This document shows, piece by piece, positions 1 through 64,000 of a stretch of 64,000 bases of DNA. How positions within the stretch are numbered: position 1 is the stretch's first letter; each line of letters begins with the position of its first letter. The notes beneath the pieces are model-generated. The model saw only the letters and a program-made list of their open reading frames with translations, did no database searches and had not been told where the DNA came from. The position numbers were made by a program, and so were the translations under genes. Origin of the DNA: a virus; IMG/VR virus record IMGVR_UViG_3300021478_000794, positions 25,391 to 89,390 of that record; one strand, 5' to 3'.

Positions 1-2
1 TC

Positions 3-314
3 ATTACGGGAGTCGGAACGGCCTATCCGACGACCTGGACTCCTCCTCCGTCGATCGCCGGATCGGTTAGTAACCTCGGCGTCTGGACGAACCCGTCCTC
101 CGCTTTAAGCGATTTCCTTAACGTCCAGTACCTTTCGGTCGAGGCGGTTTGCGCGGTTACCCGGGCGAGGATTAAACCGGGCGAGCCGGTCCTCATCCTT
201 GACGAGCATATTATCTCGAAACCGGCCTTTACCCGGTTACTCCGGGAAAGCTTCGAGAAAATGATTACGCCGAAGGTCGAGACGATGCACGAAATCTCGG
301 ACTACGATAGTTAA
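3..314 (+). CDS. C-terminal part of an unknown phage protein ending in the MHEISDYD tail
   Basis: The gene enters from before the window; 103 codons of its 3' end are visible. I do not recognise the family. The visible part has an aliphatic stretch (EPVLILDEHII) followed by a probable helix, and it ends KVETMHEISDYDS-stop. That tail is a diverged copy of the peptide (V/I)ETMHEISGWDA found at the end of several other proteins of this phage, so it is the best clue that this is a real native gene. It meets the minus-strand Ig-like gene tail to tail with a 4-base overlap. Confidence 0.75.
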   Translation: MTGVGTAYPTTWTPPPSIAGSVSNLGVWTNPSSALSDFLNVQYLSVEAVCAVTRARIKPGEPVLILDEHIISKPAFTRLLRESFEKMITPKVETMHEISDYDS

Positions 315-1075
315 GCCGTTACGGTAAAGTTAACCGTCGCGCTGGCCTGACGGTCGACGCCCCGGACGTAAACCGGGACGGTCCCGACGATTAGATCGTA
401 CGCCGGTACTACCACCGTCATTAAGGTCGGATTAACGAACGTCGGCGTCTTCGTCTTTCCGGCCCATTTTACGATATCCCCGTCGACGAAATTATTCCCG
501 ACTAGATTGAGCGTTAGCGTCCCGAGCGCGGCGCTCGCGGTCGACGGCGAAAGGCTACTTAGAACCGGCGCGGGGCCTAAGGCCGCCCGGAGATCTAAAT
601 AAAGCGGATTACTCGTAATCGCCGGGCCGCCGGTATTGTCCTGGACCGTAACGAGGATAACCCGGGAGGCTCCTAAGGTCGTCGGATCGAGTCCCGCGAC
701 CGTTAAGGTATTCGGATCGGTTAAGGTCGTCGGATAAGAGATCCCGTCTAGGAGGACGACGCAGCCGCTATCGAACCGCCCGCTCCCGTCTCCTTTTACG
801 ACGAACGAGAAAGGCGCTCCGTTCGTTCGCGCTACCCGGGGAGTAACCGAAGAAAGGTAAATCGGAAAAGTCGGAGCTGGGTCGAGGGAAGGAACGAAGG
901 AAGTAAATAACCCCGAAACCTTCATCGGATTAAACAGACTCGTCGCATCCACAACATCCGTCACCCGTAAGGTACCCGGGGATTGAACCGTAACGGGAGG
1001 GAGGAGGTTAAGCTGACGGAGGAACTCTTTGACCTGATTGTCAGCCGTCGGCGAATAAGTAATCGTGTAAGGCAT
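311..1075 (-). CDS. IPT/TIG Ig-like domain virion protein
   Basis: 254 aa, probably a virion surface or tail protein. The C-terminal half has the IPT/TIG pattern (PVLSSLSPSTASAALGTL, then LVGNNFVDGDIVKWAG, then TFVNPTLMTVVVP), and a second similar Ig-like unit precedes it (residues about 80-165). I chose the ATG at 1075 (MPYTITYSPT) rather than an upstream ATG at 1150, because the latter would run into the divergent gene and has no ribosome site. A GTATTTAT octamer lies 5 bases before this ATG. Exact virion location is unknown. Confidence 0.8.
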   Translation of the reverse strand: MPYTITYSPTADNQVKEFLRQLNLLPPVTVQSPGTLRVTDVVDATSLFNPMKVSGLFTSFVPSLDPAPTFPIYLSSVTPRVARTNGAPFSFVVKGDGSGRFDSGCVVLLDGISYPTTLTDPNTLTVAGLDPTTLGASRVILVTVQDNTGGPAITSNPLYLDLRAALGPAPVLSSLSPSTASAALGTLTLNLVGNNFVDGDIVKWAGKTKTPTFVNPTLMTVVVPAYDLIVGTVPVYVRGVDRQASATVNFTVTA

Positions 1076-1080
1076 GGACG

Positions 1081-1088
1081 ATAAATAC
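1081..1088 (-). promoter_or_regulatory. GTATTTA box between divergent genes
   Basis: GTATTTAT reading toward the Ig-like gene; on the other strand it reads ATAAATAC, followed by CCGCGTTCTAGATAATTAG toward the DUF5662 gene. A very similar arrangement (TAAATACGCGTTCTATTAAT) sits between the divergent genes at 49280 and 49307. Possible promoter core; orientation uncertain. Confidence 0.35.
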
Positions 1089-1114
1089 CCGCGTTCTAGA
1101 TAATTAGAGGGACT

Positions 1115-1576
1115 ATGAGTTACGACAGTACCCCCGACACCCAAGAGCATATTTTTAAGGTCGCCTCGAACCTCGACGCTATCATATTTAATTTAAGCCA
1201 TCGCTCCCTCGTCCACGACCGATCGAAATTCGGGCCGGTCGAGAAGGAGGCCTTCGACCGGCTAACTCCCCGGCTTAAAAATTTAACATACGGGAGCGAG
1301 GAGTACCGGGCTTCCCTCCGGGAAATGAAACCGGCCCTCGCGCATCATTACGAGCATAATTCCCACCATCCCGAACATTACCCCGGCGGGGTTCTCGATA
1401 TGAGCCTCCTCGATATCCTAGAAATGTTGGCCGACTGGAAGGCGGCGGGTGAGCGGCACGACCCCCCTAACCCCCTCGATAAATCGATCGCCTACAACGC
1501 CGAACGCTTTAAACTCTCGCCTGAGATGACGAAAATCTTATCGACGACGGCGCGGGAACTGGGATGGATCGTATGA
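1115..1576 (+). CDS. DUF5662 family protein
   Basis: 153 aa. It carries the DUF5662 pattern: an N-terminal VHDRSKFGPVE motif, then HHYEHNSHHPEHY rich in histidines, then a helical MSLLDILEMLADWKAA block. The conserved His/Asp residues resemble a metal-dependent hydrolase, but the family has no established activity that I can name. The gene reads divergently from the Ig-like gene and is translationally coupled to the next small gene through a GTATGA overlap at 1573-1576. AGAGGGACT before the ATG is the likely ribosome site. Confidence 0.8.
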   Translation: MSYDSTPDTQEHIFKVASNLDAIIFNLSHRSLVHDRSKFGPVEKEAFDRLTPRLKNLTYGSEEYRASLREMKPALAHHYEHNSHHPEHYPGGVLDMSLLDILEMLADWKAAGERHDPPNPLDKSIAYNAERFKLSPEMTKILSTTARELGWIV

Positions 1577-1734
1577 CGAGGGACGAACTTTTTATCGTTA
1601 TCGCGAAGCTAAAGGAAGAGCACGGGGAGGCCTTCGATCGTTGGTACGATCAGGCCAATTTCCCGGATATCGAAGATTATTGCAAAACCGGCTTCGTCTT
1701 AGAACGCTTTTTCGAAGGAACGAGCGCCCTCTAA
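1573..1734 (+). CDS. Small acidic protein, unknown
   Basis: 53 aa (MTRDELFIVIAKLKEEHGEA...). The ATG overlaps the stop of the DUF5662 gene (ATGA), which indicates translational coupling. The sequence looks like a small helical globular protein with FDRWYDQANFPDIEDY in the middle. No family recognised. A terminator follows 9 bases after the stop. Confidence 0.75.
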   Translation: MTRDELFIVIAKLKEEHGEAFDRWYDQANFPDIEDYCKTGFVLERFFEGTSAL

Positions 1735-1743
1735 AAATGAAAA

Positions 1744-1771
1744 AAGGCCGCCCCGGTTAAGGAGCGGCCTC
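1744..1771. terminator. Bidirectional intrinsic terminator
   Basis: GGCCGC/GCGGCC stem with an AAAAAA run on the left and TCTTTCT on the right. It separates the plus-strand DUF5662 operon from the convergent proline-rich gene; on the minus strand the stem is followed by TTTTTT. Confidence 0.75.
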
Positions 1772-1789
1772 TTTCTAAAGGGTTAAATT

Positions 1790-2512
1790 TTACTCTTTAT
1801 CTTTAGGTTCCGGAACGGTCGGCTGGATCGGGTGGGCCGGTCCGATCGCTTCCGGATCGGTCGGGGGTGGGGTCGTTCCGCCGTTTCCTCCGTTCGGGGG
1901 AGGAGTCGTGGTCGGTAGTTGCGGAACGCGGGCCCACATCCACCCATAACCGGGAACGAAACACCAGACCCAACCGCTACCTTCCGGATCTTGGGCCGGG
2001 AGTTGCCCCGGTAGACCGCCCGGTTTCGGAGGTCTAACTTCGGGAATCCCGTAACCCGGATCGACCGGTCTTTCGGGATAGCCGTAACCGGGATCGACGG
2101 GACCTTGGGGAGGTCGAGAAGGCCAAGGAGGTTGCGGCATTGGAAATCCGATATCGACGTAAGGAGGTCGAGGCCGTGCCCAAGGCGGCGAGTAACCCGG
2201 GTCGACCGGCGGTCGAGCCCAAGGCGGGGAATAACCCGGATCGACCGGTCGGATAGGATACCCGTAACCGGGATCGACGGGCCTTTCCGGATACCCATAA
2301 CCGGGATCGACCGGCCCTTGGGGCGGTTTCGGTCGGATAGGTACCCCATAGCCGGGATCGACCGGTCTTTCGGGATATCCATAACCGGGATCGACCGGTC
2401 TTGAGGGAGGTTGCGGTTGAGTAGGGGGAGGACCGCCGGGCATAGGACCGCCGCCGACTTGGGTATCGGAATAAGTCAGAACGCCTTGGAAGATTACGGG
2501 GATAGCTGCCAT
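1790..2512 (-). CDS. Proline-rich PVDPGYG-repeat protein
   Basis: 240 aa. Residues about 38-165 are built of roughly nine imperfect copies of RPVDPGYGYPE, with two PVDPGYSPPWARP variants. The C-terminal part has a tryptophan-rich block (GSGWVWCFVPGYGWMW) and then a P/T/G-rich tail. Proteins with such repeats and a WV..VPG.GW block are common among phage hypothetical and structural proteins; the role is not established. The 126 bases upstream, facing the divergent gene at 2639, hold no gene. Overlapping frames in this repeat are compositional shadows. Confidence 0.8.
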   Translation of the reverse strand: MAAIPVIFQGVLTYSDTQVGGGPMPGGPPPTQPQPPSRPVDPGYGYPERPVDPGYGVPIRPKPPQGPVDPGYGYPERPVDPGYGYPIRPVDPGYSPPWARPPVDPGYSPPWARPRPPYVDIGFPMPQPPWPSRPPQGPVDPGYGYPERPVDPGYGIPEVRPPKPGGLPGQLPAQDPEGSGWVWCFVPGYGWMWARVPQLPTTTPPPNGGNGGTTPPPTDPEAIGPAHPIQPTVPEPKDKE

Positions 2513-2638
2513 AATTTAATCTTTTCGTGTAGTATGAGGTATAGGGGAGTAGGGATTATAGCGACGAGGTTTGACGCTACGATTAAACTACCGATGAAGA
2601 TAGATTAAAGGAAAAAGCTTCGTTAGTAGTTAAGGGAC

Positions 2639-3139
2639 GTGACGAACGATGTACTCGGTTTCGGAGGGGCCGTTCTCAACTTTAAAGTCGAGCGGCTCGG
2701 CCCGAGCGGCGAGCTTAAATTCTATCTAACGGCGGATCGACCCGGCTTCCGTTGGACTATCACCTACAACGGGGTCACTACCAAAAACGTAACCATGCTA
2801 GCCCTACAAAACGACCAACAAGTAACCGCCTCGATTCAACCGGTCGACGCGAAAGGAAATCCGGCGAAAGTCGACGGCGCTCCGGAATGGAGTTCCAGTA
2901 GCGAAGACGTCGCCGTCGTAAAGGCCGCTCCCGACGGACTGTCGGCGACTGTCGCCGGAGTCGATATCGGAACCTGCCAGATCAACGTTAAGGCGGACGC
3001 CGACCTCGGGGAAGGAACGACGGCGCTTACCGGTACGCTCGACGTCGAAGTAGTGGCGGGCTCGGCGGTAGCGCTCTCGATTACGACCGGTACTCCCGAA
3101 CCGAAGAAGGAAATAAATCCGCTCGGACCGAGAAAATAA
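2639..3139 (+). CDS. Ig-like (BIG2-type) virion-associated protein
   Basis: 166 aa starting at a GTG preceded by AAGGGAC. The C-terminal ~110 residues look like a bacterial Ig-like domain: QVTASIQPVDAKGNPAKVDG, then WSSSSEDVAVVKAAPDG, then a TLDVEVVAGSAVALSI ending. Such domains decorate capsids and tails and may bind host surface carbohydrate. It stands alone on the plus strand and is closed by a convergent terminator. Assignment rests on the fold pattern only. Confidence 0.75.
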   Translation: MTNDVLGFGGAVLNFKVERLGPSGELKFYLTADRPGFRWTITYNGVTTKNVTMLALQNDQQVTASIQPVDAKGNPAKVDGAPEWSSSSEDVAVVKAAPDGLSATVAGVDIGTCQINVKADADLGEGTTALTGTLDVEVVAGSAVALSITTGTPEPKKEINPLGPRK

Positions 3140-3160
3140 TTTTAACCAATAAAAAGAAGC

Positions 3161-3181
3161 GGCGGAGGTCGAACCTCCGCC
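3161..3181. terminator. Bidirectional intrinsic terminator
   Basis: Perfect GGCGGAGGT-CGA-ACCTCCGCC hairpin with AAAAAGAA on one side and GTTTTCTTTT on the other, between convergent genes. Confidence 0.85.
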
Positions 3182-3189
3182 GTTTTCTT

Positions 3190-3726
3190 TTAAATTAAGC
3201 CTCCGAACGCCTCGGGGGTAACCGGCTCCCCGTTATACGGGTTCTTCGCCCCCCATCCGAACGCGACCGCGTCGAGAAGGGTCGCCGAGTCGACCATCTC
3301 CGCTTCCATTAGAACCTTATGATCGATATTGAGAGGGATATCGCCGGTTCCGTCGTCCACGAACCAGAGGGAGTTAACCCCCCGATGCTTCATAATCTCT
3401 TGTATCGGCCAGCAATGCGCTTCCCGTAAAGCGCCGAGATTCCGGAAGACGACCCGGACCGGCTTCCCGTCCGCCGTATCTTTTAAAACTTGAATCTGGG
3501 AGTGGAGATGTTCCGGGGTAAAATTCGATCCGTCGACGAGAAGGGTATTCTTAACCCCGAGCGAATTCGTTAATTCCTCCCCGCTACCCGGACGGGCGTT
3601 TACGACGTGGAAGATACGAGCCATTCGTTCCATCGCGTCTAAACCGAGGGCCGGGAGGGCGTGAACCGAGGTAATCGCTTCGGGATCTACCTCCATGTCC
3701 GAAAGATCGACTAGTTCCTCATCCAT
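3190..3726 (-). CDS. Unknown phage protein
   Basis: 178 aa, last gene of the MoxR/VWA operon. No family recognised. The N-terminus is acidic; the middle (RVVFRNLGALREAHCWPIQE, VNSLWFVDDGTGDIPLNID) looks like an alpha/beta fold. GAGAAGAGAAT precedes the ATG. It lies 15 bases downstream of the VWA gene and may be a further part of that system. Confidence 0.75.
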   Translation of the reverse strand: MDEELVDLSDMEVDPEAITSVHALPALGLDAMERMARIFHVVNARPGSGEELTNSLGVKNTLLVDGSNFTPEHLHSQIQVLKDTADGKPVRVVFRNLGALREAHCWPIQEIMKHRGVNSLWFVDDGTGDIPLNIDHKVLMEAEMVDSATLLDAVAFGWGAKNPYNGEPVTPEAFGGLI

Positions 3727-3741
3727 ATTCTCTTCTCTTTT

Positions 3742-4992
3742 TTACTTCTTTACGCCTACCCCGGCGAAGATGTCCTTCCCTCGCCCTTTCTCCTCCTGGC
3801 CCTTAATCCAGTTCGGATCGTCGACGTAGGTCCGGATAATCTTACACCCCACCGGAATCGCCTCGGTCGAATGCTGAGAGGTTAGGACGAAGCACCACTT
3901 CGGCGGTACGATTAACTTCGGCGGAGGATTCGCGAACGCCCCGTCCGTTAGCATCATGTATCCATCCATATCCTTATAGAAGGGCTGCTTTAAAACCGCC
4001 GCGATCCCTTCCCAAGGGCTCGTCCCGCCCCCTCCCTCCATAGGGACGTAATTATGCGGCCGCATCGGGCCCTGCCGGATCCCGTCGTCGAAGGTAAAGA
4101 TATAAAGCTCCGCGACGTCCGGCTTAACGCTCTTTAGAATCGAGGTAAAATCGAATTGAATCCCGATATCGAAAACCGAACCGGAGACGTCGACGAAAAC
4201 CGCCATCTTACAAATCTTCGACCGCATTACGGGGACGTTCCGGGCCGGTAACCGGACGTTCGACCCGCTTATCTCGCCGAGCTGGGCGCGGACGCTCTGG
4301 AGCTTAGTTTCCTCCCGCGTCCACATATCCTCGTAAACTTCCGCTTCCCGGCTCTTAAACCAGTCCCGAACCGCCGCTTTCCAGAGTCCCGTCTCGATCG
4401 GTCGGTAGCCGGTCTGATTTAACTCGCGGCCCGCGCCGCCGCCCCGGCTTAGGCGTTTATCTTTTCCGTAACCGGGATGCAGTTCCGACATCCGGGTAAT
4501 CGGGTTCCGCTGTATCCGCTCAACGGCTTTCCGGACTTCGTCCTGAATAATCGGGTTCCCGTCTTCCCCGAGCGTTTTATTCCGCTCTTCGTCCGCTTCT
4601 TTCGAGGCCGAATGGGCGTACTTCTCCCCGAGCTTATCGTATTCCGGATCGTCCGCTCCGGACGGATCTCCCACTCCCGTTCCTTCGCCCTCGCCCTCGC
4701 CCGGTTCACCGCCCTCTCCCTCGCCTTCTCCCTCGCCCTCTCCCGGTTCGCCCGGTTCGCCTTTTTCGCCCTTTTTAGGTTTCGGCTTCTTCTTACCGCC
4801 CGGACCCGCGCCGCCTCCTCCGCCCTTCTCCTGATCGCGCCAATCTTCGGTCGACGTTTCGTAGGACGGAATAACCGCTCCCTTACCGTCCGGAGTAGCG
4901 TCGATCGCGCCCGATCCCTTCGGGATTTCCATCCCGGGCGCTAAAACGAGCCGTAAATCGCCGATCGTCGTCTTTAAGGAATTAAAAGGCAT
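3742..4992 (-). CDS. VWA-like domain protein (C-terminal half of a DUF2201/COG3864-type pair)
   Basis: 416 aa. Residues 75-108 form a low-complexity GEPGEGEGEG stretch. The C-terminal ~155 residues are a von Willebrand A-like domain with MIDAS residues visible as FVDVSGS (D268, S270, S272), followed by EGGGGTSPWEG (MIDAS Thr region) and YMMLTDGAF. In bacteria this kind of VWA domain is fused to, or adjacent to, a metallopeptidase and pairs with a MoxR-type AAA+ ATPase; here those are the two upstream genes. Likely role: metal-dependent substrate or partner recognition by the ATPase. Preceded by a CGAAATG leader. Confidence 0.85.
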   Translation of the reverse strand: MPFNSLKTTIGDLRLVLAPGMEIPKGSGAIDATPDGKGAVIPSYETSTEDWRDQEKGGGGGAGPGGKKKPKPKKGEKGEPGEPGEGEGEGEGEGGEPGEGEGEGTGVGDPSGADDPEYDKLGEKYAHSASKEADEERNKTLGEDGNPIIQDEVRKAVERIQRNPITRMSELHPGYGKDKRLSRGGGAGRELNQTGYRPIETGLWKAAVRDWFKSREAEVYEDMWTREETKLQSVRAQLGEISGSNVRLPARNVPVMRSKICKMAVFVDVSGSVFDIGIQFDFTSILKSVKPDVAELYIFTFDDGIRQGPMRPHNYVPMEGGGGTSPWEGIAAVLKQPFYKDMDGYMMLTDGAFANPPPKLIVPPKWCFVLTSQHSTEAIPVGCKIIRTYVDDPNWIKGQEEKGRGKDIFAGVGVKK

Positions 4993-5009
4993 ATCGAATA
5001 CATTTCGTT
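4993..5009 (-). promoter_or_regulatory. CGAAATG leader box
   Basis: Gene-sense ACGAAATGTATTCGAT-ATG, with 11 bases from the inner A to the start A. The inner ATG opens a 9-codon out-of-frame ORF, the longest among the copies. Confidence 0.5.
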
Positions 5010-5013
5010 TTCT

Positions 5014-6576
5014 CTAACGCTGCCCCTGTAACCGTATAAGCCAGCTAACCATTCCCTTAAGGTCCGCCGGAGTTTTAAAGATTTCGGTCGGGCCGAAGGT
5101 AAACTCTTCCATCCCCTTCGCCGCGAGAAGGGCGGCCTGACGTCGAAAGTCGCGGACGGTCGTCTTAAACGGAACGGGCCCCTTTTCCGCCGCGATCTTT
5201 TGGAGCGCGATAATATTTGGCGAAAGCGGGATCCGGGGTATCGCCGAGCCTCCCGGCTCTTCCGCCGGAGCTTCCGCCGCCGGAACTTCTTCGGGCGTTA
5301 GAGGAGCTTCGGGAACCGCCGCCGGAGCTTCCGCTTCCGGAGCCGCCGCCGTAGCTTCCGGAGCTTCCGGAGCCGTCGGCGGTTCTTCGATCCCTCCTAA
5401 CGTTCGCTCCGCTTCCCGGGCGACGTCCGCCGCTAACTTTTTATTAAGGTCTTCTTGGGCCTCGACGACCGCTAAGTCGTCGGCATCGTCCCGCTCCTTA
5501 ATTAAGCGGTCGATCTCGTCGAGATTCGCGATCTCCGGGATCCCGACCGCCGCCGCGAACGGCTCCCAAGTCATCGGGCGCGTTCCCGCCGCCTTCATCC
5601 TCGCGTACGTCTCGACGATCTTCCGGGAGGTCGGGAAAGACTTTTTCCCGAGCTGGGTCGTTATCCCGATCGCCCGCGAGAGCCAGACCCACTCGGGCTG
5701 GGTAATATCGTCGGTATAAAAAATATCCGCTTCGCCTTCCTGATCGGCGACCCGCTTTAGTTTCTCGATAAGCCCGTAGGTATCGTGGGACTTAACGAAG
5801 ACGACGTCGCCCGGCTCGACGTAAACCTTCTGGCTGACGACCTCTTCGGAAGATTCCTCGCCCCGGTCGACTTTCCGCTTCCGCTTAACCTGGCGACCGA
5901 AGGATTTATTCTCAACGGCTTTTTCGAATTGGTTCGGGTCGATCCCCTTCGACTCCATATCGGTAATCATCGCCTGATATAGTTCGAGGCAAGTCTGATC
6001 GATTTCGACCGTTCCTTTTACCTCGCCCGGCTTAACGGGATACTTCTCCCGAACCGCTTTCGGGAGGTCCTTCCAGTAGATCCCGTTCTGGAGCGTCCAA
6101 TCCTGTCGCTCCTCGGTCCGGAGCCCCGAGGACCACTTCAGCGTCCGCTTTAGGAACTCGTTAATGTAGGCGTCCGTAACGATATTCCAGATCTGCATAT
6201 ACTCGATCTGAAACATCTTAATCTGGCGGACGTGACCGAAAATAAGGTGCATAGCCTCGTGAGCGATAACGAAGGCGATATCGCCCGCCGAGAGGCTCGC
6301 CGCGAACCAGACGTTAAAGTAGTAATCGATTTTACTATTAACCGGGTTAAACCCGACGCAAGCGGTCGAGATCTCCGGATCGGTCGTCAGGATCGGTTTC
6401 CCCATTAAGGCCCCCTTCCACCCCAGCCACCAATGGGCCGAGGCTAAGATCCGGGCCGCGAATTCGAGACGTTTATCGGCGAGCTGAAAAGTTCTTTCGG
6501 TCGCCGCTTGCTCCTCGGGAGTATGATATTTGTACTTCTCCCGTAGCTCCTCTAATTCTGTAATTGAGTGACCCAT
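5014..6576 (-). CDS. HExxH metallopeptidase-domain protein (DUF2201-like)
   Basis: 520 aa. The N-terminal ~220 residues match the putative metallopeptidase domain that accompanies VWA-like domains: zinc-binding HEAMHLIFGH (H106, E107, H110, H115) followed by a helix with IWNIVTDAYINEFL. The middle is charged, residues ~395-450 form an Ala/Pro/Glu-rich linker, and a basic C-terminal domain (FRRQAALLAAKG) follows. It sits between the MoxR-like ATPase and the VWA gene, so the three products probably act together. Whether it is an active protease is untested. Upstream leader is a degenerate CGAAATG box. Confidence 0.8.
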   Translation of the reverse strand: MGHSITELEELREKYKYHTPEEQAATERTFQLADKRLEFAARILASAHWWLGWKGALMGKPILTTDPEISTACVGFNPVNSKIDYYFNVWFAASLSAGDIAFVIAHEAMHLIFGHVRQIKMFQIEYMQIWNIVTDAYINEFLKRTLKWSSGLRTEERQDWTLQNGIYWKDLPKAVREKYPVKPGEVKGTVEIDQTCLELYQAMITDMESKGIDPNQFEKAVENKSFGRQVKRKRKVDRGEESSEEVVSQKVYVEPGDVVFVKSHDTYGLIEKLKRVADQEGEADIFYTDDITQPEWVWLSRAIGITTQLGKKSFPTSRKIVETYARMKAAGTRPMTWEPFAAAVGIPEIANLDEIDRLIKERDDADDLAVVEAQEDLNKKLAADVAREAERTLGGIEEPPTAPEAPEATAAAPEAEAPAAVPEAPLTPEEVPAAEAPAEEPGGSAIPRIPLSPNIIALQKIAAEKGPVPFKTTVRDFRRQAALLAAKGMEEFTFGPTEIFKTPADLKGMVSWLIRLQGQR

Positions 6577-6596
6577 TCTACTTTAAGACATTTCGG
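6577..6596 (-). promoter_or_regulatory. CGAAATG leader box (degenerate)
   Basis: Gene-sense CCGAAATGTCTTAAAGTAGA-ATG. The inner ATG is followed by TCT TAA, a two-codon ORF. Spacing to the gene start is 15 rather than 11 bases. Confidence 0.4.
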
Positions 6597-6599
6597 TCT

Positions 6600-8360
6600 T
6601 TAAGGACGAACTCCCGTCGTCGCGGGAGCGGGAGTCCCGCCGACCGGCGCGGGAGCGCCGGGCCTCGTAGCCGGAGCGCCCCCTAACCCTCCGGCGACTT
6701 TCCCTTTTCCGGGCGCGGTCGCGACTTTCGCCGGAGTACCCTTCTTTTCGATTCCGTACTCGATATTCCCTTGGATCGTCGCGTCGATCTGGGTCTTACA
6801 CTTATTGTAGATATCAGTTTCGCCCCGGGTCGGAGGGAGGACGTGGGGGAGATCGGGCTGGCCCTGACTTGTCGCCCAAGCCTTCCGCCACTCTTCCGGC
6901 TTATTCTGCTTCACCCACAGGTACCAGCACAAATCCTGCCGGAGAACGATCCCCGCGACTTCGGGATGCATCGCGCAAATAATCCGCGAAAAATTCCCGA
7001 TATCGTCGAGCGGGATTTTCGCCTCCCCGTCGAGCGTCGTCTTCCTTAAGCCCGCCTCGATTACCCCGGCGATCTTCGCCCCCTTAGCTTGGTCGCCCTT
7101 TACTTCGGCGATCTTCGTCTCTAGCTCGGGAGCGTCGTTCCGGAGCGACGAAAGCGCCGCCGTCGCGTCGCCGAGGACCGCCCGCTTTAACTGTTCGAAA
7201 GGCATATTTACGCCCGTCGTTTTCGAAGAAATCTTATGATGTTGGGCGATCATATTAAACCCCCGGTTCCACCACGCCATACTCTCCGCCTTTTCCCCGG
7301 GCCGGGGATTAAAGACGTCGTTATTAAGGCGCTGAATCTTGCGCATTATATAATAAAGAACCCGAGGGGTAATAATATCGCGTAAATAGACCGGCTGGCC
7401 GTCTTTACCTTCCTGAGGGTCGGCGTTTAAGATCTCCTTATACCACCATCTTAGGCATTCCCGGGCGACGCTCATACCGACCTGCCCCTTACGGCCCGGC
7501 CCGACGTAGTGATGAATTTTGGGAGCCGCCTCGACCGTTATAATCGCGTCGAACCGTCCGCCGAGCGCCGACTCTAGCTCCTGGACCGCCCGGACGATAT
7601 CTTCCCGGGGCGGGTTAATCGCCGCCCAAACCGCCTTCAACTTCCGGAACGGAACGCCGTTAATCGTCCGGGCGTGCACTAGCTCGAAAAGCTGGTTCTG
7701 GGTGGCGTGAGAGACGCGGTTAATTTCGTCGAGGAAAATCATATCGACGTGCTCTAGGTCGTGCTTCCGGACGAATTCAAGGCACGCCTTCCCGGTCTCG
7801 TCCCGCCGGACGTTCGGGATACCGACGAGGTTTAGGTACGGGTCCATCGTCGGAGCGTTAAAATAAGCGACCTTCCATTGGACAGTTTCCGCCGATTGCT
7901 CGATCATGGTCGTCTTCCCGACTCCCGACTCCCCGATTACGAGGACGGCTTGGTCGACGTGCTTCATGGCGATCCGCATCTGCGTCTCCCATTCCGCCTC
8001 TTCCATATCGAAAAAGATCCGGTCGAGAGAGTTCCCCTTCTCCTGCCCTTTAGGGATATCCTCCATCGTCTGGGGGACGTCGGGCGTCCGGTCGTCGAAC
8101 CCGTAATCCGGTATCTCCCACTCCTCCCCCGTCTCCTCTTCCCGGTATTTCTTTCCGGCTTCGTCGATTCCGACCCGGCTCCGGGGAAAGGTAATGGACG
8201 GGAGCTTACTTTCTCGCTCAATTCTTTTCGCGATAAGCGCCGCTCGCTCTTCTTCGAGCGAAAGTTTCGGCTTATCCCCGTTCGAGGGCTTCGGCTTACC
8301 CTCGTTTAGAAAGGAGTCGATATCGTTAATTATGGAGGAGGAACCCTCTTCGTTTTTCAT
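6600..8360 (-). CDS. MoxR-like AAA+ ATPase
   Basis: 586 aa. A charged N-terminal ~115 residues is followed by an AAA+ module: Walker A GESGVGKT (143-150), Walker B MIFLDEI (D211 E212), sensor-1 region KAVWAAINPP, then a helical C-terminal lid and an Ala/Pro/Gly tail (VGGLGGAPATRPGAPAPVGG). This architecture matches MoxR/CbbQ-family ATPases that work with VWA proteins to remodel target proteins. First gene of a block followed directly by the metallopeptidase and VWA genes. A GTATTTAG octamer lies 19 bases upstream of the ATG. Confidence 0.88.
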   Translation of the reverse strand: MKNEEGSSSIINDIDSFLNEGKPKPSNGDKPKLSLEEERAALIAKRIERESKLPSITFPRSRVGIDEAGKKYREEETGEEWEIPDYGFDDRTPDVPQTMEDIPKGQEKGNSLDRIFFDMEEAEWETQMRIAMKHVDQAVLVIGESGVGKTTMIEQSAETVQWKVAYFNAPTMDPYLNLVGIPNVRRDETGKACLEFVRKHDLEHVDMIFLDEINRVSHATQNQLFELVHARTINGVPFRKLKAVWAAINPPREDIVRAVQELESALGGRFDAIITVEAAPKIHHYVGPGRKGQVGMSVARECLRWWYKEILNADPQEGKDGQPVYLRDIITPRVLYYIMRKIQRLNNDVFNPRPGEKAESMAWWNRGFNMIAQHHKISSKTTGVNMPFEQLKRAVLGDATAALSSLRNDAPELETKIAEVKGDQAKGAKIAGVIEAGLRKTTLDGEAKIPLDDIGNFSRIICAMHPEVAGIVLRQDLCWYLWVKQNKPEEWRKAWATSQGQPDLPHVLPPTRGETDIYNKCKTQIDATIQGNIEYGIEKKGTPAKVATAPGKGKVAGGLGGAPATRPGAPAPVGGTPAPATTGVRP

Positions 8361-8379
8361 ACGCTTTAAAAATTGAATT

Positions 8380-8387
8380 CTAAATAC
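8380..8387 (-). promoter_or_regulatory. GTATTTAG box upstream of the AAA+ gene
   Basis: Directly abuts the stop codon of the small upstream gene and precedes TTTTTAAAGCGT-ATG. Candidate promoter core shared with head and tail genes. Confidence 0.35.
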
Positions 8388-8510
8388 TTAACCGACCGAG
8401 GAGTACATTTCGGGCTCCGGTAAGCCGAACTCTAACTGGGTTTCGAAGATGAAAACGATTTGACCGTCTTCTTCTAGAACGAACTGAATCCCGGAGTCTC
8501 GATCGTTCAT
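8388..8510 (-). CDS. Small acidic protein, unknown
   Basis: 40 aa (MNDRDSGIQFVLEEDGQIVF...). Its ATG overlaps the stop of the upstream gene (ATGA at 8507-8510), a normal arrangement in this genome, and codon choice matches its neighbours. The sequence suggests a small beta hairpin. No family recognised. Confidence 0.7.
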   Translation of the reverse strand: MNDRDSGIQFVLEEDGQIVFIFETQLEFGLPEPEMYSSVG

Positions 8511-8815
8511 AATTTTTCGATCCGGATCTGGAAGTAGCCCTTACCGGCGTCTACTTTAATTAAGGAACGGGTAAAGGATTGGCGTTTAATCCGGGCCGCG
8601 TCCGGGGTCTCCGCGCTCGCGACGACCGTATCGGTCCGGGTATCGACGATCCGGTAGATTTTCTTCTCCGGCCTCTCCGCGACCCAGGCTTCCGCCTCTT
8701 TCTCCCGGCCTCCGCCTTTTAGGAAAACGACCGTCTTCCAGGCGCACGCGATCGGCTGATACTCCTGGAGGAGGAGCGTCCCCGTACTCGCGGTAATCCA
8801 TCTTCTTTTCATCAT
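8507..8815 (-). CDS. Small basic protein, unknown
   Basis: 102 aa. Two ATGs in tandem open the gene; the first fits the fixed spacing of the CGAAATG leader in front of it. The N-terminal half is hydrophobic and aromatic (TLLLQEYQPIACAWKTVVF), followed by an amphipathic segment and KGYFQIRIEKL at the end. No recognised domain. It leads an operon with the 40-aa gene and perhaps the AAA+ trio. Confidence 0.7.
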   Translation of the reverse strand: MMKRRWITASTGTLLLQEYQPIACAWKTVVFLKGGGREKEAEAWVAERPEKKIYRIVDTRTDTVVASAETPDAARIKRQSFTRSLIKVDAGKGYFQIRIEKL

Positions 8816-8833
8816 ACCCTCTACATTTCGTGA
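8816..8833 (-). promoter_or_regulatory. CGAAATG leader box
   Basis: Gene-sense TCACGAAATGTAGAGGGT-ATG. Inner ATG is followed immediately by TAG (start-stop). Confidence 0.6.
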
Positions 8834-8843
8834 ATCGCGAGGG

Positions 8844-9113
8844 CTAATTGAGGCCGATGATTTGCGGACGACGATCGGTATCGCCGAGCCGGGTTACCGG
8901 CGCGAAGCTTTCTAGCTCGGCCCGGGAAAGGAGCCGGTTTACCGGGAACGGGTTATTCGAGATCGGACCGCCGAGAACCGCGCCGCCCGGATTAATCTTT
9001 AACGCCCAAGCGTTCCGGAGCGCGTCCCCCATATCGTCCCCCTCGACGACCGCTCCGCCGAGGAACCGCTCCGGCGGACCGGGCTCGACGAACGATAGAT
9101 ACCAGAGACTCAT
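8844..9113 (-). CDS. Unknown small protein
   Basis: 89 aa from the ATG at 9113 (MSLWYLSFVEPG), which overlaps the stop of the upstream gene; the longer upstream frame would overlap it fully and is unlikely. Gly/Pro-rich, with a likely beta-rich N-terminus and GGAVVEGDDMGDALRNAW helix. It may be a small mixed alpha/beta protein. No family recognised. Confidence 0.7.
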   Translation of the reverse strand: MSLWYLSFVEPGPPERFLGGAVVEGDDMGDALRNAWALKINPGGAVLGGPISNNPFPVNRLLSRAELESFAPVTRLGDTDRRPQIIGLN

Positions 9114-9280
9114 CGGTTTTCCTCCTTCTCCTTCTCTTTTCGGGTCTTCGCCCGGACTTCCCGCCGGACGAGTTCCTCGCCGTACCACTTCTCAAACTGT
9201 CCCGGGGTCATCGACATCTTAATTAAGCAGATCGCGAGATCGTACTTTTCTAAGTCTTCCTTAGTAATCGGCGTCAACAT
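9110..9280 (-). CDS. Small charged protein, unknown
   Basis: 56 aa. I place the start at the ATG at 9280 (MLTPITKEDLEKY) because GGAGAGGAG lies 5 bases upstream; an in-frame ATG at 9295 overlaps that ribosome site. C-terminus is strongly charged (KTRKEKEKEENR). Function unknown. Confidence 0.7.
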   Translation of the reverse strand: MLTPITKEDLEKYDLAICLIKMSMTPGQFEKWYGEELVRREVRAKTRKEKEKEENR

Positions 9281-9299
9281 TTTTCTCCTCTCCAAAAAT

Positions 9300-9325
9300 G
9301 AGCCGGGAGTATTACCTCCCGGCTC
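9300..9325 (-). terminator. Intrinsic terminator downstream of the DUF932 gene
   Basis: Perfect 10-bp stem GAGCCGGGAG/CTCCCGGCTC with a 6-base loop; on the minus strand it is followed by ATTTTT. Confidence 0.8.
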
Positions 9326-9330
9326 CCCTG

Positions 9331-9392
9331 CCGCACCAGGCCTTACCCCGCCATGCCTTATCTCGCCATGCCAGGTCTCGCCTTGCCTTACC
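9331..9392 (-). repeat. Imperfect tandem repeats downstream of the DUF932 gene
   Basis: On the minus strand about four units related to TAAGGCATGGCGAGG follow each other (TAAGGCAAGGCGAGACC, TGGCATGGCGAGA, TAAGGCATGGCGGGG, TAAGGCCTGGTGCGG). The array lies between the DUF932 stop and its terminator, does not code, and is rich in TGG in a genome that otherwise avoids TpG. Confidence 0.65.
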
Positions 9393-9415
9393 GTGCTCCG
9401 GCTTTCCGAAGATCG

Positions 9416-10528
9416 TTAAGAAAGAAGAGCTTTCCAAGCTTCTTCCAACTCTCTGGCTGAAGTCCCGTTCATCGTACTATTCGCTCGGGACTCTTCCGCC
9501 GAGATAAAGTTCTTGGTCTTCATAACCGGGACCGTCCGCGACCGGTCGTAAGAGACCGCTAGCGCCATCGCCAGTTTCGTATTCCCCCCGGCGATCGCCT
9601 TCCGGAAGGCCTCCATTATACGGTCGTGGGCCGCTACCTTCATAAAGTGGACCGTTACGTCGGGTTGCGAAGGATAGTCGAGGAAGTTCTTCAGCCAGTT
9701 CGAGGCTTCCTCGTTCGACATCGTTTCGTTGGCCAATTTCCCAACTTTTTCAATCAACTCCTTATTAAAGGTATCCTTCATCTCCAGGATCCGGACGACT
9801 TCTTTCGTTCGGATATGGACGAGTTTCGTATGACGGAAGGCGTACCCTTTCGACATCTTCAGTAAGTCCCCGTCGATCGTCGCCGCGACCTTAATTTCGA
9901 GGCACTTCGAGCCGTCGTGCGAGGAGTTTAGAAGGAGGTGCTGCTGGACTTCCTTCCCGCCGGGAAGAACGAGCTTCTCGTTAAGGGTAATAAAGGCGAA
10001 GACCTGGGCCCCGTTATTAAAGGAGCCGACCCGGGTAAACTCGCCCGAAGTCGCTTCGAGGAGCGGGATAACGTATTCGAGGATCTGTCGGTTCTGGACC
10101 GGAGTGTAGGTATCGCGCATTACCGCGAAGACCGTCTTCCGGTCGTCGGCCCGGCGGATCCCGGTAAAGGAGGGGACTACCCACTCGGCGTCCGGCTCGT
10201 CTTCGATTCCGGTAAGGACCGGCTTAATCCGGAAGGTTTCGACTTCGTAGTCGAGGCCGCCGAAGGCGAGGGCCTCTTCGATTTTTACCGTCGCCGGGAT
10301 CGCTCCGAAAACTCCCGAGGAGGGAGCCGGTTCCGCCGGAATAAGGTCGACCTGTACGGTAGCGGGAGCGCCGACTTCGATTACTTCGGCCTCGTCCGCC
10401 GGAGCGGTTTCGGGAAGTTCGAGGACGGGGGTTAAATTAAACCGACCGTAGAGCGAAAAATCGTTAAAAGCTTCGTCCGCTCGTTCGTCGTTTAGATCTA
10501 AGTTCGTTTCGTTATTTATATCGTTCAT
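9416..10528 (-). CDS. DUF932 (TIGR03299-type) phage/plasmid protein
   Basis: 370 aa. After an acidic, low-complexity N-terminus (~100 residues) comes a DUF932-type core: VPSFTGIRRADDRKTVFAVM, then YTPVQNRQILEYVIPLLEA, then RVGSFNNGAQVFAFITL, LLLNSSHDGSKCLEIKVAAT and FRHTKLVHIRTKEVVRILEM. The family is widespread on phages and plasmids; a DNA metabolism role is usual context but the activity is not established. It begins the replication block and has one of the best CGAAATG leaders. A repeat array and a terminator lie just downstream. Confidence 0.85.
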   Translation of the reverse strand: MNDINNETNLDLNDERADEAFNDFSLYGRFNLTPVLELPETAPADEAEVIEVGAPATVQVDLIPAEPAPSSGVFGAIPATVKIEEALAFGGLDYEVETFRIKPVLTGIEDEPDAEWVVPSFTGIRRADDRKTVFAVMRDTYTPVQNRQILEYVIPLLEATSGEFTRVGSFNNGAQVFAFITLNEKLVLPGGKEVQQHLLLNSSHDGSKCLEIKVAATIDGDLLKMSKGYAFRHTKLVHIRTKEVVRILEMKDTFNKELIEKVGKLANETMSNEEASNWLKNFLDYPSQPDVTVHFMKVAAHDRIMEAFRKAIAGGNTKLAMALAVSYDRSRTVPVMKTKNFISAEESRANSTMNGTSARELEEAWKALLS

Positions 10529-10547
10529 ACCGTATACATTTCGTGAG
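10529..10547 (-). promoter_or_regulatory. CGAAATG leader box (consensus copy)
   Basis: Gene-sense CTCACGAAATGTATACGGT-ATGA. The inner ATG reads ATG TAT ACG GTA TGA, so the 4-codon ORF stops on the gene's own ATGA. Identical to the copy at 57018-57036. Confidence 0.65.
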
Positions 10548-10592
10548 AAAATTCACGTTTTATATACAAAGAACGACCGGGGATAAATCTAA

Positions 10593-10892
10593 CTAGAAAA
10601 AGAGAGCGGTAACCTTCGACTTTAAGATCGCGAGCCGTTCGGAATCGACGAGACTCGTAACCTCGTCGGCGTTAAACATCCGTTCGACGACCGCTTCGAG
10701 GAAGGAAACGGTAATCTCCCCCATTAACTTCCGGATAACGAAGTTACTACAGAACTTCTCGACCCGGGCCGGATAGTTCTGCTTATCGGGGTCCGCAATC
10801 GGGTTCACCTCGATCAATAGCGCCAGTACTTCGGGACCCCGGCACGCCGGGATCTCCTGCATCGAATCCGCTTTTTGTAGATCAAAGGTCAT
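10593..10892 (-). CDS. Unknown phage protein
   Basis: 99 aa, mostly helical (EVLALLIEVNPIADPDK, FVIRKLMGEITVSFLEAVV). Its ATG overlaps the stop of the NUDIX gene (ATGA at 10889-10892), so the two are co-translated. No family recognised. Confidence 0.75.
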   Translation of the reverse strand: MTFDLQKADSMQEIPACRGPEVLALLIEVNPIADPDKQNYPARVEKFCSNFVIRKLMGEITVSFLEAVVERMFNADEVTSLVDSERLAILKSKVTALFF

Positions 10893-11548
10893 ATTGCCTC
10901 GCCGGGAAGAACCTTCTCCTCGCGAATTACCCGTACCATTTCGTTCCCGACGAGGGGACGTAATCCCGTTTGAAAGATGTATTTAAAAACGATCTTCGAC
11001 CAATTCTCCATCGCCTCATAATTTTCGGCCAATACCTCCCAAGGCGTTAACCGCGCTTTCGAAATATTAAGATCGTCGGTCTCCTCCCCGTTCCAGCGGA
11101 GGAGCTTTACTTCGTAGTAGAGGCCGAGATGGACCCGACCGAGCGGGTTCGAGTCGTCGTTTATTAACCCGACGAGTTCGATCCCCCGGATAAGCGAGGG
11201 TCCGACTTCTTCGAGGATCTCCCGGAGAACGGCGCTTAAAAAGGAGGGGTCCCCGGTATTGACGTGTCCGCCGAAGCCGAAACTAAACTGACGATGGAGC
11301 CGGGGGTCGCCTCCCTTCGGGCTCCGCCAATAGGAGAGGAATTGGAGCCGGTCGTGGACGGTAAAGTAAACGACGAGCTGCTTAAAGGAGGGGTCGTTCT
11401 CCGCTTTCGGGCGGGAGATCGGGACGAAGTTCCGCCGGTCGAGGAGGGGGAGATGCTCCGGGGCGAAAGGGACGATCCCCTGAAAGGCCCCTACGTCATC
11501 GAGAAGTTTCCGAGGGATCGTAAGGAGGGTTTCTATTTTCTCGGGCAT
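10889..11548 (-). CDS. NUDIX-family hydrolase (COG4112-like)
   Basis: About 219 aa from the ATG at 11548 (MPEKIETLL); an in-frame ATG 27 bases upstream is possible. The core matches the COG4112 predicted NUDIX phosphoesterases: KQLVVYFTVHDRLQFLSYWR, then RLHRQFSFGFGGHVNTGD, then the Nudix helix AVLREILEEVG. The REUxEExG part is intact, but the usual acidic residue 8 positions before it is Pro here. Expected role is hydrolysis of a nucleoside diphosphate derivative during phage nucleotide metabolism. It overlaps the upstream gene by 53 bases in another frame. Confidence 0.8.
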   Translation of the reverse strand: MPEKIETLLTIPRKLLDDVGAFQGIVPFAPEHLPLLDRRNFVPISRPKAENDPSFKQLVVYFTVHDRLQFLSYWRSPKGGDPRLHRQFSFGFGGHVNTGDPSFLSAVLREILEEVGPSLIRGIELVGLINDDSNPLGRVHLGLYYEVKLLRWNGEETDDLNISKARLTPWEVLAENYEAMENWSKIVFKYIFQTGLRPLVGNEMVRVIREEKVLPGEAI

Positions 11549-12065
11549 AATCTTCTTTTTCCGTCTCCGTTCCATTATTACCCGCCGTCGGCGGCGCGGC
11601 GACGATAATCTCCGGCTTTACCCCCGACCGCCGTAAGATCCCTTCGAGCCGTTTATAAAGAACCTCCATGTACTCGTCCCCGAGCCCGTTCTCCTCGAAG
11701 GAGGTAATCTGCTCCGAGTTCTTAAGATCGAGGAGAATTTCCGGTCGCCCGTTAACGAGGATCTTTTTCCTTAAGGAGCCGTTCGTCGGATGGGGCTCGT
11801 TCTCTAGTTCGAGCTTAAATTCCCGGTCTTTAAATTTTTCGGAAAGCCGCCGGAGTAAAATATCGTCCGATTTAACCTTCGATAGCAGGGTCAACGAAAG
11901 ATTAACGATTAACGAATGGTTTATCTCGGTGCAACCTCGAAGGGCGACCCCGGGTAGAGCGGTAACCGCTTGTTCGGCGATCCCTCGGGCGTCGGTTTCG
12001 TCTTTCCCGGCGACGACGATAAAAGCCGTCGAATTATCCGTCGTATAGAGAAAAGTCTTAGACAT
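11496..12065 (-). CDS. Unknown phage protein
   Basis: 189 aa. An N-terminal ~60 residues resemble a small alpha/beta unit (FIVVAGKDETDARGIAEQAV), followed by a long charged helical region (ILLRRLSEKFKDREFKLEL) and a polar tail. AAAGAG precedes the ATG. Sits in the replication and nucleotide cluster but shows no motif that I can assign. Confidence 0.75.
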   Translation of the reverse strand: MSKTFLYTTDNSTAFIVVAGKDETDARGIAEQAVTALPGVALRGCTEINHSLIVNLSLTLLSKVKSDDILLRRLSEKFKDREFKLELENEPHPTNGSLRKKILVNGRPEILLDLKNSEQITSFEENGLGDEYMEVLYKRLEGILRRSGVKPEIIVAAPPTAGNNGTETEKEDYARENRNPPYDPSETSR

Positions 12066-12107
12066 CTCTTTATACGTACGCCCCGACTTATTTCCTGATT
12101 CTTCATG

Positions 12108-12428
12108 TTAGAACGGTAAACCCTCTTCGTTCGTTTCTTCGTTCGGTCCGATTATTACCTCGATAATTTCGACCTCGCCGCTATCCAGGGCGAGCTGGAG
12201 TTTAGCGGCGAGATCGAGCGCCTTTTTAAAGTTCGGGATCGGTTTAAAATGTAAAATTACGGTCTCCTCTTCCGGCGCGAAAAAAATCGCGGCGAGATTA
12301 AGCGAAACGACGTGCAGTTCGAGGGAATTACCGGAAGGGCTCTCGAAGGTCGCCGCGACTTTTAAATCCTTATTCCCGCCCCGGAAGACGACCGCTTGGA
12401 GGCGGGCGATTAACTCTAAGACGCCCAT
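12108..12428 (-). CDS. Unknown phage protein
   Basis: 106 aa from the ATG at 12428 (MGVLELIARL), chosen because it lies 3 bases after the stop of the upstream zinc-ribbon gene. Two beta-rich segments (LHVVSLNLAAIFFAPEEETV) and a helical part (FKKALDLAAKLQLALDSG). No family recognised. Confidence 0.75.
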   Translation of the reverse strand: MGVLELIARLQAVVFRGGNKDLKVAATFESPSGNSLELHVVSLNLAAIFFAPEEETVILHFKPIPNFKKALDLAAKLQLALDSGEVEIIEVIIGPNEETNEEGLPF

Positions 12429-12433
12429 TACGC

Positions 12434-12679
12434 TTATCGATCGTCCCAATTAACCGGTTCGGATTGCGCGGGGCGGGTCCCGAGTAAAGCCGCGACCGCC
12501 CGGATCCGGACCGGATCGAGATCGAACCGGTACCCGTAACATCCCGGGCAAAAGTTCTTCCCCCGGACGACAATCGATTCGCATCCCTCGCAAACGGCGT
12601 ACCCCTGGGGGTGGGCGATAATTTCCTCGGCGCGTTTTTTCCGGTCTAGCGGAGGCGGCGGCATAACAACGGCTTCCAT
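12434..12679 (-). CDS. Small zinc-ribbon protein
   Basis: 81 aa. Two CxxC pairs, CEGC and CPGC, spaced 12 residues apart, form a classic zinc ribbon (CEGCESIVVRGKNFCPGCYG). The ribbon is flanked by a helical N-terminus. Located between the UvsW-like helicase and unknown genes, so a nucleic-acid-binding accessory role is plausible but inferred. GAGAG precedes the ATG. Confidence 0.75.
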   Translation of the reverse strand: MEAVVMPPPPLDRKKRAEEIIAHPQGYAVCEGCESIVVRGKNFCPGCYGYRFDLDPVRIRAVAALLGTRPAQSEPVNWDDR

Positions 12680-12687
12680 ACTCTCGG

Positions 12688-14373
12688 TTAAATTACCCTC
12701 GTCGTATTCCCGGAATACTTATTATGTAGATAGGCGAAGAAGGAAGGCCAATCCCCCCGGTTTTCCTCGGTCGTAATCTCCGCTCGCGAGAGGTAACGGA
12801 TCCGGGCTTCGGTATGTTCCCGGCTAAAGCGGGTTAGGAAATCGACCGGCATCCAGACCGGGGTATAATTCCCGGTTTCCCCGCTCTTCGCCCGGACCCC
12901 GCGCCCGATCCGCTGGACGACCCGGACGAGGCTCGCTCCGCCCGCCGCGAGAACGACCGAACCGATCCCCCGGATATCCTCCCCTTCGTCGAAGATCGTC
13001 GAGGCGAGAAGAACCGGGGTCTCGCCCGCTTCGAAGGCGGCGACGATCGCCCGGCGTTTCTTAGTAGTATGGGAGCCGTGGATAATCCCGATCTTCGCGG
13101 CCTCGATCGGGTCGCTCGCCCGGGTAAAGTAGCCCCGGAGGTAGTAGAGCTGGGCGATCTTCTCGGCGAGGACGAGGGCGGGCCGCCCGGCGGCGAGCGA
13201 GGCCCGGACGAAATCGAGGAGATCGGCGTTCCGCTCCTCCGCGAGAATAAGCATATCCCGCCCATAATCGGGATAAAGGTAGGTCTCGTCGTCGTCCGGG
13301 TTTAAACCTTTTTCCCGGTCGACCTTTACCCGCTCCGTCCAGAGCGTCCCGTCCTCCCGGTCGACCCGTAACCCGGTAACGTAATAGTCGCTCGCCTCTT
13401 TTTCCGGCGACCAGCGGATCTTCCGCCGTTTCCCCGGCCCGTCGAGCGATTCCGGGAATTCCCGGGCGCAAGCGACCGCTTCAGCGATAAACCCGATTTT
13501 CTCCATCTCCGACCGCCGGACCCGGGTAACGATCGGTCCTCCGATCCCGATTATCGTCCAGTCGGAAACCGGGTCGTCGACCTCGGGGGTCCCGGTAAAC
13601 TGGAAGATCGGAGCCTCCTCGACCCGCCGTAAGATCCGGAGGTAAGCGTCGCCGGTAACCCGGTGGGCTTCGTCGATTATTACCGCTCCCGCTCCGGCCC
13701 AGAGCTTCGCGAGGTCCTTATCCCGGATCGTCCCCTTCGTAAAACCGTGGATCGAACTGAGCGTCTGAACGGTACTAAAGATAATTTTATCGGTCGGTCG
13801 CGGGCGTTCGCCGTCCCCGAGGAGCCCGACGAGATCCGCGATCTCGGGGCAGCGCATCTTTACCCGCTCCGCCGCTCCCCGCATTAGGCCGGTCCGATGG
13901 ACTAAAAAGAAGACCGGCTCGGTATACTCTAGGAGGATCCGGGCGAGGAGGGTTATCGATTCCGTCTTCCCGCTCCCGGTAACCCCTTCGACGGTCCCGC
14001 CGCCCGCCCGGAGTAGCTCCCGGGTCATACGGCGCTGGTGTTCCGCAAGCGTTATCCCCTCTAGGGCGAGACTTTCGACGAGCGGAAGGTAAGGAGCCGC
14101 GACCCCGGCCCATTCGGCCTCGTAGGGGCGGTAATCGACGGCGTATCCCTCTTTCCGGGCCTCGGCGACGATCTCCGAAGCGAGCCCCCGGAGAAATTGG
14201 CCTCCTTCGCTAATCATGTGCACTCGCCCGTCCCAGTACCCCTTCCGGAAAGCATCGATCTTATACCGGTCCGGGTTTAACCAGGAGAACCGGAACCGGA
14301 GCGTCTTAAAAATCGACCATTCGCTCGGTTCCCGCTCGATACAACCGAAAAGGCCTTTAAACACGATCCTCAT
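12688..14373 (-). CDS. UvsW-like superfamily 2 DNA helicase
   Basis: 561 aa. The N-terminal ~90 residues contain WDGRVHMI, reminiscent of the UvsW N-terminal module. SF2 motifs follow in order: I GVTGSGKTES (130-139), Ia FLVHRTGLM, II IIDEAH (D233-H236), III FTGTP (~260), V IFDEGEDI region and VI QRIGRGVR. UvsW-type helicases migrate branched DNA and unwind R-loops to switch T4 from origin- to recombination-dependent replication; by homology this enzyme would process recombination intermediates together with the adjacent RuvC-like nuclease. Confidence 0.88.
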   Translation of the reverse strand: MRIVFKGLFGCIEREPSEWSIFKTLRFRFSWLNPDRYKIDAFRKGYWDGRVHMISEGGQFLRGLASEIVAEARKEGYAVDYRPYEAEWAGVAAPYLPLVESLALEGITLAEHQRRMTRELLRAGGGTVEGVTGSGKTESITLLARILLEYTEPVFFLVHRTGLMRGAAERVKMRCPEIADLVGLLGDGERPRPTDKIIFSTVQTLSSIHGFTKGTIRDKDLAKLWAGAGAVIIDEAHRVTGDAYLRILRRVEEAPIFQFTGTPEVDDPVSDWTIIGIGGPIVTRVRRSEMEKIGFIAEAVACAREFPESLDGPGKRRKIRWSPEKEASDYYVTGLRVDREDGTLWTERVKVDREKGLNPDDDETYLYPDYGRDMLILAEERNADLLDFVRASLAAGRPALVLAEKIAQLYYLRGYFTRASDPIEAAKIGIIHGSHTTKKRRAIVAAFEAGETPVLLASTIFDEGEDIRGIGSVVLAAGGASLVRVVQRIGRGVRAKSGETGNYTPVWMPVDFLTRFSREHTEARIRYLSRAEITTEENRGDWPSFFAYLHNKYSGNTTRVI

Positions 14374-14379
14374 TTTATA

Positions 14380-14808
14380 TTAGCTATCCCATCCCGAGAT
14401 TTCGTGCATCTCCGCGATCTCGATTTCGTACCGGACCGCTCCGGCGAGCGAGTCGCCTTCGGAAACGGTAAAAAGCCGGTATCCGGCCCCGGTCGCATAC
14501 GTATTTATTACCCGGACGACTTCCTCTAACGAGGGAGCGCTCTTCTCCCAAAAGCGCTCGCTAAAAATCCGGTTCCAATTTAGTAAGAAATTAAGCGCCT
14601 CCGACCCGTTAATAACGGCCTTTAAACCGCTCGACGAATTCCAGAGGATCCGTTTTTCTAAAACTTTAAATTCGCCGTTCGCGATCTCTCCCGAAACGAT
14701 CGCGAGATCGGTATTACTTAAGACGATATTTAACGCCGGGTTGAGCGGTCGCCGGTAGACGACCGATTCGGTTTTTAGAAGCTTTAAAACCGTCTCGGAA
14801 TTAGGCAC
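14380..14808 (-). CDS. Unknown protein with C-terminal MHEISGWD tail
   Basis: 142 aa from the GTG at 14808, placed just after the stop of the RuvC-like gene; longer frames would overlap that gene throughout. No domain recognised. It ends YEIEIAEMHEISGWDS-stop, one of the clearest copies of the tail shared with six other genes of this phage. The final ~35 residues resemble the end of the 59655-60023 product (YEISIEIMHEFSGWDA). Lies inside the replication operon between helicase and nuclease. Confidence 0.75.
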   Translation of the reverse strand: MPNSETVLKLLKTESVVYRRPLNPALNIVLSNTDLAIVSGEIANGEFKVLEKRILWNSSSGLKAVINGSEALNFLLNWNRIFSERFWEKSAPSLEEVVRVINTYATGAGYRLFTVSEGDSLAGAVRYEIEIAEMHEISGWDS

Positions 14809-14815
14809 GGGCTTT

Positions 14816-15292
14816 TTAGAGGGCGAATTTAAAGTCCCGGGCCGCCAGCGCCAGTAACCAGAGGGCGTCGGCGTGATTGTCGTCGAGAATTGCGACCCCG
14901 GGAAATTTACTTCGCGCCCCTTTAAGCATCGCCTCCTTATTGGAGTTCCCCTTTCCGGTCGCGAAACGCTTAATCTCGGTCGGAGAATAGCCTTTATAAT
15001 CAATCTCCCGCGCCGTCGCCCACCGCTCAATAATCGCCTGGAGCTTGGCCTGGTGGACGAGGGCCCCCTGCATTTTCGGCATAGCGTTCCGGGCCGCTTC
15101 GAAAACGACGAGTTTTAAAGGCGATTTCCCGCCCTCTAACGTGACCGCGATTTCGTTAAGCTTCGCTTCGAGCCGGAGCAGTTTCATCCCCCCACTCTCG
15201 TCGCGTCGGATCGATAGATCCCAAACTCCGCTCATCTCCGGCGTAACCGCCCAACCGCACGACGTCGCCGGATCGAGAGCTAGACAACTCAT
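14816..15292 (-). CDS. RuvC-like Holliday junction resolvase / RNase H-fold nuclease
   Basis: 158 aa from the ATG at 15292 (MSCLALDPATSCGWAV), which is preceded by AGGGAGA. The RuvC-type fold is visible: first catalytic Asp in LALDPATSCGWA (D7), acidic residue in LVVFEAARN, then HQAKLQAIIERWA, KRFATGKGNSNKEAM and the last catalytic region DDNHADALWLLA. Phage RuvC-like enzymes resolve recombination junctions before packaging. Lies with the UvsW-like helicase and HD hydrolase in one operon. Confidence 0.88.
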   Translation of the reverse strand: MSCLALDPATSCGWAVTPEMSGVWDLSIRRDESGGMKLLRLEAKLNEIAVTLEGGKSPLKLVVFEAARNAMPKMQGALVHQAKLQAIIERWATAREIDYKGYSPTEIKRFATGKGNSNKEAMLKGARSKFPGVAILDDNHADALWLLALAARDFKFAL

Positions 15293-15294
15293 AA

Positions 15295-16011
15295 TCATCT
15301 CCCTAATGAACGCCCATTCTGGCAATCCGAAGAGATAAAATCCGCCGTATGGAGAAGGATCCCGAGCGGCGTCGGGGCGACCGAATACTTACTCCCGGTA
15401 ACTAACGTCGACCAGCCCCCGTGGTGGAGACAGATCGCGCTTAAAGCCTGTTCGCTAAGGATAATCCCGTTCTTCGCGCAGATCCCGGCGACGATCGCCC
15501 CGTCGTCGACCGGTAGCCGGTTCGGACGGGCGATAAACCGGGGAACTTTAAACGGATCGATCGGCTCCCCGTTCTTTACGGCGTCGATCTTATAGGAAAT
15601 CGACGACTTCGTATCGTCAACCTCGACCGTAACCCCGAGTTTAAGGGCGTACTCGATCTGGGGGTTGGTCGCCGGTTCGGTATCGAAAACGTAGCGGTAA
15701 CTTTCCCCGAAAACGTAGCTACAGGCCTTATCGATATCGTGGAAGTAAGTCGCGGTAAAGACGTCGTCGATCGTAAACCGGCATTCGTCCAGTATACAGA
15801 GCGGTAAGATCGTCTGGACGTTATTCGCGACCTCTAAAATATGGTCGTAATAGCCGCCAGGATAACAATGGTGGTTAGCGCGACTAGCCGGAAAAGTCCG
15901 GATCGCCTCGATATTTTCCTTATGGAAAGCGATAATCCGGTCTTTCGTTTCCCCGTCGGAAAGAAAGTGGACTAAAACTTCGAGAAGAGGGTCGGGCTCG
16001 GCGTAAGTCAT
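15295..16011 (-). CDS. HD-domain phosphohydrolase
   Basis: 238 aa from the ATG at 16011 (MTYAEPDP). Metal ligands typical of HD hydrolases are visible in order: ANHHCYPGGYYDH, TATYFHDIDKA (the HD pair), CLHHGGW and LLHTADF (late Asp). Likely acts on a nucleotide or cyclic nucleotide. Stop and start codons nearly touch those of both neighbours, consistent with a single operon with polymerase and RuvC-like nuclease. Substrate unknown. Confidence 0.8.
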   Translation of the reverse strand: MTYAEPDPLLEVLVHFLSDGETKDRIIAFHKENIEAIRTFPASRANHHCYPGGYYDHILEVANNVQTILPLCILDECRFTIDDVFTATYFHDIDKACSYVFGESYRYVFDTEPATNPQIEYALKLGVTVEVDDTKSSISYKIDAVKNGEPIDPFKVPRFIARPNRLPVDDGAIVAGICAKNGIILSEQALSAICLHHGGWSTLVTGSKYSVAPTPLGILLHTADFISSDCQNGRSLGR

Positions 16012-16013
16012 AC

Positions 16014-16505
16014 TTAGTGCGTCTCTTCGTACATTTCGGCTCGCGCTCCCGCCGGTTTGTATTGAGCCGACCGGGTTAACGCGCAAATCTCCTTAATCGC
16101 CTCGAACTTCCGTTCAACGGTCTTTTGTATCCCCCAGAGCTGATCGACGATTTCCTCTAGATCGGAGAGGGTCGTCGAAAGTTCTCGGTAAGTTTTATCG
16201 TCCCAGATCGCCTGTTTTAACGATTCCTCGGTCGGGCGGGACCCCTTATATTTCGCCGCGTAACCGCCGTCGATTTTTAACTGGTGATAAAGGCGGCCCG
16301 CGTAGACGCAGATCTCCTGCTCGGCGACCCGCTTCCGTTTCCGCATCGTCGAGAGCCAGAACGCCGAGACGCTATACTGCTTAATCGCCGCTTCGAAGGA
16401 CTCCTGGGGGTTCTCGCCGAGGGCTTGATACTCCGAGGGGTCGAAGGAAATCGCTTTCCCGTTATGGACGAAATTAATTATGTAAGTTGGAGCTTTCGTA
16501 TGCAT
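16014..16505 (-). CDS. Unknown recombination-cluster protein (possibly UvsY-like)
   Basis: 163 aa. N-terminal beta segment (YIINFVHNGKAISFDPSEYQ) followed by long amphipathic helices (KRVAEQEICVYAGRLYHQLK, LSDLEEIVDQLWGIQKTVE). The arrangement of charged helices and an RLY..L pattern is like phage UvsY-type recombination mediators, but similarity is weak and I would not assign it firmly. Sits between DNA polymerase and HD hydrolase. Confidence 0.7.
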   Translation of the reverse strand: MHTKAPTYIINFVHNGKAISFDPSEYQALGENPQESFEAAIKQYSVSAFWLSTMRKRKRVAEQEICVYAGRLYHQLKIDGGYAAKYKGSRPTEESLKQAIWDDKTYRELSTTLSDLEEIVDQLWGIQKTVERKFEAIKEICALTRSAQYKPAGARAEMYEETH

Positions 16506-16514
16506 AAGGCCGGG

Positions 16515-19500
16515 CTACTCTTTCTTCTTAGAACCGTCGTTCCAATCCCAGAACGCTTCTACCTCGACGAATAAATCCTCTTTTGCCCCGTTCTCGACCG
16601 ATTCGACGAGAAGCTTCCCATCCCGGTACGGGTACGATACCCCCCAGCTCGGCCCGATCTCGACGTCCGTCTCGAACGGAACCTTAATCCAGCTCGTATC
16701 GAATTCCGGGAGTAACTCGGCGAAGTTCTCCTTAACCGAAGAAAGCCGGGTCCGGGCGAGTTCGGCGACCTCTTTCGCCTCTTCGAGCGGCGTATCGAAA
16801 AGGAGGGAATCGTGGACCGCCGCGAAGCTTAAGCTCCGGAGCGACCGTTTCGCGAACTCGGCGTGGATCGCGGCGAGGGCGACGATCGTTATATCGCTCG
16901 CGGCGCTCTGGACCGGGAAATTCTGGGCCTGACGCTTGGCCTCGTTCTGATCCGAGACGTCGCCGGAGTTAATACTCGCCGATAACCGCCGGATCCGCCC
17001 GAACGGGGACGGGTAATAGCCCTTCTTCGTTAGAAAGGCATGCACCTCATCCGTCCATTTCTTTAAATCCGGGTAGGCGACGTAAAACTTCTTTAAAAGA
17101 TTTTCCGCGACGTCGGCCCGGATCGCGTCCACCATTTCCTCGATCGCGCCGTAAGCGTACGGATCTTTTAGATTGAGCTTTAGTTCGTCCGCCGTTAGCT
17201 CGTAAATTTCCGACGGCGTATAGCCTCCGGCGACGAGGAGTTCCGCCCCCTCCTTCTTACAGGTAATAACGAGCCCTTGGGCTCCGGAACCGTAAATAAT
17301 TCCGAAGTTAAACCGTTTCGCGAGCGCCCGCATCTCCCGTTTTACCTTCGGCTCCGTACTCTCGGTAAACCGCTCCCCGAAAAGGAGAACGCTCGTTATC
17401 TTATGGAGATCTTCGCCTCGGAGATACGCCTCGATCATCTTCTTTTCGTTCGCTAAGGAGGCGACGACCCGTAGCTCGGCCTGACTCATGTCGGCCTGAA
17501 CGATTAGGCCCCGCTCGAACCGGGAGACGTACATATTCTTTACCTTCCCTTTCCGGGGAAAAGTCTGAAGCCTCTGGGCCCGGGTCCGTCCGGTAACCGT
17601 CCGTCCGGTCTCGATTTCGAGATGACTAAAGCCGTACCGGTCGAGTTCGTTCGTATCCGCGCCCCGGTCGAGTTCCCGGAAGGCTTTAATGAGCGGCTTA
17701 AAATAGCCGGAGTATTCCTTAACGATATCCTTATAGGTAAAGAAATCGGTGAGGGTGGGGTGGAGACCGATGAGCTGCGGCCGGGCTTCCTTCGAGAGGG
17801 AAGGAGCCCCGGTCTTCTCGGAGCGATAGTTTACCGGGAGCTTAAGATGGGTAAAAAAGAACTCGCCCATCTCCCCGCCCCCGTGGGTATTAAAGTTCGG
17901 CTTATAACCGGTCCCGGCGTTCGCCTTATAGTAAAGTTCCTCCTCCTCGTCGGCCTGGTACTCCTCGTCCTTAAGCCAGGGCTTCCATTTTTCGAGGTCG
18001 TCCTTCGCCGGATCGAGCGCCTCGTACCGGTCGGTATAGACGGCGTTAAAGACCGCTTTTACGAACTCGTTATCCTCGTACGGCGTCCCGTCCGCTAACC
18101 GGATCTCGCCCTCCTCGGTTAAAGTTCCGAGATTCGCTTTTAAGAGCTTTACGAACCGGGAGATCGCGCTCCGGACGTCCGGGGAAGCCGGAAAAAGCCG
18201 GACGAATTCCCGGTTTAGGTTCTTCGGCTGAAACATGAGTTCCCGGGCCTCTTTCCCGGCCTTCTCCCGCCGCTTAAGCTTAATAAAATCGATAATCGCC
18301 GGAGCCGACATTAGCTTATTGACCGCTTCCCGGAGAGCGATCTCGTGGTTCCGGCCCTCCCGGAAGCAAATTTCCCGGTCGACCTTTTGCCCGTTGAAGG
18401 CCATCTCCTCTAGCGCTTGCCCCTGAACCGACATTAGCCGGAACGCGATCTCTAGGAACGGTCCCCGGGGATCGGCCTTTAACTTCGCGATTAAAGCGTT
18501 CCGGATCCGGAAGTTAGCGATCGCGTCGTAAGCGTTATAAGGACCAAGAATAGCTAACGGGATCCGGGCGTACTCGCTCGCTTTAATCTTATTCTCCCGC
18601 TTATAATCCTCTAGGGTATCGTCGTAACAGTGGAGGTCGGTATAAAGGTTGCAGAGTTCCTTTAACCCCTGCGGGCCGGTCTCGTCGTTTACATAGGCGA
18701 GATACATGGTCTCCTGCCGGAGGCCGGGAAGCGGCTTCTTCCCCATCCCTAACCAAGGGTCGAACCGCGAGACGAGATTATCGAAAAGGAGGTTATGCCC
18801 TAAGGTTACCTTCCGCTCTTTCCGGAGAAGCCGCCCGATTAGGGCGGAAAGGGCGACTCGTTCGTTATGGGAAAAGAGGACCCCGACCCGGTGCCAGGTG
18901 GGGATACAGTACCCATGCTCCGGGTCCCGGGCGACCCCGAAGCTTAAGGTAATCGATTCGCGATGGAGGGCCGGGGTAATCGAGGTCGTCTCCCAGTCGT
19001 AACTTAGTTCCGTTAAGTTAGGATCGTCGATTAGTTCGGTTAGGAAATTCCGGGCCCGGTCGAAGGAGTCGAAGACGGTAATTTCCGCGTCGACGACGGT
19101 AATCTTCTTCCCGAGCGATCCGGCGAGCTTTTTAACCCGTTCCGCCCATCCGGTTATCTCCCGGACGTTCGTTAGAAGGATTGCGGGATGGAGGTCGGTA
19201 CTAACGACCGCTTTCGGGACCGTCTCGCTTAATCGCCGTAATTCCGGATCTAAGTTCCCGGCGGCGAGCGCCCGGGCGAGGATCGTCGGAAAGATATAGT
19301 CGAGGGTCGCGCCCGCCGAGGCTCCGGCGCTCGCCCGCCCGAGAAGCGGCCCGGTCGCCCCGTTCCCGAGGAGGAGGATATGTTCCGGACGGAGGAGGGT
19401 AACGAGTTCGGCGAACCGGGCGGCGTAAAAGAAGCTCTCCTCTTCCGTCGGCGGAATAATCTTATTATCCGGCCCGTAGCGGGGAGCGGTATTGAGATGG

Positions 19501-19883
19501 TAGAAGAAGACTTCCCCGGGATCGGTAACCTCCCGGATCTCGGCGACCCGGGTCCGGTCGGCCCGGGAAAGCTTATCGTAGGTCTCTAGAAAATTCCCGG
19601 TCGCGATCCCGGCCTCCCGGAGGACCATCTCGGTTAGCCGCCCGGCGTCGGAAGCGAACCCGAAGTTCGCGGTTAACTCGAAGTTCGTCGGCGCTTCCGT
19701 TACGACGATTAACCGGGGCCCGGTCGCGTTCCCCCGCCAGGCGAAATCCGGGACGCAGCTTAGGTCCGTTCCTTCGAGAACGAGGTTTCTAAGAGGCGAT
19801 TCCGCTTCCGGACGGCGTTTCCTCGGCGCTAAAGGCGGCCTTAGAAAGGTCGCCGTCGTTACTAACGTTGTTTTTGGTATCAT
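16515..19883 (-). CDS. DNA polymerase I family enzyme with N-terminal UDG-like domain
   Basis: 1122 aa replicative polymerase. Residues ~40-250 resemble a uracil-DNA glycosylase-like domain (LIVVTEAPTN, LLLGNGATGPLLG, STDLHPAILL), as in SPO1-type phage polymerases. A 3'-5' exonuclease follows (DWE at 296-298, HNLLFDN, YNAYDAIA). The polymerase has motif A QADMSQAELR (796-805), motif B RALAKRFNFGIIYG (852-865) and motif C AVHDSLL (1022-1028), where Ser replaces the usual Glu of HDE. No other in-frame start exists nearby, so the gene overlaps the upstream one by 95 bases. Confidence 0.93.
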   Translation of the reverse strand: MIPKTTLVTTATFLRPPLAPRKRRPEAESPLRNLVLEGTDLSCVPDFAWRGNATGPRLIVVTEAPTNFELTANFGFASDAGRLTEMVLREAGIATGNFLETYDKLSRADRTRVAEIREVTDPGEVFFYHLNTAPRYGPDNKIIPPTEEESFFYAARFAELVTLLRPEHILLLGNGATGPLLGRASAGASAGATLDYIFPTILARALAAGNLDPELRRLSETVPKAVVSTDLHPAILLTNVREITGWAERVKKLAGSLGKKITVVDAEITVFDSFDRARNFLTELIDDPNLTELSYDWETTSITPALHRESITLSFGVARDPEHGYCIPTWHRVGVLFSHNERVALSALIGRLLRKERKVTLGHNLLFDNLVSRFDPWLGMGKKPLPGLRQETMYLAYVNDETGPQGLKELCNLYTDLHCYDDTLEDYKRENKIKASEYARIPLAILGPYNAYDAIANFRIRNALIAKLKADPRGPFLEIAFRLMSVQGQALEEMAFNGQKVDREICFREGRNHEIALREAVNKLMSAPAIIDFIKLKRREKAGKEARELMFQPKNLNREFVRLFPASPDVRSAISRFVKLLKANLGTLTEEGEIRLADGTPYEDNEFVKAVFNAVYTDRYEALDPAKDDLEKWKPWLKDEEYQADEEEELYYKANAGTGYKPNFNTHGGGEMGEFFFTHLKLPVNYRSEKTGAPSLSKEARPQLIGLHPTLTDFFTYKDIVKEYSGYFKPLIKAFRELDRGADTNELDRYGFSHLEIETGRTVTGRTRAQRLQTFPRKGKVKNMYVSRFERGLIVQADMSQAELRVVASLANEKKMIEAYLRGEDLHKITSVLLFGERFTESTEPKVKREMRALAKRFNFGIIYGSGAQGLVITCKKEGAELLVAGGYTPSEIYELTADELKLNLKDPYAYGAIEEMVDAIRADVAENLLKKFYVAYPDLKKWTDEVHAFLTKKGYYPSPFGRIRRLSASINSGDVSDQNEAKRQAQNFPVQSAASDITIVALAAIHAEFAKRSLRSLSFAAVHDSLLFDTPLEEAKEVAELARTRLSSVKENFAELLPEFDTSWIKVPFETDVEIGPSWGVSYPYRDGKLLVESVENGAKEDLFVEVEAFWDWNDGSKKKE

Positions 19884-20343
19884 ATTTCGGACTCCGGCGG
19901 AACGTATCGACGAAGCGGGTTAAATCCTCCTCGAACCACTTCTTAAAGAGAACGGGATACTTTTCCGTAACCCAGCTCGATAAATATAACCCGCAGTAGA
20001 CCAGTAGATCCCCCGCCCCGTCGATCCTCGGCCCGGGATCGTTATGACCGTGGTTCTCCATATCTTCGAACGACTTCGAGAGCCGGTCGTATTTCCGGTC
20101 GATATTGGCGGCGATCCCCCGGATCTCCCCCCGTTTCCGCCAGGAGTCCCCGTACCCGACCCCTTTACAAAAGGTCTGAACGTAAAGGTAAAAAAGAAGT
20201 TTCCCGAACTCGAACGACTTAAAACCGAGCGAGGCGTCGGTAACGTGGTCCGGGACCTCGATCTCGTCCGCGAGTTCGAGCTTCTCCGGCCCGTCGGTCC
20301 GTCCCTCCCAATTTACCGTTAACCGGAAACTAATTTTTTTCAT
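19789..20343 (-). CDS. DUF1599/MazG-like nucleotide-associated protein
   Basis: 184 aa. The core KGVGYGDSWRKRGEIRGIAA followed by NIDRKYDRLSKS and later DGAGDLLVYCGLYLSSW is the pattern of the DUF1599 (nucleotide modification associated domain 1) / MazG-like group, all-alpha proteins linked to nucleotide metabolism. The C-terminus is polar and overlaps the polymerase start. It is coupled to the deoxyribosyltransferase-like gene by a 14-base overlap, supporting a joint nucleotide-pool role. Exact reaction not known. Confidence 0.7.
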   Translation of the reverse strand: MKKISFRLTVNWEGRTDGPEKLELADEIEVPDHVTDASLGFKSFEFGKLLFYLYVQTFCKGVGYGDSWRKRGEIRGIAANIDRKYDRLSKSFEDMENHGHNDPGPRIDGAGDLLVYCGLYLSSWVTEKYPVLFKKWFEEDLTRFVDTFRRSPKYDTKNNVSNDGDLSKAAFSAEETPSGSGIAS

Positions 20344-20779
20344 CCCGTATTTTCTCCATGATATCCTTCGTTTTTCCGTAAACCGCTAACTCCTGTAAAT
20401 GAGAATAGAGAGAACCCCAATCCTCATAAACGAGAACCCCCTCTAAACTATGAAAAACGTTCTCTAGCGCGGTCCCGAACTTTCCGACGACGTAGCAAAC
20501 CTTCCCCCGTTCGTAGGCCATACCAAACTCGGTATGCCGCGATCCCCGGGGATAATCGACCTCCTTCGGTTCGGCGAAATTAATCACAATATCCGCTCCG
20601 AGTAAATCGAGCCGATCCATAGTAGCGAACGTTTTCGTCTCGCTCGGGCTCCCGACGATATCCCGCTCCCCGAAAACCCAGGTACTAGCGATTTCGAAGC
20701 CTAGGGCCTGTAAGGTGTGGGCGTATTTTTCGATATCCTCCCGCCGGGCGTACCGGGAGGCTAAGTAGACTTTTATCAT
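20330..20779 (-). CDS. Nucleoside 2-deoxyribosyltransferase-like protein
   Basis: 149 aa, the usual length for the family. It opens MIKVYLASRYARREDIEKYA, and has LDLLGADIVINFAEP, RGSRHTEFGMAYERGKVCYV and a C-terminal VYEDWGSLYSHL, the recognised pattern of phage deoxyribosyltransferase-like proteins that handle nucleosides or their phosphates. A strong AAGGAGGAGA site precedes the ATG. First gene of the nucleotide and replication operon running down to 14.4 kb. Confidence 0.8.
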   Translation of the reverse strand: MIKVYLASRYARREDIEKYAHTLQALGFEIASTWVFGERDIVGSPSETKTFATMDRLDLLGADIVINFAEPKEVDYPRGSRHTEFGMAYERGKVCYVVGKFGTALENVFHSLEGVLVYEDWGSLYSHLQELAVYGKTKDIMEKIRDEKN

Positions 20780-20808
20780 TCTCCTCCTTAGAACGGGAAA
20801 GGAAGAGA

Positions 20809-23226
20809 TTAATTCGTCGTCGCCGCGATATAGTTTAGGTAATACCCTTCGACGGTTACCGGAGCCGCGAGAGTAACCGTAAAGCCGTAAGCGCTAATCG
20901 AGTCGTTCGCGACGCTCCACCCGATCGTCGGGTTTCCCGCCGGGACCGTAATCGAAGGGATAACGATCGGGACGGTCGTAAAATTCGGGTTAAAAGAGAT
21001 CGCGAAGACGGTTATTCCGAGCGGGATCGGGAGAGCCGCCGCCTGGGTAACGTCGAGCGAGGTAATCGGAGTCGGGGTCGAGGCGTCTTCCGCCGCGTTA
21101 AGGGAAGCGATAACGAAGTCGAGATGTTCGACCGAGAGAACCGGCTCCGGGATCGAGACCCGGACGGTATTCGCGGCGATGTAGCTGTAGGTCATCGGCA
21201 AATTCGCCGAAACGGTCGAAAGATGGAGGTTATCGAGCCCGGCGTCGGCGACGAAGGATAATACCGTCCAAGACCCAAAGTTCGGGTTAAAAATATCGAT
21301 ATAAGTCGTTCCCCCGGAGAGCCTAACGTAGAGCGTCGTATAGGAGATATTAAGCGCTTCCCGGAGGGCCCGGGGATTCGAGACGGAAAAGGAGGCCCCT
21401 TGGATAATCGTCGCTTCCGACGGATCCCCGAGGTAAAGGGGACCGAATCTATTCGCGATCTGATTAACGTAGGTAACGGAGCGGAGGCCGGGATCGCGGG
21501 TCGTTACCGTCTCGGTCGGGAACCGGCCTCCCGCCGAAATAAAGATATGGGCGTCGGCGGAAACGTTAAGACTCGGCGGGACGGAAGGGAAGAAGGGCTG
21601 GGAGAAGGGGCCGTGGGCGGTAAATTCGGAGTTCGAGACGTAAACGTACCGGTTCGGGGTCGTCCCGAGATCGGCGAAGGGGGCGTCGAGGATGCCCTGG
21701 CTCTTAACGCCCTGAATTAGGACCGGGGCCGGGATATCGTTCGCGAGCGGGCCCGCGATATTAACGTCCGGGTAGCGGGTCGCCGAGAGAAGGTTATTCG
21801 TAAAGAAGGGCTGGGATAAAAACGAGTGATCCCGGAGGACGGCCTGTCGGGTCGGGTTCCCGAGCGAGGCGAGGTTCGAGAGCCCGTAGGAGGTCCCGCC
21901 GATTACCGTCCCGCAGAAGACCCCCGCCGGGTTAACCGAATAGAAGAGGAGGTAGCTGAGGTTACAGTTAAAGAACTTCGCCGCGACCGCTCCCGAGGCG
22001 GTAAGAAGGGCGGAGTTATCGGAAACCGATAAGAGCGGGGAGATCGTCCGGACGTTAACGAACTCGGTCGCGGCGGTCGCCGCGACGACGTTAAGGAAGA
22101 CGTCGCCGACCGTATTAAAGAGCCGGAGCCCGTCGAGGGTTATCGTTATACTCGAAAGGGAGAGTTTTACGAAGGTCGAGTTCCGGAAATCGCCGGTAAA
22201 GGAGGCGTCGGTAAAGGGAGACGGATTTACGACGAGGGAGGCCGCGCTTTCGATCCGGTTCCAGTTTACCGTATTGTAGCGGGAATTATTTAAGAGCTTT
22301 AGCGGATAGACGTTGAGCGGGACGGAGTTCCGGACGAGTAAGCCGTCGATCTCGGTAAAGGTAATCCCGCTACTAGAGTAGGAGCCGAAGAGGCTCGCGG
22401 TCCCGCCGCCGAGAAGGAGCGCGGAATCGCGGATCTTAATCCCGAGATAGTTTAATCCCTCGAAGATCGTCCCGGTCCCGGCGCTCGTTAAAATCGCCGA
22501 ATCCTCGACGACGGCGACCAGCGGGTTCGGGTTCGAATTCGGGTCGAAATAGACGAGCGGACGGTTATTAAGCCGGACTTCGCAGCGATCGAGGACGAAC
22601 GGCGCGTTCGCGGGAGCGTGGAGATCGAGGAGCCCTTCCGTAATCGTCGCCGGAGCCCCGATATTCGAGATCGTACATTCCCGGAAAGTCGCCCCTTTCG
22701 GCATCGCCGTCCCCGCCGGGACCGAGAGGAGGGGAGCGTTATTCGAGATAAACTCGATCCCCTCGATTAACATTCCGCTCCCGGCGCACGCGGAAAAGAC
22801 CGGCGAGCCCGCCGCTCCCGAGACGACGGAGCCCGCCGCCCCGTAAATATCGACGTAATCGGAGCAGAGTTCAATCGGCCCCGTTTCGACCGTATTCGCC
22901 CCGATAACGAGGACCGCAACCTTCGCCCCCGAACCCGGAGTCCCGAACCGGGAGTTCGCCGCGACGTACCCCTCGTTTAAGGTACTAAAAGGCGAATCGA
23001 GATACCCGGCGATACTACTCCCGGTCTCGTCGAGAAAGTAGGAAAGCTGTTGGCCGACGAAGACGACCCCGGCGTAGGAGCCCATTCCCAAGAGATCCTT
23101 TATCCGGGCTAACTCGAAGGCCGAGGTCGGATCGCTCGCTTTCTTAAGCGGAACGTCCGGAGTTAGATACGAGTTCGCCGGATTAAAAGTAACGCTAATG
23201 CGTTTATCACCAGGGAGCAACGGCAT
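20809..23226 (-). CDS. Beta-helix tail spike/fibre protein
   Basis: 805 aa. The N-terminal ~110 residues are probably the virion-attachment part (SYAGVVFVGQQLSYFLDETG). From ~110 to ~500 the sequence shows repeated short beta-strands and turns typical of a right-handed parallel beta-helix (IEGIEFISNNAPLL, FRECTISNIG, LDRCEVRLNNRPLVYFD, VEDSAILTSAGT). The C-terminal part is beta-rich. Such proteins bind or depolymerise host surface polysaccharide; no catalytic residues can be assigned. It heads the minus-strand tail block. Confidence 0.8.
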   Translation of the reverse strand: MPLLPGDKRISVTFNPANSYLTPDVPLKKASDPTSAFELARIKDLLGMGSYAGVVFVGQQLSYFLDETGSSIAGYLDSPFSTLNEGYVAANSRFGTPGSGAKVAVLVIGANTVETGPIELCSDYVDIYGAAGSVVSGAAGSPVFSACAGSGMLIEGIEFISNNAPLLSVPAGTAMPKGATFRECTISNIGAPATITEGLLDLHAPANAPFVLDRCEVRLNNRPLVYFDPNSNPNPLVAVVEDSAILTSAGTGTIFEGLNYLGIKIRDSALLLGGGTASLFGSYSSSGITFTEIDGLLVRNSVPLNVYPLKLLNNSRYNTVNWNRIESAASLVVNPSPFTDASFTGDFRNSTFVKLSLSSITITLDGLRLFNTVGDVFLNVVAATAATEFVNVRTISPLLSVSDNSALLTASGAVAAKFFNCNLSYLLFYSVNPAGVFCGTVIGGTSYGLSNLASLGNPTRQAVLRDHSFLSQPFFTNNLLSATRYPDVNIAGPLANDIPAPVLIQGVKSQGILDAPFADLGTTPNRYVYVSNSEFTAHGPFSQPFFPSVPPSLNVSADAHIFISAGGRFPTETVTTRDPGLRSVTYVNQIANRFGPLYLGDPSEATIIQGASFSVSNPRALREALNISYTTLYVRLSGGTTYIDIFNPNFGSWTVLSFVADAGLDNLHLSTVSANLPMTYSYIAANTVRVSIPEPVLSVEHLDFVIASLNAAEDASTPTPITSLDVTQAAALPIPLGITVFAISFNPNFTTVPIVIPSITVPAGNPTIGWSVANDSISAYGFTVTLAAPVTVEGYYLNYIAATTN

Positions 23227-23242
23227 ACGGTTTAGGCGTTAA

Positions 23243-23770
23243 TTACGATTCGGAGAGGCGACGGTTTAATTTCCGAACGAGCGCCGCTTCGTCCCATCCG
23301 CTCATCGTATGCATCGTTTCGACTTCCGGGACCTCCACCCAAAACTCCCCCAGTTGAGCGTTTTCCGGATCGTCCTTATTTTCCTCGTAATCGTTCATAA
23401 CCGCCCAGGTCATATCCTCGATGAACCAGGCGGCAATTAACGAGCCGATATCGGCGAGCTGCTTAATACTATCCGCGCCGGGAAAACTCGCGACGAGATG
23501 GAGGACGTTCGGCTCCTGGCGCGGGATCTTTTTCGTCGAAAAACTCCCGGCGTTCGGGTCGGGAAGCGAGATCGTCTCCCGGGCGAACTCGTCCGCCGCC
23601 GCCCAAAGCTCCTTCCCGAAGCGCTGGTAGAGGCGGTAGAGTTCCTTATTATTCTTAATTCCGGGAATCTTGCACGCCAGGACGTTCCCGTTATTTTTCT
23701 TAATAAATTCGAACGTTTTTAAATTGAACCGGTACGCCCGGGCGATTTTTAGAGCGAGATCGACGTCCAT
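23243..23770 (-). CDS. Unknown protein with internal MHTMSGWDEA motif
   Basis: 175 aa, mostly helical. Residues ~149-161 read VETMHTMSGWDEA, the phage's shared motif, here followed by 15 more residues (ALVRKLNRRLSES) instead of the stop. That short basic tail resembles the start of a second domain, as in the double-domain protein at 34246. The rest includes ADEFARETISLPDP and SLIAAWFIEDMTWAVMND. No family recognised. Confidence 0.75.
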   Translation of the reverse strand: MDVDLALKIARAYRFNLKTFEFIKKNNGNVLACKIPGIKNNKELYRLYQRFGKELWAAADEFARETISLPDPNAGSFSTKKIPRQEPNVLHLVASFPGADSIKQLADIGSLIAAWFIEDMTWAVMNDYEENKDDPENAQLGEFWVEVPEVETMHTMSGWDEAALVRKLNRRLSES

Positions 23771-23775
23771 AAGCT

Positions 23776-24396
23776 TTAAAAGGAAGAATCGGGAATGTAG
23801 CCGCGTAAGATCGTCGGGTCGGCCTGGATCTTCCGGATCGTCTCGTTTTTCGCGTCGCCGAACCGGTAGATAACCGAGTCGATTGTAATATGGAGCGGGA
23901 GGCCGGTCTGGATGAAGACGTCTTCCGGGCGGACGTAGACGTCGAGGACCGTATAACGGAGTTCGAGGTAATCGAACTGATCCCCGATGGACGGGAAAAG
24001 GTCGTCCCGCTTTAGTTCGAGAAGTCCGACGCTCAACCGGATAAGCTGTTCGATTTCGAGACCCCGGGCGGTAAGCTGGTGCTTACGGCCTTCCGAATAG
24101 GACGGGTAACCGATTAAATTTAGTTTCCGAGAAAATTCGAGCCCGCCGACCTGTTCGCCCCAGATCGCCGCGATTTCGGAAGCTTTCGACACGCCTTTTT
24201 CTCCGGCGATAACTCCCGCCGAGTTCGCCGAGGTCGCCCGTTTATCTAGCTCGTAGTAGGGGAGCGAGGGACAGTGGACCCGGTAAAACTCGTCCCCATA
24301 TTTCAAAAGAGTCGCGTAATCGGGCGAGATTTTAAGCGGGTCGAATTCTTCGAATTTAATCGGGTAAGCGGGATTCGAGTAAGCGCCGAACTTCAC
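23776..24396 (-). CDS. Virion-type protein, unknown
   Basis: 206 aa from a GTG at 24396 (GTG AAG TTC). Sequence is mixed alpha/beta with EIAAIWGEQVGGLEFSRKL, IEQLIRLSVGLLELKRDDL and a final ILRGYIPDSSF. Placement among tail-spike and connector genes suggests a structural or assembly role, perhaps near the head-tail joint, but I recognise no family. Upstream GTAATTCTAGGAC is a weak ribosome site. Confidence 0.75.
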   Translation of the reverse strand: MKFGAYSNPAYPIKFEEFDPLKISPDYATLLKYGDEFYRVHCPSLPYYELDKRATSANSAGVIAGEKGVSKASEIAAIWGEQVGGLEFSRKLNLIGYPSYSEGRKHQLTARGLEIEQLIRLSVGLLELKRDDLFPSIGDQFDYLELRYTVLDVYVRPEDVFIQTGLPLHITIDSVIYRFGDAKNETIRKIQADPTILRGYIPDSSF

Positions 24397-24431
24397 GTCC
24401 TAGAATTACGGGGCAACCTTTCCGATAGCTT

Positions 24432-24444
24432 TTAAAGAGAAAAC
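24432..24444 (+). promoter_or_regulatory. Shared 13-mer TTAAAGAGAAAAC upstream of secreted protein gene
   Basis: Identical to 58561-58573, which lies directly before the GH75-like gene. Here it is 50 bases before the ATG and is followed by CGCTATAACG. Possible promoter or leader element. Confidence 0.3.
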
Positions 24445-24494
24445 CGCTATAACGACTACCTTTGACCCATGAAATGAAATGAAAATCCCAAATA

Positions 24495-25721
24495 ATGAAA
24501 AACCCTAAATTCTTACTTCTAACCGCAACCTCTCTCTTAACGCTTACTTCTCTCGTTCTCCCGGCCCGGGCGGGGAACTATTACGTCGCGACGAACGGTA
24601 ACGATTCGTCCGGCGGTACCTCCTCGTCGTCCCCTTTCCGGACGATCGGGAAAGCCGCCTCGATCGCCTCTTCCGGGGATACCGTTAACGTCGCCGGAGG
24701 CTCGTATAATGAAACCGTAACGCTCGGGAAAAGCGGGACGAGCGACGCTCCGATTACCTTCCAAGGGTCCGACTCGACCGTTCTCGTCGGGAATTTATCC
24801 GTCGCCGGTAATAACCTCGTCGTTAACGGCTTTACCGTCTCTCCTCCTTCGGCGGGCCGGTTCGCGGCGATCTACATTCCGGGAACGAATAATCAAGTCG
24901 TCAACTGTACGGTCGTAAACTATGGAGCCGCCGCGAGCGACCAGGCCACGGCTATTTCCATAGACGGTTCGTTTAATCTCGTAAGCGGAGCCCTCATCCA
25001 CGACCTTAACGATATCGACGTTTTCCATCTCTTCGGCCACGACAATACCCTCTACAATTGTACCGTCTATAATATCCGCCTCCTCAACTACAACGCCAAT
25101 CATACGGACATATTCCAGACTTGGGATATCGGGAGCGCGAGCTATAATATCGTCGTCGATAGCTGCACGGTAACCAATTGTCAGTGCCAGCTCGGGAATA
25201 CCGAGACCACCTCCGCCGGGCGGATCCACGATTGGACCTTCCGGAATAACGTCTTCTCGAACATTAGTTACGCTCTCTATTCGGGAATTCCCGGGACCGT
25301 TTTTTACAATAACCTTTTCGACCGGGTTGGGACCGTTTTCGGTTACTCGGTAAGCTTATACGGAACCGCGCCCCGTTATAACTCCGACGGGGACGAGTTT
25401 ATTAACAACGTCTTCCTAAATAACCGCGAGGATATCCATATCCACGATAGTAACGCCTCCGCGCCTAAAAACCAGAATAACCGCTTTAGCGCTCAAGGCG
25501 GAAACTACAACTTCGTTAACGCCGCGAACGGCGATTACCATATCCGCCCGGGAAGCGTCCTAATCGGCGCGGGAGCGAATTTATCTTCCCTCTTTACTCA
25601 GGATAAAGACGGAAATAATAACCCGTCGAGCGGGGCCTGGAATATTGGGCCGTACGACGGCGGCGGAACCGTCTCCTCCTTACATTGGGATCGCGCTCAA
25701 ATCGCCTTGAACACTAAGTAG
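24495..25721 (+). CDS. Secreted right-handed beta-helix protein (pectate-lyase-like)
   Basis: 408 aa. A clear Sec signal peptide (MKNPKFLLLTATSLLTLTSL then VLPARA) precedes GNYYVATNGNDSSGGTSSSS and PFRTIGKAASIASSGDTVNV, the standard opening of DUF1565/pectate-lyase-like parallel beta-helix proteins. Repeated coils follow (NVAGGSYNETVTL, VNGFTVSPP, VVNCTVVNYG, DSCTVTNCQC). A signal peptide means export by the infected cell rather than virion assembly, so this looks like a cargo gene. It is on the plus strand amid minus-strand tail genes and overlaps the connector gene by 42 bases at its 3' end. Likely polysaccharide binding or cleavage; catalytic residues not assigned. Confidence 0.85.
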   Translation: MKNPKFLLLTATSLLTLTSLVLPARAGNYYVATNGNDSSGGTSSSSPFRTIGKAASIASSGDTVNVAGGSYNETVTLGKSGTSDAPITFQGSDSTVLVGNLSVAGNNLVVNGFTVSPPSAGRFAAIYIPGTNNQVVNCTVVNYGAAASDQATAISIDGSFNLVSGALIHDLNDIDVFHLFGHDNTLYNCTVYNIRLLNYNANHTDIFQTWDIGSASYNIVVDSCTVTNCQCQLGNTETTSAGRIHDWTFRNNVFSNISYALYSGIPGTVFYNNLFDRVGTVFGYSVSLYGTAPRYNSDGDEFINNVFLNNREDIHIHDSNASAPKNQNNRFSAQGGNYNFVNAANGDYHIRPGSVLIGAGANLSSLFTQDKDGNNNPSSGAWNIGPYDGGGTVSSLHWDRAQIALNTK

Positions 25722-26399
25722 GTATTCGTTCAAGTCCTTAAGCTCTTCGCGGGCCTCGGAGACGAGGTTATCGCCGTTTAGAGTAAGGTTCTGGGCCGGG
25801 CCGGGTAAGACCCCCTGAAACTTGGAGCGGGTCTTCCCGAGCTGGAGCTTAGAGGAGGCGAGGCTATAGTCGCGGATCCAACGCTGATGCTCTAAACGGA
25901 CCTCGGAGAGCTTCCGGGGCATATGCCAGTAGTAAGCCGCCCGGAGGTTAAAGACCGGCGCGTAGACGAGGAGAGTATTATCTTGTTCTATCCAGTCCCA
26001 CTTCGGCTCGACCGAGGTCGCCCTCATCATCGTTTTCCGGTACCGTAAAAAGGTATCGTAATCGGCGAGCATAACCGAGTTAAGGGGGACCTGATCCCCT
26101 AAAAGCCCCATATAAAAGACGCTCGCCGGACGGACGTCGTCGGTAATAAACTGGACGTCGAAAACCCCGTACCCGCAATCGTGATCGAGCGGGTAAGAGC
26201 GGCATTCGGGCGAAATCGCGAGGATCCGCGAATAAATTAGCGGAATCCGCATCCCGTACGTTAAAAGGGCGTCGGTAATCGCGTTGTTAATCTGTTCGTC
26301 GGAAAGCTCGACCTGAAAAAGGCCCGAGCCGAGCTGGGAACGGACGTAGCTCCGGATCTCGGAAACGTTGTACCTATGGACCGCGAGATCGTTACTCAT
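25680..26399 (-). CDS. Head-tail connector/neck-type virion protein
   Basis: 239 aa. The N-terminus is helical (EIRSYVRSQLGSG, SDEQINNAITDALLTYGMRI), the middle is beta-rich, and the C-terminus has RWIRDYSLASSKLQLGKTRS then KFQGVLPGPAQNLTLNGDNL and VSEAREELKDLNEYL. That C-terminal pattern recurs in neck and structural proteins of large T4-like phages. I infer a role at the neck or tail completion stage; a precise T4 counterpart is not claimed. ATGA-coupled to the small gene upstream. Confidence 0.7.
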   Translation of the reverse strand: MSNDLAVHRYNVSEIRSYVRSQLGSGLFQVELSDEQINNAITDALLTYGMRIPLIYSRILAISPECRSYPLDHDCGYGVFDVQFITDDVRPASVFYMGLLGDQVPLNSVMLADYDTFLRYRKTMMRATSVEPKWDWIEQDNTLLVYAPVFNLRAAYYWHMPRKLSEVRLEHQRWIRDYSLASSKLQLGKTRSKFQGVLPGPAQNLTLNGDNLVSEAREELKDLNEYLLSVQGDLSAIPM

Positions 26400-26572
26400 G
26401 TTCCGACCGTATTAAGCTGGTTTAGATTTTCGGCGTAAGCGATCGCGTCGTTCTGGTCGACGAAACCGGTCGTGACCTGGCCGTTAAATAAAACGATCCA
26501 GGTCTGATCCGATTGTCGGACGACGAGGTAATCGTTCGTATCGGTTACGTAGGTCTGAATAATCCAGTTCAA
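26396..26572 (-). CDS. Small protein with TTG start, unknown
   Basis: 58 aa (LNWIIQTYVTDTNDYLVVRQ...). The frame is open from a TTG at 26572 with AGGGG 4 bases upstream, and its stop overlaps the ATG of the connector gene (ATGA), which supports translation. Beta-rich: DQTWIVLFNGQVTTGFVDQN, then a short helix. A GTATTTTA octamer overlaps the ribosome site region. No family recognised. Confidence 0.65.
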   Translation of the reverse strand: MNWIIQTYVTDTNDYLVVRQSDQTWIVLFNGQVTTGFVDQNDAIAYAENLNQLNTVGT

Positions 26573-26580
26573 AATCCCCT

Positions 26581-26588
26581 TAAAATAC
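26581..26588 (-). promoter_or_regulatory. GTATTTTA box
   Basis: Gene-sense GTATTTTAAGGGGATT-TTG; the octamer is 8 bases before the TTG start. Same element class as before capsid-protease and tail genes. Confidence 0.3.
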
Positions 26589-27164
26589 CTACTTCGAGGC
26601 CGGAGAAGTCTCGGGTTTCGCCGAGTGCGGACGCCACTCGACCGTCTCTAGGTAATCCTCCCCGTAAGCCTTCTTAATATGGTGCTTTACCTTAGCCGGG
26701 TTGAGGCTTTCGAACCCGTCCTTATTGAGGATCCAGAGCCCGTCCGCATCTTGCCAGACCAGGTCCGCCTTATCCGTATTCGGGTTATCCTCCCGGTCGA
26801 GATGACTTAGCGGGGGAGGCGGTTCCCCGCTCTCTTTTAGCGGGTCGGGGATAAAAGCGGCGACGGTAGGCCGTTTAAGCGTCGCCTCGTGGGCCTCCAT
26901 TAGGGCGGCGTCGTCGAGGATAACCTCCTCTCGCGGGAGTCCCTCTTCTTTAAGCGTCTCGACGTCGGCGTAAACCGGCTTAATCCCGAGCCGTAGGAGC
27001 CAAGGCCACTCCGCTTTATCCGGGATAATCGGGTTCCCTTCCCGGTCCTGAATCCGCTGATCCCGCCAGAGGGTTATCTTAATTGGACGTTTATTGAAGC
27101 GGATATCGACGCTAATCGGGTAATCGTGCGTATTGACGAAAGCGACCACTACTTTTTCGGACAT
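26589..27164 (-). CDS. Virion-region protein, unknown
   Basis: 191 aa. N-terminal beta segment (KVVVAFVNTHDYPISVDIRF), a Pro-rich middle (KESGEPPPPLSHLDRED) and a C-terminal GLWILNKDGFESLNPAKVKH then HIKKAYGEDYLETVEW. Lies 11 bases downstream of the large tail gene, so a tail or baseplate part is likely. No family recognised. Confidence 0.75.
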   Translation of the reverse strand: MSEKVVVAFVNTHDYPISVDIRFNKRPIKITLWRDQRIQDREGNPIIPDKAEWPWLLRLGIKPVYADVETLKEEGLPREEVILDDAALMEAHEATLKRPTVAAFIPDPLKESGEPPPPLSHLDREDNPNTDKADLVWQDADGLWILNKDGFESLNPAKVKHHIKKAYGEDYLETVEWRPHSAKPETSPASK

Positions 27165-27174
27165 AATACTTTTC

Positions 27175-30100
27175 CTATATAGACCGGAGATAGAACCGAG
27201 GAGAGGACGAACTCGCGTTCGGCGTCTTCGCCGCGTTAAGTACGTCCGAAGGGGAGAGGAGCTTCGAGAGACATCCCAACTTCGGGTCGAGATGGAACGG
27301 GTTCTTTAAACCGGCGAACGGGTTTTTAATCGCCAGGCTCGCCCCGAAATTCGTCAGCCAGGAGTTAATCGGCGCGAGAAGCTTATTGAGGTTGATCGAG
27401 AAATCGAAGCTCATGCAGGTACAGTTTACGCCGAGGTTTATCGACCCCATATTACCGAGCCCCGAAATAAGGGTCGTTAGTTTCCCAACGAGGCCGTAAA
27501 TCTGACTATTGATCGCGCCGATCGCGTTATTAATCCCGCCGATAACCGCTCCAGTCGCGACGTCGGTTACCCCGTTTAACTGAGTAATGAGGTTGAAGAG
27601 GGTATCCATCTTACAAATCGCATTCTGTAGCGCGTCGGTATTAAACCCGCCGCCGCTCGAATTAAAGTCGGAAGCGAAATCCGCTTGCGTCGAGGGAGAG
27701 CTAACGTCGGGATAATAGCCGAGAACCCCGTCGGAAGAGGATAAGCGGGCGGTCGAAAACCCGTTAAGCGGCTGTTCCCCGCTATAGGTATAATCGGCGG
27801 GATCGTAGATCGCTTGACTGACGACGTCGCAATGTCCCGTCGGGTAGTACGATTTAAAATAGGGGTTCGGGGAGGAACCCTTCTGATATATGATCGTATT
27901 CCCGATATTACTTAGGACCCGGCCCCCTTGGACCGAGAGGTTCGAGGCGGAGGTAACGAGCCCGGCCTGATACTCGTTTATCTTCGAGAAGAGGATTAGC
28001 GGATAGAAGCCGACTTCCGCCGCCGTCGGCGCGGCGGCGGCGACCGCCGAAAGGACCGCTTCGTAAGCGGAGGTTAAATCGGGGTTACCCGAAATAATAC
28101 TGGTTACGAAGGCCGTCTCTTCCGCGACCGTCTTCGGGGTCTTCGCGTAAGCGGTTAAAGCGCGGTAGATCGCGAGGACGTTCGCGACGTCCGCGAGATC
28201 GGTTAACGCCCCGAGCGCGGCGGTATCGGTCGCGATTATCGACGCCCGGGCCGCCGGATCGGTAACCGTATTAAGGGTCCGGGAAAGAACGATCGCGTTC
28301 GCGAGGGCGGTCGCGGCGACCGGGTCGACGACCGAGGTCCAGTAGGCGTCGAGCGCTTTCCCGCCGGTCCCGATCGGGGACGGGCCGGAAGTAATCGCTT
28401 CGAGATCCATTTCCGAAAAGAAATCGCCGGTAACCCTCTGAAGCTCCGTAAGGATTTCGTTAAGGAAAAAAGGATTAAAAGCCGCGTTCCCGAAGGCCGA
28501 TAACTCGGCGGAAACCGACTCCGGGGTCCCGAGCCCGAGCCGGACCGCTTCGTCGTAGAGGACTTGGTAGTTAGCGACGTATTCCGCGTCCGCGAGGTAT
28601 CCTCCTCCGACGAGGAGATCGACGTAAATCCGGAAATCGGGTAACGGGGAGGTATTACTGAGACGCTGCCCTAAGTCGCGGATCCGCTCGAATTGGGTAA
28701 AACGGTCTTCCGGGGTTACCGCGACCGTCGCGATCCGATTAAGGGCGTCGGTAAAGGTCGCCGGATCGTCCGCCGTTAAGCTCGTCCCGGGGTTATCGAG
28801 ATCGTTCGTTAGGATCGCTAAAGCCGCCGTTTCCGCCTCGGCTAGATCGGACGCGGTCGTAAAGGCCTCGTCGACGTACGATTTTAGGATCCAGTAGGTA
28901 TCCGGCATATTCACGGCATACTTATCTAAAACGGTCCATGTATAGGCGTTCGCGTCGATTAACCGGTTCGCCGCAATCCAGAGTAAATTCTCGACCTCCG
29001 CGTAGAGCGTTCCCGCCGCGACCGGGACGAGTCCTTCCCGTAAAGCAACGAGCCCTTCCCGCCGCCGGACCCCGGTTAACCGGGGATCCGCCGTAACGAC
29101 GACGGCGGTCCGGAAGTTCGGCGAAGCTTTCGGCCCGAAATTCGCTTCGCTCATCTCCAAGAAATCGTTCGCCGCCGATTCGACCGCTAAAAGGAGCGCC
29201 GTCGGGTCCGGTCCCCCGTAAACGTCCATTACGTACTGCGCGGCCTCTTTAATCGCGAGTAAGACCGGGTCGTCCGGGGTCCCTTTCGGGGTTAGTTCCG
29301 CCGCGACCTCGGCGAGAATATCGGGATCGGTCGCGTTCGCCGCGACTTCGGCCTCCGCCTCGGAGATCCCTTCCGGGGAATGTAAGGAAGGGAGGAACCG
29401 GACGGCGGTATCGAGCGCCGCCTTATTCCCGTCGATCTCTTCCGGAGTAAGCGGGACGAAGCAGTTCGTTAACCCGGTCGTATCGGTATTCCCGTTTATC
29501 TCGTCGAGGAGCGAGTTCGCAGCGTCGGTATCGAGGCTCGACGGCGGGGTCCGGAGAAGGATCCGCTGCCCCGTGAGGGTCTGGCCCGGCGGGGAATAAT
29601 CGTCGATCTCGACCGACATTAAGAAGGAGGTTAAAACGTAGCCGAGAAGTTGCCGGGCCCGGTCGTCGCCGTCTCCCGCCTCCCAGGCCAGCTGCAGGAT
29701 CCATTCCCGGACCGGAGGAGCGAGGATCCGGAGGGCGTCGAGGAGGGCCGGAACCTGCTTCTCAACCTCTTCGGCGAGCGCCTCGATAACGGAAAAATTT
29801 AAGGTTTCGTTCGTCTGGGTCGGGAGAATCGACTGAATCGTCGAGAGGTAGGCGTTCGCCTCGACCGCCGAAGACGGGTTATAACCGGACCCGGAGAGAT
29901 AGGTATAGTAATCGTTCCGGAGCGCGGTCCGGGACGGGAGAAAGATCCGGTACTCCTCTAAGCCCGCCGTGTCCATGACCTGGAGGACGGGAGTCGCGCT
30001 TCCGGTAATCTTCTTATCGGCGAGCGTCGGCTCCCCGGCGAGGAGCGAGTCGATCTCCGAGAAGACGTTCGCGAGCGCGACCCGTTCTAAGGCGACGGCG

Positions 30101-30198
30101 GTCGTCGTTAGCGTCGCGACGCCCGTCTGGGCGGAATTAAGCTGATTTAAGGCGGAATTCGCCTCGGTTAGGTAGTAATTGTAAGCCGCCGTACTCAC
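27175..30198 (-). CDS. Large tail/baseplate-associated protein
   Basis: 1007 aa, starting at a GTG that overlaps the stop of the zinc-ribbon gene (GTGA). Rich in Ala, Thr, Leu and Asp with long predicted helices throughout, e.g. DTAALGALTDLADVANVLAI; the C-terminal ~200 residues become Gly/Asn-rich (GAVIGGINNAIGAINSQIYG) and hold a CTCMSFDF cysteine pair. Its position directly after spike, PAAR and zinc-ribbon genes suggests a baseplate or tail structural protein. No enzymatic motif seen; family not recognised. Confidence 0.75.
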   Translation of the reverse strand: MSTAAYNYYLTEANSALNQLNSAQTGVATLTTTAVALERVALANVFSEIDSLLAGEPTLADKKITGSATPVLQVMDTAGLEEYRIFLPSRTALRNDYYTYLSGSGYNPSSAVEANAYLSTIQSILPTQTNETLNFSVIEALAEEVEKQVPALLDALRILAPPVREWILQLAWEAGDGDDRARQLLGYVLTSFLMSVEIDDYSPPGQTLTGQRILLRTPPSSLDTDAANSLLDEINGNTDTTGLTNCFVPLTPEEIDGNKAALDTAVRFLPSLHSPEGISEAEAEVAANATDPDILAEVAAELTPKGTPDDPVLLAIKEAAQYVMDVYGGPDPTALLLAVESAANDFLEMSEANFGPKASPNFRTAVVVTADPRLTGVRRREGLVALREGLVPVAAGTLYAEVENLLWIAANRLIDANAYTWTVLDKYAVNMPDTYWILKSYVDEAFTTASDLAEAETAALAILTNDLDNPGTSLTADDPATFTDALNRIATVAVTPEDRFTQFERIRDLGQRLSNTSPLPDFRIYVDLLVGGGYLADAEYVANYQVLYDEAVRLGLGTPESVSAELSAFGNAAFNPFFLNEILTELQRVTGDFFSEMDLEAITSGPSPIGTGGKALDAYWTSVVDPVAATALANAIVLSRTLNTVTDPAARASIIATDTAALGALTDLADVANVLAIYRALTAYAKTPKTVAEETAFVTSIISGNPDLTSAYEAVLSAVAAAAPTAAEVGFYPLILFSKINEYQAGLVTSASNLSVQGGRVLSNIGNTIIYQKGSSPNPYFKSYYPTGHCDVVSQAIYDPADYTYSGEQPLNGFSTARLSSSDGVLGYYPDVSSPSTQADFASDFNSSGGGFNTDALQNAICKMDTLFNLITQLNGVTDVATGAVIGGINNAIGAINSQIYGLVGKLTTLISGLGNMGSINLGVNCTCMSFDFSINLNKLLAPINSWLTNFGASLAIKNPFAGLKNPFHLDPKLGCLSKLLSPSDVLNAAKTPNASSSSPRFYLRSI

Positions 30199-30515
30199 CT
30201 TAGATTCTCGTTAAAATTCGCCGGTTTCCATTGCGCGTCCCCCGGCCATTTATACCAAGGGCAGACGGCGTGTAGCGTCCCGGCTTTAAGATGGAGGAGA
30301 CAGTTACATACCCCGCACTTCCAGATCGGCCCGACCGCGACCCGTTTCGGGCAGGTCTCGCAGACCCTTAGCCGCGACTCGTAAAGCTCCGGCGGCGAGA
30401 AAGCGGGATCGCCCCGAACCTGGGCCGCGAGGGTCTCTTTCGCGGTATTAAAGAGCGACCGCATCGACTCGATAAAAGTGTACCGCTGAGGGGCGTTAAA
30501 TCGATGGTCTATCAT
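30195..30515 (-). CDS. Zinc-ribbon protein of the baseplate cluster
   Basis: 106 aa. The C-terminal half has four or more conserved cysteines: VCETCPKR, then IWKCGVCNCLLHLKAG, then AVCPWYKW. The CxxC...CxxCxC...CPxxKW arrangement is a known small phage zinc-ribbon pattern found beside tail genes. It is coupled both to the PAAR gene (ATGA at 30512-30515) and to the large tail gene (GTGA), so these three are made together. May help fold or attach the spike complex (inference). Confidence 0.75.
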   Translation of the reverse strand: MIDHRFNAPQRYTFIESMRSLFNTAKETLAAQVRGDPAFSPPELYESRLRVCETCPKRVAVGPIWKCGVCNCLLHLKAGTLHAVCPWYKWPGDAQWKPANFNENLR

Positions 30516-30802
30516 GGATTACAGAAAGTATCCGGCGACCCGTTACAAGACCGGTCGCCGCAAGTTAGCGAATTCGTCTGAACCTGAATCGCCTTATTAT
30601 TCGCGAAGACGTTCGACCCGTTCCCGATCGCCGCCCCGGTATGACAGGTGTTCCCGCAACAATGGGGCGGGATATGGTCGCCCTGCCGGACGATGCTCTG
30701 ATTATTGACGATAACGTCCGGACTCCCTTGGATAAAAGGGATCGGCGAATAGCAATGTCCGCAAGTCTTATCGACGTGCCACCGAATTACTGGGAGGCCA
30801 AT
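30512..30802 (-). CDS. PAAR-repeat spike-tip protein with apparent ATT start
   Basis: 96 aa. The PAAR pattern is plain: IQGSPDVIVNNQSIVRQGDH, then H47 and CHTGAAIGNGSNVFANN, then KAIQ...LTCGD. PAAR proteins sharpen the tip of contractile tail spikes and carry a metal ion held by His/Cys. The frame has no ATG, GTG or TTG at all; the only sensible start is ATT at 30802, six bases after a strong AAAGGAG and just after the stop of the upstream spike gene. The stop overlaps the next gene's ATG. Extra cysteines (C14, C17, C48, C49, C53, C81, C86, C94) are unusual. Confidence 0.85.
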   Translation of the reverse strand: MGLPVIRWHVDKTCGHCYSPIPFIQGSPDVIVNNQSIVRQGDHIPPHCCGNTCHTGAAIGNGSNVFANNKAIQVQTNSLTCGDRSCNGSPDTFCNP

Positions 30803-30816
30803 ATAACGCTCCTTTC

Positions 30817-31224
30817 TTAGTACTCTTTTAGTTCTTCCGGGATCGCGAGCGGTAAAGGGCCCCGAAGCTCCTCGGGATTAAAATGAATCTTCGGCCCGGT
30901 AACGGCGACGTACCCGCTATCGCTCCGGATAATATTCGGGCCGGAGGCGTCCGAGATCGCGTTCCGCATCGTTATCTCCGTCGCCGAACCCATGACGATC
31001 CGGACGTAGTTCCCTTGGATAAGCTCGGTAACGTTCCCTTCGTCGTCGACCGTAAGGGAGTAGCCGTTCTTTCCGGCGGTCTGAACCTCTAGGGAAACTT
31101 CCCCGTCGGTTTTCCGGAGGTTAACGATCCAGCCCCACTCTTCAAGCCGGAGGGCGTGCGTTTCCTTTACTGGCGTAGGCGGGGTCGTCGACGTAGAGGA
31201 TGGCGTTGTAGAAGTTCCAGACAT
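30817..31224 (-). CDS. Spike/baseplate protein, beta-rich C-terminal domain
   Basis: Up to 135 aa if the ATG at 31224 is used (MSGTSTTPSSTSTTPPTP...). Residues ~35-110 have the beta-strand repeats of a spike shaft (GWIVNLRKTDGEVSLEVQ, GYSLTVDDEGNVTELIQGNY, VRIVMGSATEITM, GYVAVTGPKIHFNPE), fitting a gp5-C/gpV-like protein that carries the PAAR tip encoded next. The first ~28 codons overlap the well-supported upstream gene in another frame and lack a ribosome site, so the true start is uncertain. Confidence 0.7.
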   Translation of the reverse strand: MSGTSTTPSSTSTTPPTPVKETHALRLEEWGWIVNLRKTDGEVSLEVQTAGKNGYSLTVDDEGNVTELIQGNYVRIVMGSATEITMRNAISDASGPNIIRSDSGYVAVTGPKIHFNPEELRGPLPLAIPEELKEY

Positions 31225-31429
31225 GGGTAATGATACGTTCGGGGTCTTTAACTCCGTGCATCCGGAGAAGCCGTTCCGCCCGGTCCGACGGGACATACTC
31301 CTCCGAACCATTCGGAAGAATAAGCGTAATCGAGTCATCATACGGAACCCGGCTAACCCGGAGAATAAGCTTACCCGGAATTTTTTCCGGCTCCGAATTT
31401 TCGTCGTCTTTAGGAAGGTCAATTAGCAT
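31142..31429 (-). CDS. Unknown small protein upstream of the spike gene
   Basis: 95 aa. LILRVSRVPYDDSITLILPN then GSEEYVPSDRAERLLRMHGV then ITHVWNFYNAILYVDD. Codon choice matches the genome to the end, so this is the real frame where it overlaps the spike frame by 83 bases. Its ATG overlaps the stop of the upstream gene by 11 bases. No family recognised. Confidence 0.7.
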   Translation of the reverse strand: MLIDLPKDDENSEPEKIPGKLILRVSRVPYDDSITLILPNGSEEYVPSDRAERLLRMHGVKDPERIITHVWNFYNAILYVDDPAYASKGNARPPA

Positions 31430-31667
31430 TTTTTCGAGTAACCCGGAAATGACCGGGTTCTTCGAAAAATACGCCCCAGACTACATCGAAGCAATTCGGG
31501 TCGACGAGGCCGTGGGTACGGAGGCTCTCCCGGAGGACGGTTTTTAGGGCGTCGAGCGGATCCTTCGCGCTTATCGCGACCGCCGCCGGACAGATCGGAT
31601 AGAAGATCTCGACGGTCCAGACCGGCTCTTCTTTTAGGCGGCGTCGGAAAGGGCGGAATAGGTTCAT
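31419..31667 (-). CDS. Unknown small protein
   Basis: 82 aa. Basic N-terminus (MNLFRPFRRRLKEEP), then beta/alpha content (VWTVEIFYPICPAAVAISAK, LDALKTVLRESLR). Starts behind a CGAAATG leader. Related in style to the next gene (31142), which also has a paired His/Trp C-terminus, but no family is recognised. Confidence 0.7.
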   Translation of the reverse strand: MNLFRPFRRRLKEEPVWTVEIFYPICPAAVAISAKDPLDALKTVLRESLRTHGLVDPNCFDVVWGVFFEEPGHFRVTRKNAN

Positions 31668-31682
31668 ACCCTATACATTTCG
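31668..31682 (-). promoter_or_regulatory. CGAAATG leader box
   Basis: Gene-sense CGAAATGTATAGGGT-ATGA; inner ORF ATG TAT AGG GTA TGA ends on the gene's ATGA. It directly follows the TAG that closes the lipoprotein continuation frame. Confidence 0.6.
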
Positions 31683-31684
31683 CC

Positions 31685-31840
31685 CTAGTAGAGATTAAAT
31701 TCCGAGTGGACGAGCGGCGGCGGTCCCGAATAATAAGCCGGAGCCGGAGCGATTAGGCTCCCGTCCGAATCGTAATAGCCGCGACTCCGGTCGTTGTAGT
31801 TTCCCGAAGGATAACGGTAGGTCGAAGGGGGCGGGAAGGA
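31685..31840 (-). pseudogene. In-frame continuation of the lipoprotein gene beyond an internal TAA
   Basis: After the TAA at 31841-31843 the same frame stays open for 51 codons to a TAG at 31685-31687. Its product (SFPPPSTYRYPSGNYNDRSR, then GYYDSDGSLIAPAPAYYSGP) has the same Tyr/Pro/Gly/Ser-rich style as the preceding tail (PYPTSTYPEYNGYPGSGRRY), has no start codon of its own and fills the space exactly up to the next leader. So either the lipoprotein gene has a nonsense mutation or sequence error here, or the TAA is read through. Confidence 0.6.
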
Positions 31841-32068
31841 TTAATAACGGCGACCGCTTCCGGGATAGCCGTTATACTCGGGATAGGTCGAGGTAGGGTA
31901 AGGAAGGATCGCGCCGGTACTCTGGACGGCGGTTACCCCGTGCCCTTCCCCGCCGCCGACGACGGCGAGCTGGCTTCCCGCTTTACCGTTTTGTTGCTGG
32001 GTTACGTTATAGGTGCATCCGGTCACCCAAAAAAGGGCTCCGGCGAGAACGAAAGAGAGAGGTTTCAT
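31841..32068 (-). CDS. Phage lipoprotein
   Basis: 75 aa to the first stop. MKPLSFVLAGALFWVTGC is a type II signal peptide with lipobox VTGC, so the mature protein should be lipid-anchored at Cys18. The rest is polar (NVTQQQNGKAGSQLAVVGGG) and Tyr/Pro/Gly-rich. Phage lipoproteins often act in superinfection exclusion or as spanins; neither is shown here. The frame continues past the TAA (see 31685-31840). A GGAGAGGGGAAA site precedes the ATG within a degenerate CGAAATG leader. Confidence 0.75.
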   Translation of the reverse strand: MKPLSFVLAGALFWVTGCTYNVTQQQNGKAGSQLAVVGGGEGHGVTAVQSTGAILPYPTSTYPEYNGYPGSGRRY

Positions 32069-32088
32069 TTTCCCCTCTCCATTTCGCG
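32069..32088 (-). promoter_or_regulatory. CGAAATG leader box (degenerate)
   Basis: Gene-sense CGCGAAATGGAGAGGGGAAA-ATGA. Inner ORF ATG GAG AGG GGA AAA TGA stops on the gene start; spacing 13 instead of 11. Confidence 0.45.
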
Positions 32089-32103
32089 GTACTTTATAGT
32101 CTT

Positions 32104-32292
32104 ATGCCCTCCTCCGAAGAGGTCGACCCCAAGGAAATGAGCCGCGAAGAGCTAATGCGGGAGCTAGATAAAGCGGGCGAAGATACGGCGGCCCTCGAAC
32201 TTAACGGTTTAATCGCTCAGTCTCAGATCCGGTACGCGACGTTTTCGGATCTCCGTAAAAGCTTATCCCTTCCTCCCAAAGCCGCTCCTTAA
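32104..32292 (+). CDS. Small acidic helical protein, unknown
   Basis: 62 aa (MPSSEEVDPKEMSREELMRE...). Acidic, helical, on the plus strand, divergent from the lipoprotein gene. Its 3' third overlaps the end of the minus-strand gene at 32201. Moderate support from composition and codon pattern only. Confidence 0.5.
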   Translation: MPSSEEVDPKEMSREELMRELDKAGEDTAALELNGLIAQSQIRYATFSDLRKSLSLPPKAAP

Positions 32293-32527
32293 AGAGGGAG
32301 GTTTTTCCCCACGGTATCATAACCGTAAAGTACCACTCCTCCCCTTCCGGGAGCGAGCGGGGCTGAACGGTCGTACGTCCGCCGACTTCCCCGACGATCG
32401 CCGCCGACTCCCAGAGTCGCCCCCGGACGGTATAAACGACGAACTCGACCCCCGGATTCGGGTCGTTAGCCGGAGCCTCCGGCGGAGGATCGGGAATCGG
32501 GCGTAACCGGTCGAAGGCGCTTCTCAT
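32201..32527 (-). CDS. Unknown small protein
   Basis: 108 aa. VEFVVYTVRGRLWESAAIVG, then EEWYFTVMIPWGKTSLFKER and LWEEGISFYGD. Beta-rich core with a proline-rich N-terminal part. Lies downstream of the capsid gene terminator, so it must have its own promoter. No family recognised. Confidence 0.65.
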   Translation of the reverse strand: MRSAFDRLRPIPDPPPEAPANDPNPGVEFVVYTVRGRLWESAAIVGEVGGRTTVQPRSLPEGEEWYFTVMIPWGKTSLFKERLWEEGISFYGDPKTSRTGSETERLNR

Positions 32528-32546
32528 TTTAGATAAGTACGTTAAA

Positions 32547-32581
32547 AAGCCGTTCCCCCAGTTTTACTAGGGAAACGGCTT
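32547..32581 (-). terminator. Intrinsic terminator of the major capsid gene
   Basis: AAGCCGTT-CCC / GGG-AACGGCTT stem; on the minus strand it is followed by TTTTTAAC, 25 bases after the capsid stop. Confidence 0.8.
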
Positions 32582-32606
32582 CTCTTAAAAGATCCTAACT
32601 TCGTTT

Positions 32607-34034
32607 CTACGGACCGAAACTGAAGTTGGTAGGATAGTTCTGGATGTTGCCCTTCGCGTAGTAGCGCGAGTTAACCGGCTTCTTCCCGAACTGGCTCGCC
32701 CACGCGGCCCGGTTCGTAAAATCGTCCAGCATTATCGTCGGAGTACGGTAGAGTAGAAGCCAGGGGGCAAAAATATAACCGGTTCTCATCCAGTTATCCC
32801 CTTTATACCCGAGGAGGTATTCGGTCGGGTCGGCGTGCGGGTCGGCGTAGACCTTGTATTTCCCGAGGAGGGTCCCGATAAAGGTAATACCGTCGACCTC
32901 ATTTTTATGAGGAGCCGGATCGAACTGCGGATGGGTCGCGAGGAGGGCCATTCCCTGCACCCCGACTACCAACCAGTTCGCCATGACCCGGTCGGTCGCC
33001 CGGAAGATAAAGGCATCGAGTTCGATAATCGCGTCGACGAAGGAGAGCTTATGCTCGGTCCAGGAGACCCCGCTCGGTAGCGTCGAATCCCAGGAGTTAA
33101 CCCCGGCCCCGGCCATATTATGGAGCTGGGTGAGGATATGTCGATCGATCTCAAACTGAATCTCAGAAGCGACCGCCGCCGACATCTGGGCCTCGACCTT
33201 CAGGCCGTGAAGGGACTTGAGGACCTGTTCGGCTTCTTGCGACCAGCGGGCGCGTAACGCGTACCGTTGGGCGGTAATAACCGAGGAACTGAGGGTAAAG
33301 TTGACCTGCGGGAGGTTGGTCGAACCTTCCGAATTCCAGGAGTAGGAGACCGTAACGACGTTCCCGGTATTCCCGGTAAGGGTTAGGCTAATCGCCCCGG
33401 TAACGTAATTAATCGTCCCGGCGGAAAGACCTCCGACGGCGGGGAAATTTCCGTTCGAATCGTCGACGTAGGTATCGCTCCCGTTCGTTAGAATAACGGT
33501 ACCGGGACGGATCGGGGTAAAGGCGATCGTCGCGTTGGTCGTACCGGTTCCGGCGGCGGTAAGCTGCTCGGAAGTAATCTGCTCCGAAGCGAAATCGCGG
33601 TTTGGGCCGTGACCTCCTCGGGAATCCCAGAGTTTATCCCCCTTCGTTACGTCGCCCTTAGTCGTTCCGGCGATGTAGTCGAGGAAAAAGACGTTGCCGC
33701 TGGGGCCTTCGAGGGGCTGTACGGTTACGAGTTCCGGCGTAATAAGATTCTCCGCCACCATCGAGATAACCGGGAAACCGAACTTTTCCCAAGCGCCGAC
33801 GTTGATCGTCTGGGAATCTTCGTTAATCGCGTCCTTCGCGAAAACGCGGGCATTTTCGAGCATTGCGGCGACGAAGATCTTTTTCTCGTCGCCCGGGATC
33901 GCGGCGACGATCTCCTTCCAGCCTCTAGCTTCGAGGATCGATTGGCCCTTCTTGAGGCCCCACGGGGTCTCAATCAGCTTTTCGAGCCTCTCCTGTTTCT
34001 CGCGGATAGCGCGAGATGAGATGTAATTTTGCAT
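32607..34034 (-). CDS. Major capsid protein (T4 gp23-like)
   Basis: 475 aa. The T4-type signature FPVISMVAENLITPELVTVQ followed by PLEGPSGNVFFLDY is clear, as is ALRARWSQEAEQVLKSLHGL then KVEAQMSAAVASEIQFEIDR, equivalent to the ALKA..T.E..QDL.A.HGL..E.EL block of gp23. An inserted beta-rich region (~165-245, VILTNGSDTYVDDSNGNFPA) probably lies on the capsid surface. Residues 33-36 (ILE-A) fit the gp21-type (I/L)xE cleavage rule, so the N-terminal ~35 residues may be removed during maturation. Own terminator downstream; codons include more TG/CA than elsewhere. Confidence 0.95.
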   Translation of the reverse strand: MQNYISSRAIREKQERLEKLIETPWGLKKGQSILEARGWKEIVAAIPGDEKKIFVAAMLENARVFAKDAINEDSQTINVGAWEKFGFPVISMVAENLITPELVTVQPLEGPSGNVFFLDYIAGTTKGDVTKGDKLWDSRGGHGPNRDFASEQITSEQLTAAGTGTTNATIAFTPIRPGTVILTNGSDTYVDDSNGNFPAVGGLSAGTINYVTGAISLTLTGNTGNVVTVSYSWNSEGSTNLPQVNFTLSSSVITAQRYALRARWSQEAEQVLKSLHGLKVEAQMSAAVASEIQFEIDRHILTQLHNMAGAGVNSWDSTLPSGVSWTEHKLSFVDAIIELDAFIFRATDRVMANWLVVGVQGMALLATHPQFDPAPHKNEVDGITFIGTLLGKYKVYADPHADPTEYLLGYKGDNWMRTGYIFAPWLLLYRTPTIMLDDFTNRAAWASQFGKKPVNSRYYAKGNIQNYPTNFSFGP

Positions 34035-34245
34035 TTAGAAAACGAGGTTGTTCTTTTTAAGTTTTTCCGCAACAACCACCGTCCATTCTTCGGCTGAGAC
34101 GTCCCTCGTAAAAGGAGTCGCTTACTAGCCGGGGCTGATAAATGAAAGGGGGATCTCTCCTCCTTCACTTACAAGTACAGATATACTTCGATGGGCGAGA
34201 AAATGAAGGAGGGTGGGAAAAAGGGGGGCGGTATTTCTCCCCCGT

Positions 34246-35595
34246 ATGGAAGAAGATTTCTTTCGATCCCTAGAGGCGGAGGACCTTCGTCTCCTAAACG
34301 GTTACGACGAAGCCCGGCGGGGTACGCCCCGGGCGACCCTTTCCGACGACATAAACGAACTCGTTAAAGATTACGACTCCGCTAAGGCGATTAAGGGCCA
34401 GCTAGACGCCTTAAATTATTTCGGCTCGGTTATCGCCCGGTACGGTTCGATCGAAGCTTGGAAGAATTTCGATTTCGAAAAACGCGATAAAAGCGTCTTC
34501 GGACAGGATTGGTTCGAACAGGGGTTTAAGGAGATCAGCCTCTATTTCGTTATCGAATCGTCCCGGGGGAAGATTAAAAGCTTAGAGTTTTCGGATAAAA
34601 TTCTCCGGATCCGTATCATGGTTTACGGGAAATCGGGCGTAAGTAAGGCGGAAAATCTTCCCTCCTATTATTGGCACGAGAAGAAGAGCTATTTTCCCGC
34701 GAAAGCGATCCCGGTAAGTTGGCCGGGGCCGAGCTTACTCGCCGCTTCGCTCGACCCCGAAGTCCGGAAGCGAGCCTCGGAACTCGTCGGCGAAGCGTAC
34801 GGGAAATTTTTAAGCGGCCTCCTTCCGCCCGCTCCGGATATCGAAACGATGCATACGATAAGCGGCTGGGACGAGGCGAGGACCGCGCTCCCCCGGACGA
34901 CCGTCGATACGACCCCGATCCTTAAAGACCCGGAAGAAACGAAAAAAGTTGAAGACCGGTTAAAGGCCGCGAATTACTTCGATAGCGCTTTTACCCGTTC
35001 CTCCGAAATCACCGTTCAGAAATATTTTAAGCCCGGCGCGACGGAAAAAGATTTCCGGTCCGCTCGCCTTTATATGCGGATCGGACTCCGGCGCGGACGT
35101 TCCGGTTATCGTCCGGCTCTCCATATCGAAACCGACATTAGCGGAACCTACGCTCCCGGAGAGGATGTAACCTATCGACCGGTCCTTAAAAAGGATTACC
35201 CGGCGTCGGAAATCCCGGCGGTTTGGCCGGGGTACGCCTTAACTAGCCCTTCTCTCGTTCCCGAAGTTAGGAAGAAGGTTAGCGTTCTCTTCGCCGAGGC
35301 TTATAAGGTTTTCCTAAAAGCGCTCTCTCCGCCGCCTCCGGATATCGAAACTATGCATACTATTAGTAACTGGGACGAAGCTATAATCGGGAAATTCGAA
35401 GCGCCGGACGCCGATTCGAAGCCGTTTTCGATGTGGTCGAATACCGATAAATATGTCCCGGTCGGGAGCGAGGAAGACCGGGAGCTTCTTTACGGGATCG
35501 AAGAATCGGAAGAATCGGAAGCGACGGTCGGAGCTTTTCTCGCGGTCGGGAAGTTAATGGAAAGTATAAAAAGTAAAACCCCGCCCGAAATGTAG
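34246..35595 (+). CDS. Duplicated-domain protein with two MHTISxWDEA motifs
   Basis: 449 aa from the ATG at 34246 (a GTG at 34213 is also in frame). Two ~170-residue copies of one domain are visible: compare AYGKFLSGLLPPAPDIETMH with AYKVFLKALSPPPPDIETMH, and AIPVSWPGPSLLAASLDPEV with EIPAVWPGYALTSPSLVPEV. Each copy ends with ETMHTIS(G/N)WDEA (residues ~198-209 and ~366-377), and the N-terminus has a diverged third copy (DLRLLNGYDEARRG). So the motif acts as a domain border. No family recognised. Divergent from the capsid gene across a 211-base gap. Confidence 0.8.
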   Translation: MEEDFFRSLEAEDLRLLNGYDEARRGTPRATLSDDINELVKDYDSAKAIKGQLDALNYFGSVIARYGSIEAWKNFDFEKRDKSVFGQDWFEQGFKEISLYFVIESSRGKIKSLEFSDKILRIRIMVYGKSGVSKAENLPSYYWHEKKSYFPAKAIPVSWPGPSLLAASLDPEVRKRASELVGEAYGKFLSGLLPPAPDIETMHTISGWDEARTALPRTTVDTTPILKDPEETKKVEDRLKAANYFDSAFTRSSEITVQKYFKPGATEKDFRSARLYMRIGLRRGRSGYRPALHIETDISGTYAPGEDVTYRPVLKKDYPASEIPAVWPGYALTSPSLVPEVRKKVSVLFAEAYKVFLKALSPPPPDIETMHTISNWDEAIIGKFEAPDADSKPFSMWSNTDKYVPVGSEEDRELLYGIEESEESEATVGAFLAVGKLMESIKSKTPPEM

Positions 35596-35600
35596 GAGGT
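35586..35600 (+). promoter_or_regulatory. CGAAATG leader box with full Shine-Dalgarno
   Basis: CGAAATGTAGGAGGTA-ATG. Inner ATG is followed at once by TAG. Here the TAGGAGGT forms a complete ribosome site, showing where SD sits inside the box. It overlaps the stop of the preceding gene. Confidence 0.6.
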
Positions 35601-35601
35601 A

Positions 35602-36015
35602 ATGAATAATATTACCGACTCGGAAATTTCTACCTTAACCCAATTCGTCGAAACGGTCCGTACTTTCGCGGGAGATCTTTCCGCTTACTTTACTAACCTT
35701 CGCGAAAAATTCTTACCCTTAACCGAACATAAGTTTGAGATTTGGGAGGACGATCTAAAGGCGAATACCTTTCTTTACCGCCTTCTCGACTCCGCTTCGA
35801 CGGGCCGTTCCCGAATCGATCCCGCGCTCTTAGAAGAAATCCGGGGCTTTATTGGCCCTTGGACCCCGAAAAAGGGCGAAGAAGAACTCGCGGCGGGCCG
35901 GGCTTCTTGGAAAGAGGTTCTCGCCTCGGTCCGAAAAAATCTAACGACGGGCGGCGATACTCTAAAGATCGCGATCGAGACTTCGGAAGAACTACTAACG
36001 GTTTTAGAGTACTAG
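35602..36015 (+). CDS. Unknown helical protein
   Basis: 137 aa, largely alpha-helical (TLTQFVETVRTFAGDLSAYF, WKEVLASVRKNLTTGGDTLK). Follows the duplicated-domain gene by 6 bases, with its own CGAAATG leader, and is closed by a convergent terminator. No family recognised; its helical style recalls the DLSAYF/ANYF segments of the preceding protein, but relation is not established. Confidence 0.75.
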   Translation: MNNITDSEISTLTQFVETVRTFAGDLSAYFTNLREKFLPLTEHKFEIWEDDLKANTFLYRLLDSASTGRSRIDPALLEEIRGFIGPWTPKKGEEELAAGRASWKEVLASVRKNLTTGGDTLKIAIETSEELLTVLEY

Positions 36016-36022
36016 AACGAAA

Positions 36023-36054
36023 AAAGAGGAGTCCGGTTACCCGGGCTCCTCTTT
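36023..36054. terminator. Bidirectional intrinsic terminator
   Basis: AAAGAGGAG / CTCCTCTTT stem with an inner CC/GG pair; A-run on the left and TTTCT on the right. Separates convergent 35602 and protease-scaffold genes. Confidence 0.75.
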
Positions 36055-36071
36055 CTCGATGCAAATATTAT

Positions 36072-37478
36072 TTAAAGCTGGCTGAACGGGTTCGTCCGGT
36101 GCCGAGTCATAATCCGGAGGAGATCGTGCTCCTCGGCCTTCGACTCTTTTAGCTTCTTCGATTCGCTCGCCGATCCGGAAGGCCCGATGACCTTACAGTC
36201 GCCGGGGCCGAGCGAAGATTTTCCGCTTCCCTTCGTCCCGTCCTTTACCTTCTGGTCCTCGCCGCCGACCTTCGTCGCCGTCTCCCCGGTCCCGTCTTCT
36301 AGATCTTCGTCGGTATCCGCCGCTTTCTTTCCGTCGCCCGGTCCGGCCATATCGCAGTCGCCCGGCCCGATCGCCGCCGTTCCCGATTTCCCGCCCTTCG
36401 TCCCGTCGGTCCCGGTTAGATCCTCTCTAATCCGCGACTCGTCTTCTTTCTCTTTCTTCGGCTTATTATCCGCCGTCGCTCCGGCTTTCGGTTTTTCTCC
36501 GGCCTTCTCCTTCTTCTTCGCGAGGATCTTCTTCATGAACTCCGGATCCCCTTCCGCGATCTTACTCGCGTCCTTAACGCCGTGTTCCCGACAGAGCGCG
36601 ACGAGCGCGGTCGAAATCTCTTTCTCCTCGCTAAGGGCGGTCTGAAGCGTCCCGATCTCGGTCTTCGCCCGGGCGAGAAGGGCCTTATTCCGTTCGATCC
36701 GCGCCTCCCACTCTTTCGACCCTTCGACCGTCGCGAGCTTCCGCCGGGCTTCTTCGAGTTCTTTAAGAAGGGGATGATGCACTCTAATCCGTTCCTTTAG
36801 CTCGTCGGCGAAATTCCGCCAGCGTTCCCCGTAAACCGCGCTCTCCCGGAGCCGGGCGATAACCTGGACCGCCGCTTTAAGTTCTTTCGATTCGAACGAA
36901 GTTTCCTTCCCGAAATCCTCTTCTCCGCCGCCTTCGTCGCCGTTCCCGCCGATCGGCGCTTCCGCGAAATCGTCTTCGCCGCCTTCCCCGCCTTCTTCCC
37001 CGCCCGATTTAGCGCTAGAGATTAGGCCGTGAACGTCGACTTCGCCTTTATCTAAAAATTCCTGATAAGCACCGGAAAGATCGGCGGTCTCTTCGGTTCC
37101 CGGGCTCATCCCCTTTAGGACCGCCTTTAGGACCTCGTCGAAAGCGCCCTGATCGACGGAGGAGCCTTCCATTCCCTCCTCGCCGCCGTTCTCTTCCCCT
37201 TCGACGCCCGGCGGAAGATCCGAGCCGCCTTCGGTCGGTTCGTCGACCTTATCCTCGAAACCGGCGCTAAAATCGTCCATCTCCTTTAGGAGCTTATTCC
37301 CGTAGGCCGATACGGCGCGATCTTCGGCGATATAGTTAGTGATCGTCGTCCTCATGTCGTCGAGTTCTTCGGTGAGGCCGACTTTCTCTTGAAAGCCGAG
37401 TTTTCGAACGTTGGTGGAGGTGATCCGCTTAAGAGCGACACCTACCTTACGCATTTCACCAATTAAATTTTTGGACAT
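36072..37478 (-). CDS. Internal in-frame start: stand-alone scaffold
   Basis: The ATG at 37478 (MSKNLIGEMRKVGVALKRIT) lies exactly at the protease/scaffold border and would give 468 aa of scaffold without protease. GTATTTAG lies 24 bases upstream, as before other structural genes, and codons around the start (AAA AAT TTA ATT GGT GAA) are AT-rich and unlike the rest of the gene, as expected for a translation start. No good Shine-Dalgarno is visible. Compare lambda C/Nu3, where scaffold starts inside the protease gene. Confidence 0.5.
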   Translation of the reverse strand: MSKNLIGEMRKVGVALKRITSTNVRKLGFQEKVGLTEELDDMRTTITNYIAEDRAVSAYGNKLLKEMDDFSAGFEDKVDEPTEGGSDLPPGVEGEENGGEEGMEGSSVDQGAFDEVLKAVLKGMSPGTEETADLSGAYQEFLDKGEVDVHGLISSAKSGGEEGGEGGEDDFAEAPIGGNGDEGGGEEDFGKETSFESKELKAAVQVIARLRESAVYGERWRNFADELKERIRVHHPLLKELEEARRKLATVEGSKEWEARIERNKALLARAKTEIGTLQTALSEEKEISTALVALCREHGVKDASKIAEGDPEFMKKILAKKKEKAGEKPKAGATADNKPKKEKEDESRIREDLTGTDGTKGGKSGTAAIGPGDCDMAGPGDGKKAADTDEDLEDGTGETATKVGGEDQKVKDGTKGSGKSSLGPGDCKVIGPSGSASESKKLKESKAEEHDLLRIMTRHRTNPFSQL

Positions 37479-38132
37479 AGGACTGGTTTGGGAAGTTGGA
37501 ACTAAATACTCTCGACTCTCGGCAGTTTCACTCGATTCTCTTTTCGCCGCTTTCGACGACCGGTTTTCTCCCGCGACCGGTTTAACCCGCGCTCCCGGGA
37601 CGGAGTTATCGGCGACGAAGTCCCAGGTAATAAGGGTAAACGACTCGGGGATAACCCGCTGGACCCCTTCGTTCATCGCCTCCTCGACTTCCCCTTCGCC
37701 CCGGGAAGAGATCCCGACCGGTACTCCGGCCTCTAGTAAAGCCCCGGCCTTCCGTCCGTCGGGGGTATTAAGAACCGTCGCCTCGCCCCAAATTTCCCCG
37801 TTCCCTTTATCCCAGGCCTTCGTAACGATATGCGAAATCGGGCCGGTTAACCGGGTTATCCCGTCTTCCGGATGCTCTAGCATCCCGACGACGCTATTTT
37901 CCCGGATCCGGTTCGTCCAGCTCTCCTCGTTTAGGACCCGATCGAAGAGCGCCTTCGGATAAATCCGGTTATTGGCGTTTTTCTCGTCGTACTTCTGAAA
38001 TAAGCCGCGCACCTTCATGAGCGGCTTAACGACGTCCGAGTTACCTTGGATTTCGATATCCTCCGTTAAATCGTCTTTAACGATTTCGAAACGGAAAGGG
38101 ATCGGAGCGGATTCTAGAATTTGACGTCCCAT
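36072..38132 (-). CDS. Prohead protease fused to capsid scaffold (gp21-gp22-like)
   Basis: 686 aa. Residues ~1-190 are a T4 gp21-type prohead serine protease: VRGLFQKYDEKNANNRIYPK, VVGMLEHPEDG (catalytic His87) and GISSRGEG (Ser142/143). From ~220 on the protein is a charged, helical and acidic scaffold (KELKAAVQVIARLRESAVYG, LLKELEEARRKLATVEGSKE), ending in a low-complexity tail with two GPGDC units. Fusion of the two T4 functions implies cis assembly then self-digestion. An internal ATG at 37478 probably gives scaffold alone. GTATTTAG precedes the gene. Confidence 0.9.
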   Translation of the reverse strand: MGRQILESAPIPFRFEIVKDDLTEDIEIQGNSDVVKPLMKVRGLFQKYDEKNANNRIYPKALFDRVLNEESWTNRIRENSVVGMLEHPEDGITRLTGPISHIVTKAWDKGNGEIWGEATVLNTPDGRKAGALLEAGVPVGISSRGEGEVEEAMNEGVQRVIPESFTLITWDFVADNSVPGARVKPVAGENRSSKAAKRESSETAESREYLVPTSQTSPMSKNLIGEMRKVGVALKRITSTNVRKLGFQEKVGLTEELDDMRTTITNYIAEDRAVSAYGNKLLKEMDDFSAGFEDKVDEPTEGGSDLPPGVEGEENGGEEGMEGSSVDQGAFDEVLKAVLKGMSPGTEETADLSGAYQEFLDKGEVDVHGLISSAKSGGEEGGEGGEDDFAEAPIGGNGDEGGGEEDFGKETSFESKELKAAVQVIARLRESAVYGERWRNFADELKERIRVHHPLLKELEEARRKLATVEGSKEWEARIERNKALLARAKTEIGTLQTALSEEKEISTALVALCREHGVKDASKIAEGDPEFMKKILAKKKEKAGEKPKAGATADNKPKKEKEDESRIREDLTGTDGTKGGKSGTAAIGPGDCDMAGPGDGKKAADTDEDLEDGTGETATKVGGEDQKVKDGTKGSGKSSLGPGDCKVIGPSGSASESKKLKESKAEEHDLLRIMTRHRTNPFSQL
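37502..37509 (-). promoter_or_regulatory. GTATTTAG box inside the protease-scaffold gene
   Basis: 24 bases upstream of the internal scaffold ATG; encodes part of REYLVP in the long product. Supports a separate scaffold transcript. Confidence 0.35.
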
Positions 38133-38149
38133 ACGAAAGAAATTGCTAC

Positions 38150-38157
38150 CTAAATAC
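38150..38157 (-). promoter_or_regulatory. GTATTTAG box upstream of protease-scaffold gene
   Basis: GGGTATTTAGGTAGCAATTT, 17 bases before the ATG; lies in the gap after the upstream gene's stop. Confidence 0.4.
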
Positions 38158-38167
38158 CCGGCGGGAA

Positions 38168-39133
38168 CTAATTCTTCATTAGGCTCCGGTCGACTTCCTC
38201 GGCCATCTCTTTTATCACCCCCGTCCGAATTATCCTTTCGGCGTCAATTTCATCGCTCTCTTCGAGGTAAGCCTCGATCTCGTCCTCGATCGATTCGGAC
38301 TTCTGGCTCCCGCCGAGCGAATCCTTTGCTCCGCGCATCGCGAGATTAATCTTCCGGGCGATCGACGATAAGGAGGCGTCGCTTACGACGATATGGGGCA
38401 TCTGCTCGTGCATCGCGTCTTTTATTTCCCGTCTAATCGCGTAGGCGCTCGGAACGTTACAAGTCGCCGTAACCGTATGGGTATAAAGCTCGAACTTCCC
38501 GTCGACCCGCTCCGACGGTAGAAGCCATAGATGGACCCAAACGCCCCGGGTAACGTTCTTAGCCTCTAGGTCGAACTCGATAATCGCGTTCGCTTTTAAA
38601 AGTTTCCGCCGGGTCTCGACCATCCGGGCCTCGTTTAAGGCCGCGTACTCCTCGGTATAAAAGCTCTCCCCTCGCGGAGCCCCTAGCGCCGCGTTTTTAG
38701 GAGCGGGCGACCGCCGAGGTTTAAAAACCGCGCCTTGCGAACCGGAAGGCGGTTTTTCTTCCCCGCCCGGTTCGATTTCCGGCGGCGGTTTTTCTCCGCT
38801 CGGCGCGACTCCCGACGACGGCGCGGCGGCGGACGGCGGCGCTTCGGCTTCCTTTCCTTCCGGCGAGTCAATACTCATCGCCGGAGTCCCGGAAGCGGGA
38901 GTCGGCGGAGCCGGAGCCCGAAAAACGGCGGCTTCCTCGGGGGAGGTATGCGAAGTATTAAGAATCGTTAGCTCGACCCCTTCGATCGGAGCCGAAGGGA
39001 GATAGCCGATAACCGTCGCCCCCCGCCATAGCTTCCCGTAAGCGACCGAATAGGCTCCGACCTTAATCCCGGTCGTTAAGATATTCGGGTTCGACCGGAG
39101 AGCGCTAACGACGGTTTGTAAATCATTAGTCAA
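38168..39133 (-). CDS. Head-region structural protein, unknown
   Basis: 321 aa from a TTG start that overlaps the stop of the upstream gene (GTTGACTAATG). N-terminal ~65 residues are globular, residues ~70-150 are a Pro/Ala/Ser/Gly-rich linker, and the C-terminal ~170 residues form a second globular domain (GVWVHLWLLPSERVDGKFEL, LSSIARKINLAMRGAKDSLG). Located between unknown head genes and the protease. No family recognised. Confidence 0.75.
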   Translation of the reverse strand: MTNDLQTVVSALRSNPNILTTGIKVGAYSVAYGKLWRGATVIGYLPSAPIEGVELTILNTSHTSPEEAAVFRAPAPPTPASGTPAMSIDSPEGKEAEAPPSAAAPSSGVAPSGEKPPPEIEPGGEEKPPSGSQGAVFKPRRSPAPKNAALGAPRGESFYTEEYAALNEARMVETRRKLLKANAIIEFDLEAKNVTRGVWVHLWLLPSERVDGKFELYTHTVTATCNVPSAYAIRREIKDAMHEQMPHIVVSDASLSSIARKINLAMRGAKDSLGGSQKSESIEDEIEAYLEESDEIDAERIIRTGVIKEMAEEVDRSLMKN

Positions 39134-40370
39134 CTAATTTACTCCATTCGCCCGCCCGTTCGACGTTCTTCTCTAGAACCGACTTCGCGACGACCGGTTT
39201 CGAAGTCCCTAACTCGAATTTTTCGAGTTTCGATAGTTCCTCGTTGAGCCGGATAACCGGCCCCTCTCCGGACCAGGGGCCCCGCGCTCCGCGCTCAAAG
39301 TTTTCCCGGGAGGCTTGCATATGCCGGAGCATGTTATGGACCTGCTTATCGGAGGCCGGAGGGATATCCTTCGCCGCCGGAGTCCCTTCCCGCTCTTCGC
39401 CGCCTTCCTCCTTATCCGGCGCTTCCGGAATCGGGTTATCCTCGGCGGCTTTCTCCTCTTCCGCGTCCCCGCCTTCTTTCGCCCCGAAGATTAACCGCCA
39501 GTCGTCCTCGGTAAATTTAAAGTCGTCGAACCGCTTCTCCTTCTCGTAATCCGACCCCGGATCGAGAGTTTTACGAAGAACGGTATCGACCGAGCGGCCC
39601 GGTAGCTGAGTAATATCCTCCCGGAGCTTCTCGGGAAGGTAAGCGATCGAATACTCCATTTGGACGATCGCCTCGAAAACCCGGAGTTTCGCGCTCTCGC
39701 TTAAAGACGGCTCGATCGAGACCCAGATTTTCCGGATCGCCTCCGAAGTCGTCGTCGCGTCCGGCTTTAACTCGGAGAGGTTAACGTCGGTCTCCTCATT
39801 AGTATCGAGAAAGCGGACGTGCGCCTTACTCGCGTCCTTCGTAACGACGACCGCTTTCCGGCCCCGGAAATTAACGATCCCGTTTAAATCGTTCGCCGGG
39901 TTCCCGGTCGGCCCGGGTACGGCGGCGGGCCGGGTCGTCGTCGCCGGAGTCGGGATCTTCGTTATCGGGAAAGCGTTCGGAGCCCCCGAGACCGTCATTC
40001 CCATCTCGAATAACGGCCCTCCCCGTTTATGCGCGAGCTGGGTAAACGGGACGGTCATAATCCCGTTCGACCCCCAGAGGAGAAACTTTAAATCGACGTT
40101 CTCTAGGAGATCGAGATTATCGACCGAGACTAAGGCGTAATCCGGGGTTTCGGCGAGGATCTTAACCTCGGTCGTCCCGTTTAAATAAGCGGTCCGGGCC
40201 GCGCCCGGCTTTAACCCGAGGCTTTCCCGGAGCTTCTTTACGCAACTATCATACTCCCGTTTCCGTCCGTTCTCGGTAAAGGAGCGTTTAATATTTCGCC
40301 ACCGCTTCTCGATCTCCCGAACCGGTTTCCCGCTTACGGCGGCGTAGCGTACTATGAGACCCGAAGACAT
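39126..40370 (-). CDS. Head-region structural protein, unknown
   Basis: 414 aa. N-terminus basic and helical (EIEKRWRNIKRSFTENGRKR), then a beta-rich segment (YALVSVDNLDLLENVDLKFL), a Pro/Thr linker, a second small beta domain (FRGRKAVVVTKDASKAHVRF) and a charged C-terminus. The multi-domain layout with flexible linkers is like its neighbours at 38168 and 41505. No family recognised. ATAATTT-rich region before ATG. Confidence 0.75.
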   Translation of the reverse strand: MSSGLIVRYAAVSGKPVREIEKRWRNIKRSFTENGRKREYDSCVKKLRESLGLKPGAARTAYLNGTTEVKILAETPDYALVSVDNLDLLENVDLKFLLWGSNGIMTVPFTQLAHKRGGPLFEMGMTVSGAPNAFPITKIPTPATTTRPAAVPGPTGNPANDLNGIVNFRGRKAVVVTKDASKAHVRFLDTNEETDVNLSELKPDATTTSEAIRKIWVSIEPSLSESAKLRVFEAIVQMEYSIAYLPEKLREDITQLPGRSVDTVLRKTLDPGSDYEKEKRFDDFKFTEDDWRLIFGAKEGGDAEEEKAAEDNPIPEAPDKEEGGEEREGTPAAKDIPPASDKQVHNMLRHMQASRENFERGARGPWSGEGPVIRLNEELSKLEKFELGTSKPVVAKSVLEKNVERAGEWSKLVD

Positions 40371-40381
40371 AATTTAAAATT

Positions 40382-40981
40382 TTAGAGAGGAGGAGGGGCT
40401 CCCGCTCCGCCGCCCGGAGCCGGAGGTCCGCCCGCCCCGCCCGGAGCCGGAGGTCCGCCGGGCGCTTCCCCGCCGGGAGCTTCCGCTCCGGCTTCGTCCT
40501 CGCCGGGGGCTCCGCCGCTCGGATTAGCGAGAACCTCGCTTAAAGCCTTAATGAGATGCGCCTTAAGCTTCCGGAGCATCTCCGAATCGTCCTCTTTTAG
40601 CTGGATCTGCTGACGTAAAATATTAAGGTTACTGGCGACGCTTTCCGGGGGCGCGTTATTAACGGGAATGGCGGCCTGGATAACCGTCGCGAGCTTCGTA
40701 TACTCCTCTTTCTCGGGGAGCATAGTTATCTCTTCGGAACGGTCGATAATCGTCTGATACGCTTGGTTTAACCAGGTAATCGCCCGCGAAACGTCGAGCC
40801 CTTCGACGACGTAGCCCGATTCGGAGACGATCCGCGAGAACCGAACTCCGGCGTTTTCCGTTTTCGTCTCCTTCGCGGTTTTCGCTTCTTTCTTCTCTTT
40901 TTCCGCCGCCTTAATCTTCGCCCGCTGGGTCGGATTTAACCGGGATAAATAAATCTGTCTTTCCCGACTTCGTAGATTCAT
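40382..40981 (-). CDS. Head-region helical protein with Gly/Pro tail
   Basis: 199 aa. The first 150 residues are helical and charged (RAKIKAAEKEKKEAKTAKET, SEMLRKLKAHLIKALSEVLA); the last ~45 are a PGG/APGG low-complexity tail. Possibly an assembly or internal head protein. The sequence before the ATG (AACGAAAATGGT) resembles a weak CGAAATG leader. Confidence 0.7.
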   Translation of the reverse strand: MNLRSRERQIYLSRLNPTQRAKIKAAEKEKKEAKTAKETKTENAGVRFSRIVSESGYVVEGLDVSRAITWLNQAYQTIIDRSEEITMLPEKEEYTKLATVIQAAIPVNNAPPESVASNLNILRQQIQLKEDDSEMLRKLKAHLIKALSEVLANPSGGAPGEDEAGAEAPGGEAPGGPPAPGGAGGPPAPGGGAGAPPPL

Positions 40982-40991
40982 ACCATTTTCG

Positions 40992-41468
40992 TTAATAAAG
41001 CTCGCAAGTCCCCGTCGTCCAGGCTTCCACCTTTAGCGACGCCCCGGTTACTTTTACCCGGACGACCAGCGTATCCATACCCTTATCTTTCGAGGTCGGC
41101 ATGAGAAAAGCGGCGTTAACCTTACCGCCCGGAACGACGGTTACAACTCCTCCCGTCCCGACCGGCGGCGCAAAAGTCGGTACCGACCAGACCGGAGGCG
41201 TTACGCTTGGATTACTAGCGGGAGAACCGTAAAGGTCGACGTCCTGCTTAATTAGAGCGGTCGAAAAGGCCGCCGTCGCGGGAACGTCGAACTCATTTCC
41301 CAGATACATGTCGACCTCGGTAAAATTCGAAACCACCTCACACTTCAGATACGAATACCCCGAACCGGCTATGGGCGACCCCCAAGACGTATAAAGCGAC
41401 CGCAAATCCCCGCCCGCCGAGAGGAAATGGGTGGAGGCTTGAAGGGAACGAGATAAATTATTTTGCAT
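40992..41468 (-). CDS. Beta-rich virion protein, unknown
   Basis: 158 aa. Mostly beta and loop (YSYLKCEVVSNFTEVDMYLG, GGVVTVVPGGKVNAAFLMPT, DTLVVRVKVTGASLKVEAWT). Composition suggests a decoration or fibre-type protein. The gene lies among head genes. No family recognised. Confidence 0.7.
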   Translation of the reverse strand: MQNNLSRSLQASTHFLSAGGDLRSLYTSWGSPIAGSGYSYLKCEVVSNFTEVDMYLGNEFDVPATAAFSTALIKQDVDLYGSPASNPSVTPPVWSVPTFAPPVGTGGVVTVVPGGKVNAAFLMPTSKDKGMDTLVVRVKVTGASLKVEAWTTGTCELY

Positions 41469-41504
41469 ATAACGCGCCGAGAGGTTTTCTAGTCCCTTAA
41501 CTAC

Positions 41505-43721
41505 TTATTGCGTCGATTGATAGGAGGGAGGCGGCGGGGCTTGAGGCGCGGCGGGAGAAGAAGGCTCGGCGGGGGTAACCGGTTTCGGCGGCGGCGGAAG
41601 TTTCCGGATCTCCTCTTCGCCCGGTTCTTTCTCCGGCTCGATCTCCGCTTCCGGCGCTTCCGGAACCTCCATTTTCTGGTACTGTTCCTCCGCCTCCCGC
41701 ATAAACCGTTCCCGGTCCCGGGCGAGGGTCTCCTGTTGCTGCCGGGAAAGATCCTTCGAAATCGTTAGCTCGGCGTCGTCGGTAAGGTAACGGACGGTCG
41801 CGAGAATATGCTTACAAAAGCCGGGCCGGGCCGCCGGATTCGTAAAGATCGGAGCCTTTCCGTTATCGGTCCGGCCCGCCGGAGTCGTTACCCCGGCCTT
41901 AACGTTCGCCCAGCTCATCCGATACTTAAAATCCTTGCAGTCGCACGACACCTCGACTAACATTCTCCGGAGATCGGAGCCCTTTAAAACCTGGGGCGGG
42001 ACCTTCTTTCCGAAAAAGCGCTGGATATTCTGGGCGGCTTTCCCGAGGACCCCTTTTAGTTTTTCGAGCCAGTTTACCTTCCCCTTCTCGGGGACGAATT
42101 TTACGTAACCCCTATGGGGCTTTCCTTCGGTTGACGGATGGGACTCGAAATTAAAGGCGAGATCGACCGTCCCGTCCTGCATCATGACGAGGGCGGGTGG
42201 CGAGGTATGGACCGCCCGGACGGTCCGTAACCGCGTCCGCCAGTAGCGGGCCGTCGCCGTTAGCATCTGGTTGTAGGTTAGGGATTCGAGGAGGAGCGTC
42301 GTCTCGCAAAGCGCATTAAAGAGAGCCCTTCTTAGGCTCTCCGCCGTATAATCCCGGACGACTAGTCTCGGGTAACCCGAGAGAAGATCCCGCCCGGTCG
42401 TTTGTAAAATCTTCTTTAACTGCGCGACATTACGCTCTTTCGTAAAGGCGGACCGGCTCGCCCGGGTCGACGTTTTTAACTCTCCCCAAGTCGTCTTAAC
42501 GAGTTCCCGGTTATTACGGGCGTCCATGATCGCGATCGGATGATTATCCGGAATACTCCGGCCTAATTTCTCTAGGTCCGAATTTCCTAACTCTAGGATC
42601 GCCGCGAAATTAATCGGGTTCCCGTTTGTATAAAGGTAACCATGCCAGAAGAGGATCCAATTCCAATTTTCGATCGCCTCCGCCGCCATTATCTTTAAAT
42701 ATTTCCGCATCGCCCTCGCATAGGCCGGATACATCGCCGGTTCCTTCGGCCGCATCGGCGGCGGATTTTCGTCGTACCAAGTCGCCGCCTTATTATCGGC
42801 ATTTAGAACCCGGGTTAAATTATGCCCTAAAGCGAGAATCGGCGCGTCGTCGGGACTCGCCGACCATTGGGTATCGTTAACCGGAAAATCCCGGTGGGTA
42901 GGGACATGGTACCAGACCCCATCTTTTAAATCGCCCTCCGGAAAGGCCGCCGGGGGCATATCTCCTCCGGCGGGATCTTTTACGTCCTCCCATCCTTTAG
43001 CCCCCGTCGTCCCGGTATCCGCCCCGGGCCTATCTCCTCCCATAGTCCCCGTAGCCGCCTCTTGCTCGAAAACGAGCGACTCGGTCCTCCCGCCTTTTTT
43101 AGCTTGACCGTGAGCCTTAAGGGCGTTCGCAATTATTTCGTCGGCGGTATTCCCGGCGGCGTTACTCGCCATCTCCTGCGCTTCCGTCGCCGTAAATCCC
43201 ATACCCCGAAGCCCTTTAATAGCGGCGGCGACTTCTCCGGGAGGAGGACCGGTCGGAGTTACCGGGGGCGGCGGAGTCGAGGATTGCTGCCCCGATTGAC
43301 TACTACTACTCGCTCTCTTTTGCTTATTGGCTTGCGACCGGTCGCAATGTTTCTGAATATGGAGAAGACCGTAATACTCGGTATTCTGACCGGTAGAACC
43401 GGGGCTCGAAATCCCGGTAATCGAAAGGTCCCGGATTTGCCGGAGCCCGTAGTCTCCATTTAAAAAATCGAAGAAAACGCGCCCATATTCGCTAAAGCTA
43501 TGGTCGGCACCTCGATATTGTACGAGGGTATCGATTACCGAGCGGACCCCCGTCCCGTCGAAAACGGGAGCGTCGTCTAACGTCCCCCAATCCTTTATAA
43601 AAACGTCGAAAGTCCCCGAACCGGGAATCGTCAGGGTCGTAACCGGCTCGTTAGCTAGTTTCGTCTTCGGATCGCGATCTTTAGCGGTTAGGGCGGTTAC
43701 GAGTTTCGGGTGAAGCGGCAT
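41505..43721 (-). CDS. Large head-region protein with UBA-like and SWIM zinc-finger motifs
   Basis: 738 aa. Residues ~165-205 (EVAAAIKGLRGMGFTATEAQ then EMASNAAGNTADEIIANALK) look like a UBA/RuvA-C-type three-helix module flanked by Ser/Pro linkers. Around 605-650, VSCDCKDFKYRMSW and GFCKHILATVRYL form a CxC...CxH SWIM-type zinc site. The C-terminus is Pro/Glu-rich. The gene lies where T4 has its portal, but I see no portal features. Likely virion protein; function unknown. GTATTTTA lies 10 bases before the ATG. Confidence 0.75.
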   Translation of the reverse strand: MPLHPKLVTALTAKDRDPKTKLANEPVTTLTIPGSGTFDVFIKDWGTLDDAPVFDGTGVRSVIDTLVQYRGADHSFSEYGRVFFDFLNGDYGLRQIRDLSITGISSPGSTGQNTEYYGLLHIQKHCDRSQANKQKRASSSSQSGQQSSTPPPPVTPTGPPPGEVAAAIKGLRGMGFTATEAQEMASNAAGNTADEIIANALKAHGQAKKGGRTESLVFEQEAATGTMGGDRPGADTGTTGAKGWEDVKDPAGGDMPPAAFPEGDLKDGVWYHVPTHRDFPVNDTQWSASPDDAPILALGHNLTRVLNADNKAATWYDENPPPMRPKEPAMYPAYARAMRKYLKIMAAEAIENWNWILFWHGYLYTNGNPINFAAILELGNSDLEKLGRSIPDNHPIAIMDARNNRELVKTTWGELKTSTRASRSAFTKERNVAQLKKILQTTGRDLLSGYPRLVVRDYTAESLRRALFNALCETTLLLESLTYNQMLTATARYWRTRLRTVRAVHTSPPALVMMQDGTVDLAFNFESHPSTEGKPHRGYVKFVPEKGKVNWLEKLKGVLGKAAQNIQRFFGKKVPPQVLKGSDLRRMLVEVSCDCKDFKYRMSWANVKAGVTTPAGRTDNGKAPIFTNPAARPGFCKHILATVRYLTDDAELTISKDLSRQQQETLARDRERFMREAEEQYQKMEVPEAPEAEIEPEKEPGEEEIRKLPPPPKPVTPAEPSSPAAPQAPPPPSYQSTQ

Positions 43722-43914
43722 GGGTCTCCGTTAAAATACCCTTTTTCGGAGTCGTTCCTTCCAGGCCCGAGACGGCGGAGCGAACGAGGTTTATCGATTC
43801 CGCTTTTTCCCGCTTCCGCTTTTCCTCGTCGGCGATCGCTTTCGCCCGGGCCCGCCGCCGCTTCCGCCAGATCGTCCCCCCGAGAATGTAGTACTGGAGA
43901 ATGTTCTGATTCAT
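43681..43914 (-). CDS. Small basic protein, unknown
   Basis: 77 aa. Hydrophobic N-terminus (ILQYYILGGTIW) followed by a strongly basic helix (RKRRRARAKAIADEEKRKRE). Overlaps the start of the SWIM-protein gene by 41 bases. Could be a short membrane-associated or DNA-binding peptide. Moderate support only. Confidence 0.55.
   Translation of the reverse strand: MNQNILQYYILGGTIWRKRRRARAKAIADEEKRKREKAESINLVRSAVSGLEGTTPKKGILTETHAASPETRNRPNR
43732..43739 (-). promoter_or_regulatory. GTATTTTA box
   Basis: GGTATTTTAACGGAGACCC-ATG before the SWIM-protein gene; lies within the end of the preceding gene, so it may be partly coincidental. Confidence 0.25.
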
Positions 43915-43937
43915 GTCGTTAGAATTACTAACCCGGC

Positions 43938-43956
43938 CTCACGAAATGTAGAAGGT
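43938..43956 (+). promoter_or_regulatory. CGAAATG leader box
   Basis: CTCACGAAATGTAGAAGGT-ATGA on the plus strand. Inner ATG followed immediately by TAG. Confidence 0.6.
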
Positions 43957-44403
43957 ATGAATTACACCGAACAAACCGAACAAGTAGAGCAGGAGGAATA
44001 CGTACCCCCATCCCCGGAATGCCGCTACCGCGCCGCGCTTAAAAATTCTTACGAGAAACTTTCCGCCCATTGCCATCGAACTTGGTCGGAGGACGTAAAC
44101 GCGAAAATCGACGTCCGGCCCTATATTGTTTTATTCGGGGATAGCTATACCGACGCTCTAAATGCGATGGAAGCGACGGTTGAAGACCATCGGGGCCGCT
44201 TTATAGAGTGGTTGGAGATCCGTAATTTTCTCGCGAAGAAGCAGGGTAAGCCCGCGTCTCAGGTCTCTTGGTGCGACATGTTGGGAGAGAAAGATCGACG
44301 AATCATGTTCGGACGTCCGGACGAACGGGAAGACGAAAAGGATAATTTAGCGATCTCGCCTTTCGGTTTTTTCCAGGAATTCTTCCGGAGACTCTTCGCT
44401 TAA
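43957..44403 (+). CDS. Unknown phage protein
   Basis: 148 aa. Acidic N-terminus (MNYTEQTEQVEQEEYVPPSP), then a mixed segment with VRPYIVLFGDSYTDALNAME and a helical C-terminal part ending SPFGFFQEFFRRLFA. Single plus-strand gene among minus-strand head genes with its own leader. It converges on the 44400 gene with a 4-base overlap. No family recognised. Confidence 0.75.
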   Translation: MNYTEQTEQVEQEEYVPPSPECRYRAALKNSYEKLSAHCHRTWSEDVNAKIDVRPYIVLFGDSYTDALNAMEATVEDHRGRFIEWLEIRNFLAKKQGKPASQVSWCDMLGEKDRRIMFGRPDEREDEKDNLAISPFGFFQEFFRRLFA

Positions 44404-44897
44404 TCGGTTTTCGTATCCTTCGAGAAGACCTTCCCGACGTCGTTCTTTTCGAAAGCGTCCTTCGAATATTCCTTATCCGGGTCGCGCTTCCCGATCTCAC
44501 CTTCTTCCCCGACGTCGTCAATTACCCGGTTAACCGTAAAATAGACCTTTACGACGTTCTCGTCCTGCATCCGGGAAACGATCGCGAACCCCTTATCGTA
44601 GCACCACTCCTGCATCCCCGCTAAACTAAACGATTCCTCGTTATGGTCCGCGTAGGCCTGGGGATCGAAATAGACGCAGAGCAGCTCATCGTTCTCTTTC
44701 GCCGGACGGACGAAAGCGTCCTTCCCGAAAACCTTATTAAGCGACGCGAGTAAGGGGCCGAAATCCGCCGGATAAAGATCCTCGGCCTCGATCGGGTCGA
44801 TTTCCTCTTCCCCGCCGGAACCGGGATTTTCGTCCGAGAGATCGCTCGAAAGACGCTGGTTGAGCTTCTCGATTAATTTTTCCAGGGAAAGAGCCAT
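44400..44897 (-). CDS. Unknown acidic protein
   Basis: 165 aa. Acidic throughout; LEKLIEKLNQRLSSDLSDEN at the N-terminus, a globular middle (ELLCVYFDPQAYADHNEESF then SLAGMQEWCYDKGFAIVSRM) and a charged tail. No recognised family. Follows the 44902 gene by 4 bases. Confidence 0.75.
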   Translation of the reverse strand: MALSLEKLIEKLNQRLSSDLSDENPGSGGEEEIDPIEAEDLYPADFGPLLASLNKVFGKDAFVRPAKENDELLCVYFDPQAYADHNEESFSLAGMQEWCYDKGFAIVSRMQDENVVKVYFTVNRVIDDVGEEGEIGKRDPDKEYSKDAFEKNDVGKVFSKDTKTD

Positions 44898-44901
44898 TCT
44901 T

Positions 44902-45306
44902 TTAGAGAGTGCCGTTGGTAAAATTAGTCGAAGTCGAAGGAGCGACCGTTACGATCCCGAAATTGACCTGGGCCCCGCCGGACGAGGAAGCTAAAAGTCT
45001 TAGGAAAGAAGCCGAAGTCCGTACATTTATCATAACCCGGTTCGTAATAATCGAGGGATTAATCGGGGTTAAAACCCCGCTACAGCTAAAGTTCCCGGCG
45101 ACCCCGCCCTCGACCGAATCGCTCGGGAGATCGGTAAAGGCCGCCGGGACGTTGGAATTGGCGACCTGGATCCGGTAGCTTATGTAGTTTACGGTATCGA
45201 GATTTTCAAGAAAGATCGCGAGTCCCTCCGCGTTCGGGGCGCTAACCGTAAAAACGGGGGATTCCGTCGAAGTAATTGTAGCGGTCGAGTAGCGGTCGAG
45301 AATCAT
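44902..45306 (-). CDS. Beta-rich virion protein, unknown
   Basis: 134 aa, Ser/Thr/Val-rich beta protein (TATITSTESPVFTVSAPNAE, ITNRVMINVRTSASFLRLLA). Likely a small capsid or fibre decoration, by composition and position. GTATTTAG lies 14 bases upstream of the ATG. Confidence 0.7.
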   Translation of the reverse strand: MILDRYSTATITSTESPVFTVSAPNAEGLAIFLENLDTVNYISYRIQVANSNVPAAFTDLPSDSVEGGVAGNFSCSGVLTPINPSIITNRVMINVRTSASFLRLLASSSGGAQVNFGIVTVAPSTSTNFTNGTL

Positions 45307-45319
45307 ACGCGGTTACGCC

Positions 45320-45327
45320 CTAAATAC
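45320..45327 (-). promoter_or_regulatory. GTATTTAG box
   Basis: CGCGGTATTTAGGGCGTAAC in the gap between a fibre gene's stop and the next ATG (14 bases away). Confidence 0.4.
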
Positions 45328-45331
45328 CGCG

Positions 45332-47005
45332 TCACTGAACGAAGACGCTAAGATCCCCGACGGCGGCGGTAAAGGTTCCGGTCGTTAGGAGGCCGAGCCG
45401 CTCGCCCGCGTTTATCGTCGTAACGGTTAGCGAAAGCGTTACGTTAAGCGCCGGGGTCCCGTTCGCATTAAACGAACCGCTATGGACGGGAGTCCCTCCC
45501 GAAAGCGGGGTCCCGCTTCCGGCTTTAACGATCGTAATCGTCGCCGCCGCGCCGTTCGCGACCTCGACAATCCCAGTTATCCCGGTAATCGTTAAGGAAC
45601 GGTTCGCGATAAAGATCGTCGCCCCGTTCGGGTTCATCCCAGCTATCCAGCCGATCGACTTTATCTCCTGAACCGGGCTGGTCGACGGATTTAGAAGGGT
45701 AAGGGTATTCCCGGCGATCGACTGGATAGTTAAGGTTCCGGGAACCCCGGGTCCCGCCGCCGAGTCGACGTAGACGACCTGCCCGACTACCATCCAGCTC
45801 GCGTCCGCGACCGTTAGCGTCGCCGTCCCCCCGACCGGCGGAACGGTAAAGCTATTCGAGGTAAGGGTATAGGCGTTCGTTCCCGGCGCTCCTTTCGGGC
45901 CGGTCGGCCCGAGCGCGGGCCCGATATCGGTCCAGGTCCCAGGAGCCGTCCAGACCCAGCCGTGCCCGGTATCGAGCGCGATCCATAAGTCCCCGAGCGT
46001 ATTCCCGGTCGCCGGTAACGCCGACGAGATCGGGACCGTACCCTTTATAATAATGCTCGTCCCGGGAGCGCCGCCGGGGCTCGTTAGGCTTCCGATCGGG
46101 ACCGCGCTCCCCGAAACGGCGGCTCCGATCCCCGAGCTTACCGAATTAAGGAGGGTAAGGGTATTCCCGGCCTTATTTAAAACCGTTAAAACCCCCGATT
46201 TACCGACTCCGCCGCCCGCCCGGTCGAGAGCGAGAACCTGCCCCGGAACGATCCAGCTCCCATCGACCACGGTAATCGGCGCGGTCGAACCGTAAGGCGG
46301 AACGATAAAGCCGCTCGCCGTCGTCGTACAAGCGTTTACCCCCGGAGGCCCCTGCGGCCCGGTCGCGACGAGGACCCCGTGGCAGGCGTTATCCCCGCCG
46401 ATATAGTCGAGCGGGTTCCCGCTTAAAGCGTTAAGGAGCCCGGACCCCGCCGTACTCGCTACCGGGATCGGATCCGCGCCGCCGGGAGCGTGCGCGGGAG
46501 CGTGCTTCGCCGGAGGGAAGGTCGCCGGAGGATTTTTTATCCCCGCCCAGAGGACCGAATCGGCGTACGCGGCCCGGTCGACGATATTATCCCCGTTAAT
46601 ATCGTAGACGCTTTTAAGCATCGTATCGGGGGTAACTCCCCCGTTCGGCGGGACGCCGGTTAGAGCGCTATAGTCGAGCAGACCGTAAGCGCCGGTACTA
46701 AGGAGGACCTTATCCGGATCGTTTAAAGGCGGCGGAAGAAGACCCGGAATCGGGTCGGTACCGTTTGTAGCGTGAGAGGGGGCGTGCTTCGAAGGGGGGA
46801 AGGTCGCCGGTATACCGGTTATAACCTCCCAGCCAATCTCCGCCCATTCTACGGCCCCGTCTAAAAAGTAACGGGTCGGGTTCTCGGTCGGCGAAGGCGG
46901 TAAGCCGGTTCCGTTACCGGTTCCGCCGCCGCCTCCTCCTCCGCCCGCCGGAAGACCGGTCGCGGGCGGGGGTCGGTATTTTATAATCGTCGTCGGAAGG
47001 GCCAT
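45332..47005 (-). CDS. Collagen-like tail fibre protein
   Basis: 557 aa. Contains short Gly-X-Y runs (GPQGPPGVNA, GPTGPKGAPGTNA), two KHAPSHATNGTDPIP-type segments typical of fibre proteins, and two copies of a ~75-residue beta unit: FIVPPYGSTAPITVVDGSWI versus FTVPPVGGTATLTVADASWM, each ending in GNTLTLLN. C-terminal ~100 residues are beta-rich. Probably a trimeric receptor-binding or accessory fibre. AGGGGACGAAGAA precedes the ATG. Confidence 0.8.
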   Translation of the reverse strand: MALPTTIIKYRPPPATGLPAGGGGGGGGTGNGTGLPPSPTENPTRYFLDGAVEWAEIGWEVITGIPATFPPSKHAPSHATNGTDPIPGLLPPPLNDPDKVLLSTGAYGLLDYSALTGVPPNGGVTPDTMLKSVYDINGDNIVDRAAYADSVLWAGIKNPPATFPPAKHAPAHAPGGADPIPVASTAGSGLLNALSGNPLDYIGGDNACHGVLVATGPQGPPGVNACTTTASGFIVPPYGSTAPITVVDGSWIVPGQVLALDRAGGGVGKSGVLTVLNKAGNTLTLLNSVSSGIGAAVSGSAVPIGSLTSPGGAPGTSIIIKGTVPISSALPATGNTLGDLWIALDTGHGWVWTAPGTWTDIGPALGPTGPKGAPGTNAYTLTSNSFTVPPVGGTATLTVADASWMVVGQVVYVDSAAGPGVPGTLTIQSIAGNTLTLLNPSTSPVQEIKSIGWIAGMNPNGATIFIANRSLTITGITGIVEVANGAAATITIVKAGSGTPLSGGTPVHSGSFNANGTPALNVTLSLTVTTINAGERLGLLTTGTFTAAVGDLSVFVQ

Positions 47006-47020
47006 TTCTTCGTCCCCTAA

Positions 47021-48493
47021 TTACGACGTTTCCGGCCCCCCGTTCGTTCCCCCTTTACCCATCGCCGCGACCCGCGCCTTTATCCGGTCGAGATTAAAAC
47101 CGCTCTTTTTCGCGGCGGCGGCCCGCCCCGGCCCGCCCTTCGCGTTCGCGGTCGTCGAATTCGTCTCCTCCTTCGTATCGTCCGCCGGGATATATTCCCC
47201 GTCGTCGTAGAGCGTATAAATCGGGTAATCGACGTTAACGTTAACGATAACCCCGGTCTCTTCATTACGATTTTTTAATAATTTGAGCCGCATCTTATTC
47301 TCTTTCCGCATCTCCTCGCTCTGGAGAATCGCGACGACGTAGTCGGAATGGCGGGCGATATCCATCGAGGCCGAGATTTGCGCCATGGTCACGTTCTCTA
47401 GATTTTTAAACGCTTCCCGGTTGAGCTGGGCGGCGGCGATAACCGGGATCTCCCGCTCGATCGCGATCGACCGGATCCCGGCGTAAAGATCCCCGATCGC
47501 GTTAAAATCCTGAAGCGTCCGGTCTTTCTTCATGATCTGGGGGTAATCGACAACTAAGAGGCCGGTTTCGTGCTCGGTCTGGTCGAGAACGTCGAGATAA
47601 GCCTTTAACTCGGGGATATCGATCGTTCCGTTCCCGAAATTCTTAATATGGAGGCTCCCGCAGTAGTTGGCGATCTCCGTATTAAAAGCGACGTTAAATT
47701 TCGGAAGATCGATCTTTAAAAAGTCCTTCGATTTTTTACTAACCCGGAAGCAAAACCGCCCGTAAACCTGCTTCTCGGACATCTCCATCGAGATATAGGT
47801 TACCTTCCGACCGTACGGCTGCTGCAAGGCGGGCATCATCCAGTTTAACATAGTCCCGCTTTTAAAGACGCCCGGAATTCCGACGACCGTAATCATCTCC
47901 CCGGGCCGAATCCCGCCTTCTAAAACCCGTTCTAAAGTCGGCATCCCGATCGGTAAGAAATCTCCAACGAGAGTATCGAGAATAAACTGCCCCGGGTCGC
48001 GGGTCGCCGGAGTAACCGTAATCCCGGCTTTTCCGGTATCGTTCCCGATCGCGTAAGCCTTATCGATTAGGGGCCGGATCTTATCGATCTCCCCGGCCTG
48101 AAGATGATTTAGGGCGGCGTCGACCGCGTATAAAAGCTCCTGGTCCCGGGCCCAAGACCGGACGACTTGAACCGAGTAACGGGGATTTTGGGGCTGGGCC
48201 CGGTAGAGGATCTCGACCTCCTCGATTACCGACTTCTTATCGGACGGAATCGGGAGCCGGTTATCGATATCCTTTAAAATCTCCTGCCGGAGCGTCTCGG
48301 GAGCCGGATGCTCGTTCCCGAGGGCCCGGATCGTTAGGTAAGCCTGAGCGATTTCGCGATGGATAACGTCGTCGAAATAGCTCGGTTTCCAGATCCCTAC
48401 GTAGGTCCCGTAAATCTCAGGAAGCTGGAGGAGAAGGACGAGAAGTTCGCGCTGGAACCGGGGGGTCCAGGGGTTCTTATTTTGATTTAGCAT
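47021..48493 (-). CDS. DnaB-type replicative DNA helicase
   Basis: 490 aa. N-terminal helical domain (RELLVLLLQLPEIYGTYVGI) followed by a RecA-type core: Walker A GIPGVFKSG (205-213), YISMEMSEKQVYGRFC, Walker B LLVVDYPQIM and IPVIAAAQLNREA, then a low-complexity C-terminus. The Walker A lacks the canonical second Gly-Lys pattern (FKSG rather than GKT/S), as in other T4 gp41-like helicases. Unwinds the fork ahead of the polymerase. Overlaps the upstream gene by 17 bases. Confidence 0.9.
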   Translation of the reverse strand: MLNQNKNPWTPRFQRELLVLLLQLPEIYGTYVGIWKPSYFDDVIHREIAQAYLTIRALGNEHPAPETLRQEILKDIDNRLPIPSDKKSVIEEVEILYRAQPQNPRYSVQVVRSWARDQELLYAVDAALNHLQAGEIDKIRPLIDKAYAIGNDTGKAGITVTPATRDPGQFILDTLVGDFLPIGMPTLERVLEGGIRPGEMITVVGIPGVFKSGTMLNWMMPALQQPYGRKVTYISMEMSEKQVYGRFCFRVSKKSKDFLKIDLPKFNVAFNTEIANYCGSLHIKNFGNGTIDIPELKAYLDVLDQTEHETGLLVVDYPQIMKKDRTLQDFNAIGDLYAGIRSIAIEREIPVIAAAQLNREAFKNLENVTMAQISASMDIARHSDYVVAILQSEEMRKENKMRLKLLKNRNEETGVIVNVNVDYPIYTLYDDGEYIPADDTKEETNSTTANAKGGPGRAAAAKKSGFNLDRIKARVAAMGKGGTNGGPETS

Positions 48494-49280
48494 CGAAGGT
48501 TACCCGGAACGGGGGGATATCTTTTATAAATTCGTTCTTCCGGTCCCGGAATTGTAGCCCCACCTGATACGCGAGAGGGAACTCTTCCTCCGCCGCCGGA
48601 ACGACGGTAAAGGTCCGGGCGATCGGGTTAAACGAGGTCGCGGCGTAGAAGAGCGCCTCGAAAGCCGCCCGCCGGTATTCGTTCCGGTCGCCTTCGAGCT
48701 TCTTCGAGACGAGACGGGTCTTCCCCGAGATCCAGATCTTTTCCCGGGCCGCCCCGAGCGCCCGGACCTCGTCGAGGCTAAACCCGTAGTAAACCCAGAT
48801 CGGCGGCGCGGTTAAAATAAACCCCGTCTTAAGCTCGAAAAGATCCGGCTCTTCCTTCCCGGTCGACATTAACCGGAAATACTCCTTTAGATAGTTGCAC
48901 TCCGCCGGGTAAACGTTCCGGAAAACCTCGGACCGGACGGTATGGAACCCGCTATAGGTAAGCCGTTCCCGGAACTCTTCGTAGTGGAGCTGGGCCCGGT
49001 CCTCGATAAGGTAGGCGGGATAAAATCCTTCCCCGCTCTCCGACCGGGCCCGTTTAAATCCTTCCATCTGACACTGGACGTAAAGGGAGAATTCCGGGTC
49101 GCCGAGTTCCTCCCGGACGGCCTCGATTATCCGCCAATTCTTCCCGAGATTCGCGACCGCGCTCGTCGGGAGAAGGGGGAAGGCTCCTTGGACGACGCTC
49201 CGGACGACCGCGAGCGTCGAAGTCTTCGAGACGTTCTTCTCAAACCAGCCAATTAGTTTTAAAAGCGGTATCTCGTCCAC
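48477..49280 (-). CDS. Helicase-coupled protein, unknown (possible loader)
   Basis: 267 aa from a GTG at 49280 (GTG GAC GAG ATA CCG). Alpha/beta; LLKLIGWFEKNVSKTSTLAV, then PEFSLYVQCQMEGFKRARSE and TFTVVPAAEEEFPLAYQVGL. No family recognised. Its 17-base overlap with the helicase gene and common promoter suggest a helicase partner such as a loader or primase accessory, an inference from position only. Confidence 0.75.
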   Translation of the reverse strand: MDEIPLLKLIGWFEKNVSKTSTLAVVRSVVQGAFPLLPTSAVANLGKNWRIIEAVREELGDPEFSLYVQCQMEGFKRARSESGEGFYPAYLIEDRAQLHYEEFRERLTYSGFHTVRSEVFRNVYPAECNYLKEYFRLMSTGKEEPDLFELKTGFILTAPPIWVYYGFSLDEVRALGAAREKIWISGKTRLVSKKLEGDRNEYRRAAFEALFYAATSFNPIARTFTVVPAAEEEFPLAYQVGLQFRDRKNEFIKDIPPFRVTFDAKSK

Positions 49281-49294
49281 GATTAATAGAACGC

Positions 49295-49301
49295 GTATTT
49301 A
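49295..49301 (+). promoter_or_regulatory. GTATTTA box between divergent genes
   Basis: Lies 5 bases before the ATG at 49307. On the minus strand it reads TAAATACGCGTTCTATTAAT toward the GTG at 49280, nearly the same as in the 1075/1115 divergent pair. Confidence 0.35.
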
Positions 49302-49306
49302 CCCGC

Positions 49307-51136
49307 ATGTACCCGTCCCTCCCGATTTCTACCGCCTCGATTAGGGATCTCTGCGAAGCGACGGATTTCCTACAAACCGAACTCGAATATGGGGATAAGA
49401 CTTACCTTCATAACACTTTCACGACCTACACGTTTAACGGCGAATCCCTCATCCTCGTCGATACCGGAGTCCGCCGGACGGTCCGGATTACGCAGACCCC
49501 GAATATTAAGCGCTCGGTCGTTATTAAGGACGCGACCGGGAACGCCGGGAACGCCCCGATTACGGTCGTCGTCGCCCCGAATACGACCGGCGACGCGAAC
49601 CTCCAGGGGTTAACCGAGAAGGCCTTCCAGCTCTACGTCCCCTACGGAGCGCTCGAACTTACCGCGAACGGGAAGAGTTGGACGGCGACGGTCCCCCGCT
49701 CGACCGCTATCGGGACCCGGGGATTCCGTCTCCCGCAGAACCTCAACCTCGCCCTTCCCCCGGCCTACGGGGCCGTCGGGCAGAAGTTCCCCGCCCTCGT
49801 CTATTTCCCGGCTTCGATGGCCGGGGAGGACATCGTCCCGGCGACCTATAACGGGCTCTGCGGCTCGGTAAACTATTACTCCCAGCTTTCCGTCGCCGAC
49901 TCGTCCGCGACCCTAACCGCTCTCTTCGCGACCCCCGACCCGACCGATACTTCCGCCCACGTCCTCAACGAACTCGTTATTACGACCGATACAACCTTTA
50001 ACGTCCCGGACGATTTCCCCTCCCTTCTCGCGGCGAACGTCTATCTCGGCGATAAGCAGATCCTCCCCGACGTTACGGTTACGATTACCCTCGACGGCGA
50101 CGCGGTTACCGGCCTCCTTACCTTCGACCACCCCCAAGCCAGTCAGATCGTTATTACGGGCCGCCCCCCGCTAACCTTCCAGCCGGAGAGTACCTCCGTC
50201 TTTCAGACCGTCCCCGGCGCTATTCTCATAGATATAACGATGATCCCGACCCAGCTCGCCCAATTCCCGATCGGGAGCTTTATTACGATCGATAATATCG
50301 TAGGATGGCCGCTCGGGGTTACCACTCCCAATCAGCCGGGCGGCCTCGTCCGGTGGGCGGGGACCTGGCCGGTCGTCGCCCACGTCCAGAACCAGTTCGG
50401 GAATAACGCCCGGATCCAGATTACCGATTGGGCCCCGAATTTCCCGACGACCCCGATGGTCCCGCTACAGGCCCGCTGGCGTTCGTTCCCGACGATCGTC
50501 CAGGTCTCCGGCTCGGGCTCGCTCCAATTCTATTCCGACGGCTATACTTTTAACGAGGTCCTCTTCGTCGGCCAGAGTCTCGCCGCGACCGGCCTAACGG
50601 TCCACGGGATCCTTAACCTAAACGACGTCGCGATCGTCGGGTTCGCGAATAACGGAATCTACGGCGGTTACCGGGCCGTTATTTTCGATAAAAACCTCTA
50701 CCTATGCTCGAACGGGACGGGCTTATTCCTCGAACGGGGGGCGATCTGGGAAGGGGACCTCTCCCCGAGCGATAGTACGACGTTTATCGTCGGGAACGGG
50801 ACCGGGCTCGTCGCGAATAACGCCCAGATCGGCCTTAACCCGCTCTTCGCCTCCGGGAACCAGTCGAACGGCGTCTCCCTAAATAAGCTTTCCTTCCTCG
50901 AACTCGATAATAGTAAGATTATCTACAACGGCGGCGACGGGCTCTACGCCGTAGCTCAATCGCTCGCCTCGGGGCAGTCGAATACGGTTAGTAATAATAC
51001 GACCTGGGATCTAGAGGTCGCGGACGACGGCTTAATCCGGATGGTCGCGACGAGCGTCTTAAAGCTCGCCTCGCCGAACGGGTTTATGAATCCGGACGGG
51101 AGCCGGATCGAACTAACGACCGCCCCCTCGAAATGA
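49307..51136 (+). CDS. Beta-helix tail spike protein
   Basis: 609 aa. The N-terminal ~130 residues hold an attachment module (SVVIKDATGNAGNAPITVVV then YVPYGALELTANGKSWTAT) that is also present in the 51708 gene. Residues ~215-600 show beta-helix repeats (ITLDGDAVTGLLTFDHPQAS, VHGILNLNDVAIVGFANNGI, SFLELDNSKIIYNGGDGLYA). Second tail spike of the phage beside that at 20809. No catalytic residues assigned. Stop overlaps the next gene's ATG. Confidence 0.85.
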   Translation: MYPSLPISTASIRDLCEATDFLQTELEYGDKTYLHNTFTTYTFNGESLILVDTGVRRTVRITQTPNIKRSVVIKDATGNAGNAPITVVVAPNTTGDANLQGLTEKAFQLYVPYGALELTANGKSWTATVPRSTAIGTRGFRLPQNLNLALPPAYGAVGQKFPALVYFPASMAGEDIVPATYNGLCGSVNYYSQLSVADSSATLTALFATPDPTDTSAHVLNELVITTDTTFNVPDDFPSLLAANVYLGDKQILPDVTVTITLDGDAVTGLLTFDHPQASQIVITGRPPLTFQPESTSVFQTVPGAILIDITMIPTQLAQFPIGSFITIDNIVGWPLGVTTPNQPGGLVRWAGTWPVVAHVQNQFGNNARIQITDWAPNFPTTPMVPLQARWRSFPTIVQVSGSGSLQFYSDGYTFNEVLFVGQSLAATGLTVHGILNLNDVAIVGFANNGIYGGYRAVIFDKNLYLCSNGTGLFLERGAIWEGDLSPSDSTTFIVGNGTGLVANNAQIGLNPLFASGNQSNGVSLNKLSFLELDNSKIIYNGGDGLYAVAQSLASGQSNTVSNNTTWDLEVADDGLIRMVATSVLKLASPNGFMNPDGSRIELTTAPSK

Positions 51137-51264
51137 GTAACGAAGAAATTATCGGAATTTTAAAGTCGATTCAAGATCACCTAAAGCGGATCGAAGACCG
51201 GATCGCCGCGCTAGAGCCCCCGCCCGTAATCGACCCTAAGAAATCTCCATCGGAGGAACCCTAA
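51133..51264 (+). CDS. Small coiled-coil protein
   Basis: 43 aa (MSNEEIIGILKSIQDHLKRI...). ATGA overlap with the spike gene's stop; a heptad-like pattern (I..ILKSIQDHLKRIEDRI) suggests a short coiled coil. Its last 29 bases overlap the convergent 51236 gene. Possibly a spike trimerisation or accessory peptide. Confidence 0.6.
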   Translation: MSNEEIIGILKSIQDHLKRIEDRIAALEPPPVIDPKKSPSEEP

Positions 51265-51655
51265 AGAATTTATCCGCCGGAATGCCGTCTTCGTTTGTAT
51301 CGTTCCAATTGTTCGCGTCCTTAAAGCGACGCTTTAAGGTTTTCGCCATTTTTTCCGCGAGGGCGACGGAGTCCTTATGGACGTAGAAGATGGCGTAAAA
51401 ATTCCCCCGGCTAAGGCTCTCCTCTCGGGAGTGGGTATCGAGGTGGACGAGATGGTAGCGTACGAGCGGAAACTCCTCTTTATTTATTCCGGTAAATTCG
51501 AAGAAAATCTCCTCCCCGCCCCGCTTTAAGCGTTCCCTTAAAACGGCGAGCGTCTCCGGGCGGAGAACGTGGTTAAGTAAGTGCTCGACCTTCTCCGGAT
51601 CGTTGGAAAGTTCGATCCTTATCTCGTCGCCCTCGTTAGTTGTAAATTGTATCAT
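51236..51655 (-). CDS. Unknown small protein
   Basis: 139 aa, alpha/beta (VEHLLNHVLRPETLAVLRER, FPLVRYHLVHLDTHSREESL, FYAIFYVHKDSVALAEKMAK). Single minus-strand gene between plus-strand tail genes. The sequence resembles a small fold with paired strands and helices but no family is recognised. Confidence 0.7.
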   Translation of the reverse strand: MIQFTTNEGDEIRIELSNDPEKVEHLLNHVLRPETLAVLRERLKRGGEEIFFEFTGINKEEFPLVRYHLVHLDTHSREESLSRGNFYAIFYVHKDSVALAEKMAKTLKRRFKDANNWNDTNEDGIPADKFFRVPPMEIS

Positions 51656-51691
51656 TATTTCTCCCTCTCTCTCTAGAACTCCGGTCGATCG

Positions 51692-51699
51692 GTATTTTA
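51692..51699 (+). promoter_or_regulatory. GTATTTTA box
   Basis: GATCGGTATTTTACCGCCGA then TATG: octamer 8 bases before the ATG at 51708, in a divergent intergenic gap; it also sits in a CGGTATTTTACCG near-palindrome. Confidence 0.35.
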
Positions 51700-51707
51700 C
51701 CGCCGAT

Positions 51708-52274
51708 ATGCCGCTACCTCTAGCTCCCGCCGCCGAGATCTCCGATATCGTCGAGGGTATTAACGAGATGTATAACGGGTCGCCGCTCCCCTTTACCGAG
51801 CTTCTCGTAACGACGGCGACCTACCGCTACGATTATCCCGACCCGGCCTACGCCGTCCTCCTCGTCGCGACCGGCTTCCAGAAAACGATCCAGATCCCAG
51901 CGACCGTCCCGGTCGGAACCCGGCTCCTAATTAAGGATATGTCGGGGAACGCCGGGACGAACATGATTATCATCGAGCCCCTCGACGGCCTCCTAATCGA
52001 CGGAGTAAACGTCCCGCTCCTGATAAATGTTAATTTCGGCTCGGTCCTTATTATCGTCGCCGACGAAGGGCTTTACACCGTCGGGCGCTATTTTATCCAG
52101 AGTCAGTATTTCGATTCCCTCTGCGTCTTCGATACCCGGATCGACTCCTCGGTAACGATCGGCTCGGCGACCAACGGCCTCTCGGTCGGCCCCTTAACGA
52201 TTAACGCGGTCGACGCGAATAATAACGACGTCGTCGTTACCGTCGCGGCGGGAGCGAGATGGGTCGTAATTTAA
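51708..52274 (+). CDS. Tail fibre/attachment protein
   Basis: 188 aa from the ATG at 51708 (MPLPLAPAAE), after a GTATTTTA box. Contains RLLIKDMSGNAGTNMIIIEP then IDGVNVPLLINVNFGSVLII, the same module as the N-terminus of the 49307 spike. The C-terminal ~50 residues are beta-rich (SSVTIGSATNGLSVGPLTIN). So it may occupy a similar attachment site or be a shortened fibre. First of four closely spaced plus-strand genes. Confidence 0.75.
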   Translation: MPLPLAPAAEISDIVEGINEMYNGSPLPFTELLVTTATYRYDYPDPAYAVLLVATGFQKTIQIPATVPVGTRLLIKDMSGNAGTNMIIIEPLDGLLIDGVNVPLLINVNFGSVLIIVADEGLYTVGRYFIQSQYFDSLCVFDTRIDSSVTIGSATNGLSVGPLTINAVDANNNDVVVTVAAGARWVVI

Positions 52275-52278
52275 CGGT

Positions 52279-52557
52279 ATGGCGGAACAAACCATATTTC
52301 AATCGGGGCAGGAATTCGGCGCGAGCGACGTCGTAACGAATATTAAGCTCGAAGATATCGTTAACGCGATCGTCGTCGATTATCCCGCCCTAGCCCAGGC
52401 GATAATGAACTCCGGCGCGACCGACCCGAACGCCCTCGTCCGCTTTACCGGGAACCAGCTCCAACTCCGGAACGCCGAGAGCGGCCTCTGGCACTCGATC
52501 TGGATAAAAGGGTCGGCGGGCGAGGAAGAGATCGTCCTAGGGCAAGGGACAACGTAG
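52279..52557 (+). CDS. Small virion-region protein, unknown
   Basis: 92 aa (MAEQTIFQSGQEFGASDVVT). Acidic with a helical middle (KLEDIVNAIVVDYPALAQAI) and a C-terminal LQLRNAESGLWHSIWIKGSA that resembles fibre tips. Sits 4 bases after the attachment protein; possible fibre component or chaperone. Confidence 0.7.
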   Translation: MAEQTIFQSGQEFGASDVVTNIKLEDIVNAIVVDYPALAQAIMNSGATDPNALVRFTGNQLQLRNAESGLWHSIWIKGSAGEEEIVLGQGTT

Positions 52558-52566
52558 GAAAGAGAT

Positions 52567-52842
52567 ATGAGTATCGCTTGTTACTCAGCCTTAAAAGAAG
52601 CGGTCGAACGCTTAGAAGAGATTAGCCTCTCCCCCGAACCTAAACCCCCCGGCCTCGGTCTCGGAGGGGAGATGGCGAAGACCGGTTATAAGCCCTCCTC
52701 CTCCCAATCGAGTCTCCCGGCCCACGCCGCCTCCGACGAGGATAAATTTAGCGAAATAACTCAACGCCTCGACGATCTCGAAAGCATGATTATGAACGTC
52801 ATGGAAAAAACGGGGATGTTTAAGAAACCGGGAAACCCTTAA
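52567..52842 (+). CDS. Small protein, unknown
   Basis: 91 aa. Helical N-terminus (ALKEAVERLEEISL), a Pro/Gly/Ser linker, and a C-terminal coiled coil (EITQRLDDLESMIMNVMEKT). GGAAAGAG precedes the ATG. Likely oligomeric. No family recognised. Confidence 0.7.
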   Translation: MSIACYSALKEAVERLEEISLSPEPKPPGLGLGGEMAKTGYKPSSSQSSLPAHAASDEDKFSEITQRLDDLESMIMNVMEKTGMFKKPGNP

Positions 52843-52852
52843 ACCAAATTCT

Positions 52853-53506
52853 ATGCCACTCACGAAAAAAGGCCGGAAGATAATGCGCGCCATGAAGGAC
52901 GAATACGGCGCGGATAAGGGCGAAGAGGTTTTCTACGCTTCGCGGAATAAGGGAACGATCTCGGGAGTCGATCCGGAGAGTCGTAAAAAGAAAACGAAGA
53001 AAAAGAAGACCGAGGAGATGACGACGACGCTTAATATCGGCGGTTCCGGCTCCCAAACCCTTCCTCCCTCGCGACCGAAACTCCGGCTTAAACCGAAAGC
53101 GGCGCTTCCCCTTAAGAAAAAGAAGAAAGCTCCGCCGGAGAAAATCGTCCGGAACTATACGGGCCGGGAAACGGGCGAGGAAGAAGCGGAGCGCCGGGTT
53201 ATGCGGATGGTCGCGGAGTACGAGAAGGCGAACGGGATCTCCCTAACCGAGCAGCCCGCCGCCGGAGCGCCCGGAGCGCCCGGGCCTAACCCCGGGGCCG
53301 GGGCTAGCCCTAGCCAGCAGCAACCGAAACCCCGGGAGCAAATTAAGATTCTCGCCGGAGGCGATACTTGGATCGTTACCTACGTCGATAAGAGTAGGGG
53401 ATGGTGCGTTTATCAGCAACAAGGCGGCGTCGGGACCGCTAAATTTAAGCTCGGTCCCATTAAGACCTTAAAGGACGCTTTTACGTCGGTCGCGGCTTAC
53501 TTCTAA
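52853..53506 (+). CDS. Lys-rich protein with KGRKIMRAMKDEYGADKGEE domain
   Basis: 217 aa. The first ~40 residues (MPLTKKGRKIMRAMKDEYGA then DKGEEVFYASRNKGTISGV) are a small module common in phage proteins and known at the ends of structural proteins. Two polylysine stretches (KKKTKKKKTEE, LKKKKKAP), a Gly/Ala/Pro collagen-like piece and a C-terminal beta domain (GGDTWIVTYVDKSRGWCVYQ) follow. Function unknown; basic segments suggest nucleic-acid contact. Confidence 0.75.
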   Translation: MPLTKKGRKIMRAMKDEYGADKGEEVFYASRNKGTISGVDPESRKKKTKKKKTEEMTTTLNIGGSGSQTLPPSRPKLRLKPKAALPLKKKKKAPPEKIVRNYTGRETGEEEAERRVMRMVAEYEKANGISLTEQPAAGAPGAPGPNPGAGASPSQQQPKPREQIKILAGGDTWIVTYVDKSRGWCVYQQQGGVGTAKFKLGPIKTLKDAFTSVAAYF

Positions 53507-53568
53507 AACTGGGTCGGCCATAGGATACAAGCCACAAAAAGGGATATCATAAGGAACTCGGGGACCAT
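53503..53568 (-). CDS. Micro membrane peptide
   Basis: 21 aa (MVPEFLMISLFVACILWPTQ then F), a single predicted membrane segment. The ATG is preceded by TACGAAATAACCCAG, reminiscent of the CGAAATG leader, and the stop overlaps the convergent gene by 4 bases. Small size makes it uncertain. Confidence 0.4.
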   Translation of the reverse strand: MVPEFLMISLFVACILWPTQF

Positions 53569-53573
53569 CTGGG

Positions 53574-53645
53574 TTATTTCGTATTCCACACCCAGTTTAC
53601 GAGGATTAAAGCTAGGATTCCGAGCGCGAATTGCCACCAGCTCAT
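53574..53645 (-). CDS. Micro membrane peptide
   Basis: 23 aa (MSWWQFALGILALILVNWVW then NTK), one membrane helix with Trp at both ends and a positive C-terminus. AAAAGGGAAACGGT before the ATG fits the usual ribosome site. With the peptide at 53503 it fills the gap between two genes exactly. Confidence 0.5.
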   Translation of the reverse strand: MSWWQFALGILALILVNWVWNTK

Positions 53646-53657
53646 ACCGTTTCCCTT

Positions 53658-54035
53658 TTAGAGCGCCGACTCGAACTTAACGAGAATCTCGTCCGCGATC
53701 GGAGCCTTCTGCGTCGAGAGGACCGCTTTCATATAATTAATCTGCGCCGGGGTAAAGAGGATCGAAACGTAATTCGCCGCCGAGGTCGTCGCCCCGACCG
53801 ACTTTTCTAAGGCCTCGGCGTGCCGCCGACCGTCCTCTAAGACCTCGTTGAATTCCCGCCGGTTGGTTACGACCGGATCGGGCCGGAGCGGTTTCTCGTA
53901 GCCAACTTTCGCCTCGACCGGAGCCTCTTTTTCCTTCGGTTTCGGTCCCGGCTTTTTCTTTACCGGAACCGGCTGCTGGATAATATCCTCGTCGGAAATA
54001 TTTACGACGGGCGCTTCGTCTTCGTTATTACTCAT
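53658..54035 (-). CDS. Unknown phage protein
   Basis: 125 aa. Acidic N-terminus with a Pro/Lys linker (VPVKKKPGPKPKEKEAPVEA) that holds an AT-hook-like PGPKPK; the C-terminal half is helical (REFNEVLEDGRRHAEALEKS, AQINYMKAVLSTQKA). ATGA overlap with the upstream gene. Function unknown. Confidence 0.7.
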   Translation of the reverse strand: MSNNEDEAPVVNISDEDIIQQPVPVKKKPGPKPKEKEAPVEAKVGYEKPLRPDPVVTNRREFNEVLEDGRRHAEALEKSVGATTSAANYVSILFTPAQINYMKAVLSTQKAPIADEILVKFESAL

Positions 54036-54319
54036 AGGACGGACATCGGCGGTTCTTCGCTAAAAGGGGAATCGTGGGCTTTCTGAAAGGCTTCTAAAAT
54101 CGAGTCGTATTCCGGGGAGGACGTTTCGGGCCGCCGCTTTAACCATTCGGTCATCTGGTCAATCCGGCGGGTCGTGGTTATGACCGAGACAGCGGGGAGG
54201 ATCGAGGCGCGGAGCGCGAAATCGAACGCCTCGGCGGCTTCCGGAAAGTTCCCGGTCGAATTAAAAAGGGCGCGGAGCCGGGAGGCGTCGCTTCGGGAGA
54301 GAATTAGGGAAGCATGCAT
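54032..54319 (-). CDS. Unknown helical protein
   Basis: 95 aa, all helical (SRSDASRLRALFNSTGNFPE, TRRIDQMTEWLKRRPETSSP). Coupled to the downstream gene by an ATGA overlap and 6 bases away from the small gene upstream. No family recognised. Confidence 0.7.
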   Translation of the reverse strand: MHASLILSRSDASRLRALFNSTGNFPEAAEAFDFALRASILPAVSVITTTRRIDQMTEWLKRRPETSSPEYDSILEAFQKAHDSPFSEEPPMSVL

Positions 54320-54325
54320 AATGGG

Positions 54326-54478
54326 TTAAGTATCCGGATCGACCGGAACCGAAAGACCTTTACCGGCGGCGTAAAACTCGGCGAGCGCCTTCCGCTGGCC
54401 GAGGGTAAGATCTTCGAAAGCGATCCGGCCCTCTAACCATTCCACGAACCAATTTACTTTAACGGCGGTTTCCGTCAT
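54326..54478 (-). CDS. Small protein downstream of the tRNA
   Basis: 50 aa (MTETAVKVNWFVEWLEGRIA...). Compact helical protein (FEDLTLGQRKALAEFYAAGK). Open frame with native codon choice and tight spacing to the 54032 gene. It begins 22 bases after the tRNA; no clear Shine-Dalgarno is seen, so processing of a joint tRNA-mRNA transcript is possible. Confidence 0.65.
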   Translation of the reverse strand: MTETAVKVNWFVEWLEGRIAFEDLTLGQRKALAEFYAAGKGLSVPVDPDT

Positions 54479-54499
54479 AAAGCGGGGAAAAGGAGTAAA

Positions 54500-54572
54500 T
54501 TGCGGGGGGAGGATTTGAACCTCCGATCTCCTGGTTATGAGCCAGACGACTTAACCACTGGTCCACCCCGCG
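54500..54572 (-). tRNA. Initiator-type tRNA-fMet (anticodon CAU)
   Basis: 73 nt cloverleaf: acceptor CGCGGGG with CCCCGCA, D stem GACC, anticodon stem TCTGG/CCAGG with loop CTCATAA, T arm GGAGG-TTCAAAT-CCTCC. Initiator hallmarks: unpaired C1/A72, A11:U24 in the D stem, discriminator A73, and acceptor ends nearly identical to bacterial tRNA-fMet (CGCGGGGTGGA, CCCCGCAA). Only two of the usual three G:C pairs precede the loop (T29:A41 replaces one). CCA is not encoded and must be added. It probably feeds phage translation initiation. Confidence 0.9.
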
Positions 54573-54590
54573 ATTCGAAAACTTATCGAA

Positions 54591-54803
54591 CTATCGGATC
54601 TCGGTATAGCTCGAAAATCGGCAATTCTGGAAGGTCGCCTTAAAAATTTGTTGAGCGGTCCCGGCGTCCGGCGCTTCGACGACCGTGTACTGGGTACTCC
54701 CGTTTCCCGGGAGGAAGTAGGCGATCTTAAATTTTCGCGGAGTCCCGTAAACGACGGTAAGCGAAACGATCGCGATCGTAAGGAATAGCATTAGTTTTTT
54801 CAT
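54591..54803 (-). CDS. Small secreted protein
   Basis: 70 aa from the ATG at 54803. Sec-type signal peptide (MKKLMLFLTIAIVSLTVVYG) then a ~50-residue mature part (KIAYFLPGNGSTQYTVVEAP then DAGTAQQIFKATFQNCRF). The upstream frame in the ORF is not native-looking, so this start is preferred. Exported or periplasmic, function unknown. Confidence 0.75.
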   Translation of the reverse strand: MKKLMLFLTIAIVSLTVVYGTPRKFKIAYFLPGNGSTQYTVVEAPDAGTAQQIFKATFQNCRFSSYTEIR

Positions 54804-54813
54804 AAAAGGTCTT

Positions 54814-55071
54814 TCAGTAATAGCGAACGGCTCGGCCCCGCTCGTCGTAGTAGATCTTGGGTTTCTGGGTAGCGGCCCGGCGGGCCGGGAGGGAGGTCGA
54901 GTAATAGCGGCTCCCCCCGAGTAACTTCCTACAAATCCACTCGGGCGTATAACGGGCGAGATCGGGCCGCGCTTCCATCTCCGAGCGGCACATCGTCCAA
55001 GGTTCATGTTCCGCTCTCTTCCGTTTCGGCTCGTCCCAGGCCTCTCCCGTAAAAAGTAATTGACGGGACAC
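54814..55071 (-). CDS. Unknown small protein
   Basis: 85 aa from a GTG at 55071 with AAAGGGGAAG upstream. Charged, with two cysteines (TMCRSEM, EWICRKLL) and a tyrosine/arginine-rich C-terminus (KIYYDERGRAVRYY). No family recognised. Confidence 0.7.
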   Translation of the reverse strand: MSRQLLFTGEAWDEPKRKRAEHEPWTMCRSEMEARPDLARYTPEWICRKLLGGSRYYSTSLPARRAATQKPKIYYDERGRAVRYY

Positions 55072-55096
55072 TCTTCCCCTTTAGAACGACGAGAAG

Positions 55097-55321
55097 TTAT
55101 TTTTGGTAAAAGAACCGGGGCGGCCAGTAAAGCCGCGCTTCTTCTTTATCCGCCTCTAGGAGCGCGTTAGTGCAAAGCTGGAAGAAATGGCTTCGGTCTT
55201 TAAATCCGAATTTACGTACAACTTCTTCTAGGCGTTCCAAATTCTCTAAGCGGACGCTCGTCGTTCGTTTATCCACGGTTTTAATAGTCGATTTAGTTCG
55301 TATCATAGTTTCAGTTTTCAA
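55097..55321 (-). CDS. Ribbon-helix-helix-type regulator
   Basis: 74 aa. KRTTSVRLENLERLEEVVRK followed by FGFKDRSHFFQLCTNALLEA fits the RHH/CopG-type fold: a short beta ribbon (TTSVRL), then two helices. Such proteins bind DNA as dimers and may control the ligase and accessory genes. The start could be the first Met or the Met at position 6. Confidence 0.65.
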   Translation of the reverse strand: MKTETMIRTKSTIKTVDKRTTSVRLENLERLEEVVRKFGFKDRSHFFQLCTNALLEADKEEARLYWPPRFFYQK

Positions 55322-55327
55322 TAATTT

Positions 55328-55915
55328 TTAGAACGAGAAGTTCTTATGTAACTTCCGGCATTTCGCCATCCACCCGGCCCGCGTCCCGTCCCGGGTCCCG
55401 AGTTTCCCCGCAGGATCCTTAACGACGAGCCCCTCGTCTTCCCCCGCCGTAAGCGAGTCGAAGAGGGCCCCGAAATTCGCTCGGGAATAATCGGCGAGTA
55501 AAAGCTTCGGCCCGGGCGTTAAAAGCGCCCCTAGCCGAGCATAGCGCTCGGCGTAGGTCTTCCCGAGGAGATAGACGCCGTCGTCGACGAGGAGGTCGTG
55601 CACATAATTAGTATCCTTCGGACCGCCGGTAACCTTGGAGTGTAGGAGTTCGGCGTTAAAAACGTACCAGCCGGTCCCGGCGAGGGCGGCGAACGGCGCG
55701 AGGCTCGCGGGAGTAAACTTCCACTGTTTATGTAGTTCGCCGTGTCGGTTATAGGCGAAGGGCTTCCGGTCGGGACCGACGAAGATAACGGAGTTCGTCC
55801 CGTTCTTTTTCCGCTGGGCGATCCAGCCCTTCTCTTCGTAGGACGAAAGGAGCGAGCGAGGAATCTTAACCTCGGCCCGGGGCGGCGTAATATAGGAGAA
55901 CCCGTCGTATCTCAT
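55328..55915 (-). CDS. Minimal ATP-dependent DNA/RNA ligase (nucleotidyltransferase domain only)
   Basis: 195 aa. Covalent nucleotidyltransferase motifs are visible: I AQRKKNG (K36 probable AMP acceptor), IIIa WYVFNAELLHSK, IV DEGLVVKDP and V WMAKCRK. The length covers only the adenylation domain; the usual C-terminal OB fold is missing. Motif I is KKNG rather than the common KxDG. Seals nicks or ends during replication or repair. CGAAATG leader upstream and a basic C-terminus (KCRKLHKNFSF). Confidence 0.85.
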   Translation of the reverse strand: MRYDGFSYITPPRAEVKIPRSLLSSYEEKGWIAQRKKNGTNSVIFVGPDRKPFAYNRHGELHKQWKFTPASLAPFAALAGTGWYVFNAELLHSKVTGGPKDTNYVHDLLVDDGVYLLGKTYAERYARLGALLTPGPKLLLADYSRANFGALFDSLTAGEDEGLVVKDPAGKLGTRDGTRAGWMAKCRKLHKNFSF

Positions 55916-55930
55916 ACGGGTTACATTTCG
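55916..55930 (-). promoter_or_regulatory. CGAAATG leader box
   Basis: Gene-sense CGAAATGTAACCCGT-ATGA. The inner ATG is followed by TAA. Confidence 0.55.
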
Positions 55931-55949
55931 CCTCCCTAGAAAAGAAAAA

Positions 55950-55969
55950 CCCCGCCGGTTAGGGCGGGG
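55950..55969 (-). terminator. Intrinsic terminator
   Basis: CCCCGCC / GGCGGGG hairpin followed on the minus strand by TTTTT, downstream of the YRVGNN-repeat gene. Confidence 0.8.
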
Positions 55970-55995
55970 TCTTCCGGGGAGGAGATTTTAGTTAG

Positions 55996-56241
55996 TTAGT
56001 TATTATCGTCGTCGTAGTAGGTGTTGTTGCCGACCCGGTAGCTAGAGCCGGAGTGATAGTTCCCGTTACGATCGGTACCGCTCCAATAATAGTTGTTACC
56101 GACGCGGTAACCGCTATAGGATTCGCCGTTCGATCCGGTATAGTAGTCGTTATTACCGACGCGATAGCTCGACCAGCTTCCAGCGAAGGCCGGGCTAATT
56201 AAACTAAGCGCGAGGAGAGTTAAGGATAATTTCTTTAGCAT
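55996..56241 (-). CDS. Secreted YRVGNN-repeat protein
   Basis: 81 aa. Signal peptide MLKKLSLTLLALSLISPAFA, then a 61-residue mature chain with three YRVGNN(D/Y/T)YY repeats separated by Ser/Gly/Asn (SSYRVGNNDYY, SGYRVGNNYYW, SSYRVGNNTYY). Small exported aromatic repeat protein, perhaps binding surface or periplasmic polymer. Own CGAAATG-type leader and own terminator, so a single-gene unit. Confidence 0.8.
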   Translation of the reverse strand: MLKKLSLTLLALSLISPAFAGSWSSYRVGNNDYYTGSNGESYSGYRVGNNYYWSGTDRNGNYHSGSSYRVGNNTYYDDDNN

Positions 56242-56262
56242 AGTAGAGAACTACATTTCGTA
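56242..56262 (-). promoter_or_regulatory. CGAAATG leader box (long spacing)
   Basis: Gene-sense ACGAAATGTAGTTCTCTACT-ATG; inner ATG followed by TAG; spacing 15 instead of 11. The CTACGAAATGTAG core is partly palindromic. Confidence 0.45.
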
Positions 56263-56302
56263 GTCTTACCCGAGAAAGAACGGGAAGCCCGCCCGGAAAA
56301 GA

Positions 56303-56330
56303 AAAACCCCGCCTTCGAGGACGGGGTTTT
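56303..56330 (-). terminator. Intrinsic terminator
   Basis: AAAACCCCG / CGGGGTTTT stem with an inner CC/GG; T-run on the minus strand after the 56352 gene. Confidence 0.75.
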
Positions 56331-56351
56331 CAAAATTACCTTTCTTTCTCC

Positions 56352-57017
56352 TTATTCCGCTTCGTCGGCGGCGGCCTTTATCTTTTCCGCGACGAGCTTT
56401 AGCGCTTCCGCCGTCTTATCGGCGGCGAGGGTCGGCTTAACCGCCGTCGTCGTAAGGATCGGGAGAAGCTCGCCGATCTCCTTCTCGCCCTTCTTAAAGA
56501 GGGTAACGAGAGACTCGTCGTTTACGATCGAGCTTTTCTTCGCTTCCTGCTTCTGCATGAAGTCCGCCGGAATACCCTCGACCGCGCCGAGGATCTCCCC
56601 GATCTTCGTCATTAGCTCGGTATCGGCGAGATACGCCGGGTTAATAATGAAGGTCTCGGGCTTATCCGTAATCTCGTCGACCGGGATCCCGGCCTCTTCG
56701 AGGATCTGGATTTCCTGCTCGTTTAGGACGGAGCGGGAAGAGCGCTTCCGGAGTTCGCAGGACGCCGAGGCGTCCGAGTCGATTCCGCGAAAGTTCGCCG
56801 GTTGCGCGCCGAGAGCGACGCCTTTTTCGACGAAGTAGGCGCGGATCTGAGAGTCGATATTCTCCCGGGCCGAAACCTTAAGCGCTTCGATCGTCTTATA
56901 CGCCGCGTCGAGCGCCGCGTAAACTTCGAGCCCGTTAATCGCGACTTCGACTTTTTCCGCTTTTTTCGTCGATTTCTTCGCGGGAGCTACCGTAGCCGTT
57001 GCAAATATGTTTTTCAT
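56352..57017 (-). CDS. Unknown phage protein (DASASCELRKRS type)
   Basis: 221 aa. A Lys/Ala-rich N-terminus precedes a long helical region (YAALDAAYKTIEALKVSARE), then GIDSDASASCELRKRSSRSV then LNEQEIQILEEAGIPVDEI, a pattern that I have the impression occurs in other phage hypotheticals. No activity assigned. Own consensus leader and terminator mark it as a strongly expressed single-gene unit, probably an early or host-takeover product (inference). Confidence 0.75.
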   Translation of the reverse strand: MKNIFATATVAPAKKSTKKAEKVEVAINGLEVYAALDAAYKTIEALKVSARENIDSQIRAYFVEKGVALGAQPANFRGIDSDASASCELRKRSSRSVLNEQEIQILEEAGIPVDEITDKPETFIINPAYLADTELMTKIGEILGAVEGIPADFMQKQEAKKSSIVNDESLVTLFKKGEKEIGELLPILTTTAVKPTLAADKTAEALKLVAEKIKAAADEAE

Positions 57018-57036
57018 ACCGTATACATTTCGTGAG
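57018..57036 (-). promoter_or_regulatory. CGAAATG leader box (consensus copy)
   Basis: Identical over 19 bases to that before the DUF932 gene (10529-10547). Inner ORF ATG TAT ACG GTA TGA. Confidence 0.65.
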
Positions 57037-57048
57037 CTTTTTCGGCTT

Positions 57049-57450
57049 TTACGCGTCCCAAGCCGAGACCTCGTGCATATTGGAGACGTCGATTTGCGGG
57101 ACCAGGGCGACGAGCGAGCCCGCCTCCGTTAAAGCGGCGGCGATCGCCCGGGCCTTCTTCGGCGCTACCTTCTCTAGAACGGTTCCGTCCTTCGATTCCG
57201 CTAAACGTTTCGCGTCGGCGAGGCCGAAGCCCGGGATTAGGCTCCGGAGCGTCTTAACGACCGGGATAAGGGAACCGGGCGTTAAACCCCGGATCTTAAT
57301 ATCGACGACCGGCCCTTCCGCCGCCCGGATCTCCCGGAGGAGATCGAGAAACTTCTCGACTTCTCCGGCGTCGGTAACCGTAAGGGCCCGGGCGAAGAAG
57401 CTCGCTTCGAGCTTCTCTAATTCTTCGACCGTTAAACCGTTAAAATTCAT
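57049..57450 (-). CDS. Ribosomal L7/L12 C-terminal-domain-like protein with MHEVSAWD tail
   Basis: 133 aa. Residues ~47-115 match the bL12 CTD: VDIKIRGL, SLIPVVKTLRSL, GFGLADAKRLAES and KKARAIAAALTEAGSLVALV align with FDVILKAA, VAVIKAVR, GLGLKEAKDLVES and DAEALKKALEEAGAEVEV of bacterial L7/L12. The L12 CTD recruits translation factors, so a phage copy could compete for them or supplement the stalk. The dimerising N-domain and flexible hinge are replaced by a short helical region. The chain ends DVSNMHEVSAWDA, the shared tail. Starts directly after the membrane gene. Confidence 0.8.
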   Translation of the reverse strand: MNFNGLTVEELEKLEASFFARALTVTDAGEVEKFLDLLREIRAAEGPVVDIKIRGLTPGSLIPVVKTLRSLIPGFGLADAKRLAESKDGTVLEKVAPKKARAIAAALTEAGSLVALVPQIDVSNMHEVSAWDA

Positions 57451-57858
57451 TTAAAAGGGCCGTCCATTTTCGTCTATCCGTTCCAGCATACGCTCGGCTT
57501 TCGACTTCGTTTTCCAGTCGAAATTCGAGAACGTCGTCGAAGCGGGTTTAGGGGCGTCTTTTTTGTAGTAGCCCGTCGTATCGTAGGGATCCGACGTATC
57601 GTCCGGATGCGCGGTCGCGTAAGCGGCCCGTTGCTCTACCGTATAACCGTACGTCGCGCAGTTCTGGATCGTACCGCTTACGACTATGAACGCCGCGAAG
57701 GCGCATAGAGCAATTATCCCGAATACAATCCAACCCCCGATAAGCCGACCGACGGGGTGGAGGAAAAAGGCCCCGATATACAGAAGCGGGGGCATTATTA
57801 TGTAGCGCATTATCGGAACCGCGAAGACCGTCATTAGAAGAGGTATTAGAAGTATCAT
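57451..57858 (-). CDS. Membrane protein, unknown
   Basis: 135 aa. Two or three membrane segments in the N-terminal ~65 residues (MILLIPLLMTVFAVPIMRYI, then IVFGIIALCAFAAFIVVSG), followed by a soluble, Asp/Tyr/Lys-rich C-terminal part. Last base adjoins the L12-like gene. CGAAATG leader upstream. Function unknown. Confidence 0.75.
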   Translation of the reverse strand: MILLIPLLMTVFAVPIMRYIIMPPLLYIGAFFLHPVGRLIGGWIVFGIIALCAFAAFIVVSGTIQNCATYGYTVEQRAAYATAHPDDTSDPYDTTGYYKKDAPKPASTTFSNFDWKTKSKAERMLERIDENGRPF

Positions 57859-57877
57859 ATCCCCTACATTTCGTGAG
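57859..57877 (-). promoter_or_regulatory. CGAAATG leader box
   Basis: Gene-sense CTCACGAAATGTAGGGGAT-ATGA; inner ATG followed by TAG. Confidence 0.6.
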
Positions 57878-57890
57878 GGTACTTTAAGCC

Positions 57891-58130
57891 GTGCCGAAGG
57901 GATTTAAGCTCCGGAGCCGGATCGTGAAGGTCCGCTCCCTTAAGGATTACGAGGAAACGCCGGACGGCGACGAGATGCTGGTTTTCCGGGAAGAAGGAGA
58001 ACCCGCCGACGTCGAAGAGACGATCGCGGACGATTTCCGGCTACTCAACCAGCGTTTCCCGGGCCCGTTCTATCGCCTCAGTATAACACCGCTTAAAGAA
58101 CCCGGCGATATCCGGCGCTTCCTCCGCTAA
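57891..58130 (+). CDS. Unknown small protein
   Basis: 79 aa from a GTG at 57891 (GTG CCG AAG GGA). Basic N-terminus (PKGFKLRSRIVKVRSLKDYE) then an acidic middle and a C-terminal RRFLR. Plus-strand single gene whose last 90 bases overlap the convergent 58041 gene, so support is moderate. Confidence 0.55.
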   Translation: MPKGFKLRSRIVKVRSLKDYEETPDGDEMLVFREEGEPADVEETIADDFRLLNQRFPGPFYRLSITPLKEPGDIRRFLR

Positions 58131-58328
58131 CCGGTCGAGGGTCCCGAGATCGAGCCCCCAGAGGCGCGACGAGACTTCGAGAATAAAGGTTTCGTCGCTC
58201 TTCGCCGCGAGCGCTTTCTTAACGAAGCCGTGAACGTGGGCCGGGCTATACCCGGGAGGAACCGGGAGCTTCTCCGCGACCGCCGAGGCGGTTACCCGGA
58301 GTTCCGCGATTACCTCCCCGAGCGTCAC
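58041..58328 (-). CDS. Unknown small protein
   Basis: 95 aa from the GTG at 58328 that overlaps the stop of the upstream gene (GTGA). Helical (GEVIAELRVTASAVAEKLPV, LDRLAEEAPDIAGFFKRCYT); contains a His-rich loop (SPAHVHGF). No family recognised. Confidence 0.65.
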   Translation of the reverse strand: MTLGEVIAELRVTASAVAEKLPVPPGYSPAHVHGFVKKALAAKSDETFILEVSSRLWGLDLGTLDRLAEEAPDIAGFFKRCYTEAIERARETLVE

Positions 58329-58507
58329 CGCTCCTCGTCGTCCTTCCGGCGAAAACAGTTTTTCGTTAACCTTTCCGCCCAATCGTACGCGGCCCGATAA
58401 CTAGGGAAAGGGGATTCGAGGAGTTTCTCGCCGATCTGAATAAAGAAAAAATGGGACTTTTCGAGAATCGAGATCGAGGGATGATTTAAACGCAACATTA
58501 CTATCAT
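58325..58507 (-). CDS. Unknown small protein
   Basis: 60 aa from the ATG at 58507, preceded by GGAGGTTGT. HPSISILEKSHFFFIQIGEK, then SYRAAYDWAERLTKNCF. The beta strand followed by a helix suggests a small alpha/beta fold. CGAAATGG leader upstream. No family recognised. Confidence 0.65.
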   Translation of the reverse strand: MIVMLRLNHPSISILEKSHFFFIQIGEKLLESPFPSYRAAYDWAERLTKNCFRRKDDEER

Positions 58508-58523
58508 ACAACCTCCATTTCGC
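58508..58523 (-). promoter_or_regulatory. CGAAATG leader box
   Basis: Gene-sense GCGAAATGGAGGTTGT-ATGA. Inner ORF ATG GAG GTT GTA TGA ends on the gene's ATGA; GGAGG supplies the ribosome site. Confidence 0.55.
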
Positions 58524-58560
58524 AAAATCCAGCCCGGCTTCTTCCGAGGTACCTACGTTC

Positions 58561-58573
58561 TTAAAGAGAAAAC
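58561..58573 (+). promoter_or_regulatory. Shared 13-mer TTAAAGAGAAAAC
   Basis: Ends 6 bases before the GH75-like ATG; identical to 24432-24444 before the secreted beta-helix gene. AAAGAG can also serve as ribosome site here. Confidence 0.3.
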
Positions 58574-58579
58574 GACCTC

Positions 58580-59329
58580 ATGAGCGAAACCCAATATTCC
58601 GAGATCGCCTCCGTCGGAGGAGTAAAAATCTACTCAATCTCCACTTTAGTCTCCTCGACCTCGGATTCTTTCCCGGAGGTTATCCTCTATAAATCGGAGA
58701 TGACGATCGACGGCGACGGCGGCCCCCATACTTATAACCCGGAGGATACCGGGCTCGATTTTTTAGCGAACGGCGGCTATCCGGACGACGGCTGCTATGG
58801 GATGGTTACCGATCCGGAAGATTCGGAAGATCCCGCCGATTGCATCCTCCAGGAGATGTACCATCCCGCCCCCGGTTACTTCGTAAGCGCGACCAGCTTA
58901 ACGAACGAGATCTTCCCGCCCTCTAGCCCGGACCATTACGTTAACTCGGAGGAGATCCCCTTTATCGCCGTTCCCGGCGGGCACGACGACCCGGACGTCC
59001 CGGGCTGGGACGCATTCGGGGTTTCGCTCGGGGACGTCGCCTTCGTCTGGAATACGGCGACGGACGATAACTGCTTCGCGCTCGTCGCCGACGTCGGCCC
59101 GAGTTCGCACGCCGGAGAAGGCTCGATTAAACTCGCGACCGCCCTCGGGCTAGAGGGAAGCCCGAAGTACGGCGGGACGGAGAACCCGGAGATCGTCTAC
59201 CTCCTCTTCCCCGGCGCGATCGGAAAGTGGACCCCGCCGGACCATTGGTTCCCGCTCGCGAACGAACTCCTAAAAGCCTGGGGCGGGTTCGACCGACTAA
59301 AGGCGCTCGTCGCGGAAATCTACGGCTAG
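58580..59329 (+). CDS. GH75 chitosanase-like glycoside hydrolase
   Basis: 249 aa. Matches the glycoside hydrolase family 75-like pattern: MTIDGDGGPHTYNPEDTGLD, APGYFVSATSL, VNSEEIPFIAVPG, VSLGDVAFVWN and FALVADVGPSSHAGEGSIKL, where D171 and E180 correspond to the family's catalytic pair. GH75 cleaves beta-1,4-linked glucosamine polymers; in a phage it may attack capsule, biofilm or cell wall. No signal peptide or membrane segment. It follows the shared 13-mer TTAAAGAGAAAAC, as the secreted beta-helix gene does. Confidence 0.8.
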   Translation: MSETQYSEIASVGGVKIYSISTLVSSTSDSFPEVILYKSEMTIDGDGGPHTYNPEDTGLDFLANGGYPDDGCYGMVTDPEDSEDPADCILQEMYHPAPGYFVSATSLTNEIFPPSSPDHYVNSEEIPFIAVPGGHDDPDVPGWDAFGVSLGDVAFVWNTATDDNCFALVADVGPSSHAGEGSIKLATALGLEGSPKYGGTENPEIVYLLFPGAIGKWTPPDHWFPLANELLKAWGGFDRLKALVAEIYG

Positions 59330-59658
59330 GCGTCCCAGCCGGAGACTTCGTGCATCGTCTCGATCGCGGGGACCGGCGGACCTAACCCCCAGCCGACCTT
59401 CCCTTTCCCGCCCCGTTTCCCGGGTACCCGTCCGTAGAAGAGGCGGCGTCCTTCGCGGTCGAAGATCGCGTAGCCGTCTTTAAACTCCTGGAGATGAAGC
59501 TGAGAACGAGGGGTTCCCGAATTCTTCGTAATATGGCGGAAGAGAAATTCGCATTTTTGTAAGACGGTTTTCTTCCCTTTTAGGAGATAGGTTTTCCCTT
59601 TCTCCTCCGAAGACCAGTAGTAGATCGTAACCCGACCTCGTTTTTTCGTCGTTATCAT
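59326..59658 (-). CDS. Small protein with C-terminal MHEVSGWDA tail
   Basis: 110 aa from the ATG at 59658, which is formed by the ATGA overlap with the upstream gene's final GCA TGA. Basic and beta-rich (RGRVTIYYWSSEEKGKTYLL, YAIFDREGRRLFYGRVPGKR). It ends VPAIETMHEVSGWDA-stop, the best match to the tail consensus. The two tandem genes 59655 and 59326 both carry the tail although their bodies are not alike. Confidence 0.8.
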   Translation of the reverse strand: MITTKKRGRVTIYYWSSEEKGKTYLLKGKKTVLQKCEFLFRHITKNSGTPRSQLHLQEFKDGYAIFDREGRRLFYGRVPGKRGGKGKVGWGLGPPVPAIETMHEVSGWDA

Positions 59659-60023
59659 GCGTCCCACCCGCTAAATTCGTGCATTATTTCGATCGAGATT
59701 TCGTAAATCGTAAAAATGGCCGTGATATGTTGCGTCTTCGCTTTAAAATCGACGTAGGTATCGACGACCCGTTTAAACCGGAGACCGAAGACGTCCGGTA
59801 AGACGTCGCTCGCGACCGGAGGAAGAGTATCGAGGAGAAGGCGATCGCCGCTATAAAGATAAAGCCGCCGCTCGCTACCGAGCCGCTTAATTTCACAGCG
59901 GTTCGGCCAGCTCGGGATATTCGTCAGCGCAAGCGAGACCCCGAAGGAACTATTTTTATTCGTCCCGACGATCTGGATCTCGATCGCGTTCTCCGGCATT
60001 AACCCGGGTAATTTTATATTCAT
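59655..60023 (-). CDS. Small protein with C-terminal MHEFSGWDA tail
   Basis: 122 aa. Beta-rich body (ENAIEIQIVGTNKNSSFGVS, RRLYLYSGDRLLLDTLPPVA, TAIFTIYEISIEIMHEFSGW). Ends EIMHEFSGWDA-stop. Preceded by a consensus CGAAATG leader. Function unknown; the last 20 residues resemble those of the 14380 product. Confidence 0.8.
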   Translation of the reverse strand: MNIKLPGLMPENAIEIQIVGTNKNSSFGVSLALTNIPSWPNRCEIKRLGSERRLYLYSGDRLLLDTLPPVASDVLPDVFGLRFKRVVDTYVDFKAKTQHITAIFTIYEISIEIMHEFSGWDA

Positions 60024-60042
60024 ACCCTATACATTTCGTGAG
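60024..60042 (-). promoter_or_regulatory. CGAAATG leader box (near consensus)
   Basis: Gene-sense CTCACGAAATGTATAGGGT-ATGA; inner ORF ATG TAT AGG GTA TGA. Confidence 0.65.
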
Positions 60043-60078
60043 CGTAATTCCCCCTAAATTAGAGAACGATACGTCCCT

Positions 60079-60360
60079 ATGAATAAACCGAAGTGGACCC
60101 CGTCGAGGCTTTACCCAACCCTCATTTTCTTCGCCGCCGCGATTATCGTCGCCGGAGTCTGGTTAGAAAACTGGAGGCTCGCGGTAAGCGGCTTCTCAGC
60201 CTCGCTCTTCTTTATCTCGCTTCAGCTCGGTACGATCTACCACCAGTACACCGGGATTATTAACCTTATCCAGATCCTCAACGGCCTTATCGTCGCCTCC
60301 CTCCGGGCCCAGGGGTTCGAGATGGAGGGGACGCCTTCGGAAGCGGAGGTCGAACGGTAA
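60079..60360 (+). CDS. Two-TM membrane protein (holin-like candidate)
   Basis: 93 aa. Two predicted membrane segments: LYPTLIFFAAAIIVAGVWLE and LAVSGFSASLFFISLQLGTI, then an amphipathic helix and an acidic tail. Size and topology are those of class II holins, and it lies beside the GH75-like hydrolase, but no family match is claimed. First of a run of small plus-strand genes before the terminase. Confidence 0.7.
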   Translation: MNKPKWTPSRLYPTLIFFAAAIIVAGVWLENWRLAVSGFSASLFFISLQLGTIYHQYTGIINLIQILNGLIVASLRAQGFEMEGTPSEAEVER

Positions 60361-60405
60361 ATCCCCGGTAGCTTTCCGCCAGGGAGTAGTTTTTCCTTAA
60401 AAATT

Positions 60406-60603
60406 ATGGCTGAAGACGAATCTAAAGCGAAACCGCTCTCGGTAAATCTAACCTACGACGTTCTCGATGGACCGTCGCAAAAGGTCTTAAACGAAGGTCC
60501 TCTAGAAGAGGAAGAAGCGCACCGTTTCGTAAAACAACTTCAAGAAAGCGACGCGACTCGGCCCCTGGTTATGCGGAGCCGCCGCGCTATCCTACAGGAA
60601 TAA
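60406..60603 (+). CDS. Unknown small acidic protein
   Basis: 65 aa (MAEDESKAKPLSVNLTYDVL...). Acidic with a helical middle (EEEEAHRFVKQLQESDATRP) and basic end. Similar in layout to the 44-aa protein at 60761, where LTLEEATKMIKKL resembles EEEEAHRFVKQL followed by a P-x-MI/VM strand; both may belong to one small fold type. Confidence 0.7.
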   Translation: MAEDESKAKPLSVNLTYDVLDGPSQKVLNEGPLEEEEAHRFVKQLQESDATRPLVMRSRRAILQE

Positions 60604-60609
60604 ATCTCT

Positions 60610-60768
60610 ATGAGTACCATTCTAATCGTCGTCCTCCTAATTATTCTCTTAGGCGGAGGCGGCTACTGGGGGTATGGCCGTTGGGGTTACAACGGCGTCG
60701 GCGGAGTTCTCGGCGTAGTTCTCCTTGTCCTTCTCGTTCTCTGGTTACTGGGAGCGGTCCATGTTTAA
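60610..60768 (+). CDS. DUF3309-like small membrane protein
   Basis: 52 aa. Two hydrophobic segments around a Gly/Trp/Tyr loop: STILIVVLLIILLGGGGYWG and GVGGVLGVVLLVLLVLWLLG, the typical layout of the DUF3309 family of tiny membrane proteins common in proteobacteria. Function unknown. Its 3' end overlaps the next gene by 8 bases. Confidence 0.8.
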   Translation: MSTILIVVLLIILLGGGGYWGYGRWGYNGVGGVLGVVLLVLLVLWLLGAVHV

Positions 60769-60895
60769 CGTCCACGATTGCGCGACGGGCCGGGCCTTAA
60801 GCCCGGTTCCGCTTACCCTCGAAGAGGCGACGAAAATGATTAAAAAGCTCCGGAACGACCGCCCGGAACATCCCTTCATGATCGTTACGCTTTAA
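60761..60895 (+). CDS. Small protein, unknown
   Basis: 44 aa (MFNVHDCATGRALSPVPLTL...), starting inside the end of the DUF3309-like gene. Pattern LTLEEATKMIKKLRNDRPEH then PFMIVTL is a helix followed by a strand. Native codon choice; no family recognised. Confidence 0.65.
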   Translation: MFNVHDCATGRALSPVPLTLEEATKMIKKLRNDRPEHPFMIVTL

Positions 60896-60930
60896 ATTTG
60901 AACCGTCCGATTCCGTAAGGTAAAGAACCC

Positions 60931-61368
60931 GTGCCGTCGGCCCTCGATATCCGCCGGATCCTCCGGGAGCGGCCCGGAAGTTTTCTCGGTTACTTTTTAC
61001 CGCTCTTGATCCTGAGCGAGGAAAACGAGAAGCTCCTCGACGTCGTCGAGCTATTCGGGATCGACCGGCTCGCGGAAATTATCGAGCGGCTCGGCGGAAG
61101 TAGAATTATTTTCCCTACTTGGGCGACGGTAGACGCCTTAGTCGAGGACGCTTATCTTCTCTACCTACTAAACGATAAACGGGTTAACCGGAAGACCGTC
61201 GCCGAGATCTTCGGAACGCCCTACGAAACGCTCCGGGCCCGCGCTACCGCTCTTAACGAGACGCTCGGGAACGAACGGGCCTTCCCCGGAGGCCGAGAAG
61301 CGAAACGCTGGGCCCGCAATATCGCCGAAATAACCGAACAAATCCGCCGGGAGAGTATCGATGCTTGA
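60931..61368 (+). CDS. Helix-turn-helix protein upstream of terminase (possible small subunit)
   Basis: 145 aa from a GTG at 60931. Helical, with KRVNRKTVAEIFGTPYETLR in the C-terminal half like an HTH. Position two genes upstream of the large terminase and co-translated with the 61361 gene (8-base overlap) fits a small terminase or DNA-binding packaging factor. Not certain. Confidence 0.7.
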   Translation: MPSALDIRRILRERPGSFLGYFLPLLILSEENEKLLDVVELFGIDRLAEIIERLGGSRIIFPTWATVDALVEDAYLLYLLNDKRVNRKTVAEIFGTPYETLRARATALNETLGNERAFPGGREAKRWARNIAEITEQIRRESIDA

Positions 61369-62038
61369 ACAAGAAACGAAAATAGAAACGAACGGCGAAG
61401 AAATCGTTCCCCTTACGACTCCGTCGGTCGGGGAAGCGATCCTCGCGATCGAACGCTGGAGCCGCTCGGTCCATAACCACCAGCGTCTCGTCGTCCTCGA
61501 TAACCTAAAGGTCCCGGACCGGGTCGCTCATTTAATGCGGGACGTTAACCGCTCCCTTTCCGCGCCCGATAAAGACCGGGATATCGCTTACGGGCGTAGA
61601 GCGCACGAACTCCTCCGGAACGCCGCCGTTAAATCCCAGTTCGCCTCCTTCCTCGCCCTCGAAGGTTTAATCCATCGGCTCGCCTCCCTTACCGTCTCCC
61701 AGGGGCTAATCGACGAGACCCTCTCCAACGAACAGGTCCTCTCCCAGCTCGACTTCAATCAGCTTATCGCCCTCCAGCGCTCCCAGCATACCCAGAAGAT
61801 GGAGATTCTCCAGTTCATGGATAAGAAGAAGTTCGACGGGCTCCACGCCGTCGTTAACGCCCTCGCTTCGGACGGGGAAGAGGTAAAGGTCGGCCTAACG
61901 AATCTCGGGAAGCTTAAGCCGGGTAGCCGGGAACGCGTCGGGAAGCTCCTAAATAAGCTAATAACGACGTTGGCTACGAAGCCCGACGTCGACGCGAAAA
62001 TCGCGCAGAGCCTCACGGACGCCCCGTCCGAGGGGTAG
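61361..62038 (+). CDS. Candidate small terminase or packaging protein
   Basis: 225 aa, highly helical (GEAILAIERWSRSVHNHQRL, QFASFLALEGLIHRLASLTV, QLIALQRSQHTQKMEILQFM). Directly precedes the large terminase with a 9-base gap. Length and helical content fit a small terminase, and the coiled middle could make a ring, but no HTH is obvious. Which of this and the 60931 product is the small subunit is unresolved. Confidence 0.7.
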   Translation: MLEQETKIETNGEEIVPLTTPSVGEAILAIERWSRSVHNHQRLVVLDNLKVPDRVAHLMRDVNRSLSAPDKDRDIAYGRRAHELLRNAAVKSQFASFLALEGLIHRLASLTVSQGLIDETLSNEQVLSQLDFNQLIALQRSQHTQKMEILQFMDKKKFDGLHAVVNALASDGEEVKVGLTNLGKLKPGSRERVGKLLNKLITTLATKPDVDAKIAQSLTDAPSEG

Positions 62039-62047
62039 TTAGGGCGA

Positions 62048-64000
62048 GTGGGCTCGGAATTCGATACCTTAGTCGGCGCGGTTCTCGACGGCGAGGATCT
62101 CGCGATCCTCGACCGGCTCTCCGAAAAGGAAAAAGAGATCGCTTGGGAAATGCTCCTATCGATGCGGGCTTCGGGGAACTACGCCCCGATTCAGGATTTT
62201 TGGCAGCTCGATTACGAGGTCGCGCCGCCGACCCCGGAAGAGTTCCTAACCGACGATAACTATCTCGGACCGGTCGGGCGGGACTTGTATCCGAAGTGGA
62301 AGGAGACCTTCTACCATATCATGGATCCCCGATCGGATATCCACGAGCTAATCCTTCGCGGCTGTCTCGGGAGCGGAAAGACATTATTCTGCTCGACAAT
62401 AATGACGTACATTATCTGTTGGTTGATGCATCTTAAATCGCCGATCGCCACCCTTCTCGATACCTATTCCGATACCTCCTCGATCTTTCTCGCCGAGCTT
62501 TCGACCGATAAAGACCAGCTTAAGAAAAACATGTGGACGACGACGCTCCGGATGTTAAAACTCTGCCCCTTTATCCAGTCGCGAGCGCATCTTAAAGCGG
62601 AGGGGAACTACGACGATATGCTTCTCCGGCTCCCGAAGAACATCATCCTCTCGGGAGGCTCCCTCGCCGCCCACGTTTTAGGGCAAAACCTCTTCGGCGT
62701 CTTCATGGACGAGGCAAACTTCCGCCGGAGCGCCGATCCACAAGAAGAAGCATATGCTTTTTATTACAAACTCCGCCGCCGGGTCGAAGGCCGCTTTCTC
62801 CGCCGGACCGGGATGGGTTTCGTTGGTTTAATTTCATCAGAGGGCGGAGAGGGAGTTTTTCTCGATCGCCATTGTAACGAGATTCAGGAACGGGCTAAAA
62901 AAGGAATCCCGAACGACGCCCATATCGTCCAATTTGCGGAGTGGGATATCCGGCCTATTCCCGATCTCTCGGGCGAGAAATTCCTCGTCGATATCGGGGA
63001 TAACCTCCGTTCGCCGCATATCCTCGGCGACGGGGAAGCGGTCCGCTCCGGAGCCCAAGTCATCGAGGTCCCGGTCGAATACCGGAACGATGCCGAACGA
63101 GAACTAGTCCACTTTTTAATGGACGTCGCCGGGAAAGTTCCCGGGCGTGCGCATCGATATTTTTACAACGTCGAGGCCGCGCTCCGGAGTTTACGGCTCC
63201 GGAATCCTGTACTTTCTGAAATTGCGGAATTGGCATTGGATACAGAATTCGAGGGAAGCGATTATCTCGACGAACCGGCGCTCCTTACGAAAATCCAAGG
63301 CCGTTGGCGTCCCCGGATCCTCCCGCTCGCGGCCCGCTTTATCCATATCGATCTCGCGAAAAACGACGACGTCGCCGGATTCGCTATGGTACACGTCGGC
63401 GACTTCGATCGCGGCGGGACCCCGATTATCCACGTCGACTTTGCGATCTGCTTCCAGGCGAGCGCGAAGAAGCCGATCGATTACGATAAGATCCTCCGGT
63501 TAATCTTCTGGCTCCGGGACTCCGGCTTTTCGATCGAAAAGATCTCTTACGACTCCTACCAGAGCCAGCACTCCCTTAATACCCTCGAAAAGGAGGGGCT
63601 CGTCGCCGAGCTACGATCCGTAGACCGGATGAAAGATATGGACCGGGGCAGAAAAATTCAACCAGAATATTTCCTCTTTAGGTCAATGCTCTCGGAAGAC
63701 AGAATCCTAAACCCGATTTCGCCTCTCTTAAGAAGAGAAATTTTACAGTTAATATCGGTCGAGGAAAAGCCGGACCACGAAAAGAACGAGTCGAAAGACA
63801 TGATCGACGCGATCGTCGGAGCCGTTTCTAATTTGATTGAAAGTACAAATTTGACAGCCCCGCCATCGGAAGAAGAACTTTTCCCAATGATGGGAACAAT
63901 GAGGGGGACCGAACGGGGTCGACCGAAGCCGCCGATCGACGAACAACAATTAGTCGAGCCGAATTACGCCCGAGGCGATAACGTCTTCTTTAATCCTTAG
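62048..64000 (+). CDS. Terminase large subunit
   Basis: 650 aa, complete, from a GTG at 62048 to a TAG on the last base of the window. ATPase: Walker A GCLGSGKT (105-112) and Walker B LFGVFMDEA (D221 E222). Nuclease (RNase H fold): ARFIHIDLAKNDDVAGFAMV holds the first catalytic Asp, ISYDSYQSQHS the middle block and KDMIDAIVGAV the last Asp. It pumps and cuts concatemeric DNA during packaging. Several patches near 63.2 kb and 63.7-63.9 kb have more TG/CA and AT than the rest of the genome. Confidence 0.93.
   Translation: MGSEFDTLVGAVLDGEDLAILDRLSEKEKEIAWEMLLSMRASGNYAPIQDFWQLDYEVAPPTPEEFLTDDNYLGPVGRDLYPKWKETFYHIMDPRSDIHELILRGCLGSGKTLFCSTIMTYIICWLMHLKSPIATLLDTYSDTSSIFLAELSTDKDQLKKNMWTTTLRMLKLCPFIQSRAHLKAEGNYDDMLLRLPKNIILSGGSLAAHVLGQNLFGVFMDEANFRRSADPQEEAYAFYYKLRRRVEGRFLRRTGMGFVGLISSEGGEGVFLDRHCNEIQERAKKGIPNDAHIVQFAEWDIRPIPDLSGEKFLVDIGDNLRSPHILGDGEAVRSGAQVIEVPVEYRNDAERELVHFLMDVAGKVPGRAHRYFYNVEAALRSLRLRNPVLSEIAELALDTEFEGSDYLDEPALLTKIQGRWRPRILPLAARFIHIDLAKNDDVAGFAMVHVGDFDRGGTPIIHVDFAICFQASAKKPIDYDKILRLIFWLRDSGFSIEKISYDSYQSQHSLNTLEKEGLVAELRSVDRMKDMDRGRKIQPEYFLFRSMLSEDRILNPISPLLRREILQLISVEEKPDHEKNESKDMIDAIVGAVSNLIESTNLTAPPSEEELFPMMGTMRGTERGRPKPPIDEQQLVEPNYARGDNVFFNP

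Follow-up and report, generated by a model that had tools for sequence, protein, structure and literature searches.

A 12-residue peptide tag on unrelated proteins of a tailed phage and on one protein of a second, unrelated phage

This study describes a 12-residue peptide that recurs on proteins of one uncultured tailed phage, ends a single protein of a second, unrelated phage and, in the data searched, is restricted to these two viruses and a fragment of the first. The carriers are real genes between which no common ancestry is detectable. Selection acts on the tag as a peptide, which is independent of the carrier fold and sits mostly at a free C-terminus; it is very probably a functional linear motif. 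The virus analysed (G000) is a record of 89,390 bp, and the 64,000-nt stretch of DNA referred to here as the window corresponds to its positions 25391–89390; coordinates are those of the window unless the record is named. In the whole record the pattern [VI]ETMH[ET]xSx[WY]D gives nine copies in eight genes, with eight of the copies inside the window. All eight had been reported in a first-pass annotation of this DNA, and a six-frame scan of the window with the pattern M-[HNQ]-x-x-[ST]-x-[WYF]-D recovered exactly these at the same positions and none besides. When the pattern search was extended to the remainder of the genome, one further carrier was found at record positions 11977–12213 (−), the C-terminal tag GLDIETMHEVSGWDA of which, at record position 12006 (−), is followed directly by a stop.

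Five of the copies in the window directly precede a stop codon, as had been annotated. The tag VETMHEISDYDS (276–311, +), with its stop at 312–314, ends a protein of 142 residues, the gene of which starts to the left of the window at record position 25276 and is represented in the window by its 3′ part (1–314, +). On the minus strand, IAEMHEISGWDS (14383–14418) is C-terminal in another 142-residue protein (14380–14808), which has no family match and the gene of which adjoins a helicase gene. The C-terminal copy VSNMHEVSAWDA (57052–57087, −) belongs to a 133-residue protein (57049–57450, −) and lies past an L12 fold, a ribosomal L7/L12 C-terminal domain at residues 61–116 (Pfam PF00542, E = 2.7e-10). 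Two overlapping genes encode a basic protein of 110 residues (59326–59658, −; pI 10.1) with C-terminal IETMHEVSGWDA (59329–59364, −) and a 122-residue protein without a family match (59655–60023, −) with C-terminal IEIMHEFSGWDA (59658–59693, −). The remaining copies in the window are internal. In a 175-residue protein without a family match (23243–23770, −), VETMHTMSGWDEA (23285–23323, −) stands about 13 residues short of the C-terminus. The 449-residue protein encoded at 34246–35595 (+), between the major head protein and head protease genes, which are both on the opposite strand, contains an internally duplicated domain of about 150 residues, each copy of which carries a tag: IETMHTISGWDEA (34840–34878, +) is located in a proline-rich linker following domain copy 1, and IETMHTISNWDEA (35344–35382, +) follows domain copy 2, after which there is a 68-residue tail. 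A decayed third copy, EAEDLRLLNGYDEA (34273–34314, +), is present at the N-terminus of this protein. Comparison of the carriers with Pfam, PHROG and PADLOC (defence) families gave nothing beyond chance level except for the L12 domain, which had already been recognized in the first-pass annotation and is confined to one carrier. A search for a common upstream promoter motif gave one 8-mer in three of the tagged genes, which is unconvincing.

A 14-column profile built from the tag copies scored the tags at 40–48 bits, whereas the next-best peptide in the proteomes of G000 and the second phage, G001, reached 9.9 bits and the maximum in shuffled proteomes (n = 20) was 5–17 bits. An HMM of the tag gave nine matches in G000 (E = 1e-7 to 3e-10) and one in G001, and 23 other viral records contained no match at E ≤ 10. 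These profile scores and the HMM search rule out a chance origin. Taking the nine copies of G000 and the one of G001 together, seven of the ten are C-terminal with the stop right after, in the form MHE[IVF]S[GADN][WY]D[AS]-stop, and three are internal, in the form MHT[IM]S[GN]WDEA; MHE is thus present in all seven C-terminal tags and MHT in all three internal ones, a division that is based on ten copies, two of which are duplicates. The frames of the carriers are taken to be real because the codon-use score of each carrier is highest in its own frame of the six (0.27 to 0.56 bits per codon).

At identical tag residues the same codon is used in 142 of 274 pairs, a slight excess over the 118 expected from codon usage, and the codons CAT-AC[GT] are common to the three internal copies. 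No conserved RNA fold was found at the tag in the three copies tested (z = −1.5, −1.3 and +1.1). Since the codons vary and no RNA fold is kept, selection acts on the peptide, as had been proposed at first pass from the differing codons; codon sharing near expectation and inconsistent RNA folding rule out an element at the DNA or RNA level. Pairwise comparison of the carrier bodies stripped of the tag (hhalign/blastp) gave hhalign probabilities of at most 5%, the internal duplication excepted, which rules out one common fold or a single homologous family. Weak similarity between the carriers at 14380–14808 and 59655–60023 appears solely when the tag is included. The earlier description of the bodies as unrelated therefore stands in that there is no homology without the tag, but has to be amended for 34246–35595, where the two copies stem from duplication. 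In this duplicated domain, the tag segment is identical at 15 of 17 positions, compared with 52 of 145 in the bodies. In the L12-like carrier the tag occupies residues 122–133, outside the recognized domain, and in a low-quality single-sequence model of this protein the confidence is lowest at the tag (pLDDT of approximately 36–39), which has almost no secondary structure; the structure models were of low confidence, with mean pLDDT values of 57 and 49. L7/L12 C-terminal domains occur in other phages (PMC6375957), but such a domain matches only one of the eight carriers. Altogether, the results support the original suggestion of a docking, localization, proteolysis or co-assembly tag that acts at the peptide level on unrelated proteins.

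IMG/VR, scanned four times with the tag in different forms, yielded only two other contigs: a fragment of G000 (99.9% identical) and G001. The strict tag pattern does not occur in any of 84,980 species genomes (one genome per species), and the tag was not found in GenBank phages or plasmids by tblastn with a 20-residue query, a search of limited sensitivity, or in the PDB by phmmer. The first-pass annotation had known of no described phage tag with this sequence, and none was found in the literature. G001 comprises 39,858 bp from the same metagenome as G000 and is a myovirus, with PHROG matches for its own terminase, portal, sheath, tape measure, baseplate and integrase; because the integrase is present, it is probably temperate. 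One of its proteins may be read from its sequence as a protease–capsid fusion. No DNA is common to G000 and G001 (blastn), and the proteins in common are limited to tail collar/fibre domains, with about 29–52% over short stretches and at best 39% over 293 residues. The single tagged protein of G001 has PKIETMHEVSNWDA at its C-terminus, the sequence ending in TVPKIETMHEVSNWDA-stop; its gene has a small excisionase-like ORF on one side and the integrase gene on the other, and its body has no homology to that of any G000 carrier. The synonymous codon usage of the two phages correlates with r = 0.983, compared with 0.990 for the two halves of G000 and 0.61–0.78 for the GC-matched phages of other hosts PB1, phiW-14 and Syn5, and because this usage is nearly identical G000 and G001 very probably infect the same host. 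The G001 terminase has no relative in genome contigs, and its closest GenBank phages, at about 34% identity, have varied hosts.

G000 encodes T4-type head proteins, a DNA polymerase for which no relatives were found, helicases, a DnaB-like helicase and a clamp-loader-like ATPase. Its major head protein (phrog_138; 32607–34034, −), in which [ILM]xE sites including MLE are clustered in the first 72 residues, and its head maturation protease (phrog_207, E = 1.4e-30; 36072–38132, −), which is fused to an acidic core-like region, are both untagged. The nearest relatives of these head genes are just 25–30% identical. Distant relatives in which the portal, the protease and the major head protein are homologous, among them G003, G004 and G012, carry terminal peptides of their own. 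The N-terminal peptides M..WRKFLxE or MKITKSQLRKIIKEE are found on eight/six and seven/five otherwise different proteins of G004 and G003, and M..WRKFLxE agrees with the N-terminus of T4 IPII/IPIII at positions 4, 7, 8 and 10, of which 4 and 7 govern targeting and 8 and 10 processing in T4 (PMC9026906). In G012, the C-terminal VERWQRLAGLIK (RWQRLAGL) is present on three cargo-like proteins after the major head protein, which also carry N-terminal peptides of the G004/G003 kind, and the version RWARLAGI (DRWARLAGINK) is present on an acidic scaffold-like protein between the protease and the major head protein; an RWxRLAG[IL] C-terminus also ends one protein each of the relatives G009, G025 and G020. 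A common N-terminal peptide set was not found in G000, and RWx[RK]LAG[ILMV] has no match in G000 or G001. Judged from these sequences, common terminal peptides on orphan proteins are a habit of the head-gene lineage of G000 and look like head-targeting sequences, which makes head targeting a serious rival explanation for the G000 tag.

The explanation that we prefer, while giving it somewhat less than an even chance, is that the tag is a docking motif for a putative receptor on the host side; it looks like an address label in use among several phages of a single host. In this view, a short linear motif for docking would be appended to unrelated accessory proteins or set in their linkers, and a single putative receptor would bind it and so recruit or localize the carriers. 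This receptor may be a hub protein that the host uses in transcription, replication or translation or at its membrane, and not a virion part of either phage, and would most likely be the host's because two unrelated phages use the tag. In the internal copies, the additional Glu (WDEA) may replace the free carboxylate of WDA/WDS-stop. The bacterial SSB C-terminal tip and sliding-clamp-binding motifs, which are terminal peptides of up to about ten residues that link unrelated proteins to one hub, follow a similar working principle but are unrelated in sequence: read directly, the ten copies contain neither an acidic run ending in Phe nor a QxxLF-type core. Against a host receptor it may be noted that the strict pattern is in none of the species genomes, that the single G001 copy could derive from a G000-like phage and that the head-gene lineage of G000 offers a phage-encoded alternative.

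Head targeting, in which the tag would be the C-terminal counterpart of the T4 capsid-targeting sequences and the carriers would be taken up by the prohead core and then packaged and injected, is considered doubtful but is the main rival. The T4 sequences (the IPI/II/III and Alt propeptides) are likewise short peptides common to different accessory proteins, G000 also encodes a T4-type head protease together with the major head protein, Glu is a possible cut site, one carrier lies inside the head module and the distant relatives with homologous head genes show common terminal peptides on orphan proteins. As Glu is the residue after which head proteases of this family cut (PMC5694885), the MHE/MHT division fits cutting of the C-terminal copies only: the protease may cut these after MHE, while the internal MHT copies escape. 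Compared with the [IL]-x-E site of the head protease, the tags have M-H-E (seven) or M-H-T (three), and one copy has I-A-E. Against cutting, the His and the residues past the presumed cleavage point show the same degree of conservation as the site itself. Whereas the T4 sequences are N-terminal propeptides that are removed by the head protease (PMC9026906), the tag is C-terminal or internal, is unrelated in sequence and is also carried by a phage whose head is of another type. The RWxRLAG[IL] peptide of the relatives resembles it in being C-terminal and in recurring on four G012 proteins, but differs in sequence and is present on a scaffold-like protein, while the head proteins of G000 are all untagged. 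In G001, with its protease–capsid fusion as read, the tag is on a protein of the lysogeny module. Because of this other head type, the lysogeny-module carrier and the lack of a tagged G000 head protein, a host receptor is favoured over the prohead core.

Alternatively, the putative receptor could be another G000 protein outside the head core, the G001 protein being either newly acquired or a mimic or decoy with which a resident prophage counters the phage that enters. This would suit the eight tagged genes in G000 against one in G001, the apparent common host and the probably temperate nature of G001, but the G001 carrier body is not homologous to the G000 carriers and nothing ties the protein to immunity, so we regard it as improbable. 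Harder still to maintain is that the tag shortens the life of regulatory proteins as a C-terminal, ssrA-like degradation signal: although seven of the ten copies lie at the extreme C-terminus and have a small final residue, three are internal, two of these with long sequence after them (a second domain, and then the 68-residue tail), and the conserved stretch spans 12 residues. Least probable is a recombination relic without present function, produced by copying the 3′ end of a gene onto several others. The slight excess in codon sharing and the CAT-AC[GT] of the internal copies would agree with it, but the duplicated domain has kept its tag far better than its bodies and blastn shows no DNA repeats inside G000.

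In conclusion, this study reports a peptide tag on unrelated phage proteins, for which docking on a host receptor is the favoured reading. The tag provides a handle on phage genes that are invisible to homology, as it finds the carriers and can be used to fish for their partner. A host protein as receptor would be a convergence point for unrelated phages of that host; as a more speculative extension, which we think unlikely on present evidence, unrelated phages of one host may independently add the same peptide to accessory proteins that dock on a host hub, and the peptide would then define a host-specific takeover set. If the prohead core is instead the receptor, the tag would be a packaging signal that is C-terminal and differs from the one in T4, and the presence of RWQRLAGL on scaffold-like and cargo-like proteins would suggest that the phenomenon is wider.

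In the head module of phage G000, the tagged gene encoding a duplicated orphan domain (window 34246–35595) lies on the opposite strand to the flanking genes for the major head protein and the head protease, and its tags are located in proline-rich linkers. Two other tagged genes adjoin a plus-strand gene (window 58580–59329), the product of which resembles chitosanases of glycoside hydrolase family 75, although the match (E = 7e-4) falls below the threshold. In the unrelated temperate myovirus G001, the gene adjoining the tagged gene and the integrase (L017:15403–16275) matches a beta-glucosyl-HMC-alpha-glucosyltransferase (phrog_842, E = 3e-28), and may thus modify DNA or the surface.

Terminal peptides common to several proteins were also observed in distant relatives of G000. 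In G004 (L019–L027) and G003 (L028–L030), unrelated proteins fall into two sets according to the N-terminal peptide that they have in common, M..WRKFLxE or MKITKSQLRKIIKEE. Of these peptides, M..WRKFLxE shows a position-for-position fit to the T4 capsid-targeting sequence. In G012, four proteins (L137:18143–19879, L138:2928–4124, L138:4140–5201 and L138:5237–6253) have a C-terminal peptide of the RWQRLAGL type in common: one is acidic and scaffold-like, and the other three are cargo-like, with a polynucleotide-kinase-like match for one of these three. The same C-terminus is found on single proteins in the relatives G009, G025 and G020.

The terminase on contig L031 (IMGVR_UViG_3300021478_000124), which originates from a second metagenome, is 100% identical to the G001 terminase, and the G001 virus is therefore present in at least two samples. 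G000 carries a single tRNA-Met (CAT) gene (window 54499–54573, minus strand). Over the whole records of G000 and G001, Shine–Dalgarno-like sequences are scarce upstream of genes (in G000, AGGAG precedes six of the 78 longer ORFs). The two phages also have nearly identical codon usage, which may provide a lead to the host.

Follow-up and report, generated by a model that had tools for sequence, protein, structure and literature searches.

Introduction

Phage-encoded initiator tRNAs are a known and under-annotated kind of gene. They have been annotated in phage T5 ('initiator tRNA fMet'), Caulobacter phage CcrBL10 and Mycobacterium phage ScoobyDoobyDoo (tRNA-fMet), and a cyanophage initiator tRNA was noted in a review (PMC4810235). 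Each of two initiator patterns matched at least 119 stretches of IMG/VR. The statement in an earlier note on this DNA that phage tRNAs are normally elongators did not stand up to these cases. The determinants of formylation are the 1:72 mismatch, G2:C71, C3:G70 and A11:U24 (PMC7949028). In the ribosomal P site, A1339 grips G30:C40, while G1338 contacts 29:41 via the 2'-OH of residue 41; P-site discrimination is linked most closely to G30:C40, and a 30:40 swap brought translation down about 20-fold in vivo (PMC11497404). Because every start codon is read by the initiator tRNA, a phage with its own copy can affect translation as a whole in the cell that it infects. In this work, a stretch of 64,000 nucleotides (the window), corresponding to positions 25391-89390 of an 89,390-base IMG/VR record, was analyzed, and its tRNA gene adds one more member to this kind.

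Results

The tRNA gene in the window

ARAGORN reported a tRNA-Met(cat) at 54499-54573, and the Rfam tRNA family RF00005 matched full length over 54572-54500 with 60.9 bits (E=1e-10), which was the sole RNA-family match within the window. The sense tRNA was CGCGGGG UG GACC AGUGGUUA AGUC G UCUGG CUCAUAA CCAGG AGAUC GGAGG UUCAAAU CCUCC CCCCGCA A, and CCA was not encoded by the gene. The C1/A72 mismatch, the A11:U24 pair, discriminator A73 and the CAU anticodon, which the earlier note had pointed out, were all found in the sequence on the minus strand, and its count of two G:C pairs out of the usual three in the anticodon stem was borne out (Table 1). All stems were intact except the D stem. The folding energy of the tRNA gave z = -2.9 against shuffles, and the predicted single-strand fold favoured another D hairpin. 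The anticodon loop was ordinary, and position 29:41 was the only departure from the textbook anticodon-arm grip. The remainder of the record, which may be a fragment, yielded no further tRNA.

Table 1. Coordinates of the tRNA gene, its structural elements and the neighbouring features in the window
Feature	Position	Strand	Details	Basis
Initiator-type tRNA (CAU) gene, 73 nt	54500..54572	minus	sense 54572 -> 54500	ARAGORN, Rfam, R1 vs R2 models
Acceptor stem	54501..54572	minus	C1 (54572) x A72 (54501) mismatch, then G2:C71, C3:G70; discriminator A73 = 54500	
D-stem pairs	54549..54562	minus	A11 (54562):U24 (54549), initiator-type; C13 (54560) x A22 (54551) mismatch	sequence, Rfam and R1 alignments
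Anticodon arm UCUGG-CUCAUAA-CCAGG	54530..54546	minus	U29 (54544):A41 (54532), G30:C40, G31:C39; CAU 54539-54537	
T arm GGAGG-UUCAAAU-CCUCC	54508..54524	minus		sequence, Rfam alignment
Upstream ORF, 138 aa, no family	54591..55007	minus	stop 18 nt before tRNA	
Downstream ORF, 50 aa, no family	54326..54478	minus	start 21 nt after tRNA	
Terminator-like hairpin	55944..55975	minus	13 pairs, then T-rich	consensus scan

Phage context of the tRNA gene

The record carried genes for a Gp23-type major capsid protein, a T4-type portal, prohead protease S77 and a tail sheath, together with family A DNA polymerase, DnaB, UvsX/RecA-like proteins, a 5-hmdU kinase and dCMP deaminase, and this predicted gene set marks a contractile-tailed phage. 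The 5-hmdU DNA kinase family (PF18723) suggests that the phage DNA is hypermodified. Phage ORFs surrounded the tRNA gene, and the end of the record was about 9.4 kb away. No match was returned by a sigma-70 promoter scan around the tRNA gene, and the terminator-like hairpin of Table 1 is a possible upstream boundary of the tRNA transcription unit. A gene for a 133-aa protein with the C-terminal domain of the ribosomal stalk protein bL12 (PF00542, E=2.7e-10) was located about 2.5 kb upstream (57049-57450), likewise on the minus strand but with terminator-like hairpins between it and the tRNA. Phage bL12 is already known (PMC6375957), and its co-occurrence with an initiator tRNA in one phage is possibly notable.

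Relatives of the phage were sought among viral contigs: the major head protein retrieved only proteins about 29% identical, and the tRNA-adjacent ORF and the DNA polymerase retrieved none. A comparison of all phage ORFs with the contigs that carry initiators revealed no close relatives either, which indicated that initiator tRNAs occur in unrelated phages.

Many prophage contigs end in a host tRNA-fMet, and the gene could in principle be host sequence, brought in by bacterial contamination or left as an attachment-site copy of the host tRNA-fMet after integration. This origin is extremely improbable given the location of the gene among phage ORFs and its distance from the record end; no integrase family was present among the first 25 families listed, and a strict pattern for the window tRNA hit 0 of the 84,980 species genomes scanned. 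Contigs of the former sort were seen in the viral data, where eight (L172, L179, L181, L187, L189, L193, L224 and L258) and similar ones started or ended within roughly 200 nt of a canonical alphaproteobacterial tRNA-fMet, a pattern that integration of prophages at this gene would produce.

Scoring with initiator and elongator models

Two covariance models were used: R1, made of 19 cellular initiators taken from genomes, and R2, made of 15 cellular non-initiator CAU tRNAs in which elongator Met and Ile2 were mixed and unlabelled. The window tRNA scored 80.7 bits with R1 and 64.2 bits with R2, and the next best R1 match elsewhere in the window reached 13.7 bits. The scoring check proposed in the earlier note thus came out on the initiator side, with R1 ahead by 16.5 bits. 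The pairwise identity was 78-88% to 25 cellular initiators and 57-76% to 15 elongators, and the best cellular match was a Patescibacteria initiator (87.7%). Every formylation determinant given in PMC7949028 was present, in company with CAU and G30:C40, and the elongator features, a paired 1:72 and C11:G24, were replaced by C1xA72 and A11:U24. The textbook stem of three G:C pairs at 29-31:39-41 was interrupted by the U:A pair at 29:41, but initiator membership does not depend on this stem, because alphaproteobacterial chromosomal initiators lack it too.

Based on sequence features and covariance models, and in line with the identity proposed earlier, the window gene was confirmed as a phage-encoded initiator-type tRNA. 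A reading as elongator tRNA-Met or tRNA-Ile2 whose end mismatch arose by coincidence is highly improbable: the R2 score is still considerable and some viral CAU tRNAs do pair C1xA72 with the elongator C11:G24, but the R1 lead, the identity ranges and the joint presence of A11:U24, C1xA72, G2:C71, C3:G70 and G30:C40/G31:C39 all argue for an initiator. Hybrids of this sort, with the C1xA72 end and C11:G24, were observed in Bordetella phage PHB04 and at some viral loci. The suspicion that C1xA72 might be a sequencing error was rejected as implausible, since independent determinants co-occur with it and the same type of 1:72 mismatch recurs in many phage contigs. When the viral loci were scored with both models, initiator-type tRNAs usually scored higher in R1 and elongator-type tRNAs in R2 by inspection; a tie was found at one locus (L321), and R1 was ahead at another (L299).

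Anticodon stem of viral and cellular tRNAs

To describe the anticodon stem across viruses, IMG/VR was searched with a pattern that fixed the initiator acceptor and loop and left the anticodon stem free. Matches less than 1 kb from a stretch end, many of which are host genes at prophage borders, were removed and identical sequences were collapsed. Loci already fetched with the other initiator pattern entered the sample (n=57) only where they stood in the printed table, so that U:A at 29:41 is undercounted if anything. Among the matches listed, 30:40 was G:C in 56 of the 57 viral initiator-type tRNAs. Position 31:39 was G:C in 37/57, and 29:41 was G:C in 18/57, A:U in 33/57 and U:A in 6/57. Differently, in 74 viral elongator-type CAU tRNAs 30:40 was G:C in 50 and 29:41 was G:C or C:G in 65. 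The difference between initiator and elongator types was significant at both positions by Fisher's test (30:40, p=2.7e-6; 29:41, p=2.7e-11), with p values that are optimistic owing to shared ancestry.

A similar picture was obtained from reference records, in which 19 of 28 phages carried a CAU tRNA that combined A11:U24 with a 1:72 that was weak or mismatched. G30:C40 was kept in all 19, and 17 were without G29:C41; the two exceptions, from an Aeromonas phage and an Acinetobacter phage, looked host-like. Most of these records had been picked up because they resemble the window tRNA, a route biased towards an intact GGCTCATAACC core, and the stem-unbiased sample of 57 is therefore the main evidence. 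Taken from these alignments, phage initiators as a class appear to keep 30:40 and usually to give up 29:41. No description of this signature was found in the searchable literature, outside which most subscription papers lie.

Among the reference phages, phi92, Nernie, PegLeg, Pectobacterium phage CBB and S-CRM01 carried an initiator-type tRNA annotated only as tRNA-Met, and Elanor and Pan5 carried one where no tRNA was annotated. The initiator hallmarks were also found in crAss-like phage cr60_1, annotated as plain tRNA-Met or not at all. Under the plain label tRNA-Met, such phage initiators may be misclassified in studies of codon supply by phage tRNAs.

For the cellular baseline, the initiators listed from 200 Pseudomonadota genomes had G:C at 29:41, or A:U in the alphaproteobacterial form, and never U29:A41, and all of them had G30:C40. 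In a phylum of Patescibacteria-like bacteria with small genomes (96 genomes), 29:41 was G:C in 17, A:U in 17 and U:A in 6, and 30:40 was G:C in 40/40. The idea that a stem with two G:C pairs is peculiar to this phage was consequently not upheld: most phage initiators are without G29:C41, and so are alphaproteobacterial and many Patescibacteria initiators.

A scan of the 84,980 species genomes for the acceptor and stem of the window tRNA gave 8 matches, 7 of which were in Patescibacteria-like or unclassified small-genome MAGs and 1 in a Mu-like prophage of Amylibacter. The position of the latter, behind Mu-like gp27, terminase, portal, F, protease and gpT genes, shows it to be phage-borne. This initiator-type tRNA (contig C2 near 911,960) lay just past the gpT head gene, with a GTGCAAT T loop and an encoded CCA. 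Two Patescibacteria initiators (L037 and L039) also had the T loop GTGCAAT and a D loop without the usual GG, as did the Amylibacter prophage tRNA; in these two it looks from the sequence as if the D-loop/T-loop contact had been changed on both sides.

Start codons and leaders

Starts were assigned by a simple rule in 85 ORFs of 100 aa or more, and ATG, GTG and TTG starts numbered 65, 10 and 10 (76, 12 and 12%). An ATG within 40 nt before the start was found in 22 of the 85 leaders (26%), compared with 21% of random 40-mers. The extra-AUG leaders and the GTG and TTG starts had been taken as unusual features of this phage, and these counts did not bear that out. By the same simple rule, a Shine-Dalgarno match of at least 4 bases was present in only 30 of the 85 ORFs, which might hint at the initiation habits of the host.

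These counts bear on start-site remodelling, in which the initiator would be specialised for phage leaders or unusual start codons. Changes at 30:40 alter start-codon discrimination in E. coli (PMC11497404), and start choice could therefore in principle respond to changes in the stem; the window tRNA, however, has G30:C40 unchanged, upstream ATGs occur at close to the chance rate, and the use of ATG, GTG and TTG is near the bacterial norm. As the start codons are ordinary, remodelling is not supported, and we regard it as very unlikely.

Discussion

Our work suggested that the window gene probably provides a working initiator tRNA, which would be matured, charged and formylated by the host, be gripped through G30:C40 and keep fMet-tRNA plentiful during infection. 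The gene would be transcribed leftward with the small phage genes as part of a polycistronic RNA, and the tRNA would be excised by host RNase P and 3' processing and receive its CCA from the host enzyme. Charging with methionine would follow from the CAU anticodon and A73. Formylation by host Fmt is predicted from the unpaired 1:72 together with G2:C71, C3:G70 and A11:U24. IF2 would then deliver the tRNA to the 30S P site, where A1339 of 16S rRNA would grip the retained G30:C40; the pair at 29:41 can be U:A because the G1338 contact is largely through the backbone. In this way, the tRNA would top up or replace host tRNA-fMet, and the likely benefit would be a plentiful supply of fMet-tRNA when the host initiator is limiting, lost or hit by tRNA-targeting toxins. 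The distribution of G30:C40, in 56/57 initiator-type and 50/74 elongator-type viral tRNAs, is what selection for initiation predicts.

Two observations count against a functional tRNA. The D stem contains C13xA22 and may fold into the alternative hairpin, and no close relative of the window phage was found among viral contigs. Together with the altered 29:41, they could also be explained by a decaying or neutral passenger, namely a former host initiator gene that was kept by chance and is drifting, and conservation in relatives was not demonstrated by the head-protein and DNA polymerase searches. But the D stem is the only stem that is not intact, no formylation determinant has been lost, and phage initiators retain G30:C40 while other pairs change, which neutral drift does not predict. 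Moreover, the GACC..AAGTC D arm of the window tRNA is common to two viral contigs (L066 and L081) from phages without detectable relation to the window phage. A passenger is thus an unlikely explanation.

A specific reason for such a working initiator, within this explanation and not separate from it, could be anti-defence: the phage tRNA would survive or replace a host tRNA-fMet hit by VapC or AtaT, and the altered stem would aid escape. VapC toxins cleave the anticodon stem-loop of tRNA-fMet and AtaT acetylates Met-tRNA-fMet (PMC7180214). Phage tRNAs targeted by nucleases often carry anticodon-loop changes, thought to block the nucleases (PMC10264068); 29:41 is systematically changed in phage initiators, and phi92 and Nernie are also altered at loop positions 32 and 38. 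The window tRNA, however, has the ordinary CUCAUAA loop and so lacks the loop change associated with VapC resistance (PMC10264068), recognition of 29:41 by VapC was not documented in the literature found, and alphaproteobacterial hosts normally have A29:U41. Phages were also reported, as a rule, to avoid carrying a tRNA-fMet gene where VapC-LT2 is active (PMC10264068). We therefore advance anti-defence only tentatively.

A broader proposal is that the loss of G29:C41 with retention of G30:C40 marks a widespread under-annotated class, extending over Mycobacterium, Streptomyces, E. coli, Synechococcus and Bacteroidales phages, in which the change is adaptive through toxin escape or tuning of ribosome acceptance. 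The window phage, whose only detected tRNA is an initiator, would be a pure case. By the present alignments such an adaptive origin is conceivable, though we would not presume it. Phages offer a natural mutational scan of the three G:C pairs of the initiator, in which 30:40 appears constrained and 29:41 dispensable or even disfavoured, and this fits the published A-minor contacts of A1339 and G1338.

Comparison with described initiator tRNAs

The chromosomal tRNA-fMet of alphaproteobacteria resembles the window tRNA in C1xA72, A11:U24, CAU and two of the three G:C pairs, but it is a host gene with A29:U41, where the window tRNA has U29:A41, and with a regular D arm. Patescibacteria initiators (e.g. 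L034 and L039) share the short D loop, and some of them also have U29:A41; like the window gene, L034 and L039 do not encode CCA. They are cellular, however, with gatA-like genes in the vicinity of L037 and L039. Among annotated phage initiators, T5 tRNAfM (AY543070), from a lytic phage, likewise has A11:U24 and keeps G30:C40 without G29:C41, but differs in U1xU72, A29:U41 and U31:G39, and it lies in a large tRNA cluster, whereas the window phage has a single tRNA found. The tRNA-fMet of CcrBL10 (MH588544; that of Ccr10 is similar) has a longer D arm, C1xU72 and an encoded CCA, and lies near a second tRNA-Met; the phage belongs to another group and, at 220 kb, is much larger. Nevertheless, its tRNA has the same UCUGG/CCAGG stem with U29:A41, as has that of Ccr10, and the 3' part of the CcrBL10 tRNA is 94% identical to that of the window tRNA.
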